From Aphanomyces cochlioides (taxonomy: Eukaryota; Oomycota; Saprolegniomycetes; Saprolegniales; Verrucalvaceae), in contig JAHQRK010000021.1 in NCBI GenBank assembly GCA_019828595.1, forward strand, positions 1-64,000: a stretch of DNA of 64,000 nt, given 5' to 3'. The notes beneath the pieces were generated by a model that made no database searches, was not told the DNA's origin, and saw only the letters and a list, made by a program, of their open reading frames with translations. The position numbers and the translations under genes were made by a program. Positions 1-64,000 of this stretch are shown in pieces (the first letter of the stretch is position 1; the number at the start of each line of letters is the position of its first letter).

Positions 1-60
1 TTTCCGAATTTGCCTCGTACCCCTCAAGTCAAGAAGTTATCAAGTGCCGCCGCGCTCAAA

Positions 61-2956
61 ATGTCCAACGCCAACAGCGCTTCCCGAGCTCCGTGAGACC
101 AACACTCACGGAGTCACCATCATTCCAGGTATTGTATCACCGACACCCACTTTCGTCGTCCAATCAGGATGGCGGAAGTGGTGTGAGTAATGTCTACACC
201 TAACCCTAGGGCCGAAGTGGAGGTCGAGTTTGACCCCAACAGCGTCTCTGGAGACCAATCTGCGTCTCGCTCCACCAGCGCTTCACCTGGTGCTCCACTC
301 GCCGGAGTTCCAGGGGGTCAACCTCAGTGGGTCAGTGGTTGACCCCGAGTACCACTGTCGTTAACTTGTCTAGCCAAGCCCCCACTCAGGAGGGCGAACC
401 ACTGGGGCCTTGTGCCTGTGGTGGCTGCTTCGGAATTCAATTGGACCCAATCTCAGTGAAGGCGGCGAGAAAACGGGGTCCATGCCAGCCCTAGAGGCTA
501 CGAGGGCCCCTGATGGGCACACCCTGCGGTTCCGTCTACTTCCCCCCAGGGGCCTCTTCGGTAGGGGGCGGGGGCGGTATCGCGATTTGAGTTCTCGCCG
601 GAGCAATGGTGTACCCCAGTCACCGTGCTGCGGGGATGGCATGGATCCCCCTTCTACCCCTGTCACTGGGGGTTGCTCCGGCCCTTCCCGGCTTACGATG
701 GGGACTGAGCCAGCAGCCACCAACCGCGTCGCCCCCGCGCCGAGCCTCCTAGAACGGGAGAGGAAGAAGAACAATCTCAAGAGGACGTGGATATGGTCTC
801 TGGAGACGCCGAGGGGAAGGGATTCTACTGAAACCGAGGCCTTAACCGACGAGGGAAATACTCAAATTCACTCTGAGGTTGATGGGTCAGGCGACATTAA
901 CGGCCAAGCGAAGCCGTGTGATACTCCTGGAGAAGTTATTCCAGAGGAACAATCGACAAACAATGACAATGACCAGTCAAATCAAGACATTGTCGACAAA
1001 TCCGTTGCTCAAGGAAATGGCGCTGTTGACCCTCCTTCCGCGGCAGACAAAATACAAGGCGATCAAGAGCAACAAAACGCTGAAAAGGCCAATCCATGGA
1101 CGCAAAAGACTCCCGGCAAGGATTCAGCTTCGTCCAAGAAAGATTCCAAGCAAGGCAATGCTCCCAAAGGCGCAAAACACCGCAACACTGGTGCTCATGC
1201 TGTTGCCGATGACGATATTGCGCGATGCGAGGCCATGGCGGACGCATTCTACAAAGACTCTGGTGACATGGACGCCTTCATTGAAAACATTTTGCTCACC
1301 CCCCAGTCCCAAGTGTACGAGCTCACAGTCAAGTTGGGCGAAGGCTACAAGGACTGGTCCGAAAAAGTCATCTGCGATCAATTTGTCAAGGAAAATCCTG
1401 GTTCGTTATGGGGCTCCAAATTTCCGAACATTTTGATCCACAAGAAGAACCCACAGACCATTGTGATCTCAAGTTACAACTTGTCTACGTGCGTGGAAAT
1501 GGGAGGCACAACGTCGCCGCATTTGAGAGTCATTTTCAAGTCGCCTGCGCCTCCTGCAGTGCTGGTGCCAAAATCCGGCGACGCACTACGCGAAATCACC
1601 ATTACGGATCCGTCGGGTCAGCCTTTTGTCGTCGTGTTTCAGCACAAGATCGCTGCTCTGAACAAGACATTGCCTCCGTCGATTGTTTCACGACGTGCAG
1701 AGGCCAAGGCTGAAAAAGCGAAGGCAAAAGCGGCCAAGGCAGCGGCAAAATCTCCTCCGTCAGGAGAAAAAGAACCTGAACATGATGGAGACGATCATGA
1801 TCAAGACCCTGGAACAAATGCGGAAGGCAAGGCCGACTCAACTGAGGCATCTGGAGATCGTCAAGATGAACAACCACAGCCAACAGCTCCTTCTCATGGC
1901 TCTGATGTCGATATGTCTGGTGACAGCGATCCCCCTAACAACAATGGACAAGACAAACAACAAGAAGATGTGGAAATGTCTACCAACGAATCGCCCGCTC
2001 TTGCTCCACCAAGTGAGCAGCCCAAGAACTCGCTGGACCTTCAATTGGTAACGGGCTACCGGTCTGGACCAGCTCCAAAACGTACTTTGCCTTCGTCCCC
2101 ACGTTTGGATCCCCTGCCGACATCCAACCGTTTTCATATCCTCGAAGAAGACGACGTGGAACTCTCGTTTGAAGACTTTGCAGTGCCTCGAATTGTATTG
2201 GAAGATTCAAGTGCGCCACGCCCGAAAAAGACCAAAGGCAAAGCGAAGAAACAACGACTTAACAAGTCTGCTGCAGCCCACCTCGAATTGGCGAAGAAGA
2301 TCATTCGAGACAAGAAAGTCGAAGGCAGTATCACCGAATGTCAACGCATTTTGCGAGATGATCCTCAGCTCGTTGCACATGCTATGTACGCACAAGATGA
2401 AGACCTCAGTTTGTTTCAGTCACTTGTTGCAACCAAGACTATTGAGCGCAAGATGGCTTTGTTAAAAGCTCAAGGCAAGCCTCACAACTACAAACATCAC
2501 GTCAACTTCATGGCTCAATACAAGATTCACCCGTCAGAAATCTTGGAAGAATTGACCACGGACATACCAGAGATCAAGCGCATCCTCTTTGCACTTGCTA
2601 CGATTGACTTATTCCTCTCAAATCGGGCCCCAGACCTCTACACAAACTCGGAGGCACTGACTGTTCTATTGAACCAAGAAGCAACAAGATTGCCTGACAC
2701 CAACTGCTTGACGGACTGGTCGCTGTTTGCTTTGATCGAAAACTTCAGCGACAATCTCGAGAAGTTCACTTTGCCGGCTCCCGTCTTGTCGGCCATCTCG
2801 ATGCTCAAAAGCATCACCAACAATTACCACATCGACGAGCTCTGCAGCAAAGCTCACCACTCCATGAACGCCGACGAAATTGATCCCTCGATTTGGAGGA
2901 CGATCAACTCTAAGGCTTCTATCCCCTGCTTCAATCCATTTCAACCTCCCCTCTGA
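61..2956 (+). pseudogene. Degenerate ORF1 of LINE copy 1
   Basis: The equivalent of the ORF1 start codon is at 61, but several small indels in the first 800 bases throw the N-terminal third out of frame. The rest is open and near-identical to intact ORF1 of copies 2-4 from the acidic Q/N/D-rich linker onward. Compared with copy 2 it has lost 180 bp in frame after position 1512, removing 60 residues of the conserved central domain. A one-base deletion near 2885 (GATCCCTCG for GATCCCCTCG) changes the C-terminus and lets the frame run on to 2956, past the normal stop. It is unlikely to make a working ORF1 protein. Confidence 0.9.
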
Positions 2957-2991
2957 CCCCTCCATTCTACTCATTTTCATCTGTACTCGTG

Positions 2992-5900
2992 ATGATTGAC
3001 AACAACTTCTCCGATGTCCCAACTGAACTCGTGGACTGGGACCCACAAATCATCTCCCTCAACACCAATGGCTTCTCCAACAGTCATCGGTACATCCTCG
3101 ACAAACTATCAAGTGTTCACGACGTTTCCTTTATCCAAGAAACCCGTTTCCGCACGCCAAGTCTCCACGACCGTGTTGCGTTCCATTGGCAACGCATCAC
3201 AAACCACGAAGGCTCTTTGTTCTTTGAAGAGCCTATTTACCCTGAAGTATCCACGTCGCCAGCCACTGGAGGTCTGGCTACGTTGATACATCCTCACTCT
3301 CCTTTGAAGAACGCCACTCAAGTCCCTCATGACAACCCAGTGCTTCGTGGTCGTTATCTACAAGTGCGATGTACTCTGGGTCCACTGACAGTCGTTCTCC
3401 ACAATATCTATGCGCCGGCAGCCTTCCAACAACGAGCAAGTTACTTCGAAGAATTGCCACGCGACTTTCCTCCACATGCGCTCCACATTGTTGGAGGAGA
3501 TTTCAACTGCACTCTCAACAAAGATTTGGATTCGTTGAGACCCAGTACCTCCACCATGGCCGGCACCCTTCAACTGGAACAATGGATGCACAGTTTGTCT
3601 CTGGTGGATCTGTTTCGCCGTCAAAACCCCGTGGCAAGAACCTTCACAAGTCCCACACTCACCAACCGACTCGACTACATCTTTTGTTCGTCCACCTTGG
3701 CGGGTCTTCGTCATTGGAAGGCGACGCACATGCCACACGTTCCACAGGCTGACCACGTGGCTTGTCGTATCATCACAAAGCGTCAAACATTGCGCCATGG
3801 CTCTGGATCATGGAAAGCTCCAACTTGGCTACTTCGTCTACCACGAGCGGCCGAGATTGTTCATGGATGTCTGGATCGATTTTTGGACAAGTCTCCAACA
3901 TTCCACAATATCTCCAAGGCCTACGACATGCTGGTCAATGATATCCGCTCCCAACTCAAAGAATTCCATTCTCAACGATTGGAGAAACAACGTCTGCCGT
4001 TGAAGAAGTTAGCTGTCGAGATCGCTTCGCTTTTGCAAGTCCCCAACATGCGTCAAGATTCAGTGCTGGTGGATCGAGTGCGAGACCTTCAAAAGCAAAT
4101 TCACGAGCTGCAAGATCGAGACAAGCAGTTTCGTCAAGACCAGGCGTTCCAACTTCACTTGTACAAAGCAGAGCGCTCGTCCAAGTTCCACTTCATGTCC
4201 CCTGTCCCTACCCCCTTGAAGAAGACAGTCTTCAAAGAGTTGGTGGATGTCAATGGAAATGTTGTCTCCAATCAACAAGGCATGTCTGACGTCCTGGTCG
4301 ACTACTACAAGGACTTGTTTGCAGCTCCCGAGGTGCAGCGATCTGGAGACGAAGTGTCGTCATTTCTGACCCCATTGACTCGACACAAGCAACTGCCAGA
4401 GCAAGCCCAGAAAGAGCTGTCGGCTCCCTTGCGCGCCAACGAGTTCTATCATGCTATTCGACACAGCAGTTCGAACTCAGCGCCAGGTCCCAACGCTCTG
4501 CCATTCGAAGTCCTCAAACTTGCACCTCACAAGTGGTCGTTGGTATTGGAGCTGCTATTCACACACCAGCTCCATTCTCACCCTCGCTTGACTCCCATGC
4601 AACTTGTCAGTACGCTGGTGTTGCTGCACAAGAAAGGCCCCAAGTCACAGGCCAAGAACTATCGGCCCATTAGCCTACTCAACACGGATGTGAAAATCCT
4701 GACGAGTATTCTGGCTTATCGACTCCAGCGCCACATTCGACACATCATCCACCCGGACCAGCAAGGCTTTATCCGTCGAAGCAATATCCAAACCAATATT
4801 GCACGACTGGATGACATGCTGCACCACATCAAACTACACAGTCCGTCCTCGATGGTGGCACTGCTTGACTTTGAGAAAGCTTTTGATCGCGTGGACCACG
4901 CGTACTTGCTCCGCGTCCTCCGTCACTATGGCTTTCCCGAAACCTTTGTTGACATGGTTCGCGTACTGTACTCGGGCCGCAAGTCTCGCATCTTGGTGAA
5001 CGGCTTCTTGTCCAAGCCAGTTCACATCTCACGCGGTGTGTTGCAAGGTGATCCACTGTCGCCACTTCTGTTTGTGATCGCTTTGGAACCGATGTGCCAA
5101 CTCCTACGGCAACACTCCAACTATGGCATCAAGTGTGGGGATCGCTACCACACTGGGAGTTACTTTGCCGACGACTCGCAACTCTATGCGGCAAATGAGA
5201 CGTGCCTCCACCGGCAGCTTGCATTGGTTCAAACCTTTTGCGACAAGTCTGGTTTCCGACTCAACGTAGACAAGACCCAAATTCTGACCTACAGCCAGTT
5301 GAATGGGAACCTTGCCTCACTACAAGTTACTTCCGACAGTCCCGTGAAGGCTCTTGGTATCTTGGTTGCGCCCAATCTTTCTCCATTGGCACGTTTCAAT
5401 TACGTGTTTGAGAAGTTTGTGGCTCGCTTGTCTTTGTGGCTCTACAAGGCTCGAACCATGGCCGGAAAAGTCACTATCCTGCACAGCATATGTCTGCCTG
5501 TGTTATGGTACCAACTGGCTTTTGTCCCTGCCGACAAAGACCTGGCCAAAAAGATCGACAAGGCCATGCTTCAATTTATGCATGGTGAAGAAATCAACCC
5601 ATCCTCCTCTGTCCATGGCCTCCGTTTGATCAAAAAGGAGATCCTATTCATGCCGAAGAAGTCCGGTGGCTTAGGCCTGCACCATGCACTTGCTTTATGG
5701 CAACAACACAACCGCTCTGTCATGATCAGATGCATTCAAGCCATCACCACCCCACCCCGCAAGTCTGCCATGTCCGCCTGGATTACGCCGGGCTATACTC
5801 TCCTCGAGAAGGCTTTTCATCCATGGGGTTCCCCCCGAGATCTCCTCTTGGCAAATGGCTCTTCTGCATTCATCAGACAACTGTACAAGAATCCCAATAT

Positions 5901-7047
5901 CACTCCAATGTGGAAAGCCTTATTGAGTAGCTGGTTTGAATCCCGCTGGACTCCGTACGGCTGTCCAAATCACATCTCATCTTTGGATGTTCCCCTTTGG
6001 CACAACTCGTATCTGCCTGGACTCGAAGACCTATACGATCAGTGCTCTACATCGACGCAAGACCAAGCCAATGTATTGGCTTCGCTTCACATCACGAAGT
6101 TGTCGCATTTGTTGACTCCGTGTCAGCGAGTTTGGCCAGCTTCGATCTTGTTCGACAAAATCAACCGTGCCTGCTGCCAAGCCAATTTTGTCCCTCCAAC
6201 GAAACAATGGATCTCAATCTTGGTGACCAAGTTATCACGATTGTTTGAGATTGTTTCTGAAGAGGATGCTCCCGTGTTCCACTTGCCGACGCCAAGCTCT
6301 GAATGGATGGAATGGCACTGGATGATTCACCCTGACTCGAGTCCGATCTTGTTGGCGCTTGCGACTTCGAAATCGGCTAAGATCAGAGCTTCTCCAGCTG
6401 TCAGCTCGTCCATTCTTCCTACCAAGCATCTCAACCTGCCATCCAACTTTTACGAAGACCCCAAGCGCCTTACCCAACTTGCCGCCTTCCTCCAACCCGA
6501 CCACATCCTCCCTCGATATGGAGAGTTCATTTTCAAGACCCTTCTCCGCGCCAACGCCATGCAATATCTGTTTCAGTACCAAGACCCCAAGCCGACGTGT
6601 GTCTTCTGTCGTGTCAATGAGACGTACGAGCATTTCCTGTTCTCTTGTGGATATGGTCAATCTGTTTGGTATTTCTTCAAGACAATCCAGCGACTGCTCG
6701 AGTGTTCCTTTCCGTCCACGTGTCTGGAAATGTTCTACGAGACGCCCAAGCCGTCCGATGGATACTACATCCGTGGCTATCTGAAGATCTGGCCGATTGT
6801 CCGAGCCTGCGTGTATTATCAAATATGGCTCCAACGTGCCGATCGCACCTTTCGACCCGACCTCACAGCGAAGAGTCCGATGGAAGTTGCCATTCATGCT
6901 GCCTCTTTGATCAAGCTACATCTACAACAGCTCCTGGTTGATCTCCCTCTCAAGAAGGGATACACCAAGGTATTCAATGTGCTCAAGCATCTATCTTCGG
7001 ACCCCTGGTTACGTCAACACGCCATTCCTGACAGTGTCGTTTCATGA
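2992..7047 (+). CDS. LINE ORF2 protein: AP endonuclease, reverse transcriptase, CCHC (copy 1)
   Basis: The frame is intact at 1351 codons from the ATG at 2992; a GTG codon just upstream is not needed. It has the same domain order as copy 3. The apurinic-type endonuclease holds LNTNGF, QETR, GGDFN, RLDYIF and ADHV. The reverse transcriptase holds LLDFEKAFD, QGDPLSP and FADD. A CX2CX7HX4C motif lies near the C-terminus. It differs from copy 3 at a few residues, for example S for A in the MRQD(S/A)V segment, C for R in ACCQAN, and H for R in DMLHHIK. Because ORF1 of this copy is dead, the element is autonomous only if ORF1 can be supplied in trans. Confidence 0.93.
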   Translation: MIDNNFSDVPTELVDWDPQIISLNTNGFSNSHRYILDKLSSVHDVSFIQETRFRTPSLHDRVAFHWQRITNHEGSLFFEEPIYPEVSTSPATGGLATLIHPHSPLKNATQVPHDNPVLRGRYLQVRCTLGPLTVVLHNIYAPAAFQQRASYFEELPRDFPPHALHIVGGDFNCTLNKDLDSLRPSTSTMAGTLQLEQWMHSLSLVDLFRRQNPVARTFTSPTLTNRLDYIFCSSTLAGLRHWKATHMPHVPQADHVACRIITKRQTLRHGSGSWKAPTWLLRLPRAAEIVHGCLDRFLDKSPTFHNISKAYDMLVNDIRSQLKEFHSQRLEKQRLPLKKLAVEIASLLQVPNMRQDSVLVDRVRDLQKQIHELQDRDKQFRQDQAFQLHLYKAERSSKFHFMSPVPTPLKKTVFKELVDVNGNVVSNQQGMSDVLVDYYKDLFAAPEVQRSGDEVSSFLTPLTRHKQLPEQAQKELSAPLRANEFYHAIRHSSSNSAPGPNALPFEVLKLAPHKWSLVLELLFTHQLHSHPRLTPMQLVSTLVLLHKKGPKSQAKNYRPISLLNTDVKILTSILAYRLQRHIRHIIHPDQQGFIRRSNIQTNIARLDDMLHHIKLHSPSSMVALLDFEKAFDRVDHAYLLRVLRHYGFPETFVDMVRVLYSGRKSRILVNGFLSKPVHISRGVLQGDPLSPLLFVIALEPMCQLLRQHSNYGIKCGDRYHTGSYFADDSQLYAANETCLHRQLALVQTFCDKSGFRLNVDKTQILTYSQLNGNLASLQVTSDSPVKALGILVAPNLSPLARFNYVFEKFVARLSLWLYKARTMAGKVTILHSICLPVLWYQLAFVPADKDLAKKIDKAMLQFMHGEEINPSSSVHGLRLIKKEILFMPKKSGGLGLHHALALWQQHNRSVMIRCIQAITTPPRKSAMSAWITPGYTLLEKAFHPWGSPRDLLLANGSSAFIRQLYKNPNITPMWKALLSSWFESRWTPYGCPNHISSLDVPLWHNSYLPGLEDLYDQCSTSTQDQANVLASLHITKLSHLLTPCQRVWPASILFDKINRACCQANFVPPTKQWISILVTKLSRLFEIVSEEDAPVFHLPTPSSEWMEWHWMIHPDSSPILLALATSKSAKIRASPAVSSSILPTKHLNLPSNFYEDPKRLTQLAAFLQPDHILPRYGEFIFKTLLRANAMQYLFQYQDPKPTCVFCRVNETYEHFLFSCGYGQSVWYFFKTIQRLLECSFPSTCLEMFYETPKPSDGYYIRGYLKIWPIVRACVYYQIWLQRADRTFRPDLTAKSPMEVAIHAASLIKLHLQQLLVDLPLKKGYTKVFNVLKHLSSDPWLRQHAIPDSVVS

Positions 7048-7193
7048 GTGAGCTGACGGCTCACCACTTCATCTCCTGTTCAATGACCACTTTGCCATAT
7101 TCTGTTTTCCAAGTTCTATTTATACAGTACGAGGCAAATTAGTAAGTCATTAGGGCCTTTGCTCAAAAATAAGGTTAATACAACTCATTTAAA

Positions 7194-10100
7194 CCACAAA
7201 ATGCATCTCGATGCCACTTTTTCTCCACTTTTGGTACCCACGTGCCACATGCACATCTCGACCCCATCGAGATACCCACTCGCCACGTCTGGCATGTTTG
7301 AAAGGTGTCATGCTCGTGTGGTGGACGACCAAGCATCAACTTGGTCCGAAATCAACACGCGAGAGTCCCAAGCATACCCCACAAAATGCATCTCGATGCC
7401 ACTTTTTCTCCACTTTTGGTACCCACGTGCCACATGCACATCTCGACCCCATCGAGATACCCACTCGCCACGTCTGGCATGTTTGAAAGGTGTCATGCTC
7501 GTGTGGTGGACGACCAAGCATCAACTTGGTCCGAAATCAACACGCGAGAGTCCCAAGCATACCCCACAAAATGCATCTCGATGCCACTTTTTCTCCACTT
7601 TTGGTACCCACGTGCCACATGCACATCTCGACCCCATCGAGATACCCACTCGCCACGTCTGGCATGTTTGAAAGGTGTCATGCTCGTGTGGTGGACGACC
7701 AAGCATCAACTTGGTCCGAAATCAACACGCGAGAGTCCCAAGCATACCCCACAAAATGCATCTCGATGCCACTTTTTCTCCACTTTTGGTACCCACGTGC
7801 CACATGCACATCTCGACCCCATCGAGATACCCACTCGCCACGTCTGGCATGTTTGAAAGGTGTCATGCTCGTGTGGTGGACGACCAAGCATCAACTTGGT
7901 CCGAAATCAACACGCGAGAGTCCCAAGCATACCCCACAAAATGCATCTCGATGCCACTTTTTCTCCACTTTTGGTACCCACGTGCCACATGCACATCTCG
8001 ACCCCATCGAGATACCCACTCGCCACGTCTGGCATGTTTGAAAGGTGTCATGCTCGTGTGGTGGACGACCAAGCATCAACTTGGTCCGAAATCAACACGC
8101 GAGAGTCCCAAGCATACCCCACAAAATGCATCTCGATGCCACTTTTTCTCCACTTTTGGTACCCACGTGCCACATGCACATCTCGACCCCATCGAGATAC
8201 CCACTCGCCACGTCTGGCATGTTTGAAAGGTGTCATGCTCGTGTGGTGGACGACCAAGCATCAACTTGGTCCGAAATCAACACGCGAGAGTCCCAAGCAT
8301 ACCCCACAAAATGCATCTCGATGCCACTTTTTCTCCACTTTTGGTACCCACGTGCCACATGCACATCTCGACCCCATCGAGATACCCACTCGCCACGTCT
8401 GGCATGTTTGAAAGGTGTCATGCTCGTGTGGTGGACGACCAAGCATCAACTTGGTCCGAAATCAACACGCGAGAGTCCCAAGCATACCCCACAAAATGCA
8501 TCTCGATGCCACTTTTTCTCCACTTTTGGTACCCACGTGCCACATGCACATCTCGACCCCATCGAGATACCCACTCGCCACGTCTGGCATGTTTGAAAGG
8601 TGTCATGCTCGTGTGGTGGACGACCAAGCATCAACTTGGTCCGAAATCAACACGCGAGAGTCCCAAGCATACCCCACAAAATGCATCTCGATGCCACTTT
8701 TTCTCCACTTTTGGTACCCACGTGCCACATGCACATCTCGACCCCATCGAGATACCCACTCGCCACGTCTGGCATGTTTGAAAGGTGTCATGCTCGTGTG
8801 GTGGACGACCAAGCATCAACTTGGTCCGAAATCAACACGCGAGAGTCCCAAGCATACCCCACAAAATGCATCTCGATGCCACTTTTTCTCCACTTTTGGT
8901 ACCCACGTGCCACATGCACATCTCGACCCCATCGAGATACCCACTCGCCACGTCTGGCATGTTTGAAAGGTGTCATGCTCGTGTGGTGGACGACCAAGCA
9001 TCAACTTGGTCCGAAATCAACACGCGAGAGTCCCAAGCATACCCCACAAAATGCATCTCGATGCCACTTTTTCTCCACTTTTGGTACCCACGTGCCACAT
9101 GCACATCTCGACCCCATCGAGATACCCACTCGCCACGTCTGGCATGTTTGAAAGGTGTCATGCTCGTGTGGTGGACGACCAAGCATCAACTTGGTCCGAA
9201 ATCAACACGCGAGAGTCCCAAGCATACCCCACAAAATGCATCTCGATGCCACTTTTTCTCCACTTTTGGTACCCACGTGCCACATGCACATCTCGACCCC
9301 ATCGAGATACCCACTCGCCACGTCTGGCATGTTTGAAAGGTGTCATGCTCGTGTGGTGGACGACCAAGCATCAACTTGGTCCGAAATCAACACGCGAGAG
9401 TCCCAAGCATACCCCACAAAATGCATCTCGATGCCACTTTTTCTCCACTTTTGGTACCCACGTGCCACATGCACATCTCGACCCCATCGAGATACCCACT
9501 CGCCACGTCTGGCATGTTTGAAAGGTGTCATGCTCGTGTGGTGGACGACCAAGCATCAACTTGGTCCGAAATCAACACGCGAGAGTCCCAAGCATACCCC
9601 ACAAAATGCATCTCGATGCCACTTTTTCTCCACTTTTGGTACCCACGTGCCACATGCACATCTCGACCCCATCGAGATACCCACTCGCCACGTCTGGCAT
9701 GTTTGAAAGGTGTCATGCTCGTGTGGTGGACGACCAAGCATCAACTTGGTCCGAAATCAACACGCGAGAGTCCCAAGCATACCCCACAAAATGCATCTCG
9801 ATGCCACTTTTTCTCCACTTTTGGTACCCACGTGCCACATGCACATCTCGACCCCATCGAGATACCCACTCGCCACGTCTGGCATGTTTGAAAGGTGTCA
9901 TGCTCGTGTGGTGGACGACCAAGCATCAACTTGGTCCGAAATCAACACGCGAGAGTCCCAAGCATACCCCACAAAATGCATCTCGATGCCACTTTTTCTC
10001 CACTTTTGGTACCCACGTGCCACATGCACATCTCGACCCCATCGAGATACCCACTCGCCACGTCTGGCATGTTTGAAAGGTGTCATGCTCGTGTGGTGGA

Positions 10101-10344
10101 CGACCAAGCATCAACTTGGTCCGAAATCAACACGCGAGAGTCCCAAGCATACCCCACAAAATGCATCTCGATGCCACTTTTTCTCCACTTTTGGTACCCA
10201 CGTGCCACATGCACATCTCGACCCCATCGAGATACCCACTCGCCACGTCTGGCATGTTTGAAAGGTGTCATGCTCGTGTGGTGGACGACCAAGCATCAAC
10301 TTGGTCCGAAATCAACACGCGAGAGTCCCAAGCATACCCCACAA
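7194..10344 (+). repeat. 185-bp satellite array A, 17 units
   Basis: A 185-bp unit is repeated 17 times head to tail with no substitution that I can see, plus the first 6 bp (CCACAA) of an eighteenth unit that abuts LINE copy 2. Each unit contains a 9-bp inverted repeat (ATCTCGATG / CATCGAGAT, for example 7205-7213 and 7265-7273), a nested CTCGA-CCCCA-TCGAG hairpin and a CCAAG-N6-CTTGG hairpin. Long open frames on both strands simply reflect a stop-poor unit whose length is not a multiple of three. The unit length is close to nucleosomal spacing, as in many centromeric satellites; a centromeric role is only a guess. Confidence 0.97.
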
Positions 10345-10404
10345 CTTCCGAATTTGCCTCGTACCCCTCAAGTCAAGAAGTTATCAAGTGCCGCCGCGCT
10401 CAAA

Positions 10405-13400
10405 ATGTCCAACGCCAACAGCTGTTCCGAGCTCCGTGAGACCAACACTCACGGAGTCACCATCATTCCAGGTATTGTATCACCTCACCCACTTTCGTCG
10501 TCCAATCAGGATGGCGGAAGTGGTGTGAGTAATGTCTCTACACCTAACCCTAGGGCCGAAGTGGAGGTCGAGTTCGACCCCAACAGCGTCTCTGGAGACC
10601 AATCTGCGTCTCGCTCCACCAGCGCTTCACCTGGTGCTCCACTCGCCGGAGTTCCAGGGGGGGTCAACCTCAGTGGGTCAGTGGTTGACCCCCAGACCAC
10701 TGTCGTTAACTTGTCTAGCGAAGCCCTCACTCAGGAGGGCGAACCACTGGGGCCTTGTGCCTGTGGTGGCTGCTTCCCTGGACTCCAATTGGAGTCGATC
10801 CCCAGTGAAGGTGGCGAGAAAACGGGTTCCATGCCAGCCCTAGAGGCTACGAGGGCCCCCCCTATGGGCACACCCTGCGGTTCTGTCTACTTCCCCCCAG
10901 GGGCCTCTTCGGAGGGGCGGGGGCGGTATCCCGATTTGGGTTCTCGCCGGAGCAATGGTGTACCCCAGTCACCGTGCTGCGGGGATGGCATGGATTCCCC
11001 TTCTACCCCTGTCACTGGGGGTCTGGCCCCGGCCTTTCTCGTGACCAATGGGACTGAGCCAGCAGCCACCAACCGCGTCGCCCCCTGTGCTGAGCCTCCT
11101 AGAACGGGAGAGGAAGAAGAACAATCTCAAGAGGACGTGGATATGGTCTCTGGAGACGCCGAGGGGAAGGATTCTACTGAAACCGAGGCCTTAACCGACG
11201 AGGGAAATACTCAAATTCACTCGGAGGTTGATGGGTCAGGCGACATTAACGGCCAAGCGAAGCCGTGTGATACTCCTGGAGAAGTTATTCAAGAGGAACA
11301 ATCGACAAACAATGACAATGACCAGTCAAATCAAGACATTGTCGACAAATCCGTTGCTCAAGGAAATGGCGCTGTTGATCCTCCTACCGCGGCAGACAAA
11401 ATACAAGGCGATCAAGAGCAACAAAACGCTGAAAAGGCCAATCCATGGACGCAAAAGACTCCCGGCAAGGATTCAGCTTCGTCCAAGAAAGATTCCAAGC
11501 AAGGCAATGCCCCCAAAGGCGCGAAACATCGCAACACTGGTGCTCATGCTATTGCCGATGACGATATTGCGCGATGCGAGGCCATGGCGGACGCATTCTA
11601 CAAAGACTCTGGTGACATGGACGCCTTCATTGAAAACATTTTGCTCACCCCCCAGTCCCAAGTGTACGAGCTCACAGTCAAGTTGGGCGAAGGCTACAAG
11701 GACTGGTCCGAAAAAGTCATCTGCGATCAATTTGTCAAGGAAAATCCTGGTTCGTTATGGGGCTCCAAATTTCCGAACATTTTGATCCACAAGAAGAACC
11801 CACAGACCATTGTGATCTCAAGTTACAACTTGTCTACGTGCGTGGAAATGGGAGGCACAACGTTTCGACTTGGTGGCAAAGACTTCTTGGTTCCCAAGTA
11901 CTCGCGTTATGGCAACAACTACTACGTTACGTTCAACAAGGTCAGTCACCCTTCGATGGCCAAGGCAATTGTCAAGAAAATGGCTGCATTGACCAAGTCA
12001 GTGATAGCAGCATTCAACCCTACTGCTGGTCAGAACATCAAGTCGCCGCATTTGAGAGTCATTTTCAAGTCGTCTGCGCCTCCTGCAGTGCTGGTGCCAA
12101 AATCCGGCGACGCACTACGCGAAATCACCATTACGGATCCGTCGGGTCAGCCTTTTGTCGTCGTGTTTCAGCACAAGATCGCTGCTCTGAACAAGACATT
12201 GCCTCCGTCGATTGTTTCACGACGTGCAGAGGCCAAGGCTGAAAAAGCGAAGGCAAAAGCGGCCAAGGCAGCGGCAAAATCTCCTCCGTCAGGAGAAAAA
12301 GAACCTGAACATGATGGAGACGATCATGATCAAGACCCTGGAACAAATGCGGAAGGCAAGGCCGACTCAACTGAGGCATCTGAAGATGGTCAAGATGAAC
12401 AACCACAGCCAACAGCTCCTTCTCATGGCTCTGATGTCGATATGTCTGGTGACAGCGATCCCCCTAACAACAATGGACAAGACAAACAACAAGAAGATGT
12501 GGAAATGTCTACCAACGAATCGCCCGCTCTTGCTCCACCAAGTGAGCAGCCCAAGAACTCGCTGGACCTTCAATTGGTAACGGGCTACCGGTCTGGACCA
12601 GCTCCAAAACGTACTTTGCCTTCGTCCCCACGTTTGGATCCCCTGCCGACATCCAACCGTTTTCATATCCTCGAAGAAGACGACGTGGAACTCTCGTTTG
12701 AAGACTTTGCAGTGCCTCGAATTGTATTGGAAGATTCAAGTGCGCCACGCCCGAAAAAGACCAAAGGCAAAGCGAAGAAACAACGACTTAACAAGTCTGC
12801 TGCAGCCCACCTCGAATTGGCGAAGAAGATCATTCGAGACAAGAAAGTCGAAGGCAGTATCACCGAATGTCAACGCATTTTGCGAGATGATCCTCAGCTC
12901 GTTGCACATGCTATGTACGCACAAGATGAAGACCTCAGTTTGTTTCAGTCACTTGTTGCAACCAAGACTATTGAGCGCAAGATGGCTTTGTTAAAAGCTC
13001 AAGGCAAGCCTCACAACTACAAACATCACGTCAACTTCATGGCTCAATACAAGATTCACCCGTCAGAAATCTTGGAAGAATTGACCACGGACATACCAGA
13101 GATCAAGCGCATCCTCTTTGCACTTGCTACGATTGACTTATTCCTCTCAAATCGGGCCCCAGACCTCTACACAAACTCGGAGGCACTGACTGTTCTATTG
13201 AACCAAGAAGCAACAAGATTGCCTGACACCAACTGCTTGACGGACTGGTCGCTGTTTGCTTTGATCGAAAACTTCAGCGACAATCTCGAGAAGTTCACTT
13301 TGCCGGCTCCCGTCTTGTCGGCCATCTCGATGCTCAAAAGCATCACCAACAATTACCACATCGACGAGCTCTGCAGCAAAGCTCACCACTCCATGAACGC

Positions 13401-13443
13401 CGACGAAATTGATCCCCTCGATTTGGAGGACGATCAACTCTAA
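10405..13443 (+). CDS. LINE ORF1 protein (copy 2)
   Basis: The frame encodes 1012 aa. The start is the first ATG inside the element (MSNANSCSEL), 60 nt from its 5' end; the frame happens to stay open upstream into the satellite. Visible regions are a Ser/Pro/Gly-rich N-terminus with a short Cys cluster (CACGGC), an acidic Gln/Asn/Asp-rich linker, and a central globular part with the block TTFRLGGKDF and an aromatic YSRYGNNYYVTF segment. A Lys/Ala-rich helix (AEKAKAKAAKAAAK), a second acidic Ser/Pro-rich linker and a C-terminal helical domain after a basic PRPKKTKGKAKK stretch follow. I see no classical CCHC knuckle. By position it is the nucleic-acid-binding ORF1 of an L1-like element; that role is inferred from element structure. 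Confidence 0.9.
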   Translation: MSNANSCSELRETNTHGVTIIPGIVSPHPLSSSNQDGGSGVSNVSTPNPRAEVEVEFDPNSVSGDQSASRSTSASPGAPLAGVPGGVNLSGSVVDPQTTVVNLSSEALTQEGEPLGPCACGGCFPGLQLESIPSEGGEKTGSMPALEATRAPPMGTPCGSVYFPPGASSEGRGRYPDLGSRRSNGVPQSPCCGDGMDSPSTPVTGGLAPAFLVTNGTEPAATNRVAPCAEPPRTGEEEEQSQEDVDMVSGDAEGKDSTETEALTDEGNTQIHSEVDGSGDINGQAKPCDTPGEVIQEEQSTNNDNDQSNQDIVDKSVAQGNGAVDPPTAADKIQGDQEQQNAEKANPWTQKTPGKDSASSKKDSKQGNAPKGAKHRNTGAHAIADDDIARCEAMADAFYKDSGDMDAFIENILLTPQSQVYELTVKLGEGYKDWSEKVICDQFVKENPGSLWGSKFPNILIHKKNPQTIVISSYNLSTCVEMGGTTFRLGGKDFLVPKYSRYGNNYYVTFNKVSHPSMAKAIVKKMAALTKSVIAAFNPTAGQNIKSPHLRVIFKSSAPPAVLVPKSGDALREITITDPSGQPFVVVFQHKIAALNKTLPPSIVSRRAEAKAEKAKAKAAKAAAKSPPSGEKEPEHDGDDHDQDPGTNAEGKADSTEASEDGQDEQPQPTAPSHGSDVDMSGDSDPPNNNGQDKQQEDVEMSTNESPALAPPSEQPKNSLDLQLVTGYRSGPAPKRTLPSSPRLDPLPTSNRFHILEEDDVELSFEDFAVPRIVLEDSSAPRPKKTKGKAKKQRLNKSAAAHLELAKKIIRDKKVEGSITECQRILRDDPQLVAHAMYAQDEDLSLFQSLVATKTIERKMALLKAQGKPHNYKHHVNFMAQYKIHPSEILEELTTDIPEIKRILFALATIDLFLSNRAPDLYTNSEALTVLLNQEATRLPDTNCLTDWSLFALIENFSDNLEKFTLPAPVLSAISMLKSITNNYHIDELCSKAHHSMNADEIDPLDLEDDQL

Positions 13444-13521
13444 GGCTTCTATCCCCTGCTTCAATCCATTTCAACCTCCCCTCTCACCCCTCCATTCTAC
13501 TCATTTTCATCTGTACTCGTG

Positions 13522-16500
13522 ATGAGTGACAACAACTTCTCCGATGTCCCAACTGAACTCGTGGACTGGGACCCACAAATCATCTCCCTCAACACCAATG
13601 GCTTCTCCAACAGTCATCGGTACATCCTCGACAAACTATCAAGTGTTCACGACGTTTCCTTTATCCAAGAAACCCGTTTCCGCACGCCAAGTCTCCACGA
13701 CCGTGTTGCGTTCCATTGGCAACGCATCACAAACCACGAAGGCTCTTTGTTCTTTGAAGAGCCTATTTACCCTGAAGTATCCACGTCGCCAGCCACTGGA
13801 GGTCTGGCTACGTTGATACATCCTCACTCTCCTTTGAAGAACGCCACTCAAGTCCCTCATGACAACCCAGTGCTTCGTGGTCGTTATCTACAAGTGCGAT
13901 GTACTCTGGGTCCACTGACAGTCGTTCTCCACAATATCTATGCGCCGGCAGCCTTCCAACAACGAGCAAGTTACTTCGAAGAATTGCCACGCGACTTTCC
14001 TCCACATGCGCTCCACATTGTTGGAGGAGATTTCAACTGCACTCTCAACAAAGATTTGGATTCGTTGAGACCCAGTACCTCCACCATGGCCGGCACCCTT
14101 CAACTGGAACAATGGATGCACAGTTTGTCTCTGGTGGATCTGTTTCGCCGTCAAAACCCCGTGGCAAGAACCTTCACAAGTCCCACACTCACCAACCGAC
14201 TCGACTACATATTTTGTTCGTCCACCTTGGCGGGTCTTCGTCATTGGAAGGCGACGCACATGCCACACGTTCCACAGGCTGACCACGTGGCTTGTCGTAT
14301 CATCACAAAGCGTCAAACATTGCGCCATGGCTCTGGATCATGGAAAGCTCCAACTTGGCTACTTCGTCTACCACGAGCGGCCGAGATTGTTCATGGATGT
14401 CTGGATCGATTTTTGGACAAGTCTCCATCATTCCACAATATCTCCAAGGCCTACGACATGCTGGTCAATGATATCCGCTCCCAACTCAAAGAATTCCATT
14501 CTCAACGATTGGAGAAACAACGTCTGCCGTTGAAGAAGTTAGCTGTCGAGATCGCTTCGCTTTTGCAAGTCCCCAACATGCGTCAAGATGCAGTGCTGGT
14601 GGATCGAGTGCGAGACCTTCAAAAGCAAATTCACGAGCTGCAAGATCGAGACAAGCAGTTTCGTCAAGACCAGGCGTTCCAACTTCACTTGTACAAAGCA
14701 GAGCGCTCGTCCAAGTTCCACTTCATGTCCCCTGTCCCTACCCCCTTGAAGAAGACAGTCTTCAAAGAGTTGGTGGATGTCAATGGAAATGTTGTCTCCA
14801 ATCAACAAGGCATGTCTGACGTCCTGGTCGACTACTACAAGGACTTGTTTGCAGCTCCCGAGGTGCAGCGATCTGGAGACGAAGTGTCGTCATTTCTGAC
14901 CCCATTGACTCGACACAAGCAACTGCCAGAGCAAGCCCAGAAAGAGCTGTCGGCTCCCTTGCGCGCCAACGAGTTCTATCATGCTATTCGACACAGCAGT
15001 TCGAACTCAGCGCCAGGTCCCAACGCTCTGCCATTCGAAGTCCTCAAACTTGCACCTCACAAGTGGTCGTTGGTATTGGAGCTGCTATTCACACACCAGC
15101 TCCATTCTCACCCTCGCTTGACTCCCATGCAACTTGTCAGTACGCTGGTGTTGCTGCACAAGAAAGGCCCCAAGTCACAGGCCAAGAACTATCGGCCCAT
15201 TAGCCTACTCAACACGGATGTGAAAATCCTGACGAGTATTCTGGCTTATCGACTCCAGCGCCACATTCGACACATCATCCACCCGGACCAGCAAGGCTTT
15301 ATCCGTCGAAGCAATATCCAAACCAATATTGCACGACTGGATGACATGCTGCGCCACATCAAACTACACAGTCCGTCCTCGATGGTGGCACTGCTTGACT
15401 TTGAGAAAGCTTTTGATCGCGTGGACCACGCGTACTTGCTCCGCGTCCTCCGTCACTATGGCTTTCCCGAAACCTTTGTTGACATGGTTCGCGTACTGTA
15501 CTCGGGCCGCAAGTCTCGCATCTTGGTGAACGGCTTCTTGTCCAAGCCAGTTCACATCTCACGCGGTGTGTTGCAAGGTGATCCACTGTCGCCACTTCTG
15601 TTTGTGATCGCTTTGGAACCGATGTGCCAACTCCTACGGCAACACTCCAACTATGGCATCAAGTGTGGGGATCGCTACCACACTGGGAGTTACTTTGCCG
15701 ACGACTCGCAACTCTATGCGGCAAATGAGACGTGCCTCCACCGGCAGCTTGCATTGGTTCAAACCTTTTGCGACAAGTCTGGTTTCCGACTCAACGTAGA
15801 CAAGACCCAAATTCTGACCTACAGCCAGTTGAATGGGAACCTTGCCTCACTACAAGTTACTTCCGACAGTCCCGTGAAGGCTCTTGGTATCTTGGTTGCG
15901 CCCAATCTTTCTCCATTGGCACGTTTCAATTACGTGTTTGAGAAGTTTGTGGCTCGCTTGTCTTTGTGGCTCTACAAGGCTCGAACCATGGCCGGAAAAG
16001 TCACTATCCTGCACAGCATATGTCTGCCTGTGTTATGGTACCAACTGGCTTTTGTCCCTGCCGACAAAGACCTGGCCAAAAAGATCGACAAGGCCATGCT
16101 TCAATTTATGCATGGTGAAGAAATCAACCCATCCTCCTCTGTCCATGGCCTCCGTTTGATCAAAAAGGAGATCCTATTCATGCCGAAGAAGTCCGGTGGC
16201 TTAGGCCTGCACCATGCACTTGCTTTATGGCAACAACACAACCGCTCTGTCATGATCAGATGCATTCAAGCCATCACCACCCCACCCCGCAAGTCTGCCA
16301 TGTCCGCCTGGATTACGCCGGGCTATACTCCTCCTCGAGAAGGCTTTTCATCCATGGGGTTCCCCCCGAGATCTCCTCTTGGCAAATGGCTCTTCTGCAT
16401 TCATCAGACAACTGTACAAGAATCCCAATATCACTCCAATGTGGAAAGCCTTATTGAGTAGCTGGTTTGAATCCCGCTGGACTCCGTACGGCTGTCCAAA

Positions 16501-17578
16501 TCACATCTCATCTTTGGATGTTCCCCTTTGGCACAACTCGTATCTGCCTGGACTCGAAGACCTATACGATCAGTGCTCTACATCGACGCAAGACCAAGCC
16601 AATGTATTGGCTTCGCTTCACATCACGAAGTTGTCGCATTTGTTGACTCCGTGTCAGCGAGTTTGGCCAGCTTCGATCTTGTTCGACAAAATCAACCGTG
16701 CCTGCCGCCAAGCCAATTTTGTCCCTCCAACGAAACAATGGATCTCAATCTTGGTGACCAAGTTATCACGATTGTTTGAGATTGTTTCTGAAGAGGATGC
16801 TCCCGTGTTCCACTTGCCGACGCCAAGCTCTGAATGGATGGAATGGCACTGGATGATTCACCCTGACTCGAGTCCGATCTTGTTGGCGCTTGCGACTTCG
16901 AAATCGGCTAAGATCAGAGCTTCTCCAGCTGTCAGCTCGTCCATTCTTCCTACCAAGCATCTCAACCTGCCATCCAACTTTTACGAAGACCCCAAGCGCC
17001 TTACCCAACTTGCCGCCTTCCTCCAACCCGACCACATTCTCCCTCGATATGGAGAGTTCATTTTCAAGACCCTTCTCCGCGCCAACGCCATGCAATATCT
17101 GTTTCAGTACCAAGACCCCAAGCCGACGTGTGTCTTCTGTCGTGTCAATGAGACGTACGAGCATTTCCTGTTCTCTTGTGGATATGGTCAATCTGTTTGG
17201 TATTCCTTCAAGACAATCCAGCGACTGCTCGAGTGTTCCTTTCCGTCGACTTGTCTGGAAATGTTCTACGAGACGCCCAAGCCGTCCGATGGATACTACA
17301 TCCGTGGCTATCTGAAGATCTGGCCGATTGTCCGAGCCTGCGTGTATTATCAAATATGGCTCCAACGTGCCGATCGCACCTTTCGACCCGACCTCACAGC
17401 GAAGAGTCCGATGGAAGTTGCCATTCATGCTGCCTCTTTGATCAAGCTACATCTACAACAGCTCCTGGTTGATCTCCCTCTCAAGAAGGGATACACCAAG
17501 GTATTCAATGTGCTCAAGCATCTATCTTCGGACCCCTGGTTACGTCAACACGCCATTCCTGACAGTGTCGTTTCATGA
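13522..17578 (+). pseudogene. LINE ORF2 with a single frameshift (copy 2)
   Basis: The frame is open from the ATG at 13522 through the endonuclease and the whole reverse transcriptase. An extra C near 16330 (TATACTCCTCCTCGAG where copy 3 has TATACTCTCCTCGAG) then shifts it, and the shifted frame stops at 16461. The normal frame continues to 17578 and still carries the CCHC motif. The RT core (LDFEKAFD, FADD) is unaffected, so a truncated product with endonuclease and RT but no CCHC tail could in principle be made. The second codon is AGT instead of ATT, giving MSDNN. Confidence 0.92.
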
Positions 17579-17723
17579 GTGAGCTGACGGCTCACCACTT
17601 CATCTCCTGTTCAATGACCACTTTGCCATATTCTGTTTTCCAAGTTCTATTTATACAGTACGAGGCAAATTAGTAAGTCATTAGGGCCTTTGCTCAAAAA
17701 TAAGGTTAATACAACTCATTTAA

Positions 17724-18293
17724 CCACAAAATGCATCTCGATGCCACTTTTTCTCCACTTTTGGTACCCACGTGCCACATGCACATCTCGACCCCATCGA
17801 GATACCCACTCGCCACGTCTGGCATGTTTGAAAGGTGTCATGCTCGTGTGGTGGACGACCAAGCATCAACTTGGTCCGAAATCAACACGCGAGAGTCCCA
17901 AGCATACCCCACAAAATGCATCTCGATGCCACTTTTTCTCCACTTTTGGTACCCACGTGCCACATGCACATCTCGACCCCATCGAGATACCCACTCGCCA
18001 CGTCTGGCATGTTTGAAAGGTGTCATGCTCGTGTGGTGGACGACCAAGCATCAACTTGGTCCGAAATCAACACGCGAGAGTCCCAAGCATACCCCACAAA
18101 ATGCATCTCGATGCCACTTTTTCTCCACTTTTGGTACCCACGTGCCACATGCACATCTCGACCCCATCGAGATACCCACTCGCCACGTCTGGCATGTTTG
18201 AAAGGTGTCATGCTCGTGTGGTGGACGACCAAGCATCAACTTGGTCCGAAATCAACACGCGAGAGTCCCAAGCATACCCCACAAAATGCATCA
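17724..18293 (+). repeat. 185-bp satellite array B, 3 units
   Basis: Three complete units identical to array A are followed by CCACAAAATGCATC (18279-18292) and one extra A before LINE copy 3. The same 14 bp reappears immediately after copy 3 (25672-25685), so the partial unit is the left copy of a target-site duplication. Confidence 0.97.
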
Positions 18294-18353
18294 CTTCCGA
18301 ATTTGCCTCGTACCCCTCAAGTCAAGAAGTTATCAAGTGCCGCCGCGCTCAAA

Positions 18354-21300
18354 ATGTCCAACGCCAACAGCTGTTCCGAGCTCCGTGAGACCAACACTCA
18401 CGGAGTCACCATCATTCCAGGTATTGTATCACCTCACCCACTTTCGTCGTCCAATCAGGATGGCGGAAGTGGTGTGAGTAATGTCTCTACACCTAACCCT
18501 AGGGCCGAAGTGGAGGTCGAGTTCGACCCCAACAGCGTCTCTGGAGACCAATCTGCGTCTCGCTCCCCCAGCGCTTCACCTGGTGCTCCACTCGCCGGAG
18601 TTCCAGGGGGGGTCAACCTCAGTGGGTCAGTGGTTGACCCCCAGACCACTGTCGTTAACTTGTCTAGCGAAGCCCTCACTCAGGAGGGCGAACCACTGGG
18701 GCCTTGTGCCTGTGGTGGCTGCTTCCCTGGACTCCAATTGGAGTCGATCCCCAGTGAAGGCGGCGAGAAAACGGGGTCCATGCCAGCCCTAGAGGCTACG
18801 AGGGCCCCCCCTATGGGCACACCCTGCGGTTCTGTCTACTTCCCCCCAGGGGCCTCTTCGGAGGGGTGGGGGCGGTATCCCGATTTGGGTTCTCGCCGGA
18901 GCAATGGTGTACCCCAGTCACCGTGCTGCGGGGATGGCATGGATTCCCCTTCTACCCCTGTCACTGGGGGTCTGGCCCCGGCCTTTCTCGTGACCAATGG
19001 GACTGAGCCAGCAGCCACCAACCGCGTCGCCCCCTGTGCTGAGCCTCCTAGAACGGGAGAGGAAGAAGAAAAATCTCAAGAGGACGTGGATATGGTCTCT
19101 GGAGACGCCGAGGGGAAGGATTCTACTGAAACCGAGGCCTTAACCGACGAGGGAAATACTCAAATTCACTCGGAGGTTGATGGGTCAGGCGACATTAACG
19201 GCCAAGCGAAGCCGTGTGATACTCCTGGAGAAGTTATTCAAGAGGAACAATCGACAAACAATGACAATGACCAGTCAAATCAAGACATTGTCGACAAATC
19301 CGTTGCTCAAGGAAATGGCGCTGTTGATCCTCCTACCGCGGCAGACAAAATACAAGGCGATCAAGAGCAACAAAACGCTGAAAAGGCCAATCCATGGACG
19401 CAAAAGACTCCCGGCAAGGATTCAGCTTCGTCCAAGAAAGATTCCAAGCAAGGCAATGCCCCCAAAGGCGCGAAACATCGCAACACTGGTGCTCATGCTA
19501 TTGCCGATGACGATATTGCGCGATGCGAGGCCATGGCGGACGCATTCTACAAAGACTCTGGTGACATGGACGCCTTCATTGAAAACATTTTGCTCACCCC
19601 CCAGTCCCAAGTGTACGAGCTCACAGTCAAGTTGGGCGAAGGCTACAAGGACTGGTCCGAAAAAGTCATCTGCGATCAATTTGTCAAGGAAAATCCTGGT
19701 TCGTTATGGGGCTCCAAATTTCCGAACATTTTGATCCACAAGAAGAACCCACAGACCATTGTGATCTCAAGTTACAACTTGTCTACGTGCGTGGAAATGG
19801 GAGGCACAACGTTTCGACTTGGTGGCAAAGACTTCTTGGTTCCCAAGTACTCGCGTTATGGCAACAACTACTACGTTACGTTCAACAAGGTCAGTCACCC
19901 TTCGATGGCCAAGGCGATTGTCAAGAAAATGGCTGCATTGACCAAGTCAGTGATAGCAGCATTCAACCCTACTGCTGGTCAGAACATCAAGTCGCCGCAT
20001 TTGAGAGTCATTTTCAAGTCGCCTGCGCCTCCTGCAGTGTTGGTGCCAAAATCCGGCGACGCACTACGCGAAATCACCATTACGGATCCGTCGGGTCAGC
20101 CTTTTGTCGTCGTGTTTCAGCACAAGATCGCTGCTCTGAACAAGACATTGCCTCCGTCGATTGTTTCACGACGTGCAGAGGCCAAGGCTGAAAAAGCGAA
20201 GGCAAAAGCGGCCAAGGCAGCGGCAAAATCTCCTCCGTCAGGAGAAAAAGAACCTGAACATGATGGAGACGATCATGATCAAGACCCTGGAACAAATGCG
20301 GAAGGCCAGGCCGACTCAACTGAGGCATCTGAAGATGGTCAAGATGAACAACCACAGCCAACAGCTCCTTCTCATGGCTCTGATGTCGATATGTCTGGTG
20401 ACAGCGATCCCCCTAACAACAATGGACAAGACAAACAACAAGAAGATGTGGAAATGTCTACCAACGAATCGCCCGCTCTTGCTCCACCAAGTGAGCAGCC
20501 CAAGAACTCGCTGGACCTTCAATTGGTAACGGGCTACCGGTCTGGACCAGCTCCAAAACGTACTTTGCCTTCGTCCCCACGTTTGGATCCCCTGCCGACA
20601 TCCAACCGTTTTCATATCCTCGAAGAAGACGACGTGGAACTCTCGTTTGAAGACTTTGCAGTGCCTCGAATTGTATTGGAAGATTCAAGTGCGCCACGCC
20701 CGAAAAAGACCAAAGGCAAAACGAAGAAACAACGACTTAACAAGTCTGCTGCAGCCCACCTCGAATTGGCGAAGAAGATCATTCGAGACAAGAAAGTCGA
20801 AGGCAGTATCACCGAATGTCAACGCATTTTGCGAGATGACCCTCAGCTCGTTGCACATGCTATGTACGCACAAGATGAAGACCTCAGTTTGTTTCAGTCA
20901 CTTGTTGCAACCAAGACTATTGAGCGCAAGATGGCTTTGTTAAAAGCTCAAGGCAAGCCTCACAACTACAAACATCACGTCAACTTCATGGCTCAATACA
21001 AGATTCACCCGTCAGAAATCTTGGAAGAATTGACCACGGACATACCAGAGATCAAGCGCATCCTCTTTGCACTTGCTACGATTGACTTATTCCTCTCAAA
21101 TCGGGCCCCAGACCTCTACACAAACTCGGAGGCACTGACTGTTCTATTGAACCAAGAAGCAACAAGATTGCCTGACACCAACTGCTTGACGGACTGGTCG
21201 CTGTTTGCTTTGATCGAAAACTTCAGCGACAATCTCGAGAAGTTCACTTTGCCGGCTCCCGTCTTGTCGGCCATCTCGATGCTCAAAAGCATCACCAACA

Positions 21301-21392
21301 ATTACCACATCGACGAGCTCTGCAGCAAAGCTCACCACTCCATGAACGCCGACGAAATTGATCCCCTCGATTTGGAGGACGATCAACTCTAA
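18354..21392 (+). CDS. LINE ORF1 protein (copy 3)
   Basis: The intact frame encodes 1012 aa with the same architecture as copy 2: Ser/Pro-rich N-terminus, acidic linker, central TTFRLGGKDF / YYVTF domain, Ala/Lys helix, second acidic linker and C-terminal helical domain. It differs from copy 2 by a few substitutions, for example SPSAS for STSAS, GRW for GRR before YPD, EEKSQ for EEQSQ, and GKTKKQ for GKAKKQ. Copy 4 shares these changes, so copies 3 and 4 share a recent ancestor over ORF1. It probably coats element RNA in the RNP; that role is inferred from other two-ORF LINEs. Confidence 0.92.
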   Translation: MSNANSCSELRETNTHGVTIIPGIVSPHPLSSSNQDGGSGVSNVSTPNPRAEVEVEFDPNSVSGDQSASRSPSASPGAPLAGVPGGVNLSGSVVDPQTTVVNLSSEALTQEGEPLGPCACGGCFPGLQLESIPSEGGEKTGSMPALEATRAPPMGTPCGSVYFPPGASSEGWGRYPDLGSRRSNGVPQSPCCGDGMDSPSTPVTGGLAPAFLVTNGTEPAATNRVAPCAEPPRTGEEEEKSQEDVDMVSGDAEGKDSTETEALTDEGNTQIHSEVDGSGDINGQAKPCDTPGEVIQEEQSTNNDNDQSNQDIVDKSVAQGNGAVDPPTAADKIQGDQEQQNAEKANPWTQKTPGKDSASSKKDSKQGNAPKGAKHRNTGAHAIADDDIARCEAMADAFYKDSGDMDAFIENILLTPQSQVYELTVKLGEGYKDWSEKVICDQFVKENPGSLWGSKFPNILIHKKNPQTIVISSYNLSTCVEMGGTTFRLGGKDFLVPKYSRYGNNYYVTFNKVSHPSMAKAIVKKMAALTKSVIAAFNPTAGQNIKSPHLRVIFKSPAPPAVLVPKSGDALREITITDPSGQPFVVVFQHKIAALNKTLPPSIVSRRAEAKAEKAKAKAAKAAAKSPPSGEKEPEHDGDDHDQDPGTNAEGQADSTEASEDGQDEQPQPTAPSHGSDVDMSGDSDPPNNNGQDKQQEDVEMSTNESPALAPPSEQPKNSLDLQLVTGYRSGPAPKRTLPSSPRLDPLPTSNRFHILEEDDVELSFEDFAVPRIVLEDSSAPRPKKTKGKTKKQRLNKSAAAHLELAKKIIRDKKVEGSITECQRILRDDPQLVAHAMYAQDEDLSLFQSLVATKTIERKMALLKAQGKPHNYKHHVNFMAQYKIHPSEILEELTTDIPEIKRILFALATIDLFLSNRAPDLYTNSEALTVLLNQEATRLPDTNCLTDWSLFALIENFSDNLEKFTLPAPVLSAISMLKSITNNYHIDELCSKAHHSMNADEIDPLDLEDDQL

Positions 21393-21470
21393 GGCTTCTA
21401 TCCCCTGCTTCAATCCATTTCAACCTCCCCTCTGACCCCTCCATTCTACTCATTTTCATCTGTACTCGTG

Positions 21471-24400
21471 ATGATTGACAACAACTTCTCCGATGTCCCA
21501 ACTGAACTCGTGGACTGGGACCCACAAATCATCTCCCTCAACACCAATGGCTTCTCCAACAGTCATCGGTACATCCTCGACAAACTATCAAGTGTTCACG
21601 ACGTTTCCTTTATCCAAGAAACCCGTTTCCGCACGCCAAGTCTCCACGACCGTGTTGCGTTCCATTGGCAACGCATCACAAACCACGAAGGCTCTTTGTT
21701 CTTTGAAGAGCCTATTTACCCTGAAGTATCCACGTCGCCAGCCACTGGAGGTCTGGCTACGTTGATACATCCTCACTCTCCTTTGAAGAACGCCACTCAA
21801 GTCCCTCATGACAACCCAGTGCTTCGTGGTCGTTATCTACAAGTGCGATGTACTCTGGGTCCACTGACAGTCGTTCTCCACAATATCTATGCGCCGGCAG
21901 CCTTCCAAGAACGAGCAAGTTACTTCGAAGAATTGCCACGCGACTTTCCTCCACATGCGCTCCACATTGTTGGAGGAGATTTCAACTGCACTCTCAACAA
22001 AGATTTGGATTCGTTGAGACCCAGTACCTCCACCATGGCCGGCACCCTTCAACTGGAACAATGGATGCACAGTTTGTCTCTGGTGGATCTGTTTCGCCGT
22101 CAAAACCCCGTGGCAAGAACCTTCACAAGTCCCACACTCACCAACCGACTCGACTACATATTTTGTTCGTCCACCTTGGCGGGTCTTCGTCATTGGAAGG
22201 CGACGCACATGCCACACGTTCCACAGGCTGACCACGTGGCTTGTCGTATCATCACAAAGCGTCAAACATTGCGCCATGGCTCTGGATCATGGAAAGCTCC
22301 AACTTGGCTACTTCGTCTACCACGAGCGGCCGAGATTGTTCATGGATGTCTGGATCGATTTTTGGACAAGTCTCCAACATTCCACAATATCTCCAAGGCC
22401 TACGACATGCTGGTCAATGATATCCGCTCCCAACTCAAAGAATTCCATTCTCAACGATTGGAGAAACAACGTCTGCCGTTGAAGAAGTTAGCTGTCGAGA
22501 TCGCTTCGCTTTTGCAAGTCCCCAACATGCGTCAAGATGCAGTGCTGGTGGATCGAGTGCGAGACCTTCAAAAGCAAATTCACGAGCTGCAAGATCGAGA
22601 CAAGCAGTTTCGTCAAGACCAGGCGTTCCAACTTCACTTGTACAAAGCAGAGCGCTCGTCCAAGTTCCACTTCATGTCCCCTGTCCCTACCCCCTTGAAG
22701 AAGACAGTCTTCAAAGAGTTGGTGGATGTCAATGGAAATGTTGTCTCCAATCAACAAGGCATGTCTGACGTCCTGGTCGACTACTACAAGGACTTGTTTG
22801 CAGCTCCCGAGGTGCAGCGATCTGGAGACGAAGTGTCGTCATTTCTGACCCCATTGACTCGACACAAGCAACTGCCAGAGCAAGCCCAGAAAGAGCTGTC
22901 GGCTCCCTTGCGCGCCAACGAGTTCTATCATGCTATTCGACACAGCAGTTCGAACTCAGCGCCAGGTCCCAACGCTCTGCCATTCGAAGTCCTCAAACTT
23001 GCACCTCACAAGTGGTCGTTGGTATTGGAGCTGCTATTCACACACCAGCTCCATTCTCACCCTCGCTTGACTCCCATGCAACTTGTCAGTACGCTGGTGT
23101 TGCTGCACAAGAAAGGCCCCAAGTCACAGGCCAAGAACTATCGGCCCATTAGCCTACTCAACACGGATGTGAAAATCCTGACGAGTATTCTGGCTTATCG
23201 ACTCCAGCGCCACATTCGACACATCATCCACCCGGACCAGCAAGGCTTTATCCGTCGAAGCAATATCCAAACCAATATTGCACGACTGGATGACATGCTG
23301 CGCCACATCAAACTACACAGTCCGTCCTCGATGGTGGCACTGCTTGACTTTGAGAAAGCTTTTGATCGCGTGGACCACGCGTACTTGCTCCGCGTCCTCC
23401 GTCACTATGGCTTTCCCGAAACCTTTGTTGACATGGTTCGCGTACTGTACTCGGGCCGCAAGTCTCGCATCTTGGTGAACGGCTTCTTGTCCAAGCCAGT
23501 TCACATCTCACGCGGTGTGTTGCAAGGTGATCCACTGTCGCCACTTCTGTTTGTGATCGCTTTGGAACCGATGTGCCAACTCCTACGGCAACACTCCAAC
23601 TATGGCATCAAGTGTGGGGATCGCTACCACACTGGGAGTTACTTTGCCGACGACTCGCAACTCTATGCGGCAAATGAGACGTGCCTCCACCGGCAGCTTG
23701 CATTGGTTCAAACCTTTTGCGACAAGTCTGGTTTCCGACTCAACGTAGACAAGACCCAAATTCTGACCTACAGCCAGTTGAATGGGAACCTTGCCTCACT
23801 ACAAGTTACTTCCGACAGTCCCGTGAAGGCTCTTGGTATCTTGGTTGCGCCCAATCTTTCTCCATTGGCACGTTTCAATTACGTGTTTGAGAAGTTTGTG
23901 GCTCGCTTGTCTTTGTGGCTCTACAAGGCTCGAACCATGGCCGGAAAAGTCACTATCCTGCACAGCATATGTCTGCCTGTGTTATGGTACCAACTGGCTT
24001 TTGTCCCTGCCGACAAAGACCTGGCCAAAAAGATCGACAAGGCCATGCTTCAATTTATGCATGGTGAAGAAATCAACCCATCCTCCTCTGTCCATGGCCT
24101 CCGTTTGATCAAAAAGGAGATCATATTCATGCCGAAGAAGTCCGGTGGCTTAGGCCTGCACCATGCACTTGCTTTATGGCAACAACACAACCGCTCTGTC
24201 ATGATCAGATGCATTCAAGCCATCACCACCCCACCCCGCAAGTCTGCCATGTCCGCCTGGATTACGCCGGGCTATACTCTCCTCGAGAAGGCTTTTCATC
24301 CATGGGGTTCCCCCCGAGATCTCCTCTTGGCAAATGGCTCTTCTGCATTCATCAGACAACTGTACAAGAATCCCAATATCACTCCAATGTGGAAAGCCTT

Positions 24401-25526
24401 ATTGAGTAGCTGGTTTGAATCCCGCTGGACTCCGTACGGCTGTCCAAATCACATCTCATCTTTGGATGTTCCCCTTTGGCACAACTCGTATCTGCCTGGA
24501 CTCGAAGACCTATACGATCAGTGCTCTACATCGACGCAAGACCAAGCCAATGTATTGGCTTCGCTTCACATCACGAAGTTGTCGCATTTGTTGACTCCGT
24601 GTCAGCGAGTTTGGCCAGCTTCGATCTTGTTCGACAAAATCAACCGTGCCTGCCGCCAAGCCAATTTTGTCCCTCCAACGAAACAATGGATCTCAATCTT
24701 GGTGACCAAGTTATCACGATTGTTTGAGATTGTTTCTGAAGAGGATGCTCCCGTGTTCCACTTGCCGACGCCAAGCTCTGAATGGATGGAATGGCACTGG
24801 ATGATTCACCCTGACTCGAGTCCGATCTTGTTGGCGCTTGCGACTTCGAAATCGGCTAAGATCAGAGCTTCTCCAGCTGTCAGCTCGTCCATTCTTCCTA
24901 CCAAGCATCTCAACCTGCCATCCAACTTTTACGAAGACCCCAAGCGCCTTACCCAACTTGCCGCCTTCCTCCAACCCGACCACATTCTCCCTCGATATGG
25001 AGAGTTCATTTTCAAGACCCTTCTCCGCGCCAACGCCATGCAATATCTGTTTCAGTACCAAGACCCCAAGCCGACGTGTGTCTTCTGTCGTGTCAATGAG
25101 ACGTACGAGCATTTCCTGTTCTCTTGTGGATATGGTCAATCTGTTTGGTATTCCTTCAAGACAATCCAGCGACTGCTCGAGTGTTCCTTTCCGTCGACTT
25201 GTCTGGAAATGTTCTACGAGACGCCCAAGCCGTCCGATGGATACTACATCCGTGGCTATCTGAAGATCTGGCCGATTGTCCGAGCCTGCGTGTATTATCA
25301 AATATGGCTCCAACGTGCCGATCGCACCTTTCGACCCGACCTCACAGCGAAGAGTCCGATGGAAGTTGCCATTCATGCTGCCTCTTTGATCAAGCTACAT
25401 CTACAACAGCTCCTGGTTGATCTCCCTCTCAAGAAGGGATACACCAAGGTATTCAATGTGCTCAAGCATCTATCTTCGGACCCCTGGTTACGTCAACACG
25501 CCATTCCTGACAGTGTCGTTTCATGA
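21471..25526 (+). CDS. LINE ORF2 protein: site-nicking endonuclease plus reverse transcriptase (copy 3)
   Basis: The intact frame encodes 1351 aa. Residues 1-260 are an exonuclease/endonuclease/phosphatase fold with the expected catalytic blocks: N24 in LNTNGF, E50 in QETR, D170 and N172 in GGDFN, D228 in RLDYIF, and D254-H255 in ADHV. A long helical linker follows. The reverse transcriptase occupies about 500-830, with KNYRPISLL, D626 in LLDFEKAFD, the QGDPLSP block at 685-691 and the catalytic FADD at 725-728. A CX2CX7HX4C motif (C1203, C1206, H1214, C1219) closes the protein. No RNase H domain is evident. The expected role is to nick the satellite and prime reverse transcription on it. Confidence 0.96.
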   Translation: MIDNNFSDVPTELVDWDPQIISLNTNGFSNSHRYILDKLSSVHDVSFIQETRFRTPSLHDRVAFHWQRITNHEGSLFFEEPIYPEVSTSPATGGLATLIHPHSPLKNATQVPHDNPVLRGRYLQVRCTLGPLTVVLHNIYAPAAFQERASYFEELPRDFPPHALHIVGGDFNCTLNKDLDSLRPSTSTMAGTLQLEQWMHSLSLVDLFRRQNPVARTFTSPTLTNRLDYIFCSSTLAGLRHWKATHMPHVPQADHVACRIITKRQTLRHGSGSWKAPTWLLRLPRAAEIVHGCLDRFLDKSPTFHNISKAYDMLVNDIRSQLKEFHSQRLEKQRLPLKKLAVEIASLLQVPNMRQDAVLVDRVRDLQKQIHELQDRDKQFRQDQAFQLHLYKAERSSKFHFMSPVPTPLKKTVFKELVDVNGNVVSNQQGMSDVLVDYYKDLFAAPEVQRSGDEVSSFLTPLTRHKQLPEQAQKELSAPLRANEFYHAIRHSSSNSAPGPNALPFEVLKLAPHKWSLVLELLFTHQLHSHPRLTPMQLVSTLVLLHKKGPKSQAKNYRPISLLNTDVKILTSILAYRLQRHIRHIIHPDQQGFIRRSNIQTNIARLDDMLRHIKLHSPSSMVALLDFEKAFDRVDHAYLLRVLRHYGFPETFVDMVRVLYSGRKSRILVNGFLSKPVHISRGVLQGDPLSPLLFVIALEPMCQLLRQHSNYGIKCGDRYHTGSYFADDSQLYAANETCLHRQLALVQTFCDKSGFRLNVDKTQILTYSQLNGNLASLQVTSDSPVKALGILVAPNLSPLARFNYVFEKFVARLSLWLYKARTMAGKVTILHSICLPVLWYQLAFVPADKDLAKKIDKAMLQFMHGEEINPSSSVHGLRLIKKEIIFMPKKSGGLGLHHALALWQQHNRSVMIRCIQAITTPPRKSAMSAWITPGYTLLEKAFHPWGSPRDLLLANGSSAFIRQLYKNPNITPMWKALLSSWFESRWTPYGCPNHISSLDVPLWHNSYLPGLEDLYDQCSTSTQDQANVLASLHITKLSHLLTPCQRVWPASILFDKINRACRQANFVPPTKQWISILVTKLSRLFEIVSEEDAPVFHLPTPSSEWMEWHWMIHPDSSPILLALATSKSAKIRASPAVSSSILPTKHLNLPSNFYEDPKRLTQLAAFLQPDHILPRYGEFIFKTLLRANAMQYLFQYQDPKPTCVFCRVNETYEHFLFSCGYGQSVWYSFKTIQRLLECSFPSTCLEMFYETPKPSDGYYIRGYLKIWPIVRACVYYQIWLQRADRTFRPDLTAKSPMEVAIHAASLIKLHLQQLLVDLPLKKGYTKVFNVLKHLSSDPWLRQHAIPDSVVS

Positions 25527-25671
25527 GTGAGCTGACGGCTCACCACTTCATCTCCTGTTCAATGACCACTTTGCCATATTCTGTTTTCCAAGTTCTATTT
25601 ATACAGTACGAGGCAAATTAGTAAGTCATTAGGGCCTTTGCTCAAAAATAAGGTTAATACAACTCATTTAA
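25527..25671 (+). other. LINE 3' UTR with post-stop hairpin and subterminal inverted motif
   Basis: Directly after the ORF2 stop lies the perfect 6-bp hairpin GTGAGC-TGACG-GCTCAC. Further on, GTACGAGGCAAATT (25606-25619) is the exact reverse complement of AATTTGCCTCGTAC at the element's 5' end (18300-18313). The UTR ends in a conserved tract finishing CTCATTTAA, with no poly(A) or microsatellite tail. Non-LTR reverse transcriptases often recognise a structured 3' UTR, so these are candidate recognition elements. In copies 4 and 5 the hairpin stem is weakened (GAGAGC for GTGAGC). Confidence 0.75.
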
Positions 25672-28600
25672 CCACAAAATGCATCTCGATGCCACTTTTT
25701 CTCCACTTTTGGTACCCACGTGCCACATGCACATCTCGACCCCATCGAGATACCCACTCGCCACGTCTGGCATGTTTGAAAGGTGTCATGCTCGTGTGGT
25801 GGACGACCAAGCATCAACTTGGTCCGAAATCAACACGCGAGAGTCCCAAGCATACCCCACAAAATGCATCTCGATGCCACTTTTTCTCCACTTTTGGTAC
25901 CCACGTGCCACATGCACATCTCGACCCCATCGAGATACCCACTCGCCACGTCTGGCATGTTTGAAAGGTGTCATGCTCGTGTGGTGGACGACCAAGCATC
26001 AACTTGGTCCGAAATCAACACGCGAGAGTCCCAAGCATACCCCACAAAATGCATCTCGATGCCACTTTTTCTCCACTTTTGGTACCCACGTGCCACATGC
26101 ACATCTCGACCCCATCGAGATACCCACTCGCCACGTCTGGCATGTTTGAAAGGTGTCATGCTCGTGTGGTGGACGACCAAGCATCAACTTGGTCCGAAAT
26201 CAACACGCGAGAGTCCCAAGCATACCCCACAAAATGCATCTCGATGCCACTTTTTCTCCACTTTTGGTACCCACGTGCCACATGCACATCTCGACCCCAT
26301 CGAGATACCCACTCGCCACGTCTGGCATGTTTGAAAGGTGTCATGCTCGTGTGGTGGACGACCAAGCATCAACTTGGTCCGAAATCAACACGCGAGAGTC
26401 CCAAGCATACCCCACAAAATGCATCTCGATGCCACTTTTTCTCCACTTTTGGTACCCACGTGCCACATGCACATCTCGACCCCATCGAGATACCCACTCG
26501 CCACGTCTGGCATGTTTGAAAGGTGTCATGCTCGTGTGGTGGACGACCAAGCATCAACTTGGTCCGAAATCAACACGCGAGAGTCCCAAGCATACCCCAC
26601 AAAATGCATCTCGATGCCACTTTTTCTCCACTTTTGGTACCCACGTGCCACATGCACATCTCGACCCCATCGAGATACCCACTCGCCACGTCTGGCATGT
26701 TTGAAAGGTGTCATGCTCGTGTGGTGGACGACCAAGCATCAACTTGGTCCGAAATCAACACGCGAGAGTCCCAAGCATACCCCACAAAATGCATCTCGAT
26801 GCCACTTTTTCTCCACTTTTGGTACCCACGTGCCACATGCACATCTCGACCCCATCGAGATACCCACTCGCCACGTCTGGCATGTTTGAAAGGTGTCATG
26901 CTCGTGTGGTGGACGACCAAGCATCAACTTGGTCCGAAATCAACACGCGAGAGTCCCAAGCATACCCCACAAAATGCATCTCGATGCCACTTTTTCTCCA
27001 CTTTTGGTACCCACGTGCCACATGCACATCTCGACCCCATCGAGATACCCACTCGCCACGTCTGGCATGTTTGAAAGGTGTCATGCTCGTGTGGTGGACG
27101 ACCAAGCATCAACTTGGTCCGAAATCAACACGCGAGAGTCCCAAGCATACCCCACAAAATGCATCTCGATGCCACTTTTTCTCCACTTTTGGTACCCACG
27201 TGCCACATGCACATCTCGACCCCATCGAGATACCCACTCGCCACGTCTGGCATGTTTGAAAGGTGTCATGCTCGTGTGGTGGACGACCAAGCATCAACTT
27301 GGTCCGAAATCAACACGCGAGAGTCCCAAGCATACCCCCAAAATGCATCTCGATGCCACTTTTTCTCCACTTTTGGTACCCACGTGCCACATGCACATCT
27401 CGACCCCATCGAGATACCCACTCGCCACGTCTGGCATGTTTGAAAGGTGTCATGCTCGTGTGGTGGACGACCAAGCATCAACTTGGTCCGAAATCAACAC
27501 GCGAGAGTCCCAAGCATACCCCACAAAATGCATCTCGATGCCACTTTTTCTCCACTTTTGGTACCCACGTGCCACATGCACATCTCGACCCCATCGAGAT
27601 ACCCACTCGCCACGTCTGGCATGTTTGAAAGGTGTCATGCTCGTGTGGTGGACGACCAAGCATCAACTTGGTCCGAAATCAACACGCGAGAGTCCCAAGC
27701 ATACCCCACAAAATGCATCTCGATGCCACTTTTTCTCCACTTTTGGTACCCACGTGCCACATGCACATCTCGACCCCATCGAGATACCCACTCGCCACGT
27801 CTGGCATGTTTGAAAGGTGTCATGCTCGTGTGGTGGACGACCAAGCATCAACTTGGTCCGAAATCAACACGCGAGAGTCCCAAGCATACCCCACAAAATG
27901 CATCTCGATGCCACTTTTTCTCCACTTTTGGTACCCACGTGCCACATGCACATCTCGACCCCATCGAGATACCCACTCGCCACGTCTGGCATGTTTGAAA
28001 GGTGTCATGCTCGTGTGGTGGACGACCAAGCATCAACTTGGTCCGAAATCAACACGCGAGAGTCCCAAGCATACCCCACAAAATGCATCTCGATGCCACT
28101 TTTTCTCCACTTTTGGTACCCACGTGCCACATGCACATCTCGACCCCATCGAGATACCCACTCGCCACGTCTGGCATGTTTGAAAGGTGTCATGCTCGTG
28201 TGGTGGACGACCAAGCATCAACTTGGTCCGAAATCAACACGCGAGAGTCCCAAGCATACCCCACAAAATGCATCTCGATGCCACTTTTTCTCCACTTTTG
28301 GTACCCACGTGCCACATGCACATCTCGACCCCATCGAGATACCCACTCGCCACGTCTGGCATGTTTGAAAGGTGTCATGCTCGTGTGGTGGACGACCAAG
28401 CATCAACTTGGTCCGAAATCAACACGCGAGAGTCCCAAGCATACCCCACAAAATGCATCTCGATGCCACTTTTTCTCCACTTTTGGTACCCACGTGCCAC
28501 ATGCACATCTCGACCCCATCGAGATACCCACTCGCCACGTCTGGCATGTTTGAAAGGTGTCATGCTCGTGTGGTGGACGACCAAGCATCAACTTGGTCCG

Positions 28601-28830
28601 AAATCAACACGCGAGAGTCCCAAGCATACCCCACAAAATGCATCTCGATGCCACTTTTTCTCCACTTTTGGTACCCACGTGCCACATGCACATCTCGACC
28701 CCATCGAGATACCCACTCGCCACGTCTGGCATGTTTGAAAGGTGTCATGCTCGTGTGGTGGACGACCAAGCATCAACTTGGTCCGAAATCAACACGCGAG
28801 AGTCCCAAGCATACCCCACAAAATGCATCA
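25672..28830 (+). repeat. 185-bp satellite array C, 17 units
   Basis: There are seventeen units identical to array A except for a one-base deletion near 27339 (CCCCCAAAA for CCCCACAAAA), followed by CCACAAAATGCATC (28816-28829) and an A before LINE copy 4. It has the same unit number as array A and the same terminal partial unit as array B. Confidence 0.97.
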
Positions 28831-28890
28831 CTTCCGAATTTGCCTCGTACCCCTCAAGTCAAGAAGTTATCAAGTGCCGCCGCGCTCAAA

Positions 28891-31800
28891 ATGTCCAACG
28901 CCAACAGCTGTTCCGAGCTCCGTGAGACCAACACTCACGGAGTCACCATCATTCCAGGTATTGTATCACCTCACCCACTTTCGTCGTCCAATCAGGATGG
29001 CGGAAGTGGTGTGAGTAATGTCTCTACACCTAACCCTAGGGCCGAAGTGGAGGTCGAGTTCGACCCCAACAGCGTCTCTGGAGACCAATCTGCGTCTCGC
29101 TCCCCCAGCGCTTCACCTGGTGCTCCACTCGCCGGAGTTCCAGGGGGGGTCAACCTCAGTGGGTCAGTGGTTGACCCCCAGACCACTGTCGTTAACTTGT
29201 CTAGCGAAGCCCTCACTCAGGAGGGCGAACCACTGGGGCCTTGTGCCTGTGGTGGCTGCTTCCCTGGACTCCAATTGGAGTCGATCCCCAGTGAAGGCGG
29301 CGAGAAAACGGGGTCCATGCCAGCCCTAGAGGCTACGAGGGCCCCCCCTATGGGCACACCCTGCGGTTCTGTCTACTTCCCCCCAGGGGCCTCTTCGGAG
29401 GGGTGGGGGCGGTATCCCGATTTGGGTTCTCGCCGGAGCAATGGTGTACCCCAGTCACCGTGCTGCGGGGATGGCATGGATTCCCCTTCTACCCCTGTCA
29501 CTGGGGGTCTGGCCCCGGCCTTTCTCGTGACCAATGGGACTGAGCCAGCAGCCACCAACCGCGTCGCCCCCTGTGCTGAGCCTCCTAGAACGGGAGAGGA
29601 AGAAGAAAAATCTCAAGAGGACGTGGATATGGTCTCTGGAGACGCCGAGGGGAAGGATTCTACTGAAACCGAGGCCTTAACCGACGAGGGAAATACTCAA
29701 ATTCACTCGGAGGTTGATGGGTCAGGCGACATTAACGGCCAAGCGAAGCCGTGTGATACTCCTGGAGAAGTTATTCAAGAGGAACAATCGACAAACAATG
29801 ACAATGACCAGTCAAATCAAGACATTGTCGACAAATCCGTTGCTCAAGGAAATGGCGCTGTTGATCCTCCTACCGCGGCAGACAAAATACAAGGCGATCA
29901 AGAGCATCAAAACGCTGAAAAGGCCAATCCATGGACGCAAAAGACTCCCGGCAAGGATTCAGCTTCGTCCAAGAAAGATTCCAAGCAAGGCAATGCCCCC
30001 AAAGGCGCGAAACATCGCAACACTGGTGCTCATGCTATTGCCGATGACGATATTGCGCGATGCGAGGCCATGGCGGACGCATTCTACAAAGACTCTGGTG
30101 ACATGGACGCCTTCATTGAAAACATTTTGCTCACCCCCCAGTCCCAAGTGTACGAGCTCACAGTCAAGTTGGGCGAAGGCTACAAGGACTGGTCCGAAAA
30201 AGTCATCTGCGATCAATTTGTCAAGGAAAATCCTGGTTCGTTATGGGGCTCCAAATTTCCGAACATTTTGATCCACAAGAAGAACCCACAGACCATTGTG
30301 ATCTCAAGTTACAACTTGTCTACGTGCGTGGAAATGGGAGGCACAACGTTTCGACTTGGTGGCAAAGACTTCTTGGTTCCCAAGTACTCGCGTTATGGCA
30401 ACAACTACTACGTTACGTTCAACAAGGTCAGTCACCCTTCGATGGCCAAGGCGATTGTCAAGAAAATGGCTGCATTGACCAAGTCAGTGATAGCAGCATT
30501 CAACCCTACTGCTGGTCAGAACATCAAGTCGCCGCATTTGAGAGTCATTTTCAAGTCGCCTGCGCCTCCTGCAGTGTTGGTGCCAAAATCCGGCGACGCA
30601 CTACGCGAAATCACCATTACGGATCCGTCGGGTCAGCCTTTTGTCGTCGTGTTTCAGCACAAGATCGCTGCTCTGAACAAGACATTGCCTCCGTCGATTG
30701 TTTCACGACGTGCAGAGGCCAAGGCTGAAAAAGCGAAGGCAAAAGCGGCCAAGGCAGCGGCAAAATCTCCTCCGTCAGGAGAAAAAGAACCTGAACATGA
30801 TGGAGACGATCATGATCAAGACCCTGGAACAAATGCGGAAGGCCAGGCCGACTCAACTGAGGCATCTGAAGATGGTCAAGATGAACAACCACAGCCAACA
30901 GCTCCTTCTCATGGCTCTGATGTCGATATGTCTGGTGACAGCGATCCCCCTAACAACAATGGACAAGACAAACAACAAGAAGATGTGGAAATGTCTACCA
31001 ACGAATCGCCCGCTCTTGCTCCACCAAGTGAGCAGCCCAAGAACTCGCTGGACCTTCAATTGGTAACGGGCTACCGGTCTGGACCAGCTCCAAAACGTAC
31101 TTTGCCTTCGTCCCCACGTTTGGATCCCCTGCCGACATCCAACCGTTTTCATATCCTCGAAGAAGACGACGTGGAACTCTCGTTTGAAGACTTTGCAGTG
31201 CCTCGAATTGTATTGGAAGATTCAAGTGCGCCACGCCCGAAAAAGACCAAAGGCAAAACGAAGAAACAACGACTTAACAAGTCTGCTGCAGCCCACCTCG
31301 AATTGGCGAAGAAGATCATTCGAGACAAGAAAGTCGAAGGCAGTATCACCGAATGTCAACGCATTTTGCGAGATGACCCTCAGCTCGTTGCACATGCTAT
31401 GTACGCACAAGATGAAGACCTCAGTTTGTTTCAGTCACTTGTTGCAACCAAGACTATTGAGCGCAAGATGGCTTTGTTAAAAGCTCAAGGCAAGCCTCAC
31501 AACTACAAACATCACGTCAACTTCATGGCTCAATACAAGATTCACCCGTCAGAAATCTTGGAAGAATTGACCACGGACATACCAGAGATCAAGCGCATCC
31601 TCTTTGCACTTGCTACGATTGACTTATTCCTCTCAAATCGGGCCCCAGACCTCTACACAAACTCGGAGGCACTGACTGTTCTATTGAACCAAGAAGCAAC
31701 AAGATTGCCTGACACCAACTGCTTGACGGACTGGTCGCTGTTTGCTTTGATCGAAAACTTCAGCGACAATCTCGAGAAGTTCACTTTGCCGGCTCCCGTC

Positions 31801-31929
31801 TTGTCGGCCATCTCGATGCTCAAAAGCATCACCAACAATTACCACATCGACGAGCTCTGCAGCAAAGCTCACCACTCCATGAACGCCGACGAAATTGATC
31901 CCCTCGATTTGGAGGACGATCAACTCTAA
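28891..31929 (+). CDS. LINE ORF1 protein (copy 4)
   Basis: The intact frame encodes 1012 aa and shows only one residue change from copy 3 that I noticed (H for Q in QEHQNAEK). Since ORF2 of this copy is dead, this ORF1 could only act in trans. The sequence switches from the copy-3 type to the copy-5/6 type just downstream: the ORF1-ORF2 spacer reads TATCTCGTGC, shared with copies 5 and 6, whereas copies 1-3 have TATCCCCTGC. Confidence 0.9.
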   Translation: MSNANSCSELRETNTHGVTIIPGIVSPHPLSSSNQDGGSGVSNVSTPNPRAEVEVEFDPNSVSGDQSASRSPSASPGAPLAGVPGGVNLSGSVVDPQTTVVNLSSEALTQEGEPLGPCACGGCFPGLQLESIPSEGGEKTGSMPALEATRAPPMGTPCGSVYFPPGASSEGWGRYPDLGSRRSNGVPQSPCCGDGMDSPSTPVTGGLAPAFLVTNGTEPAATNRVAPCAEPPRTGEEEEKSQEDVDMVSGDAEGKDSTETEALTDEGNTQIHSEVDGSGDINGQAKPCDTPGEVIQEEQSTNNDNDQSNQDIVDKSVAQGNGAVDPPTAADKIQGDQEHQNAEKANPWTQKTPGKDSASSKKDSKQGNAPKGAKHRNTGAHAIADDDIARCEAMADAFYKDSGDMDAFIENILLTPQSQVYELTVKLGEGYKDWSEKVICDQFVKENPGSLWGSKFPNILIHKKNPQTIVISSYNLSTCVEMGGTTFRLGGKDFLVPKYSRYGNNYYVTFNKVSHPSMAKAIVKKMAALTKSVIAAFNPTAGQNIKSPHLRVIFKSPAPPAVLVPKSGDALREITITDPSGQPFVVVFQHKIAALNKTLPPSIVSRRAEAKAEKAKAKAAKAAAKSPPSGEKEPEHDGDDHDQDPGTNAEGQADSTEASEDGQDEQPQPTAPSHGSDVDMSGDSDPPNNNGQDKQQEDVEMSTNESPALAPPSEQPKNSLDLQLVTGYRSGPAPKRTLPSSPRLDPLPTSNRFHILEEDDVELSFEDFAVPRIVLEDSSAPRPKKTKGKTKKQRLNKSAAAHLELAKKIIRDKKVEGSITECQRILRDDPQLVAHAMYAQDEDLSLFQSLVATKTIERKMALLKAQGKPHNYKHHVNFMAQYKIHPSEILEELTTDIPEIKRILFALATIDLFLSNRAPDLYTNSEALTVLLNQEATRLPDTNCLTDWSLFALIENFSDNLEKFTLPAPVLSAISMLKSITNNYHIDELCSKAHHSMNADEIDPLDLEDDQL

Positions 31930-32007
31930 GGCTTCTATCTCGTGCTTCAATCCATTTCAACCTCCCCTCTGACCCCTCCATTCTACTCATTTTCATCTGT
32001 ACTCGTG

Positions 32008-35000
32008 ATGATTGACAACAACTTCTCCGATGTCCCAACTGAACTCGTGGACTGGGACCCACAAATCATCTCCCTCAACACCAATGGCTTCTCCAACTGT
32101 CATCGGTACATCCTCGACAAACTATCAAGTGTTCACGACGTTTCCTTTATCCAAGAAACCCGTTTCCGCACGCCAAGTCTCCACGACCGTGTTGCGTTCC
32201 ATTGGCAACGCATCACAAACCACGAAGGCTCTTTGTTCTTTGAAGAGCCTATTTACCCTGAAGTATCCACGTCGCCAGCCACTGGAGGTCTGGCTACGTT
32301 GATACATCCTCACTCTCCTTTGAAGAACGCCACTCAAGTCCCTCATGACAACCCAGTGCTTCGTGGTCGTTATCTACAAGTGCGATGTACTCTGGGTCCA
32401 CTGACAGTCGTTCTCCACAATATCTATGCGCCGGCAGCCTTCCAAGAACGAGCAAGTTACTTCGAAGAATTGCCACGCGACTTTCCTCCACATGCGCTCC
32501 ACATTGTTGGAGGAGATTTCAACTGCACTCTCAACAAAGATTTGGATTCGTTGAGACCCAGTACCTCCACCATGGCCGGCACCCTTCAACTGGAACAATG
32601 GATGCACAGTTTGTCTCTGGTGGATCTGTTTCGCCGTCAAAACCCCGTGGCAAGAACCTTCACAAGTCCCACACTCACCAACCGACTTGACTACATCTTT
32701 TGTTCGTCCACCTTGGCGGGTCTTCGTCATTGGAAGGCGACGCACATGCCACACGTTCCACAGGCTGACCACGTGGCTTGTCGTATCATCACAAAGCGTC
32801 AAACATTGCGCCATGGCTCTGGATCATGGAAAGCTCCAACTTGGCTACTTCGTCTACCACGAGCGGCCGAGATTGTTCATGGATGTCTGGATCGATTTTT
32901 GGACAAGTCTCCAACATTCCACAATATCTCCAAGGCCTACGACATGCTGGTCAATGATATCCGCTCCCAACGCAAAGAATTCCATTCTCAACGATTGGAG
33001 AAACAACGTCTGCCGTTGAAGAAGTTAGCTGTCGAGATCGCTTCGCTTTTGCAAGTCCCCAACATGCGTCAAGATTCAGTGCTGGTGGATCGAGTGCGAG
33101 ACCTTCAAAAGCAAATTCACGAGCTGCAAGATCGAGACAAGCAGTTTCGTCAAGACCAGGCGTTCCAACTTCACTTGTACAAAGCAGAGCGCTCGTCCAA
33201 GTTCCACTTCATGTCCCCTGTCCCTACCCCCTTGAAGAAGACAGTCTTCAAAGAGTTGGTGGATGTCAATGGAAATGTTTTCTCCAATCAACAAGGCAGG
33301 TCTGACGTCCTGGTCGACTACTACAAGGACTTGTTTGCAGCTTCCGAGAGGTGCAGCGATCTGGAGACGAAGTGTCGTCATTTCTGACCCCATTGACTCG
33401 ACACAAGCAACTGCCAGAGCAAGCCCAGAAAGAGCTGTCGGCTCCCTTGCGCGCCAACGAGTTCTATCATGCTATTCGACACAGCAGTTCGAACTCAGCG
33501 CCAGGTCCCAACGCTCTGCCATTCGAAGTCCTCAAACTTGCACCTCACAAGTGGTCGTTGGTATTGGAGCTGCTATTCACACACCAGCTCCATTCTCACC
33601 CTCGCTTGACTCCCATGCAACTTGTCAGTACGCTGGTGTTGCTGCACAAGAAAGGCCCCAAGTCACAAGCCAAGAACTATCGGCCCATTAGCCGACAAAG
33701 ACCTGGCCAAAAAGATCGACAAGGCCATGCTTCAATTTATGCATGGTGAAGAAATCAACCCATCCTCCTCTGTCCATGGCCTCCGTTTGATCAAAAAGGA
33801 GATCCTATTCATGCCGAAGAAGTCCGGTGGCTTAGGCCTGCACCATGCACTTGCTTTATGGCAACAACACAACCGCTCTGTCATGATCAGATGCATTCAA
33901 GCCATCACCACCCCACCCCGCAAGTCTGCCATGTCCGCCTGGATTACGCCGGGCTATACTCTCCTCGAGAAGGCTTTTCATCCATGGGGTTCCCCCCGAG
34001 ATCTCCTCTTGGCAAATGGCTCTTCTGCATTCATCAGACAACTGTACAAGAATCCCAATATCACTCCAATGTGGAAAGCCTTATTGAGTAGCTGGTTTGA
34101 ATCTCGCTGGACTCCGTACGGCTGTCCAAATCACATCTCATCTTTGGATGTTCCCCTTTGGCACAACTCGTATCTGCCTGGACTCGAAGACCTATACGAT
34201 CAGTGCTCTACATCGACGCAAGACCAAGCCAATGTATTGGCTTCGCTTCACATCACGAAGTTGTCGCATTTGTTGACTCCGTGTCAGCGAGTTTGGCCAG
34301 CTTCGATCTTGTTCGACAAAATCAACCGTGCCTGCCGCCAAGCCAATTTTGTCCCTCCAACGAAACAATGGATCTCAATCTTGGTGACCAAGTTATCACG
34401 ATTGTTTGAGATTGTTTCTGAAGAGGATGCTCCCGTGTTCCACTTGCCGACGCCTAGCTCTGAATGGATGGAATGGCACTGGATGATTCACCCTGACTCG
34501 AGTCCGATCTTGTTGGCGTTTGCGATTTCGAAATCGGCTAAGATCAGAGCTTCTCCAGCTGTCAGCTCGTCCATTCTTCCTACCAAGCATCTCAACCTGC
34601 CATCCAACTTTTACGAAGACCCCAAGCGCCTTACCCAACTTGCCGCCTTCCTCCAACCCGACCACATTCTCCCTCGATATGGAGAGTTCATTTTCAAGAC
34701 CCTTCTCCGCGCCAACGCCATGCAATATCTGTTTCAGTACCAAGACCCCAAGCCGACGTGTGTCTTCTGTCGTGTCAATGAGACGTACGAGCATTTCCTG
34801 TTCTCTTGTGGATATGGTCAATCTGTTTGGTATTCCTTCAAGACAATCCAGCGACTGCTCGAGTGTTCCTTTCCGTCCACGTGTCTGGAAATGTTCTACG
34901 AGACGCCCAAGCCGTCCGATGGATACTACATCCGTGGCTATCTGAAGATCTGGCCGATTGTCCGAGCCTGCGTGTATTATCAAATATGGCTCCAACGTGC

Positions 35001-35208
35001 CGATCGCACCTTTCGACCCGACCTCACAGCGAAGAGTCCGATGGAAGTTGCCATTCATGCTGCCTCTTTGATCAAGCTACATCTACAACAGCTCCTGGTT
35101 GATCTCCCTCTCAAGAAGGGATACACCAAGGTATTCAATATGCTCAAGCATCTATCTTCGGACCCCTGGTTACATCAACACGCCATTCCTGACAGCGTCG
35201 TTTCATGA
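32008..35208 (+). pseudogene. LINE ORF2 with frameshift and RT deletion (copy 4)
   Basis: The endonuclease region is open from the ATG at 32008. A frameshift near 33347 (GCTTCCGAGAGGTG where copy 3 has GCTCCCGAGGTG) closes that frame at 33387; the correct frame resumes and ends at 33749. At 33691 the sequence jumps from the RT block KNYRPIS to ADKDLAKK, losing 857 bp relative to copy 3, including LDFEKAFD, QGDPLSP and FADD. The deletion endpoints share GCC. The remaining C-terminal frame, with the CCHC motif, runs to 35208. Confidence 0.93.
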
Positions 35209-35354
35209 GAGAGCTGACGGCTCACTCACTTCATCTCCTGTTCAATGACCACTTTGCCATATTCTGTTTTCCAAGTTCTATTTATACAGTACGAGGCAAA
35301 TTAGTAAGTCATTAGGGCCTTTGCTCAAAAATAAGGTTAATACAACTCATTTAA

Positions 35355-36231
35355 CCTTCAATTGGTAACGGGCTACCGGTCTGGACCAGCTCCAAAACGT
35401 ACTTTGCCTTCGTCCCCACGTTTGGATCCCCTGCCGACATCCAACCGTTTTCATATCCTCGAAGAAGACGACGTGGAACTCTCGTTTGAAGACTTTGCAG
35501 TGCCTCGAATTGTATTGGAAGATTCAAGTGCGCCACGCCCGAAAAAGACCAAAGGCAAAGCGAAGAAACAACGACTTAACAAGTCTGCTGCAGCCCACCT
35601 CGAATTGGCGAAGAAGATCATTCGAGACAAGAAAGTCGAAGGCAGTATCACCGAATGTCAACGCATTTTGCGAGATGACCCTCAGCTCGTTGCACATGCT
35701 ATGTACGCACAAGATGAATACCTCAGTTTGTTTCAGTCACTTGTTGCAACCAAGACTATTGAGCGCAAGATGGATTTGTTAAAAGCTCAAGGCAAGCCTC
35801 ACAACTACAAACATCACGTCAACTTCATGGCTCAATACAAGATTCACCCGTCAGAAATCTTGGAAGAATTGACCACGGACATACCAGAGATCAAGCGCAT
35901 CCTCTTTGCACTTGCTACGATTGACTTATTCCTCTCAAATCGGGCCCCAGACCTCTACACAAACTCGGAGGCACTGACTGTTCTATTGAACCAAGAAGCA
36001 ACAAGATTGCCTGACACCAACTGCTTGACGGACTGGTCGCTGTTTGCTTTGATCGAAAACTTCAGCGACAATCTCGAGAAGTTCACTTTGCCGGCTCCCG
36101 TCTTGTCGGCCATCTCGATGCTCAAAAGCATCACCAACAATTACCACATCGACGAGCTCTGCAGCAAAGCTCACCACTCCATGAACGCCGACGAAATTGA
36201 TCCCCTCGATTTGGAGGACGATCAACTCTAA
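35355..36231 (+). pseudogene. C-terminal fragment of LINE ORF1 (copy 5)
   Basis: Only the last 289 or so codons of ORF1 remain, starting at the LQLVTGYRSG region with no native start codon. The frame is otherwise open to the normal stop at 36231. Two changes, QDEY for QDED and KMDLLK for KMALLK, are shared with inverted copy 6 but not with copies 1-4. Confidence 0.9.
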
Positions 36232-36309
36232 GGCTTCTATCTCGTGCTTCAATCCATTTCAACCTCCCCTCTGACCCCTCCATTCTACTCATTTTCATCT
36301 GTACTCGTG

Positions 36310-39300
36310 ATGATTGACAACAACTTCTCCGATGTCCCAACTGAACTCGTGGACTGGGACCCACAAATCATCTCCCTCAATACCAATGGCTTCTCCAACA
36401 GTCATCGGTACATCCTCGACAAACTATCAAGTGTTCACGACGTTTCCTTTATCCAAGAAACCCGTTTCCGCACGCCAAGTCTCCACGACCGTGTTGCGTT
36501 CCATTGGCAACGCATCACAAACCACGAAGGCTCTTTGTTCTTTGAAGAGCCTATTTACCCTGAAGTATCCACGTCGCCAGCCACTGGAGGTCTGGCTACG
36601 TTGATACATCCTCACTCTCCTTTGAAGAACGCCACTCAAGTCCCTCATGACAACCCAGTGCTTCGTGGTCGTTATCTACAAGTGCGATGTACTCTGGGTC
36701 CACTGACAGTCGTTCTCCACAATATCTATGCGCCGGCAGCCTTCCAAGAACGAGCAAGTTACTTCGAAGAATTGCCACGCGACTTTCCTCCACATGCGCT
36801 CCACATTGTTGGAGGAGATTTCAACTGCACTCTCAACAAAGATTTGGATTCGTTGAGACCCAGTACCTCCACCATGGCCGGCACCCTTCAACTGGAACAA
36901 TGGATGCACAGTTTGTCTCTGGTGGATCTGTTTCGCCGTCAAAACCCCGTGGCAAGAACCTTCACAAGTCCCACACTCACCAACCGACTTGACTACATCT
37001 TTTGTTCGTCCACCTTGGCGGGTCTTCGTCATTGGAAGGCGACGCACATGCCACACGTTCCACAGGCTGACCACGTGGCTTGTCGTATCATCACAAAGCG
37101 TCAAACATTGCGCCATGGCTCTGGATCATGGAAAGCTCCAACTTGGCTACTTCGTCTACCACGAGCGGCCGAGATTGTTCATGGATGTCTGGATCGATTT
37201 TTGGACAAGTCTCCAACATTCCACAATATCTCCAAGGCCTACGACATGCTGGTCAATGATATCCGCTCCCAACGCAAAGAATTCCATTCTCAACGATTGG
37301 AGAAACAACGTCTGCCGTTGAAGAAGTTAGCTGTCGAGATCGCTTCGCTTTTGCAAGTCCCCAACATGCGTCAAGATTCAGTGCTGGTGGATCGAGTGCG
37401 AGACCTTCAAAAGCAAATTCACGAGCTGCAAGATCGAGACAAGCAGTTTCGTCAAGACCAGGCGTTCCAACTTCACTTGTACAAAGCAGAGCGCTCGTCC
37501 AAGTTCCACTTCATGTCCCCTGTCCCTACCCCCTTGAAGAAGACAGTCTTCAAAGAGTTGGTGGATGTCAATGGAAATGTTGTCTCCAATCAACAAGGCA
37601 TGTCTGACGTCCTGGTCGACTACTACAAGGACTTGTTTGCAGCTCCCGAGGTGCAGCGATCTGGAGACGAAGTGTCGTCATTTCTGACCCCATTGACTCG
37701 ACACAAGCAACTGCCAGAGCAAGCCCAGAAAGAGCTGTCGGCTCCCTTGCGCGCCAACGAGTTCTATCATGCTATTCGACACAGCAGTTCGAACTCAGCG
37801 CCAGGTCCCAACGCTCTGCCATTCGAAGTCCTCAAACTTGCACCTCACAAGTGGTCGTTGGTATTGGAGCTGCTATTCACACACCAGCTCCATTCTCACC
37901 CTCGCTTGACTCCCATGCAACTTGTCAGTACGCTGGTGTTGCTGCACAAGAAAGGCCCCAAGTCACAAGCCAAGAACTATCGGCCCATTAGCCGACAAAG
38001 ACCTGGCCAAAAAGATCGACAAGGCCATGCTTCAATTTATGCATGGTGAAGAAATCAACCCATCCTCCTCTGTCCATGGCCTCCGTTTGATCAAAAAGGA
38101 GATCCTATTCATGCCGAAGAAGTCCGGTGGCTTAGGCCTGCACCATGCACTTGCTTTATGGCAACAACACAACCGCTCTGTCATGATCAGATGCATTCAA
38201 GCCATCACCACCCCACCCCGCAAGTCTGCCATGTCCGCCTGGATTACGCCGGGCTATACTCTCCTCGAGAAGGCTTTTCATCCATGGGGTTCCCCCCGAG
38301 ATCTCCTCTTGGCAAATGGCTCTTCTGCATTCATCAGACAACTGTACAAGAATCCCAATATCACTCCAATGTGGAAAGCCTTATTGAGTAGCTGGTTTGA
38401 ATCTCGCTGGACTCCGTACGGCTGTCCAAATCACATCTCATCTTTGGATGTTCCCCTTTGGCACAACTCGTATCTGCCTGGACTCGAAGACCTATACGAT
38501 CAGTGCTCTACATCGACGCAAGACCAAGCCAATGTATTGGCTTCGCTTCACATCACGAAGTTGTCGCATTTGTTGACTCCGTGTCAGCGAGTTTGGCCAG
38601 CTTCGATCTTGTTCGACAAAATCAACCGTGCCTGCCGCCAAGCCAATTTTGTCCCTCCAACGAAACAATGGATCTCAATCTTGGTGACCAAGTTATCACG
38701 ATTGTTTGAGATTGTTTCTGAAGAGGATGCTCCCGTGTTCCACTTGCCGACGCCTAGCTCTGAATGGATGGAATGGCACTGGATGATTCACCCTGACTCG
38801 AGTCCGATCTTGTTGGCGTTTGCGATTTCGAAATCGGCTAAGATCAGAGCTTCTCCAGCTGTCAGCTCGTCCATTCTTCCTACCAAGCATCTCAACCTGC
38901 CATCCAACTTTTACGAAGACCCCAAGCGCCTTACCCAACTTGCCGCCTTCCTCCAACCCGACCACATTCTCCCTCGATATGGAGAGTTCATTTTCAAGAC
39001 CCTTCTCCGCGCCAACGCCATGCAATATCTGTTTCAGTACCAAGACCCCAAGCCGACGTGTGTCTTCTGTCGTGTCAATGAGACGTACGAGCATTTCCTG
39101 TTCTCTTGTGGATATGGTCAATCTGTTTGGTATTCCTTCAAGACAATCCAGCGACTGCTCGAGTGTTCCTTTCCGTCCACGTGTCTGGAAATGTTCTACG
39201 AGACGCCCAAGCCGTCCGATGGATACTACATCCGTGGCTATCTGAAGATCTGGCCGATTGTCCGAGCCTGCGTGTATTATCAAATATGGCTCCAACGTGC

Positions 39301-39508
39301 CGATCGCACCTTTCGACCCGACCTCACAGCGAAGAGTCCGATGGAAGTTGCCATTCATGCTGCCTCTTTGATCAAGCTACATCTACAACAGCTCCTGGTT
39401 GATCTCCCTCTCAAGAAGGGATACACCAAGGTATTCAATATGCTCAAGCATCTATCTTCGGACCCCTGGTTACATCAACACGCCATTCCTGACAGCGTCG
39501 TTTCATGA
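36310..39508 (+). pseudogene. LINE ORF2 with RT deletion (copy 5)
   Basis: The frame is open from the ATG at 36310 through the endonuclease and the first RT block to KNYRPIS. The same 857-bp deletion as in copy 4 then shifts the frame, which ends at 38049. The downstream native frame with the CCHC motif runs to 39508. It lacks the frameshift seen near 33347 in copy 4, so that lesion came after the deletion. A product would have endonuclease but no RT activity. Confidence 0.92.
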
Positions 39509-39654
39509 GAGAGCTGACGGCTCACTCACTTCATCTCCTGTTCAATGACCACTTTGCCATATTCTGTTTTCCAAGTTCTATTTATACAGTACGAGGCAAA
39601 TTAGTAAGTCATTAGGGCCTTTGCTCAAAAATAAGGTTAATACAACTCATTTAA

Positions 39655-42490
39655 CCATGGATGAAAACCCTTCTCGAGGAGAGTATAGCCCGGCGTAATC
39701 CAGGCGGACATGGCAGACTTGTGGGGTGGGGTGGTGATGTCTTGAATGCATCTGATCATGACAGAGCGGTTGTGTTGTTGCCATAAAGCAAGTGCATGGT
39801 GCAGGCCTAAGCCACCGGACTTCTTCGGCATGAATAGGATCTCCTTTTTGATCAAACGGAGGCCATGGACAGAGGAGGATGGGTTGATTTCTTCACCATG
39901 CATAAATTGAAGCATGGCCTTGTCGATCTTTTTGGCCAGGTCTTTGTCGGCAGGAACAAAAGCCAGTTGGTACCATAACACAGGCAGACATATGCTGTGC
40001 AGGATAGTGACTTTTCCGGCCATGGTTCGAGCCTTGTAGAGCCACAAAGACAAGCGAGCCACAAACTTCTCAAACACGTAATTGAAACGTGCCAATGGAG
40101 AAAGATTGGGCGCAACCAAGATACCAAGAGCCTTCACGGGACTGTCGGAAGTAACTTGTAGTGAGGCAAGGTTCCCATTCAACTGGCTGTAGGTCAGAAT
40201 TTGGGTCTTGTCTACGTTGAGTCGGAAACCCGACTTGTCGCAAAAGGTTTGAACCAATGCAAGCTGCCGGTGGAGGCACGTCTCATTTGCCGCATAGAGT
40301 TGCGAGTCGTCGGCAAAGTAACTCCCAGTGTGGTAGCGATCCCCACACTTGATGCCATAGTTGGAGTGTTGCCGTAGGAGTTGGCACATCGGTTCCAAAG
40401 CGATCACAAACAGAAGTGGCGACAGTGGATCACCTTGCAACACACCGCGTGAGATGTGAACTGGCTTGGACAAGAAGCCGTTCACCAAGATGCGAGACTT
40501 GCGGCCCGAGTACAGTACGCGAACCATGTCAACAAAGGTTTCGGGAAAGCCATAGTGACGGAGGACGCGGAGCAAGTACGCGTGGTCCACGCGATCAAAA
40601 GCTTTCTCAAAGTCAAGCAGTGCCACCATCGAGGACGGACTGTGTAGTTTGATGTGGTGCAGCATGTCATCCAGTCGTGCAATATTGGTTTGGATATTGC
40701 TTCGACGGATAAAGCCTTGCTGGTCCGGGTGGATGATGTGTCGAATGTGGCGCTGGAGTCGATAAGCCAGGATACTCGTCAGGATTTTCACATCCGTGTT
40801 GAGTAGGCTAATGGGCCGATAGTTCTTGGCTTGTGACTTGGGGCCTTTCTTGTGCAGCAACACCAGCGTACTGACAAGTTGCATGGGAGTCAAGCGAGGG
40901 TGAGAATGGAGCTGGTGTGTGAATAGCAGCTCCAATACCAACGACCACTTGTGAGGTGCAAGTTTGAGGACTTCGAATGGCAGAGCGTTGGGACCTGGCG
41001 CTGAGTTCGAACTGCTGTGTCGAATAGCATGATAGAACTCGTTGGCGCGCAAGGGAGCCGACAGCTCTTTCTGGGCTTGCTCTGGCAGTTGCTTGTGTCG
41101 AGTCAATGGGGTCAGAAATGACGACACTTCGTCTCCAGATCGCTGCACCTCGGGAGCTGCAAACAAGTCCTTGTAGTAGTCGACCAGGACGTCAGACATG
41201 CCTTGTTGATTGGAGACAACATTTCCATTGACATCCACCAACTCTTTGAAGACTGTCTTCTTCAAGGGGGTAGGGACAGGGGACATGAAGTGGAACTTGG
41301 ACGAGCGCTCTGCTTTGTACAAGTGAAGTTGGAACGCCTGGTCTTGACGAAACTGCTTGTCTCGATCTTGCAGCTCGTGAATTTGCTTTTGAAGGTCTCG
41401 CACTCGATCCACCAGCACTGAATCTTGACGCATGTTGGGGACTTGCAAAAGCGAAGCGATCTCGACAGCTAACTTCTTCAACGGCAGACGTTGTTTCTCC
41501 AATCGTTGAGAATGGAATTCTTTGCGTTGGGAGCGGATATCATTGACCAGCATGTCGTAGGCCTTGGAGATATTGTGGAATGTTGGAGACTTGTCCAAAA
41601 ATCGATCCAGACATCCATGAACAATCTCGGCCGCTCGTGGTAGACGAAGTAGCCAAGTTGGAGCTTTCCATGATCCAGAGCCATGGCGCAATGTTTGACG
41701 CTTTGTGATGATACGACAAGCCACGTGGTCAGCCTGTGGAACGTGTGGCATGTGCGTCGCCTTCCAATGACGAAGACCCGCCAAGGTGGACGAACAAAAG
41801 ATGTAGTCAAGTCGGTTGGTGAGTGTGGGACTTGTGAAGGCTCGTGCCACGGGGTTTTGACGGCGAAACAGATCCACCAGAGACAAACTGTGCATCCATT
41901 GTTCCAGTTGAAGGGTGCCGGCCATGGTGGAGGTACTGGGTCTCAACGAATCCAAATCTTTGTTGAGAGTGCAGTTGAAATCTCCTCCAACAATGTGGAG
42001 CGCATGTGGAGGAAAGTCGCGTGGCAATTCTTCGAAGTAACTTGCTCGTTGTTGGAAGGCTGCCGGCGCATAGATATTGTGGAGAACGACTGTCAGTGGA
42101 CCCAGAGTACATCGCACTTGTAGATAACGACCACGAAGCACTGGGTTGTCATGAGGGACTTGAGTGGCGTTCTTCAAAGGAGAGTGAGGATGTATCAACG
42201 TAGCCAGACCTCCAGTGGCTGGCGACGTGGATACTTCAGGGTAAATAGGCTCTTCAAAGAACAAAGAGCCTTCGTGGTTTGTGATGCGTTGCCAATGGAA
42301 CGCAACACGGTCGTGGAGACTTGGCGTGCGGAAACGGGTTTCTTGGATAAAGGAAACGTCGTGAACACTTGATAGTTTGTCGAGGATGTACCGATGACTG
42401 TTGGAGAAGCCATTGGTGTTGAGGGAGATGATTTGTGGGTCCCAGTCCACGAGTTCAGTTGGGATATCGGAGAAGTTGGTTGTCAATCAT
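39655..42490 (-). pseudogene. LINE ORF2, frameshifted near the start and truncated (copy 6)
   Basis: The native ATG (42490) is followed five codons later by an extra C, shifting the frame; the long open frame is re-entered just downstream without a good start. The endonuclease and the full RT core (LDFEKAFD, QGDPLSP, FADD) are present. The frame ends at the truncation in the block after CIQDITTPP, so the CCHC tail is missing. Confidence 0.92.
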
Positions 42491-42568
42491 CACGAGTACA
42501 GATGAAAATGAGTAGAATGGAGGGGTCAGAGGGGAGGTTGAAATGGATTGAAGCACGAGATAGAAGCC

Positions 42569-45500
42569 TTAGAGTTGATCGTCCTCCAAATCGAGGGGAT
42601 CAATTTCGTCGGCGTTCATGGAGTGGTGAGCTTTGCTGCAGAGCTCGTCGATGTGGTAATTGTTGGTGATGCTTTTGAGCATCGAGATGGCCGACAAGAC
42701 GGGAGCCGGCAAAGTGAACTTCTCGAGATTGTCGCTGAAGTTTTCGATCAAAGCAAACAGCGACCAGTCCGTCAAGCAGTTGGTGTCAGGCAATCTTGTT
42801 GCTTCTTGGTTCAATAGAACAGTCAGTGCCTCCGAGTTTGTGTAGAGGTCTGGGGCCCGATTTGAGAGGAATAAGTCAATCGTAGCAAGTGCAAAGAGGA
42901 TGCGCTTGATCTCTGGTATGTCCGTGGTCAATTCTTCCAAGATTTCTGACGGGTGAATCTTGTATTGAGCCATGAAGTTGACGTGATGTTTGTAGTTGTG
43001 AGGCTTGCCTTGAGCTTTTAACAAATCCATCTTGCGCTCAATAGTCTTGGTTGCAACAAGTGACTGAAACAAACTGAGGTATTCATCTTGTGCGTACATA
43101 GCATGTGCAACGAGCTGAGGGTCATCTCGCAAAATGCGTTGACATTCGGTGATACTGCCTTCGACTTTCTTGTCTCGAATGATCTTCTTCGCCAATTCGA
43201 GGTGGGCTGCAGCAGACTTGTTAAGTCGTTGTTTCTTCGCTTTGCCTTTGGTCTTTTTCGGGCGTGGCGCACTTGAATCTTCCAATACAATTCGAGGCAC
43301 TGCAAAGTCTTCAAACGAGAGTTCCACGTCGTCTTCTTCGAGGATATGAAAACGGTTGGTTGTCGGCAGGGGATCCAAACGTGGGGACGAAGGCAAAGTA
43401 CGTTTTGGAGCTGGTCCAGACCGGTAGCCCGTTACCAATTGAAGGTCCAGCGAGTTCTTGGGCTGCTCACTTGGTGGAGCAAGAGCGGGCGATTCGTTGG
43501 TAGACATTTCCACATCTTCTTGTTGTTTGTCTTGTCCATTGTTGTTAGGGGGATCGCTGTCACCAGACATATCGACATCAGAGCCATGAGAAGGAGCTGT
43601 TGGCTGTGGTTGTTCATCTTGACCATCTTCAGATGCCTCAGTTGAGTCGGCCTGGCCTTCCGCATTTGTTCCAGGGTCTTGATCATGATCGTCTCCATCA
43701 TGTTCAGGTTCTTTTTCTCCTGACGGAGGAGATTTTGCCGCTGCCTTGGCCGCTTTTGCCTTCGCTTTTTCAGCCTTGGCCTCTGCACGTCGTGAAACAA
43801 TCGACGGAGGCAATGTCTTGTTCAGAGCAGCGATCTTGTGCTGAAACACGACGACAAAAGGCTGACCCGACGGATCCGTAATGGTGATTTCGCGTAGTGC
43901 GTCGCCGGATTTTGGCACCAACACTGCAGGAGGCGCAGGCGACTTGAAAATGACTCTCAAATGCGGCGACTTGATGTTCTGACCAGCAGTAGGGTTGAAT
44001 GCTGCTATCACTGACTTGGTCAATGCAGCCATTTTCTTGACAATCGCCTTGGCCATCGAAGGGTGACTGACCTTGTTGAACGTAACGTAGTAGTTGTTGC
44101 CATAACGCGAGTACTTGGGAACCAAGAAGTCTTTGCCACCAAGTCGAAACGTTGTGCCTCCCATTTCCACGCACGTAGACAAGTTGTAACTTGAGATCAC
44201 AATGGTCTGTGGGTTCTTCTTGTGGATCAAAATGTTCGGAAATTTGGAGCCCCATAACGAACCAGGATTTTCCTTGACAAATTGATCGCAGATGACTTTT
44301 TCGGACCAGTCCTTGTAGCCTTCGCCCAACTTGACTGTGAGCTCGTACACTTGGGACTGGGGGGTGAGCAAAATGTTTTCAATGAAGGCGTCCATGTCAC
44401 CAGAGTCTTTGTAGAATGCGTCCGCCATGGCCTCGCATCGCGCAATATCGTCATCGGCAATAGCATGAGCACCAGTGTTGCGATGTTTCGCGCCTTTGGG
44501 GGCATTGCCTTGCTTGGAATCTTTCTTGGACGAAGCTGAATCCTTGCCGGGAGTCTTTTGCGTCCATGGATTGGCCTTTTCAGCGTTTTGTTGCTCTTGA
44601 TCGCCTTGTATTTTGTCTGCCGCGGTAGGAGGATCAACAGCGCCATTTCCTTGAGCAACGGATTTGTCGACAATGTCTTGATTTGACTGGTCATTGTCAT
44701 TGTTTGTCGAATGTTCCTCTTGAATAACTTCTCCAGGAGTATCACACGGCTTCGCTTGGCCGTTAATGTCGCCTGACCCATCAACCTCCGAGTGAATTTG
44801 AGTATTTCCCTCGTCGGTTAAGGCCTCGGTTTCAGTAGAATCCTTCCCCTCGGCGTCTCCAGAGACCATATCCACGTCCTCTTGAGATTGTTCTTCTTCC
44901 TCTCCCGTTCTAGGAGGCTCAGCACAGGGGGCGACGCGGTTGGTGGCTGCTGGCTCAGTCTCATTGGTCACGAGAAAGGCCGGGGCCAGACCCCCAGTGA
45001 CAGGGGTAGAAGGGGAATCCATGCCATCCCCGCAGCACGGTGACTGGGGTACACCATTGCTCCGGCGAGAACCCAAATCGGGATACCGCCCCCGCCCCTC
45101 CGAAGAGGCCCCTGGGGGGAAGTAGACAGAACCGCAGGGTGTGCCCATAGGGAGGGCCCTCGTAGCCTCTAGGGCTGGCATGGACCCCGTTTTCTCGCCG
45201 CCTTCACTGGGGATCGACTCCAATTGGAGTCCAGGGAAGCAGCCACCACAGGCACAAGGCCCCAGTGGTTCGCCCTCCTGAGTGAGGGCTTCGCTAGACA
45301 AGTTAACGACAGTGGTCTGGGGGTCAACCACTGACCCACTGAGGTTGACCCCCCTCTGGAACTCCGGCGAGTGGAGCACCAGGTGAAGCGCTGGTGGAGC
45401 GAAACGCAGATTGGTCTCCAGAGACGCTGTTGGGGTCGAACTCGACCTCCACTTCGGCCCTAGGGTTAGGTGTAGCAACATTACTCACACCACTTCCGCC

Positions 45501-45608
45501 ATCCTGATTGGACGACGAAAGTGGGTGAGGTGATACAATACCTGGAATGATGGTGACTCCGTGAGTGTTGGTCTCACTGAGCTCGGAACAGCTGGTGGCG
45601 TTGGACAT
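42569..45608 (-). pseudogene. LINE ORF1 with one frameshift (copy 6)
   Basis: The start codon at 45608 (MSNATSCSEL) opens a frame that is interrupted near 45355 by an inserted base in a G-run (CCAGAGGGGGG where other copies have CCAGGGGGGG). The remaining frame is open to the normal stop at 42569, with all conserved domains including the TTFRLGGKDF block. Confidence 0.92.
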
Positions 45609-45668
45609 TTTGAGCGCGGCGGCACTTGATAACTTCTTGACTTGAGGGGTACGAGGCAAATTCGGAAG

Positions 45669-46084
45669 TTCAGTATGCTCGACTGGTATGATTGTGTTAC
45701 CGTATTTTAGATTGAAGTCGTTAACCCTGGCAAGACGTTCTTGACCATGTATTACGATCTCGAAACGACTAATCAGCACCTTTGGCGTCTTGTTGATCTT
45801 GAAGCTAACACCTGCCAATGCCGCATGTGGTTCGACAGAAAGAGGCCATGCATTCATGCCGTGGCATGTTTGAATTCCATCGGCGTGGATCCTTTTACTT
45901 TGTACGACAAGATATATTCCATTGCTTCCTTCAGGGCTATTTACAGTGGCCATGTAACGCCGCTACCACCACAAAACTTGCTGCGGAATACCCAGGCATG
46001 GCCCCTGTAACGTGCGATCCGACAAAATCCTCGACAAAGCCAGGTCCAAAGCCAAAGAGAAGGAAAAGATCCAAAGGAATGTAA
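45669..46084 (+). pseudogene. MULE (Mutator-like) transposase C-terminal fragment with SWIM zinc finger
   Basis: An open segment contains a SWIM-type CXC...CXH finger (CQCRMWFDRKRPCIH) after a YYDLETTNQHLWRLVDLE strand. This is the arrangement at the C-terminus of Mutator-like transposases. After a frameshift near 45990 it ends in a basic Pro/Lys tail (PGPKPKRRKRSKG) before a stop at 46082-46084, as is common in MULEs. A TTTTAG just upstream of the coding segment (about 45710) could be an intron acceptor. The DDE core is missing because inverted LINE copy 6 lies immediately to the left. Confidence 0.72.
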
Positions 46085-46653
46085 ATAATGTCAGCTTTCA
46101 TACTTACCCCGTCTGGATAATACCCATTGAGTGTCGTTTGAGATCATTAAATCCCATATTCTGGCGTTCTGAATAATGAAATCGTATCATATCAGTATAT
46201 GTTATAAACTCTCACGTTTGATAACAGCATATCACATTCGTTAACATTCAAATGAGGTATAGTGTGGAATATAGACGAAAATGCACAATATAACGCTAAA
46301 TGTAGGATATAACATTCTATTGCATGTTGCACGGAGGAATCACAGTCAATAACAATAGATCATATTGGTTAACATTATTATAAAGTAAAGTGTAGGACAT
46401 ATCATTATATTGCGTGATATCACATTCTATAACAGTAGATCACATTGGTAACATGATAATATGGTAAAGTGTGAAATATACAAGAAAAGACACACAATAA
46501 CATTAAATGTTGTATATGACATTACATATAGGATTAAAACATATCTATTGTGATGTATGGATTTGTACAAGGAGAGATTAGTATAAAACAGGAATAATAC
46601 AAACATGACCGTCGGCAAAGTCAAATATTGATTTATCAAATTATCAAATGACT
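46085..46653. repeat. AT-rich region with degenerate repeats
   Basis: No gene is seen. A motif of the type TTAACATT..A..AAAGTGTRRAATAT recurs in diverged form near 46240, 46369 and 46447, together with ATCACATT(C/G)(T/G) segments. It looks like an old decayed tandem repeat with irregular spacing (about 129 and 78 bp). Confidence 0.4.
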
Positions 46654-47181
46654 CTAACACTTTCGCGCTTTTCCTTTTTTACGAGATGGAACCGACGTTC
46701 GCATGCTACGGCGAGCAGATGGGCGTTCCTCCATTGAATCGTCTTGATCCGCAGCAGTGGTTTCGGCATGATCTTGGATACGTTCTTCAAGAATATTGCG
46801 CAAAGTGTCGTCAAGAGTCACAACAGGGTCAATACCCACATGTCGGCACATCAAAACACCAAGGCGGATGCTTGCTTCCGCGAGTGCGTTTTCACGCTCA
46901 ATATGGGCAATGACATCTTGTTCTTGGTCAGTCAAGGTGACAACTGCCGCAGATTGGGTTTGTTGCGGGCGATTTGCAGCGACGGCCACACGTTGTCGTC
47001 GCGGTGGCGCTTCTGGGCTCTCTTCATCGCCCAGTTCGCCGAAGATTGGACGGCCGCCGTGGAACCAATTGACATTTGGGTGCATCTTCATAACTTGTTG
47101 TGGGAATTGGTTGTTGGAAAATGGCCCCTAGTGGATGCAACCGTCGACACGGCACCACCACCGACGCTTGTGGTTCTCCAT
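46654..47181 (-). pseudogene. Unrecognised protein gene, nonsense-mutated
   Basis: The frame from the ATG at 47181 (MENHKRRWWCRVDGCIH) reaches an in-frame TAG at 47130-47128 and then stays open for 158 codons to the stop at 46654. The downstream part has an MKMHPNVNWFHGG segment, a helical region rich in Glu/Ala (ERENALAEASIRLGVLMCRHVG), an acidic stretch and a very basic end (PSRKKGKARK). No family is recognised. Its setting among transposon fragments suggests an accessory or gag-like protein of a mobile element, but that is a guess. If the internal ATG at 47091 is used, it would be a 145-aa intact protein. Confidence 0.4.
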
Positions 47182-47540
47182 CCCAGTCGACGTCAGTATC
47201 GAATGGACAAATGATTTTGGTGGCATTGAATAAAGACAAATTATGGCCTATCATATTTTTTTTTTTATTTTTAGCCAATAGAAGTGTTTCAGAGTGTTTC
47301 TCTCATCTCTGACAATTTCGATTGTTTTATCCGGTATTTTAGGTAATTATACGGATTACATGAGAGAGGGTGTTTTTTTGGTCAAAGCGGGTGTCCCACA
47401 CCCGCTCCCGTGCAATTCCTCCGTTATCCTTAATTGCCGAATGTCACATTGTCTGAGATACGGTTAGCCTGTCTAAGTTTTCTTGGAATACAAGGAATGA
47501 CGCTGAGTAGCGTCTAGATAATGCAATATTATTGGTTGTC
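47182..47540. other. Non-coding stretch with a perfect 8-bp hairpin
   Basis: No gene is supported. It contains a T-run and the perfect hairpin GCGGGTGT-CCC-ACACCCGC (47387-47405), which may mark the end of a decayed mobile element. Confidence 0.4.
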
Positions 47541-47785
47541 GTGCTGACCAAGAAACAGAGAAAATGCTCGTCAAATATTGCAAAACTGGCAAGATGCCAG
47601 TCGACATCTTCACCAAGCAACTGACCAGCGCAAGCCACACCCACCTAGAAACAAGTTGGAATCAAGGAGACGATACCCTCAGCCGGAAAATTAACGAAGA
47701 CAATTTCAGGGCGAGTGTTAGAATTTCAAACTGTAACCGTAGTACTTCATGAGCTCCGCACACTACAAAAAATATTTGAGCTACA
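47541..47785 (+). pseudogene. Ty1/copia polyprotein C-terminus and possible LTR start
   Basis: The segment KYCKTGKMPVDIFTKQL (codons from about 47570) matches the highly conserved last block of copia RNase H, normally of the form ...TG...ADIFTK.L. After the frame, GGGCGAG is followed by TGTTAGAATTTC at 47716, which looks like a polypurine tract and the TG start of an LTR. The element is truncated on both sides: no recognisable RT lies upstream and pogo-like sequence begins at 47786. Confidence 0.6.
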
Positions 47786-48204
47786 ATGACCACAAGTATG
47801 GAGCAAGGTGGAGGCAGCCGCCTGACAGAGCTAGAGCGGTTGTCCATCATCGACGAGCTGTCAGGAACGAGAGTTTGGCCAATCCGAGCGATTGCTAGGA
47901 CGTATGCAGTGGGTGAGTCTGCAATCAGGCAGCTGTGGAAGAAGCGCGGCGTTGTGCAGCAGCGAACGGAAAGTGTACCTCCCCGAGTCCTGGCAAATCG
48001 AACAGGTTTCAAAGCTGCTGCTTTCGTCGAGATGGAGACCATGCTGCTAGCCTGGCTTGTGAAAATGCGAAAATTCAAATGGTCTTCTTGCAGCTCTGGC
48101 ATGGACAATGTCGGTCAAGTCTTGCTGCTGTGCGCGAAGAACTCGGGCTTTTCCTTTCGTTGTGGGTGGTGCTCTTGCCTGTCTCGCTGGCTGAAGGTGC
48201 AGGC
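47786..48204 (+). pseudogene. pogo/Tigger-like transposase DNA-binding region (CENP-B-type HTH)
   Basis: The open frame starts MTTSMEQGG. It shows a psq-type helix-turn-helix (LTELERLSIIDELSG ... IRAIARTYAVGESAIRQLWKKR), then the FVEMETMLLAWLVKMR block that opens the second, Tc5/CENP-B-type HTH. The second HTH seems to continue with small frameshifts up to a SRWLK segment near 48190. No DDE catalytic domain follows: at about 48200 the sequence becomes antisense gypsy. It is therefore an isolated DNA-binding half. Confidence 0.65.
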
Positions 48205-48456
48205 CCATCCATTGAACATACAGCTGATAGGAAGAACCTTGTTTTCTAACATCCGCAATGGAACGCACACAATGGCCATCTTCTGTATATCGTGCAAAAC
48301 TGAGAAGGTCGTCAGTAACATTGTATTTCGACTCAGCAAAGTGACAGAGGCGACTTGAATGATGCATTGATGTGACCTTGGGCTCCGTCAAGTCCTCTAC
48401 CACGTAAATCCAGTCGGATAACGCCTCAATACAACTTTTGGGCCTCGCCATTGAAG
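48205..48456 (-). pseudogene. Ty3/gypsy chromointegrase C-terminus (chromodomain part)
   Basis: The minus-strand frame reads a WRGPKVV segment (frameshifted), then SDWIYVVEDL, MHHSSRLCHFAESKYNVTDDLL and SYQLYVQWMGL. This is the usual order at the end of oomycete gypsy polyproteins: the GPF/Y-like module, the HxSRLxFxA motif, the VTxxLL motif and the first strands of the chromodomain. It is cut at about 48204 by pogo-like DNA and at 48456 by the PIF/Harbinger insertion. The other half of the integrase lies at 51002-51640. Confidence 0.75.
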
Positions 48457-48469
48457 GAGGCTGCGGGAA
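48457..48469 (+). repeat. Left terminal inverted repeat of the PIF/Harbinger-like element
   Basis: GAGGCTGCGGGAA. Its reverse complement matches the right end at 12 of 13 positions. Confidence 0.7.
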
Positions 48470-48621
48470 CTGAGGAATATATCAAGAACGTTGAGGTCGT
48501 TCATACCAGATCAGACTTTTGAGCCCAACAAGGGAGAGTTGAGCAGGTGGTACTACGACGCACGATGAATATTTATGAGCTATATAGCCAATGTATGAAT
48601 GCAAACAGTAATCATGTTAGA

Positions 48622-49244
48622 TTAAAGGCTGAATTCTGCGACTAGCTCTGAGTGTTGAGTTCCTGTGTCGGCTGTGAGTTCAAAAACCATGCGCTGAACT
48701 GGGCCATCAATGTTTGTGATTTTCATGCATTCTTTCTGGACTCGGACAGGAAATGGCAGGCGAATTCGACACTCCGTTTCTGGACGTTGTCCATTTCTTC
48801 CACACCTTTCCATAAATGCTTCTTGTATGGCCCCGATCATTTGGTGAGTACGACTAGAGCTTTGGCATTCTTTTCCAAGAAGGACCTCGGCGTTGCAAAC
48901 GGCTTCAGTCCATGGCCACATTACCCTCAAAAGGGATAAATCGTCAGGATCGACTTCACAACGCCCTTTTGCGCCATTAGGTGGTGTCACCACCACAACC
49001 GCCACATTTTCGCGCTTTTTGTAGTCATAGAACTTAGTGACTAGACACTCTGGATTTGAAATCGTTATTGGCGATTTCAAATCCAATTCATCTGAGCCTC
49101 CACCTCGAGGAATAACCTTTTTCGAGCCTTGAAATGGCACCTCATCGTCTGACTCTTGCACAACAGAAACTTTTCGTTTACCTAGAGATACATGAAAAGA
49201 TAGATCAGAGAGTACACACCGCTTTTAGCGCTTCCAAACCTCAT
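48622..49244 (-). CDS. Accessory (non-transposase) protein of the PIF/Harbinger-like element
   Basis: Two exons are supported: 49244-49220 and 49181-48622, with a 38-bp GT-AG intron. They encode 194 aa starting MRFGSAKSGKRK. The frame stays open upstream for 57 codons (HEAYKLHPLFQAYNFPAF) to an ATG at 49415 but meets a TAG at 49403-49401. Either translation starts at 49244 or a longer protein has a nonsense mutation. The upstream His/Tyr/Phe-rich segment and the basic KRK region would suit DNA binding, the usual job of the second PIF/Harbinger protein; that is inference from context. The C-terminal half (PITISNPECLVTKFYDYKKR..., then RIRLPFPVRV) looks globular, and I do not recognise a family. 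Confidence 0.65.
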
Positions 49245-49415
49245 TTTTGCCGTGGAATCAAAGTGTTTTAGAAACGCTGGAAAGTTGTACGCCTGGAAGA
49301 GTGGGTGCAACTTGTATGCCTCGTGTGCTTTCGTCGTTGATGAAACTTCGCCACTGTCAAAGAGCGCCTCAAATGTCTTTTGCGCAACCGAGTCTTTGGT
49401 CTAGCGCTGTGCCAT

Positions 49416-50060
49416 CAGACAAACTGTCGAACGATGGTTTTTGATTTTATCTGGCCCTTCTAAGTACGTTTTCTATTTCTTTTTATTGCAGGATATTTCT
49501 AAACTTTTCTGGAAATTTTTACAAAAATTTCAATTGGTTTTGAAAAGCGTGAAATCTGAGTTGTATATCAACTTTGAGCTGGAATTGGCCAAGCTACAAT
49601 TTACTTTCAGCCACGCATTATATGTCCATCTGTTGTTGACATATTGGTCTTAAAATTAAGCTGTCAATGATAACGTACATCTGCTTTATAGCTTTGAAAG
49701 ATAGTCTCACAAATGCTCGCTTTTGAAAAAAGTCGAAGTTTGACCTCGTGTAACTCAAAGTGTAGTGATCAATTTAGACATCTGTTTAAAGGACATATAG
49801 ACTGGACCACATGGTTTTCTATGAAGTTGATTTCACGTCCATGGGCGCACCATGGGCTTGGAAATACATGCGAAAAGTTTGTGTAATGCCCCAGATTTTT
49901 ACATTTTTCTCAAAATATTTGGATATTTCGACACAAGAAAACTTTTCAAAACTTTTCCACATTTTTCCAAAAATTTCCATAAATTTATAGAAAATATTTC
50001 CCGTACTTAATCGGCACAATCTTCGCGCTCTTTTTGCTTGAAGACAGTCAAGAATCCATC
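49416..50060. promoter_or_regulatory. Divergent AT-rich spacer of the PIF/Harbinger-like element
   Basis: No coding sequence is supported. The stretch lies between the divergent accessory gene and transposase and is rich in A/T runs with repeated AAATTTTT / TTTTCCA-type motifs on both sides. It probably holds both promoters; no specific site can be named. Confidence 0.4.
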
Positions 50061-50937
50061 ATGGCAAGCGAATCAATCATGTGCGCCATGAACATGGCAG
50101 CGATCCCTATGCTTCGCCGCTCTCCTGCGACTTCGACGACAAATCAAAGACGGTTCACAGCTCTCTTTGGTGTCTCTATTTCAGTTGCAACTCTTACATG
50201 GGAGAAGATGCCACGGCCTGAGGGAGCTCAACCGTGGCATCTTCTCTGGGCTCTCATGATTTTAAAGATCTACAGCTCAGAAAATGTACATGCTACTATT
50301 GCGGGCGCCGACGAAAAGACCTTTCGAAAATGGTGCTGGCTTATCTTGGATAGCTTGGAAGAGTTAGACGCGGTAAGCCGATGATTTTGAATAGATATGA
50401 CTTTTTACTTAGATAAAGTTTTCTAACCGTTTTGTTGGAGCTCATGACGGCGCTACCATGTTCGTCTCACTGGACGGGACAGACTTTGCGATCAACGAGC
50501 CAACCCCTTTCGACCGCAAATGGTGGTCACACAAGTTGAATCGGGCTGGTTTGAGATACGAAATTGGAATTTGTATCCAAACGGGTCATATCGTTTGGGC
50601 CTACGGGGGTAAACCATGTGGAGAATGGCCTGATTTATCCTTAGCTCGAGATGCCTATGTTCATTTCGTAGGCCCAAACGAAATGACCCTAGCAGATCGT
50701 GGGTATATGGACGCAAACTACTTTGTCAATCCAAGATATCACCCTCAATCATCTGCTCAACAAAAACAAATCATGGCCCGCCATGAAACAGTGAATGCCC
50801 GATCGAAACAATTCGGGGTCCTCAGAGGCATTTTCCGCCACTCCATTGAAAAGCATCCAATTTGTTTTTATGCTATTGCAAACCTCGTTCAAATTGGGCT
50901 GGAATACGAGTCGCCTTTGTACTCTATCCAACTCTAA
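50061..50937 (+). CDS. PIF/Harbinger-like DDE transposase
   Basis: Exons 50061-50372 and 50413-50937 are joined across a 40-bp GT-AG intron (phase 0), giving 278 aa from MASESIMC. The first exon has an all-helical region (PRPEGAQPWHLLWALMIL ... EKTFRKWCW). The second carries the DDE catalytic core: D in SLDGTDFAI, D in LADRGYMD and E in ARHETVNARSKQFGVL, followed by the usual IFRHSIEKH end. Conserved WWSHK and LRYE blocks lie between the first two acids. This is the DDE_Tnp_4 type of fold. All three acidic residues are present and the frame is clean, so the protein may be active. Confidence 0.85.
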
Positions 50938-50985
50938 TTTTAGCATTTCTAACACTAAATAAATTTTCATACGAATTTTAGTCGT

Positions 50986-50998
50986 TTCCCGCACCCTC
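50986..50998 (+). repeat. Right terminal inverted repeat of the PIF/Harbinger-like element
   Basis: TTCCCGCACCCTC, the inverted partner of 48457-48469. Confidence 0.7.
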
Positions 50999-51001
50999 CA
51001 G

Positions 51002-51640
51002 GGCAAATTTCAGCAGATTTTCACAAACAATACCACAGTGAACTGTGGCGGTAAGGCTCGTCTGGCACGTCGTTCTTGAGCCTGGGTACGACGGTTGCCG
51101 CTTGAAATCGCCATGTCACGATGCATTAACGTCATGGCTTCAGCAGTTTTGGACAGTTTTGCCAAAATGCCTATGACGTCAAAGGTGGGAGAAACAGTAG
51201 CTTGAATTGGTGACATTGCTGGCAGTCCTGTGAACGCGGTTACGGGGGCATGGCCTCCAATTCGGTCTGACGGTAAATGTTTGAGAGCAGTTTGTACTGC
51301 ATGAAGCAGACAAGACCATTGATTAGGTTGTAATTGTTTCTCGATGATCACCGTACGGAGGCACCTTGGGAGTTGCCTGCTCAAAACCTCGTCCATTCGC
51401 CCATGGTGAATATGCTGCTGTGAAGTGATGTTGAGAGCTTAGGGCTGTTGCCAGTTGCTGGAGCATTTCGTTGCAAAAGTGTGCACCCCTATCAGTAATC
51501 CATATGCCAACCACTCCAAAATGGCCAAAACCTGTGCATTAAGCAGAGGTGCAGTTACTTGCCTACGCTGCCTCGCAGGGATGAAGCATGCAGACGATAC
51601 ATAAACTTGATCATTTTAAAGGATTTATGAGGTAACATGA
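51002..51640 (-). pseudogene. Ty3/gypsy integrase core fragment
   Basis: Minus-strand frames show the integrase core: GIWITDRGAHFCNEML (second catalytic Asp) and HHFTAAYSPWANG. After a frameshift come RCLRTVIIEKQLQPNQWSCL, APVTAFTGLPA and a basic helix. Upstream of 51514 traces of the earlier core are readable to about 51640 with frameshifts. The fragment stops at the PIF/Harbinger insertion at 51001 and continues at 48456. RT and RNase H are absent. Confidence 0.75.
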
Positions 51641-53301
51641 GGCTGCAACCGAAGCGGAACACTTCATCAATTTAAAGTAAGCTTTGTTTTGTGAATATAA
51701 ACCGAAATAATGGGGCTATAGTAACCTTAATTTTGCAAAAATCAATGACAGGCTATGACACAAAAGTGTTGATGGATAAATGAACGATGATATTGTGGTT
51801 TTAATAAAAAACTGGAGTCGTGCGGAATATCCGTTAGCGACAAGTAGTGGGTCAAAAGACTAGCGGGCGATATCTTCGCCTCCACATGGAATCTATAGTC
51901 ATAGATGACATTACTACAAAGAAGAAAGAAAACGTAGTTCACTTAGGCCCATGACATTGCACAACGAAGCTACATGATTGAATACTTCACAGTTCAAAAT
52001 GTCAAATTTTAAGGAAAACTGGATGCGACATATTGTGAGTCATACAACCACATTGCTGCGATCTGAAGCGCGATTGGCATCAACCAAGGATACCAAGCAA
52101 TTGGCAGTCATATTTTGAGCTGATTGTGTTGTGGAACGCGACTTCAAAGCTTGTTAAGAGTGTCTTTCGAGTATTCTAATTATCCATTTCTCCTCCAAAA
52201 AAAATATCATTCCAAAGTTTTATCTTGAGTTTTGTATGTGAATGCTGCCTTGCTCAACTTTGGCGCATGAGGGAATAAGAATGATCTAAAAATACTTCAG
52301 AATTCGTGAGAATTGAAGGATTATATTTTACAAGTTTCAAGCCAATCAGACGACTTGAAGTATCTCATTTTTAACCACTCGCATCTTTTCCAATCAAAGT
52401 TTTTGTATACAGTTTGACCCACAATGTGTCGCTGACCCAAAATGTGTCGCTAACTGATAAATTTTGACGCAACAATTGACGCATACAAATTTCAAGTGAA
52501 AAGAAATTGAATGTTTCGAACATGTTTTCAAATATTTAAAACGTTTGAAATTACACTATTTAATGGTCACGATGGAGGTCAATATAAGAAAATGTTTGCG
52601 TAAACTTTAAATAGTGTTGCGTCAATTAATTGAAACATTTTCAAAACATATCAAATTCCAGTTTTGGACCCAAACGACAATATAACTACTACTATGTAAA
52701 CGCGAAAGAAAGTCTGTGTGTCTGTGCACACTCAAAATGTCTGTGCGCTCTACCACCATCCACTGGACAAAACAGCCCTCCTTTTCCTGTTTTGGGGGTT
52801 CTACACTCAAAAATTGCCTTTTTCAAGTATACCACTCTCCTCACTACACTTGATAATTGTATGTACTCATCGTAATAAAATAATTAAATAAAATGAGAGC
52901 TCTCGCGAGAGTCCAGAAAAGTCTGTTGATTGGACGATACTATACATTTTTAGGTGATGGGGAGAGGTGACAAATTGAACGACAGAAAAGTAGACATGCG
53001 GCAGTAATGTTCTGACCAAAGGATTCGTCGTCATGTCAACCATCCTACTTGATCACTCATCTCCAAACTACTACGCTTTGTCTGATCCTTAGGTATGCAT
53101 TCGTCCTGAGTCATATGAGGTCTCAACAATTGCTTAATTGACGAAAATATAATAAAAAACTATGGCATGAAAATATTTATCTCAGATTATTAGGTTTTTA
53201 GGTTCTTAGCTAGGCTGCGATACTGCAAACGACAAAACGCTGAGACAGATACAGGATTAGAAAAGGCTGAGTGCTGGGATCGATTAGATGAGTATCACAC
53301 T
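51641..53301. other. AT-rich non-coding interval
   Basis: I see no gene. Near 52415 and 52433 a short direct repeat GACCCA(C/A)AATGTGTCGCT occurs twice. A MITE-like unit at 52464-52625 is listed separately. The rest shows no recognisable protein similarity. Confidence 0.4.
52464..52625. repeat. Small MITE-like unit
   Basis: The perfect 11-bp inverted repeat TTGACGCAACA (52464-52474) / TGTTGCGTCAA (52615-52625) bounds a 162-bp AT-rich, non-coding segment that also has an inner CACTATTT / AAATAGTG pair. The shape is that of a miniature inverted-repeat transposon. No clear target duplication was found. Confidence 0.45.
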
Positions 53302-53595
53302 ATGCATTACTCATTCCTCACAGTAGAAAGTAAGAGCATTATTCAAATCATGGAACGAGAGTTTCTTTGGATGCTTGTTCTCTGCGGTGCTCTGAGCGAA
53401 GACGAAGCCCTTCCTCTTTTGATGGCCATGCAAAGGCCTTCACGCGCAATAACGTTTGGCGATCGGTTTAACATCGATCGATTCAGCGAATTCGAATGCC
53501 GCATTCATTTTCGATTCGCGAAGACTCATGTTTTACAACTTGCCCAGCTCTGTCAGTTCCCTGACATAATCCGACTGCCAAATCGTGTAAAATGA
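53302..53595 (+). pseudogene. N-terminal fragment of a second Harbinger-type transposase
   Basis: A short open frame (ATG at 53350, MEREFLWMLVLCG) contains RFSEFECRIHFRFAKTHVLQL followed by LCQFPDI. This resembles the FRF...L...L.FP helix that precedes the DDE core in many Harbinger-type transposases. The frame stops at 53595 and no D-D-E motifs follow, so only the N-terminal region remains. It is not closely similar to the transposase at 50061. Confidence 0.5.
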
Positions 53596-55077
53596 CGACG
53601 TATGTGGCGAAAGTAACATGGATTACACATGCAGTTTGGTTTTACACGATCGAACTGGTAGAATTTTGTTTACACGTTTTGGGGAAAGAACCCGAACGTG
53701 TAAATCGAAGTTTAGTGAAGGGTTTGGGTTATGTTGTACTTTCTACACGTACAAGTTGCTTTGCAGAACCACTCTATAACACGTAAACGAACGCCTGATT
53801 ACGCATAGCGAAACTTAGCAATATGAATAACGAGAAAACGACTACTCAGATTAGGTAGTTAGAGCTGAAATGTGCTTAAGTAGTTCCTCCTTTAGGTTGA
53901 GTTGAATTCTACATTTGACTAACAAACATGCTAGCATGCCCGATGAAGCTTAGACTGCCGATTTTTGTCAGTATTCACCTAAGCTTAATAAAATCATCGA
54001 TGATCGCTTGAAGTCTGCGCTATGCGCTTTTGGAAAGGTACTTCATAATGGTAAAAGTTCAACGAAGCATTGTGATTAAATGAATAAACGTGACTGTAAA
54101 GGTTTGCTTAGCGGAGTTGGGGCTGCAATGCACTGTAGTTACTACCAGTTCAGGCTTAGTCGAACTCTATCTAAGGCATAAGAACATGCCATAATGCGGT
54201 GAATCTACGGTCAGATTAGGCTTAGATAGCCAAAATGGTTAGTGTTCTTCTACGCTTAATAGCATCTTGGACGAATGCTTAAGTTAGCGTTTCAAGCTCT
54301 TAGCGAAACCAGCAGACATATGGCAAATCAATAACCATGCCACGTCAACTCATCTTGCCCCCCCTGGCGAAGCCGGGTCAAAAGCACTAGTTCTTTGTGT
54401 ATATGTGCAACACACTCAAACTTCTCCACGGAAATTAAGTGAGTATTGGGGCAGATAGCTCAATTTCACGTCCAAGTTATCACACGAAACTTATCCACAA
54501 TGACGACGTCCATGTAGTGGAGGAGCATATATATAGCAACACAGTTAATGAACTCGTTATGATCACGTTTGGCATCCATCAACTTGTTTCTATCAACAGA
54601 GTTCATACAGGGACTTCATCTTGTAAATAGATTTTGTTTGGCTCACCATCAATGTTACTTGAAATATAGGCTCAAAATAACGTACCAAACGTATTACTAG
54701 TACTGTAATACGTTACGTTAAATATAACGTAAACAGGAATACGCTAAGCTTAAAATATTTCGTACTAAAATGCGTCTGGCAAAATTTCAAAATCAATATG
54801 CCATTTTCAGCAAAATTGGGATCAACGATTTATACGGCATATTCAAAATGGCATTTTGGGAGCCTCCAGTGAGTATATCCCAACCAAAAATATTGGATTT
54901 GGTGCAAAACTCTTGGAGATAAACAAGTTCATATTTTGACCTAAATATTGAATTTGGCCTCAAAATGGCATTTTGGACCTATTTATTGTAATATTTTCGG
55001 TTGCCAGACGGGCCCTAAGTTATAACGTATCGTAACGTATCACAACTCTGCTGCAAGTTGTCAAGTAATCATGGTTA
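53596..55077. other. Non-coding interval with hairpins and a fold-back repeat
   Basis: No gene is supported. It contains the 10-bp inverted repeat TTTACACGTT / AACGTGTAAA (53669-53678, 53695-53704) in a stretch rich in CGTGTAAA-type words. It also holds AACGTATTAC / GTAATACGTT (54688-54697, 54705-54714). Related (A)TACGTTACG-type words recur inverted near 55025-55042, and CAAAATGGCATTTTGG occurs twice (near 54845 and 54961), so 54688-55042 may be a fold-back element. Confidence 0.45.
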
Positions 55078-56960
55078 TCAAATGCATTTAACATTGCGAC
55101 TTAAAGTTCCATTTTGTCCTAGAAGACAAATCTCGTATTCGGTGCAGTACTCAGGAAAACTGAAATGAATGATCTGAAGGTGAGGAAACTCGTCCACTTG
55201 GTAAATTTCGTCTGTCGAGTGACTTCGAGGAACGATGTTTACCATGGACATTTTGTCGATTGCCAGAAGGGTCCTGTGACCCTCCCCTTGCCTCACTACC
55301 GCTGTGATATCAGTTGCTGTCAGTTGATTGGACATGATTTCAAACCCATATTTCAAGTTGTTGCAGCAAATGAGTCCAATCTTCGTCGGTCATCATGTTC
55401 TCCAGCTTCTGCTAGAATATGCCATATGGAATTGGTCGATGTCAAAATGTCTTGTATCGACGAATACAGCTCAAACTGAAAAACGGCATCTCTGGGGAAT
55501 TGCCGGTTTGTCACTATATACTGGGTAATTGCTCGTGGTCTCAAAATTGAAGCGATGCAGCGAACAATTCAAATGGGTCGTCAGAACGTACAGTACAACT
55601 TGCTTGATATCGCGAATCGGCGAGAGCGTCCAAGCAAACTCGACGTATCATTTCGGACGAAAATATCACATTTGAATCCGTTCCTTCAATGGCAATTCCC
55701 ATCCGCAGCAAAGTACCAGAGCCTATTGATGAACGATGAACACTCACACCACTCATAAACAAAGTTTGGAGTGTTTTCCGAGTTGTTGCGGGCATTTTCT
55801 TCAAATCATTCCGAATCCGACTGTATAAGCCCAGTTGTACTTTTCGAGGTAATCAGCAAATGCTGTGATCTTGAACCATGTTTCCCATTCATGCCGCTCG
55901 ACTGTCCACTTTACATTATCAATCGAACACCGGATTAATGACCCAAAGACACCAGGCACACAACCTGAATACTCCATAACGGCAACGCGTGTCGTATCAG
56001 CAAAGGGGTACTGTGGCTTGATAAGCTCGAAAAACGTGATCATTTGATCGACAGAAAAACGGTCGGTTTTGAAAATAGCACATTAATTGAATGGACTGAC
56101 ATGGATATTTCCTTTGTGGTGTTTGTAGAGGGACACCAAGTCATAACTTCCAATGCCAAGGAACCCTCGAAAAAATGGAGACGTTTGCCATTCACGAAGA
56201 ACATCCAATAAATTACTTGTCAGGTCTGTATTGGTAAATATCCCGTCCATTTCGTCCAAAATGAGAAACAACCGTTGCTTCCGGCGAATCATAATACTCA
56301 AGAGTGCTTTGGACGTTGACGCGACATCACCACATAGGCGACTTAGTGCCATCCAAAAGGCCCCTTCTGTTTTCACTGAGTTTTCCGTTGTCGAATGATA
56401 AAGGACTAAAACTGAAGCGTCGACCGCCAATAATTTCCGAATCCGATAACCAATGGTTGTTTTTCCAAACTGGCGAGGCCCGTAAAGCAGACATTTTCAG
56501 TAGACAGTAAGTCACTCCGTTATACGTACACGGGGATTGTTTTCATTGGAACAGAGTAGCACTCAGCACAAACTGGCCCTTGAAAGACAACGTGATCTTG
56601 GCTTTCTTTGGAAATGGCCCTGCATCCGGCGCTTTCCGTGATTTATCGTGAGTAGGAGCCACCACCACGAGGGTATCAGGGACAACCACATACAATTCGT
56701 CCGTGTTGCCGAGTTGTTCTCCAATCTCAACGAGAGAACCAATAGGCTCCTCCTTTCGGTCAAATGCCTCTTTATTAGACACGAAGATTTGATGGAGGGA
56801 TTCATTTCAGATGACTGTCCGCATATTTGCCTTTCACAGCATCTCTGAAGTATGACATTAAAGATTTCGATGGGATTTTCACTGCGTTTGCTGTCGTCTT
56901 CTTGTACGCTTGACCATTTCCATCCACCAGAACAAACCAGACGAGGCGGTTGCTTTCCAT
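55078..56960 (-). pseudogene. CRN-like effector pseudogene: ubiquitin-like header, P-loop NTPase, nuclease-like tail
   Basis: The minus-strand segment, read from the ATG at 56960, starts with a header resembling oomycete CRN-type N-termini (LVWFVLVDGNGQAY, later DELYVVVPDT). A P-loop NTPase region follows with GPRQFGKTT (Walker A, about 56490), FLILDEMDG (Walker B) and GIGSYDLVSL. The end (YGFEIMSNQ, then HLQIIHFSF) fits the restriction-nuclease-like tail found in NTPase-type CRN proteins. It is broken by an in-frame TGA in the header, frame changes between header and NTPase, a TAA near 56069, and frameshifts near 55800, 55545 and 55355. In intact relatives the header directs transfer or localisation and the C-terminus acts in the host nucleus. 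Here nothing functional is expected. Confidence 0.68.
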
Positions 56961-57208
56961 ATTCCATCAGAAATTGAACAAGAATGCTGAACTATCATTC
57001 ATTAAAATCCGTTCAATTGATGGTCTTGCAGATCTGGAAGGAGTTCCAACAAGTTTGACAGTGGAATCTTAAGCTGATAGTAAAATTGGGGGGATAAAAG
57101 GCCACCTTGGCCGATGTGTGAGGATTTTTCTTCCAGTAAGCTGGAAGTGGGAGAATTCCCATGCAGAAAACTCACCTTATGAACTTCAGACTTTCTGAAT
57201 TAACCAAG

Positions 57209-58777
57209 TTATACATTCATGAAAATCTGCAACGTTGCGATGATCAGTGCAACGACACCGAAGACAAACACGATGTATACAAAGCTTTCGCTGCTAAATG
57301 GACCGCTGTACACATTCGAGCGAGGATCTTCTCTCTGGGAGACCAACTGAAGCAATGCTGGAGTAATAAATGCGACGTAAATTCCAAAAATGCCCGAAAA
57401 TTTCAGTGTTACTGACAAATCGGTGACCATCACGGCCACGATCAGTGGGGGCACAGACGCGACCAGACGGCAAAACACTTTTTTGTATTTGAACCAGCCA
57501 CAGTGACCCTTGAGCGACGCAGCCAAGTTGTCCCCAAGTGTGATTGCAATCAAGGGGAAAACACTTAACGTGTCCAGAGCCGGAAATAAGACCACCAGAA
57601 GAGTCAAGAATTTCGCCCATAACGGCACTGCACCTTCAAATCCCCACGAGAATACAGCCCAATTCAAATTGACACTGGAGCTAATTTTTGGGCCAAAAAA
57701 GTAGCAGCAGGACAAAGACAACGCCAAGTAAAACAATGTTGTGGTGCCAAGCGCAGACCCGAATATGGCTGACGCTTTTGCTTGATCTTTTCGAGCCAGA
57801 GGAGCCAGTAAACCTGGAACCGAGTGCTGAAATAGCTGAGAAAATACAGCTGTGCTGAATAATAGCCCAAATGAATCCAAATCAATCAATGGAACCGTGC
57901 TCGTGTATGGCGCATGCGCAGCTTTGACGACAGCTCCTACAACAGAGCGATATTATGACATCCAGAGCCGTATCAAGGGATTACCGCTGTCGTTTGGATC
58001 AGTAAATATTGCAATCGTAGCGCTGACAATCATTGTCGTCAGAGCTACAAATCTGACAATGGCCATTATGACTTGGACGTGAATCTGTTCGTTCAAATCT
58101 AGCCGTGAAGGTCATGAGATTATCGAGGGAATAATTGTACCAACGCAGGAAAGTGGCACGACAATCAAGCCAAAGATGGCAGCGACAATAACATTGCTAT
58201 GCTGAAAGTCGGGCAATTGTGATACCAAACTGTTGACGAAGACTTGCGAATATCCAAGTAAACCTCCATACATCAAACCAAGCAGACTAATTTGGTACAA
58301 ACTGGCACCGACGACACCAAGAAATCGATAGCAGAGTGTGGTTACTTCTGGGAAATGAAAAGGATCACGAAGGAGCTTGGTCTTGGAATTTTTCGCGTCC
58401 AATTCGCGTGCTCGTGCAGTTGTTTCACTAACCCACATGACAGTCATGTACGAAATAAACGACACGACAACGAGCATGATCGAACCGAAGAGGATACCGG
58501 CCTTGTAGAGTGCATATGGCACTCCGAGACTGCCCACGCCAAGGATATAATTGACTGTAAATGAGTACGCAACAAGTGGCGAATATCCAGGTGACGAGTC
58601 GGCTGGATTGAAACTTAGCGACCTCGAGAGCGAAAACGAAATGAGCTGATGCGCAGCACGCGACGAGCGCGTTTCACCAATTTCGACTGTGTTGTCGTCA
58701 AGCGGCATCATCTTCAATGGCTGCCTCTCATCCTTGGAATTGTCACCAGCATCGTCAAAGACCGACCTCCAATCCAT
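57209..58777 (-). CDS. Amino acid/auxin permease family transporter (AAAP)
   Basis: Three exons, 58777-58141, 58098-57985 and 57936-57209, are joined by GT-AG introns of 42 and 48 bp to give 492 aa. The N-terminal 60 or so residues are soluble and acidic. About eleven hydrophobic segments follow, beginning with YSPLVAYSFTVNYILGVGSL, the conserved first transmembrane segment with its unwound Gly-rich centre. LSCVDLNEQI spans the first splice site, which supports the intron. Members of this family exchange or import neutral amino acids across plasma or vacuolar membranes; the substrate cannot be told from sequence. The start at 58777 (MDWRSVF) is the first ATG in the frame; a frame open upstream has only GTG and stops at a TAA. 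Confidence 0.86.
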
Positions 58778-59501
58778 CCGCGGTAAATTGCACTCTGCCA
58801 GTGACACCTGGAGATCCTTCCGTTTGATTGGCTTGGTTGATAAATCAGATCTTGAAGGGAAATTTTCCGGTTATTTATCCGGATGATCGTTGAAACCCGC
58901 TGGATGCACAACTGTTACAAGCATGTTACAGTATCAAAGCCACTGCACCCGAACTCATGTATGTTTGGATTCATTGCACTGAAAGTCTTCTTTGATCGCT
59001 TTGTTCCTTCCATGGAGCTTCCTTTGTGCACATCATTCATGTCTTTGTTGACTGTGAGAGTATTCAAAACAAAATTAGTCTTAATCAACAGTTTTTGACT
59101 ATTACTTTTTTTTTTTAGTCAAAAACGTTGAGAATCATTTAATGATTCTCAATTACAACGAGTCGGACGATGAAGTTTTCTCACTGTGCCGAGGATATGC
59201 TCTTGAGTGATAGAGGGATTTCTGGGCCGAATATGCTAATTGTATCTAGCGTTGGAGTCTCATACTGAAGAACATGGAGGTTCCTTGCTGAAATTCCAAA
59301 GCTATAGCTTTTGAACATTGTTCAACGACAAAGTGTTTCAGCAGGATGCTCGAGACTGCTGGTTTTAGCAATGAAGTAGGCAACGTAGACAAAAATGTCT
59401 TGATAACCTTTCTTGAGCTTAATGTTGATACACATATCAGTTAAAGAATACTCTATAATCTTATATATAATATTACATAGTATTTCATATTTGTGTGGAT
59501 C
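58778..59501. promoter_or_regulatory. Divergent promoter region with two adjacent hairpins
   Basis: This is the intergenic space between the divergent transporter and CBP20 genes. It holds the inverted repeat GTTTTTGACT (59091-59100) / AGTCAAAAAC (59117-59126) around a T-run. Immediately after comes a 25-bp palindrome at 59128-59152 with arms TTGAGAATCATT / AATGATTCTCAA and a single central T. No gene is seen inside. Confidence 0.5.
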
Positions 59502-60182
59502 ATGGAACTGTACGCCGGTCTGGCCGAAGCTGGCGGCCCAAAAAAGAAAGAGTACTGGGACCGTCGAACGTATGCATCCCTCGAAGAGCAACAAGAAGCG
59601 ATACGAAACTCGAGTACTCTCTATGTGGGCAATCTCAGCTTCTTTACGAGCGAAACACAGATCTACGAGCTGTTTTCAGTGGTTGGACCTGTCAAAGCTG
59701 TCATCATGGGGTTGAACCAACTCACAAAGACTCCTTGTGGCTTTTGCTTTGTCGAGTATTTCACTAAAGAACATGCCCAAGCCTGCTCGAATTTCATCAG
59801 CGGCACCAAGTTGGATCAGCGCGTTATTCGATGCGACTTGGATGGAGGATTTATCGAAGGCCGGCAATATGGCCGAGGGACGTCTGGCGGCCAAGTTCGC
59901 GATGACCGACGATCCAAGGAAGATTACGATCCTGGTCGTGGTGGCTACGGCAAGAAAGAAGACGATTATGGCCTCCACACGATGCATTTTCGTCGACCAG
60001 GCATGCGTAAACGCTCTCGCACTGACAGTATGACCGGTGATGACGATCGAAACGTTCGCAAACAGAGTTATCAACGGCAAAGCGATTCCATGGACGACGA
60101 TAAGAAGGAAGAAAACCCCCGTTTCCAAGAGCGTGACAGCGACAACGAGCAGGACATGGACGATTCAACGTTGGATAACTAA
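59502..60182 (+). CDS. NCBP2: Nuclear cap-binding protein subunit 2 (CBP20)
   Basis: A single exon encodes 226 aa starting [12 protein letters not shown]. One RRM domain occupies about residues 38-118, with RNP2 LYVGNL (40-45) and RNP1 CGFCFVEY (79-86). Tyr41 in RNP2 matches the tyrosine that stacks on the m7G cap in characterised CBP20. Behind the RRM is the family signature [17 protein letters not shown] and then GRGGYGK. The protein binds capped nuclear RNA together with CBP80 and serves splicing, 3' processing and export. The C-terminal 70 or so residues are a basic then acidic low-complexity extension, longer than in the human protein (156 aa). Confidence 0.95.
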
Positions 60183-60895
60183 ACTGTATAAACTATCGCT
60201 TATGAAGTGCTCATGTTATGACAAGACTGCGCACCTATTGATACCTCTCAACTCATGAGAGAAGATATATTAGCAGCGCTGCAAATTCCTTGTCGGATTG
60301 ACGGATGCCAGGAGCAAGATCCGAGCGATAAGAGGTGTGACACCAGTCTAAGGATTTAGTGACATCCACCTTCCTTGTCAAGTCATTCAAGAGGGGGAAA
60401 CCGACGAGATGCACGGAACTGACCCAGACACGCTGAAGGATTTGGACATCTGTGACGTCTAGAGGTGCAGGTCTGCCTGTGCTGCATCGAATGAGAGGCA
60501 TATGAGCATGGTGACATTTCATTGTGAATCTCATTTGACTCCACAGGCAAACGACAGCACAATACATGTATGATCTATGAAGGAAGTTCTTTCGGTGCTC
60601 TAAGAGAAAGTAGACCAGCTTTGTCGATACTTCACTCCATTCCGAGAGCCCTGGCCAGCAAACAAAGTGTGCTGAGCGGCAGCTTAGCCGCCTCCTCCGT
60701 TGGGTATGTCATAAGATAGTGACATCAAGGATGTCATTGCATATGATGTCATTGTACTGAGGGAAACTGTTGTTTAAAAATACTCCAACCTGATTTTATA
60801 TTAAAGTTCGTATACCATATTCAAACCAAGTGTATCAAACCCCTCCAGCCACACTTTTCAACTTTCTGCGGCGGAGAGAAAGGACAGAACCCACG
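60183..60895. other. Intergenic region between CBP20 and the V-ATPase gene
   Basis: It includes the CBP20 3' UTR and the V-ATPase 5' region. GATGTCATTG occurs twice close together (60730-60757), in inverted relation to a GTGACATC just upstream. A 104-codon minus-strand frame (60567-60253) begins MYCAVVCLW but shows no recognisable domain, so I do not call it a gene. Confidence 0.5.
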
Positions 60896-63638
60896 ATGAA
60901 GTGGCTCCGTTCGGAAGAAGTCGAGTACATATCGTTGATTGTAAACGAAGATGCTGCGCATGACTGTGTGCAGAAGCTGGGCGACCTTGGAGTTGTCGAG
61001 TTTACGGACTTGAATCCCGAATTGACGCCTTTCCAGCGACGCTATGTGTCGTACGTGAAACGATGCGACGAAATGGATCGTAAGCTCCGTTTCTTTGCTG
61101 GCGAAATGGCCAAGTTTAAGATTTATCCCAAGAGTGCTGGCAGCATCGAATCGTTCTTGGCCGGCTCTGCTGATGTCAGGTACAAAGAGGATCTCGAATC
61201 TGAGTCTTAGTGTATGTCCAGATATGGCAGTCAAGACACGGCAGTGCGTGCATTAGACACGTTGGAACGCATCTTGGAAGACAAGGAACAAGAATTGTTG
61301 CAGTTGAACACTATGCACGAGAAGTTGACTCGCGAGTACAATGAACGCAAGGAATTACAAGAAATTATCTCGCGTGTTGGAGAATTCTTTGAGATTGATA
61401 TCCCTGAAGTCGCCCGCCCAGGTTCTCGCATGAGTTCTCGCACAGGAAGTAGTATGCAACTCACTGCTACCCCTGTGGAGGCCAACGAGACTGATTTGGC
61501 CATCCGTTTCAAGAACATCACTGGTGTTGTCCCTGCAGATGAACGCCTCAAGTTTGAACGTATGATTTTCCGTGCTACCCGTGGCAACTGCTTGTCGCGC
61601 TTTTCGGCCATCGATGAAATGCTTGTCGATCCAGGCACTGGTGTTGCTGTTGAAAAACATGCGTTCGTGATCTTTTTCCAATCACAATTTATTGAAACCA
61701 AGCTCCATAAGATTTGTGATGCATTCCATGCTCGTCTCTACACGCTGCCATCTGTGGATGACCGTGTCGCGGTATGTCAAACGTTGCTGATCAACATTTA
61801 CAATGTCGTTAGATTGCCAACCTGATCCAAAGCAACAATGCCGAATTGAACCAAAGTTCTCATATTTTGCGTCGCAATCGTGAAAGCTGCGTCTTGCTTT
61901 GCCGTGAATTGGCTGAGCATTATGAATCGTGGAAGTGGTCCGTTCTGCAGGAAAAAGCCACCTACCACACGTTGAATACATTCAAAGCTGATGTGAGCGG
62001 CATGCTTCGTGGTGAAGGATGGGTTGTCAAGTCCGCGCTCGACCAAGTTCGCCGAGAAGTTGAACGAGCTCACAACGCTGATGATAAATCCATGCCTTCG
62101 CTTGTCGACAAAGTGCCAAAGCCATGGCCTGTCCCTCCCACGTATTTCCAAACGAACAAGTTTACTGAAGTATTCCAGTCGTTTGTCGATACATATGGCG
62201 TCCCTCGATACGGTGAAATTAACCCTGCAGTGTTCACTGCGGTTACCTTCCCGTTCCTCTTCGGTGTCATGTACGGCGATATCGGTCACGGTTTCTGCGT
62301 CTTTTTGTTTGGCATGTACATGATTGGCACCGAGAAGATTTTGGAAAAGGGGCGAGTGGGCGAAATGACGGCTCAATTGTATGGTGGACGATACATGATT
62401 ACACTCATGGGTGTGTTCGCCGTGTATGCCGGCTTTGTCTATAATGATTTCTTCTCGCTACCATTGAATTTGTTTGGATCCAAGTGGAAGTACCCAGACA
62501 ACTGCGAAGAGTTGGCAAAGAAGCATTTGAAGTGCGAAGCTTACTACAGCTACGATGGTGTCACCAATACCTCCCTTTCAAATGTCCAAAACGGCCACAA
62601 TGTGTATGGCTTTGGATTGGATCCTATCTGGAAGACTTCTGAAAATGAATTGCTCTTTTTCAACTCGTTCAAGATGAAATTGAGTGTCATTTTGGGTATC
62701 ACTCAAATGGGCTTTGGTATTCTTATCAAAGGTTGGAACGCACTGTACTTCAGAGATTATGCGCTCTTCTTCCTCGATTTTATTCCTCAGCTTGTCTTTG
62801 CTGGCTCGTTGTTCTTCTACATGGTTGTTTTGATCGTCATGAAGTGGTTTATCAACTGGTCGGAGCGTATGGCCTACGAAGTGTGCCCTTTCAACTTTGA
62901 AGGTCCTCACACTGGCTGCCGTCCCCCCGCTTTGATCAACACGTTGATTAATATTGCCTTGCAACCAACTGCTGTGGCTGATCCTATGTACGATGGACAA
63001 AAGAAAACCCAGCAATGGCTTTTGCTTGCTGCCGTGCTTTCCGTGCCAGTCATGCTTTTGGGTCACCCTCTTTACTTGAAGATGCTTCATGGACAATCAG
63101 CCCCTGAGGTGTCGCACCAAGTCGACTTTGAACAATTGGAAGAAGATGACGACGCTCACTCCAAGCAAGCCCCTGCTGCGAGTTCCTCGCATGGTCATGG
63201 TCATGGCGAAGAATTTATTTTCTCTGAAGTGGTGATCCATCAAGCAATTGAAACGATTGAATTTGTGCTGGGTATGGTTTCCAACACTGCGTCGTACTTG
63301 CGTCTCTGGGCTTTGAGTTTGGCTCACTCTGGTAAGCACCCTTGATATTTTTTCTCTAATATTGTCCTGTAGAGTTGTCAACAGTCTTCTTTGAAAAAGC
63401 CATGCTGTCTGCCATCAACATGGACTCGTTCTTGGCCATCTTTATCGGCTTTGCTCTCTTTGCTGCGGTCACATTTGGTGTCATTTTGTGCATGGACGTG
63501 TTGGAATGCTTCTTGCATGCCTTGCGTTTGCACTGGGTGGAATTCCAAAGCAAGTTCTACAAGGCCGATGGTCGCAAGTTCCATCCTTTCAACTTCAAGG
63601 AAATGATCCGTGCTACTCAATTCGAACCCAGCAGTTAA
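60896..63638 (+). CDS. V-type H+-ATPase subunit a (V0 sector)
   Basis: Exons 60896-61179, 61222-61771, 61813-63331 and 63373-63638 are joined across GT-AG introns of 42, 41 and 41 bp, giving 872 aa. The N-terminal half is cytosolic with coiled-coil helices (LERILEDKEQELLQLNTMHE), as expected for the arm contacting V1. The C-terminal half is membrane-embedded. The motif FGVMYGDIGHG and the block SNTASYLRLWALSLAHS are diagnostic; R775 in YLRLWAL corresponds to the arginine essential for proton translocation (Arg735 in yeast Vph1). The protein pumps protons into vacuoles and endomembranes. The phases at all three introns agree with protein conservation across the joins. A His/Gly stretch (HGHGHGEE) precedes the last conserved block. 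Confidence 0.96.
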
Positions 63639-63773
63639 ATTTACTGCAGCCTTCCATTCATTGCATTCTCTGGAACTGCGATGCTGGTAGATTCTCTCTT
63701 GTATTTCCTTTAAACCCTTGCACGTAATGAAAACACTTGTTTTCATTGTCAAAGAGTTACTTCTTGTATGATT

Positions 63774-64000
63774 CTACTTGCTTTCCTTTTGAGCAGTGGA
63801 CGCTTCCTGTTGTGCCTTCTTGGTTTGCTCTCTATACAAAAGTGTTAGCAACACTGATCATTGCCTTCAACGAGCTCACAACTTCTTCAGTTGCTTGCGG
63901 AGTTGCGACGTTGCGCTCAATTCGTTCACTCGTTCAAGGGCTTTGGTATCAGCGTACAAATAGCCCGATACACTGCCGAGCAATGCAGACCCCACAATTG
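63774..64000 (-). CDS. Unidentified protein, C-terminal end only
   Basis: This is the 3' end of a minus-strand gene whose 5' part lies beyond the window. An exon from the window edge to 63880 and a last exon 63831-63774 are joined across a 48-bp GT-AG intron. The frame reads a small-residue hydrophobic segment (IVGSALLGSVSGYLYADT), then a charged helix (ALERVNELSATSQLRKQLKKLE) and a Gln/Lys-rich tail ending in a stop at 63776-63774. It looks like a membrane segment followed by a coiled coil. It converges with the V-ATPase gene, leaving 135 bp between stops. No family is recognised. Confidence 0.6.

Follow-up and report, generated by a model that had tools for sequence, protein, structure and literature searches.

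Zepp of Chlorella and Coccomyxa and ZeppL-1 of Chlamydomonas are L1-type LINEs with gag-like and reverse-transcriptase ORFs. Their clusters arise from nested self-insertions, many of them truncated at the 5' end, and each chromosome has one such cluster, thought to be centromeric (PMC3446292, PMC8226300). Celine of poplar and the sunflower centromeric LINE likewise occupy special regions, with nested insertions and target-site duplications of about 15 bp (PMC11288735; PMC4628103). Celine is described as having a poly(A) tail and AAGA/AATA-like targets at its 5' junction; LTR elements harbor about 65% of it in P. simonii, and Celine sequence itself about 7% (PMC11288735). The Utopia elements of oomycetes are U2-snRNA-specific LINEs with a restriction-like endonuclease and one gene site (PMC4640811), and human L1 nicks its target at 5'-TTTTT/AA-3' (PMC8565326).

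In the present study, we analyzed a stretch of 64,000 nucleotides of Aphanomyces cochlioides DNA (the window), in which copies of a LINE alternate with arrays of a 185-bp satellite, and followed the LINE through the host genome. Like the Zepp elements, this LINE is of the L1 type with two ORFs and shows 5' truncation, and clusters of nested self-insertions were found. Zepp has a poly(A) tail, whereas the Aphanomyces LINE, which resides in an oomycete, ends in TTTAA without poly(A) and follows a rule by which the target begins with CC. With human L1, it shares an APE-like endonuclease, target-primed reverse transcription and, as its nearest match, the solved reverse transcriptase; the primer of human L1 pairs with poly(A), whereas the Aphanomyces LINE, which has no tail, would use GG-3'. 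Regional confinement, nesting and target-site duplications are common to Celine, the sunflower LINE and the present element, but 182 of its 240 listed junctions are in the element itself, and its link to centromeres is putative. Utopia is comparable as an oomycete LINE with a target preference, from which the present element differs by its APE-like endonuclease and two-base rule. A 185-bp satellite is mixed into the clusters here, whereas the Coccomyxa clusters were found to lack a tandem satellite (PMC3446292). The likeness to Zepp described here is one of architecture. No prior account of this element or of a CC rule was recognized in the mostly open literature on oomycete, satellite-linked and target-specific LINEs, endonuclease target specificity, Zepp and self-insertion, oomycete centromeres and dinucleotide rules.

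LINE copies and satellite arrays in the window

The features are listed in Table 1, in which LINE copy 3 served as the reference sequence of the analysis.

Table 1. Positions of LINE copies, satellite arrays and related features in the window.
Feature	Positions	Strand	Remarks
LINE copy 1	2..7193	+	3' end TTTAAA; ORF2 frame open
Satellite array 1	7194..10344	+	17 units of 185 bp + 6 bases (TRF)
LINE copy 2	10345..17723	+	full length; ORF2 open frame interrupted
Satellite array 2	17724..18292	+	3 units + 14 bases (TRF)
Upstream target-site duplication, LINE copy 3	18279..18292	+	CCACAAAATGCATC
LINE copy 3	18293..25671	+	full length, 7379 bp
ORF1 of copy 3	18354..21392	+	1012 aa from ATG
ORF2 of copy 3	21471..25526	+	1351 aa
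Downstream target-site duplication, LINE copy 3	25672..25685	+	CCACAAAATGCATC
Satellite array 3	25672..28829	+	17 units + 14 bases less 1 (TRF)
LINE copy 4	28830..35354	+	internal deletion, joint near 33691-33696
LINE copy 5	35355..39654	+	from LINE position 2224; internal deletion same as copy 4
LINE copy 6	39655..45669	-	inverted; LINE positions 1-6013

As the earlier note had stated, the same satellite base comes directly after the TTTAA(A) end of each of copies 1-3, on which direct reading and TRF agree: the junction reads ...CATTTAAA|CCACAAAATGCATC in copy 1 and ...CATTTAA|CCACAAAATGCATC in copies 2 and 3. Also borne out was its statement that the 5' junction is not shared between copies 2 and 3, which have ...CCCCACA|ACTTCCG at 10344 and ...CCCCACAAAATGCATC|ACTTCCG at 18292, respectively. 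The target-site duplication is CCACA(A), 5-6 bp, in copy 2 and perfect over 14 bp in copy 3, and the last 480 bases of the two copies are identical. In copy 1, about 178 bp of ORF1 are missing, with a joint near 1513, and the first 1.5 kb of this copy has only 96% identity to the other copies.

In the segment of copies 4-6 (28830-45669), the 3' ends of copies 4 and 5 lie in LINE sequence and not in satellite. The TTTAA end of copy 4 abuts copy 5 at its first base, where the LINE sequence begins with CC, and that of copy 5 is followed by CCATGGATG of copy 6, which is cut off before its 3' end. Neither Rfam nor ARAGORN identified an RNA gene in the window, so that the satellite is without sign of a known RNA gene target.

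Two-base target rule

Among the loci fetched by the LINE end alone (L001-L030), all 27 distinct downstream contexts start with CC, one of them after an extra A, and in a wider set, for which some loci were picked by CC-containing patterns, 40 of 41 distinct contexts do so. CC represents about 6% of the dinucleotides in the LINE and the satellite. A genome-wide census of the first base of the junctions listed 28 with a base other than C in that position (21 TC, 5 ACC and 2 others), with 7 matches for the reversed-pattern control. At the third base, A prevailed in the junctions that were retrieved first, the bases preceding CC in the uninterrupted target vary, and no strong motif beyond CC was found in 90 distinct target sites within the LINE, mostly from selected classes. 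Thus, in nearly every copy the TTTAA end is followed by a target CC, often CCA.

Integration probably proceeds by target-primed reverse transcription from bottom-strand nicks that leave a GG-3' end, and the CC rule could arise from pairing between this primer end and two C's that terminate the RNA, from an endonuclease cutting after GG, or from both. That it is purely an endonuclease preference for a bottom-strand nick after GG, with pairing of the RNA end playing no role, has in our estimation not quite an even chance: the frequent A at the third base among the first junctions resembles an enzyme motif and the TC exceptions could represent a tolerated change of the first base, but the sites keep almost no other motif, and the use of the CC, CCC and CCCC registers of a single run suits pairing equally well.

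Genome-wide location of the junctions

A pattern search found 764 LINE 3' ends in the 76.2-Mb host genome, and the places of 100 of them were listed. Five junction classes, searched genome-wide, gave 240 junctions, with 182 in the LINE, 50 in the satellite and 8 elsewhere; the CCT class alone had 55 of 58 in the LINE. Junction counts here include duplicates unless given as distinct or once per contig, and on distinct junctions of the five listed classes the share in the LINE was 92 of 115. Patterns ending in H omit junctions with G at that place, by our estimate about a quarter of the class, and the reversed-pattern controls gave one match each in the 3'-end search and in one junction-class search. 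This prevalence of self-nesting stands against a LINE content that, even if all 764 copies were full length, would be only about 7% of the genome. The 8 placed elsewhere include at least two that resemble variant or short satellite (C2:795 and C37:91087, the latter also among the 36 junctions at satellite site 1 described below) and one variant of a LINE hot spot (C34:1365583). Orientation within the LINE tracks CC content, with 56 of 90 sites in sense compared with 565 of 909 CCs.

The copies are also grouped along the contigs. Among the matches listed, 31 of 33 3' ends on contig C1 lie at 4.67-5.04 Mb, and, in the truncated or class-limited lists used, the places on every contig with at least three of them fall within a single span no wider than about 450 kb, except for two outliers on C1, contigs not being equivalent to chromosomes. 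Taken together, the insertions among the listed copies are mostly in older copies of the LINE itself or in the 185-bp satellite, and they are clustered. The element builds large clusters, which may or may not mark centromeres.

Insertion at any CC regardless of compartment, with clusters remaining after purging elsewhere by selection or recombination, is an unlikely origin of this distribution. Such a short motif is present everywhere, and the matches listed include a few places far from the clusters (C1:305100, C1:1420250 and C2:2333560), but only 8 of the 240 listed junctions are outside LINE and satellite; moreover, most copies in the examined stretches are more than 98% identical to copy 3 and therefore young, leaving little time for purging. 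We consider it probable, instead, that the element integrates by CC-directed target-primed reverse transcription, forms self-nesting clusters in one compartment and is reshuffled there by unequal exchange of blocks of LINE and satellite. On each chromosome a single compartment, perhaps the centromere, would be the one to which the element is steered or the only one in which it survives; there it would meet its own copies and the satellite, and unequal exchange among the copies, suggested by shared haplotypes and mismatched flanks, would multiply and reshuffle the blocks.

Junctions within the satellite

Of 95 satellite junctions, counted by word patterns, 92 share one strand, where they occupy eight sites, and the remaining 3 lie on the opposite strand. 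The position occupied in the window (site 1) is the commonest, with 36 junctions (32 exact matches genome-wide), followed by positions 21 (18), 82/83 (14), 69-71 (10) and 45 (9); positions 136, 174 and 52 had 2, 2 and 1, respectively. The searches covered 23 of the 24 CC registers, position 70 being left out, and some counts require the canonical unit, so that junctions in diverged units escape; reversed-pattern controls for the satellite sites gave no match. Counted once per contig, site 1 accounts for 7 of 30 junctions versus 3 of 24 CC registers (p = 0.07), and an extra local preference for it may exist. The direction of insertion, also once per contig, is 27 versus 3 (p = 0.04 against CC content), indicating that CC content alone does not fully account for one-way insertion.

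Insertions at site 1 use the registers CC, CCC and CCCC, start at LINE positions 1, 5890, 6188, 6694 and 7202, and carry many 3' haplotypes. Because registers, 5' truncations and 3' haplotypes differ, several of them are independent, in agreement with the earlier note, and site 1 is a real but modest hot spot, at which a CCCC run was struck several times. Three satellite sites (1, 21 and 71) and targets within the LINE carry target-site duplications of 12-16 bp. Of 24 LINE pieces examined, 13 have a duplication; the other 11 are cut by the ends of the stretches, fragmented or mismatched in their flanks. Together with the 5' truncation, these duplications are marks of target-primed reverse transcription.

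Duplication of blocks of LINE and satellite also contributes to the shared junctions. Copies truncated at 5890 and 6188 recur, as do identical 3' haplotypes; three copies share both the 5890 truncation and the 5' flank; a complete copy on contig C8 has satellite position 85 as its 5' flank and position 136 as its 3' flank; and contig C37 carries near its end a stretch with 99.97% identity to the end of copy 1 and the adjoining array. It was conceivable that a single block, multiplied by unequal exchange, gave rise to every satellite-linked copy, with the junction reflecting shared descent, to which the identical 3' haplotypes of copies 2 and 3 would also conform. We regard this as very improbable, given the several registers, 5' starts and haplotypes at one position and the matching target-site duplications that other satellite sites carry on their own; differing truncations with intact duplications refute a single block as the sole cause. 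Segmental duplication, named as an alternative in the earlier note, is thus retained as a contribution only.

The proposal of that note that the LINE is specific for one satellite position, in the manner of R1/R2, TRAS/SART or Tx1 elements, was founded on the three window copies, to which the 36 genome-wide junctions at one place, several of them independent, could be added, but it can practically be dismissed, since the junctions collected genome-wide occupy seven further positions on the same strand and three on the opposite strand or lie outside the satellite, mostly in the LINE, and since satellite never directly follows the 3' end in the first 30 loci, all on C1. In such a site-specific LINE, nearly all copies would be at one position, and only 36 of 95 satellite junctions are; junctions scattered over the satellite or located outside it were the outcome that the note itself had named as refuting its proposal. 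The repeated junction of the window can be explained by the CC rule, for which the CCCC run provides three acceptable registers, together with independent hits and block duplication.

Implications for clusters and centromeres

Recurrence of a junction inside a satellite is, by itself, no proof of site specificity. In a LINE inserting mainly into its own copies under only a two-base rule, the sequence cut becomes separable from the chromosomal place reached, two aspects usually treated together. As a tentative extension, on balance somewhat doubtful, Aphanomyces centromeres could be built by a self-nesting LINE, representing a further Zepp-like origin beyond green algae and plants, with the RNA end ...AACC pairing with GG-3' and with LINE insertion and unequal exchange seeding and spreading the 185-bp satellite. 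Should the clusters prove to be centromeres, Aphanomyces would be unlike Phytophthora sojae, in whose centromeres Copia-like elements are described as abundant (PMC11139960), and there might be a structural explanation for the large LINE fraction of A. euteiches, given as 3.7 Mb (PMC8780586).

Encoded proteins and class of the element

ORF2 of copy 3 encodes an APE-like endonuclease, a reverse transcriptase (FADD) and a C-terminal CCHC motif, the zf-RVT match of which falls short of the Pfam cut-off. The Pfam matches in copies 1 and 3 were 1.6e-09 and 5.4e-09 for Exo_endo_phos and 2.8e-37 and 5.2e-37 for RVT_1, respectively. ORF1 of copy 3 had no Pfam match, and a search for a CX2CX4HX4C knuckle in it was negative. 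In phmmer comparisons, the reverse transcriptase was nearer to L1 than to R2-type proteins (213 bits for human L1 ORF2p against no more than 100 bits for R2 proteins), a result that does not separate the L1 and Tx1 clades; the nearest solved reverse transcriptase was that of human L1 (8uw3, 213 bits). Endonuclease matches were too weak to assign the element to a site-specific clade, with 30.1 bits for the best L1-type endonuclease, 27.2 for that of human L1 and 23.9 for LTX, which we take to be the Tx1L endonuclease. The element is a young, tail-less L1-type LINE with an APE-type endonuclease. The search for related reverse transcriptases retrieved 41 proteins, and most of those assigned to a named species were from Aphanomyces.

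Insertion sites of the LINE

The earlier note had described a LINE that is specific to a 185-bp satellite and inserts at one fixed position of its unit. Direct reading of the window, in which LINE copies and 185-bp arrays take turns, confirmed that copies 1–3 (numbered along the window) have the 3′ end TTTAA(A), followed by the identical satellite base in all three, and that copies 2 and 3 differ in their 5′ junctions. Copies 4 and 5 have their 3′ junctions within LINE sequence, outside the satellite.

We then searched the assembly (76.2 Mb, 94 contigs), in which the LINE 3′ end occurred 764 times (≤2 mismatches) and a satellite word 5490 times. Junctions were listed genome-wide in five classes named by the target start (non-C, 28; CCT, 58; CCC, 45; CCAC(A/T), 51; and CCAC(C/G), 58), and 182/240 were placed in the LINE itself, 50/240 in the satellite, and 8/240 elsewhere (≤2 mismatches), the corresponding numbers of distinct junction sequences being 92/115, 15/115, and 8/115, in a listing that does not fully cover the classes CCAA, CCAG, CCAT, and CCG. 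All five patterns end in H and miss G at that place, owing to which the canonical register-CC junctions of satellite sites 1 and 21 are absent from the CCAC(A/T) list and were counted by separate searches. The satellite specificity was, thus, not upheld.

The fixed position was not supported either, as only 36/95 satellite junctions were at position 184/185/1 (site 1), the CCCC run where copies 1–3 end, and the junctions plotted on the unit were spread over eight same-strand sites, with three more in the opposite direction (Table). The unit has 24 CC registers, all of which except position 70 were covered by the searches, and no junction with the LINE in the same direction as the unit was seen at positions 32, 90, and 153 in the genome-wide pattern searches. 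When counted once per contig, where one event may be included twice given the likeness of contigs C37 and C14, site 1 had 7/30 junctions, compared with 3/24 CC registers (p = 0.07), and same-direction junctions were 27/30 (p = 0.04). Taken together, these values indicate that the satellite has a hot spot of modest strength and an excess in one direction rather than a fixed site. Hot spots are present within the LINE as well, as indicated by the 20 junctions on 11 contigs at LINE position 1457 (CCACAGACCATTGTG), and self-insertions were on both strands, tracking CC content (56/90 sense sites vs 565/909 CCs).

Two-base rule at the 3′ junctions

In the first 30 loci, all on contig C1 and picked by the LINE end alone, the satellite was never found directly after the LINE 3′ end, which was followed by CC and then varied sequence, frequently LINE. 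CC started 27/27 distinct downstream contexts in these loci, in one case after an extra A, and 40/41 contexts in a wider set, part of which was picked with CC-containing patterns. Where the target was recognisable as LINE or satellite, the two bases preceding CC varied freely, indicating that AA belongs to the LINE and CC to the target. The 28 listed junctions with a non-C first base comprised 21 TC, 5 ACC, and 2 others, and the reversed pattern, used as control for this class, gave 7 matches.

Independent insertion and block duplication

At site 1, the registers CC, CCC, and CCCC were all present, the 5′ starts were at LINE 1, 5890, 6188, 6694, and 7202, and the 3′ haplotypes were numerous (30/32 loci compared), so that several insertions were independent, as the earlier note had held for at least two in the window. 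Its reading of target-primed reverse transcription was also borne out, by several 5′ truncations and by target-site duplications in 13/24 LINE pieces reaching the 3′ end (fetched stretches and window). Of these duplications, 12/13 were 12–16 bp long and lay within the LINE or at sites 1, 21, and 71 of the satellite, and that of copy 2 was 6 bp; none was found in 11/24 pieces, which are cut at stretch ends, broken up by internal deletions, or have unmatched flanks. The hallmarks of target-primed reverse transcription are found together with the CC rule. At site 1 of a short diverged satellite piece, a diverged, 5′-truncated LINE was also observed (C33, ~323.4 kb).

Segmental duplication, the alternative considered in that note, is not the sole cause of the pattern, given the independent insertions, but duplication of LINE-plus-satellite blocks is real and also contributes. 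The 3′ haplotype is identical in copies 2 and 3, the truncations at 5890 and 6188 each recur, and a full-length copy on contig C8 has mismatched flanks, with satellite position 85 at its 5′ side and position 136 at its 3′ side, and its neighbour borders LINE at one end and satellite at the other, the arrangement that exchange between copies would give. Furthermore, C37 near its end (~218.5 kb) was 99.97% identical over 3 kb to window 5680–8715, and the next LINE end was ~10.5 kb onward in both C37 and C14, the contig that starts with the window. This sequence likeness suggests that the C37 end and the C14 start are an overlap left unjoined, a duplication, or two alleles, hence the possible double count in the by-contig figures.

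An identical internal deletion (window 33691 and 37991) in copies 4 and 5, one of which nevertheless ends inside its neighbour, points to local duplication. Window 1–1514, at the contig start, has only 96% identity to other LINE copies, with numerous small indels of the kind that a poor consensus near the edge of a contig would give.

Clusters on contigs and comparison with known LINEs

Among the matches listed, 31/33 LINE 3′ ends on C1 were within 4.67–5.04 Mb and 23/23 on C3 within 2.40–2.57 Mb, and on other large contigs (Table) the LINE junctions among the matches listed and classes searched fell in a single span each. The start of C2 had at least 97 satellite units in 20 kb, compared with one LINE end there among the matches listed; therefore, the satellite by itself does not seem to be a lure for the LINE.

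Table. Satellite junctions, window features, and LINE spans
Feature	Position	Remarks
Satellite junctions	184/185/1	36 (32 canonical, 4 variants); LINE same direction as unit
Satellite junctions	21	18; same direction
Satellite junctions	82/83	14; same direction
Satellite junctions	69–71	10; same direction
Satellite junctions	45	9; same direction
Satellite junctions	136	2; same direction
Satellite junctions	174	2; same direction
Satellite junction	52	1; same direction
Satellite junctions		3; opposite direction, one at CC present only in a variant unit
185-bp array 1	window 7194–10344	TRF
185-bp array 2	window 17724–18292	TRF
185-bp array 3	window 25672–28829	TRF
LINE copies 4–6	window 28830–45669	downstream of array 3
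Ordinary host genes (amino-acid transporter, RRM protein, V-type ATPase 116-kDa subunit)	window 58112–63345	past LINE cluster
LINE span, C8	1.41–1.67 Mb	among matches listed
LINE span, C12	3.51–3.67 Mb	among matches listed
LINE span, C23	2.23–2.41 Mb	among matches listed
LINE span, C34	1.07–1.37 Mb	among matches listed
LINE span, C45	1.76–2.21 Mb	among matches listed
LINE span, C67	2.62–2.75 Mb	among matches listed
LINE span, C78	2.68–2.86 Mb	among matches listed

The primer strand would terminate in GG-3′, which may pair with CC of the RNA end or mark a preference of the endonuclease, and the LINE could be steered to, or survive in, one compartment per chromosome. Self-nesting in clusters is likewise the behaviour of Zepp and ZeppL-1, described in passages of PMC3446292 and PMC8226300 as LINEs whose clusters are presumed centromeric and number one per chromosome; the likeness is behavioural, and the clusters here are at most candidate centromeres. 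Other centromeric LINEs are Celine of poplar, according to an excerpt of PMC11288735, and a sunflower LINE, according to one of PMC4628103. Celine is self-nested only ~7% in P. simonii in the same excerpt (PMC11288735), whereas 182/240 listed junctions of the present LINE are in itself. Utopia elements, presented in part of PMC4640811 as truly site-specific oomycete LINEs, differ from it in kind.

The element and its proteins

In copy 3, the full-length reference (7379 bp), the two open frames span 1012 and 1351 aa, and the 145-bp 3′ UTR terminates in TTTAA and is tail-less. The Pfam search gave no domain in ORF1, whereas ORF2 was matched by a reverse transcriptase domain as well as an APE-like endonuclease; of solved structures, human L1 ORF2p is the nearest to it (213 bits). 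The ORF2 protein shares 97% identity with relatives in Aphanomyces euteiches and 99%, across the matched 44% of the query, with relatives in A. cochlioides.
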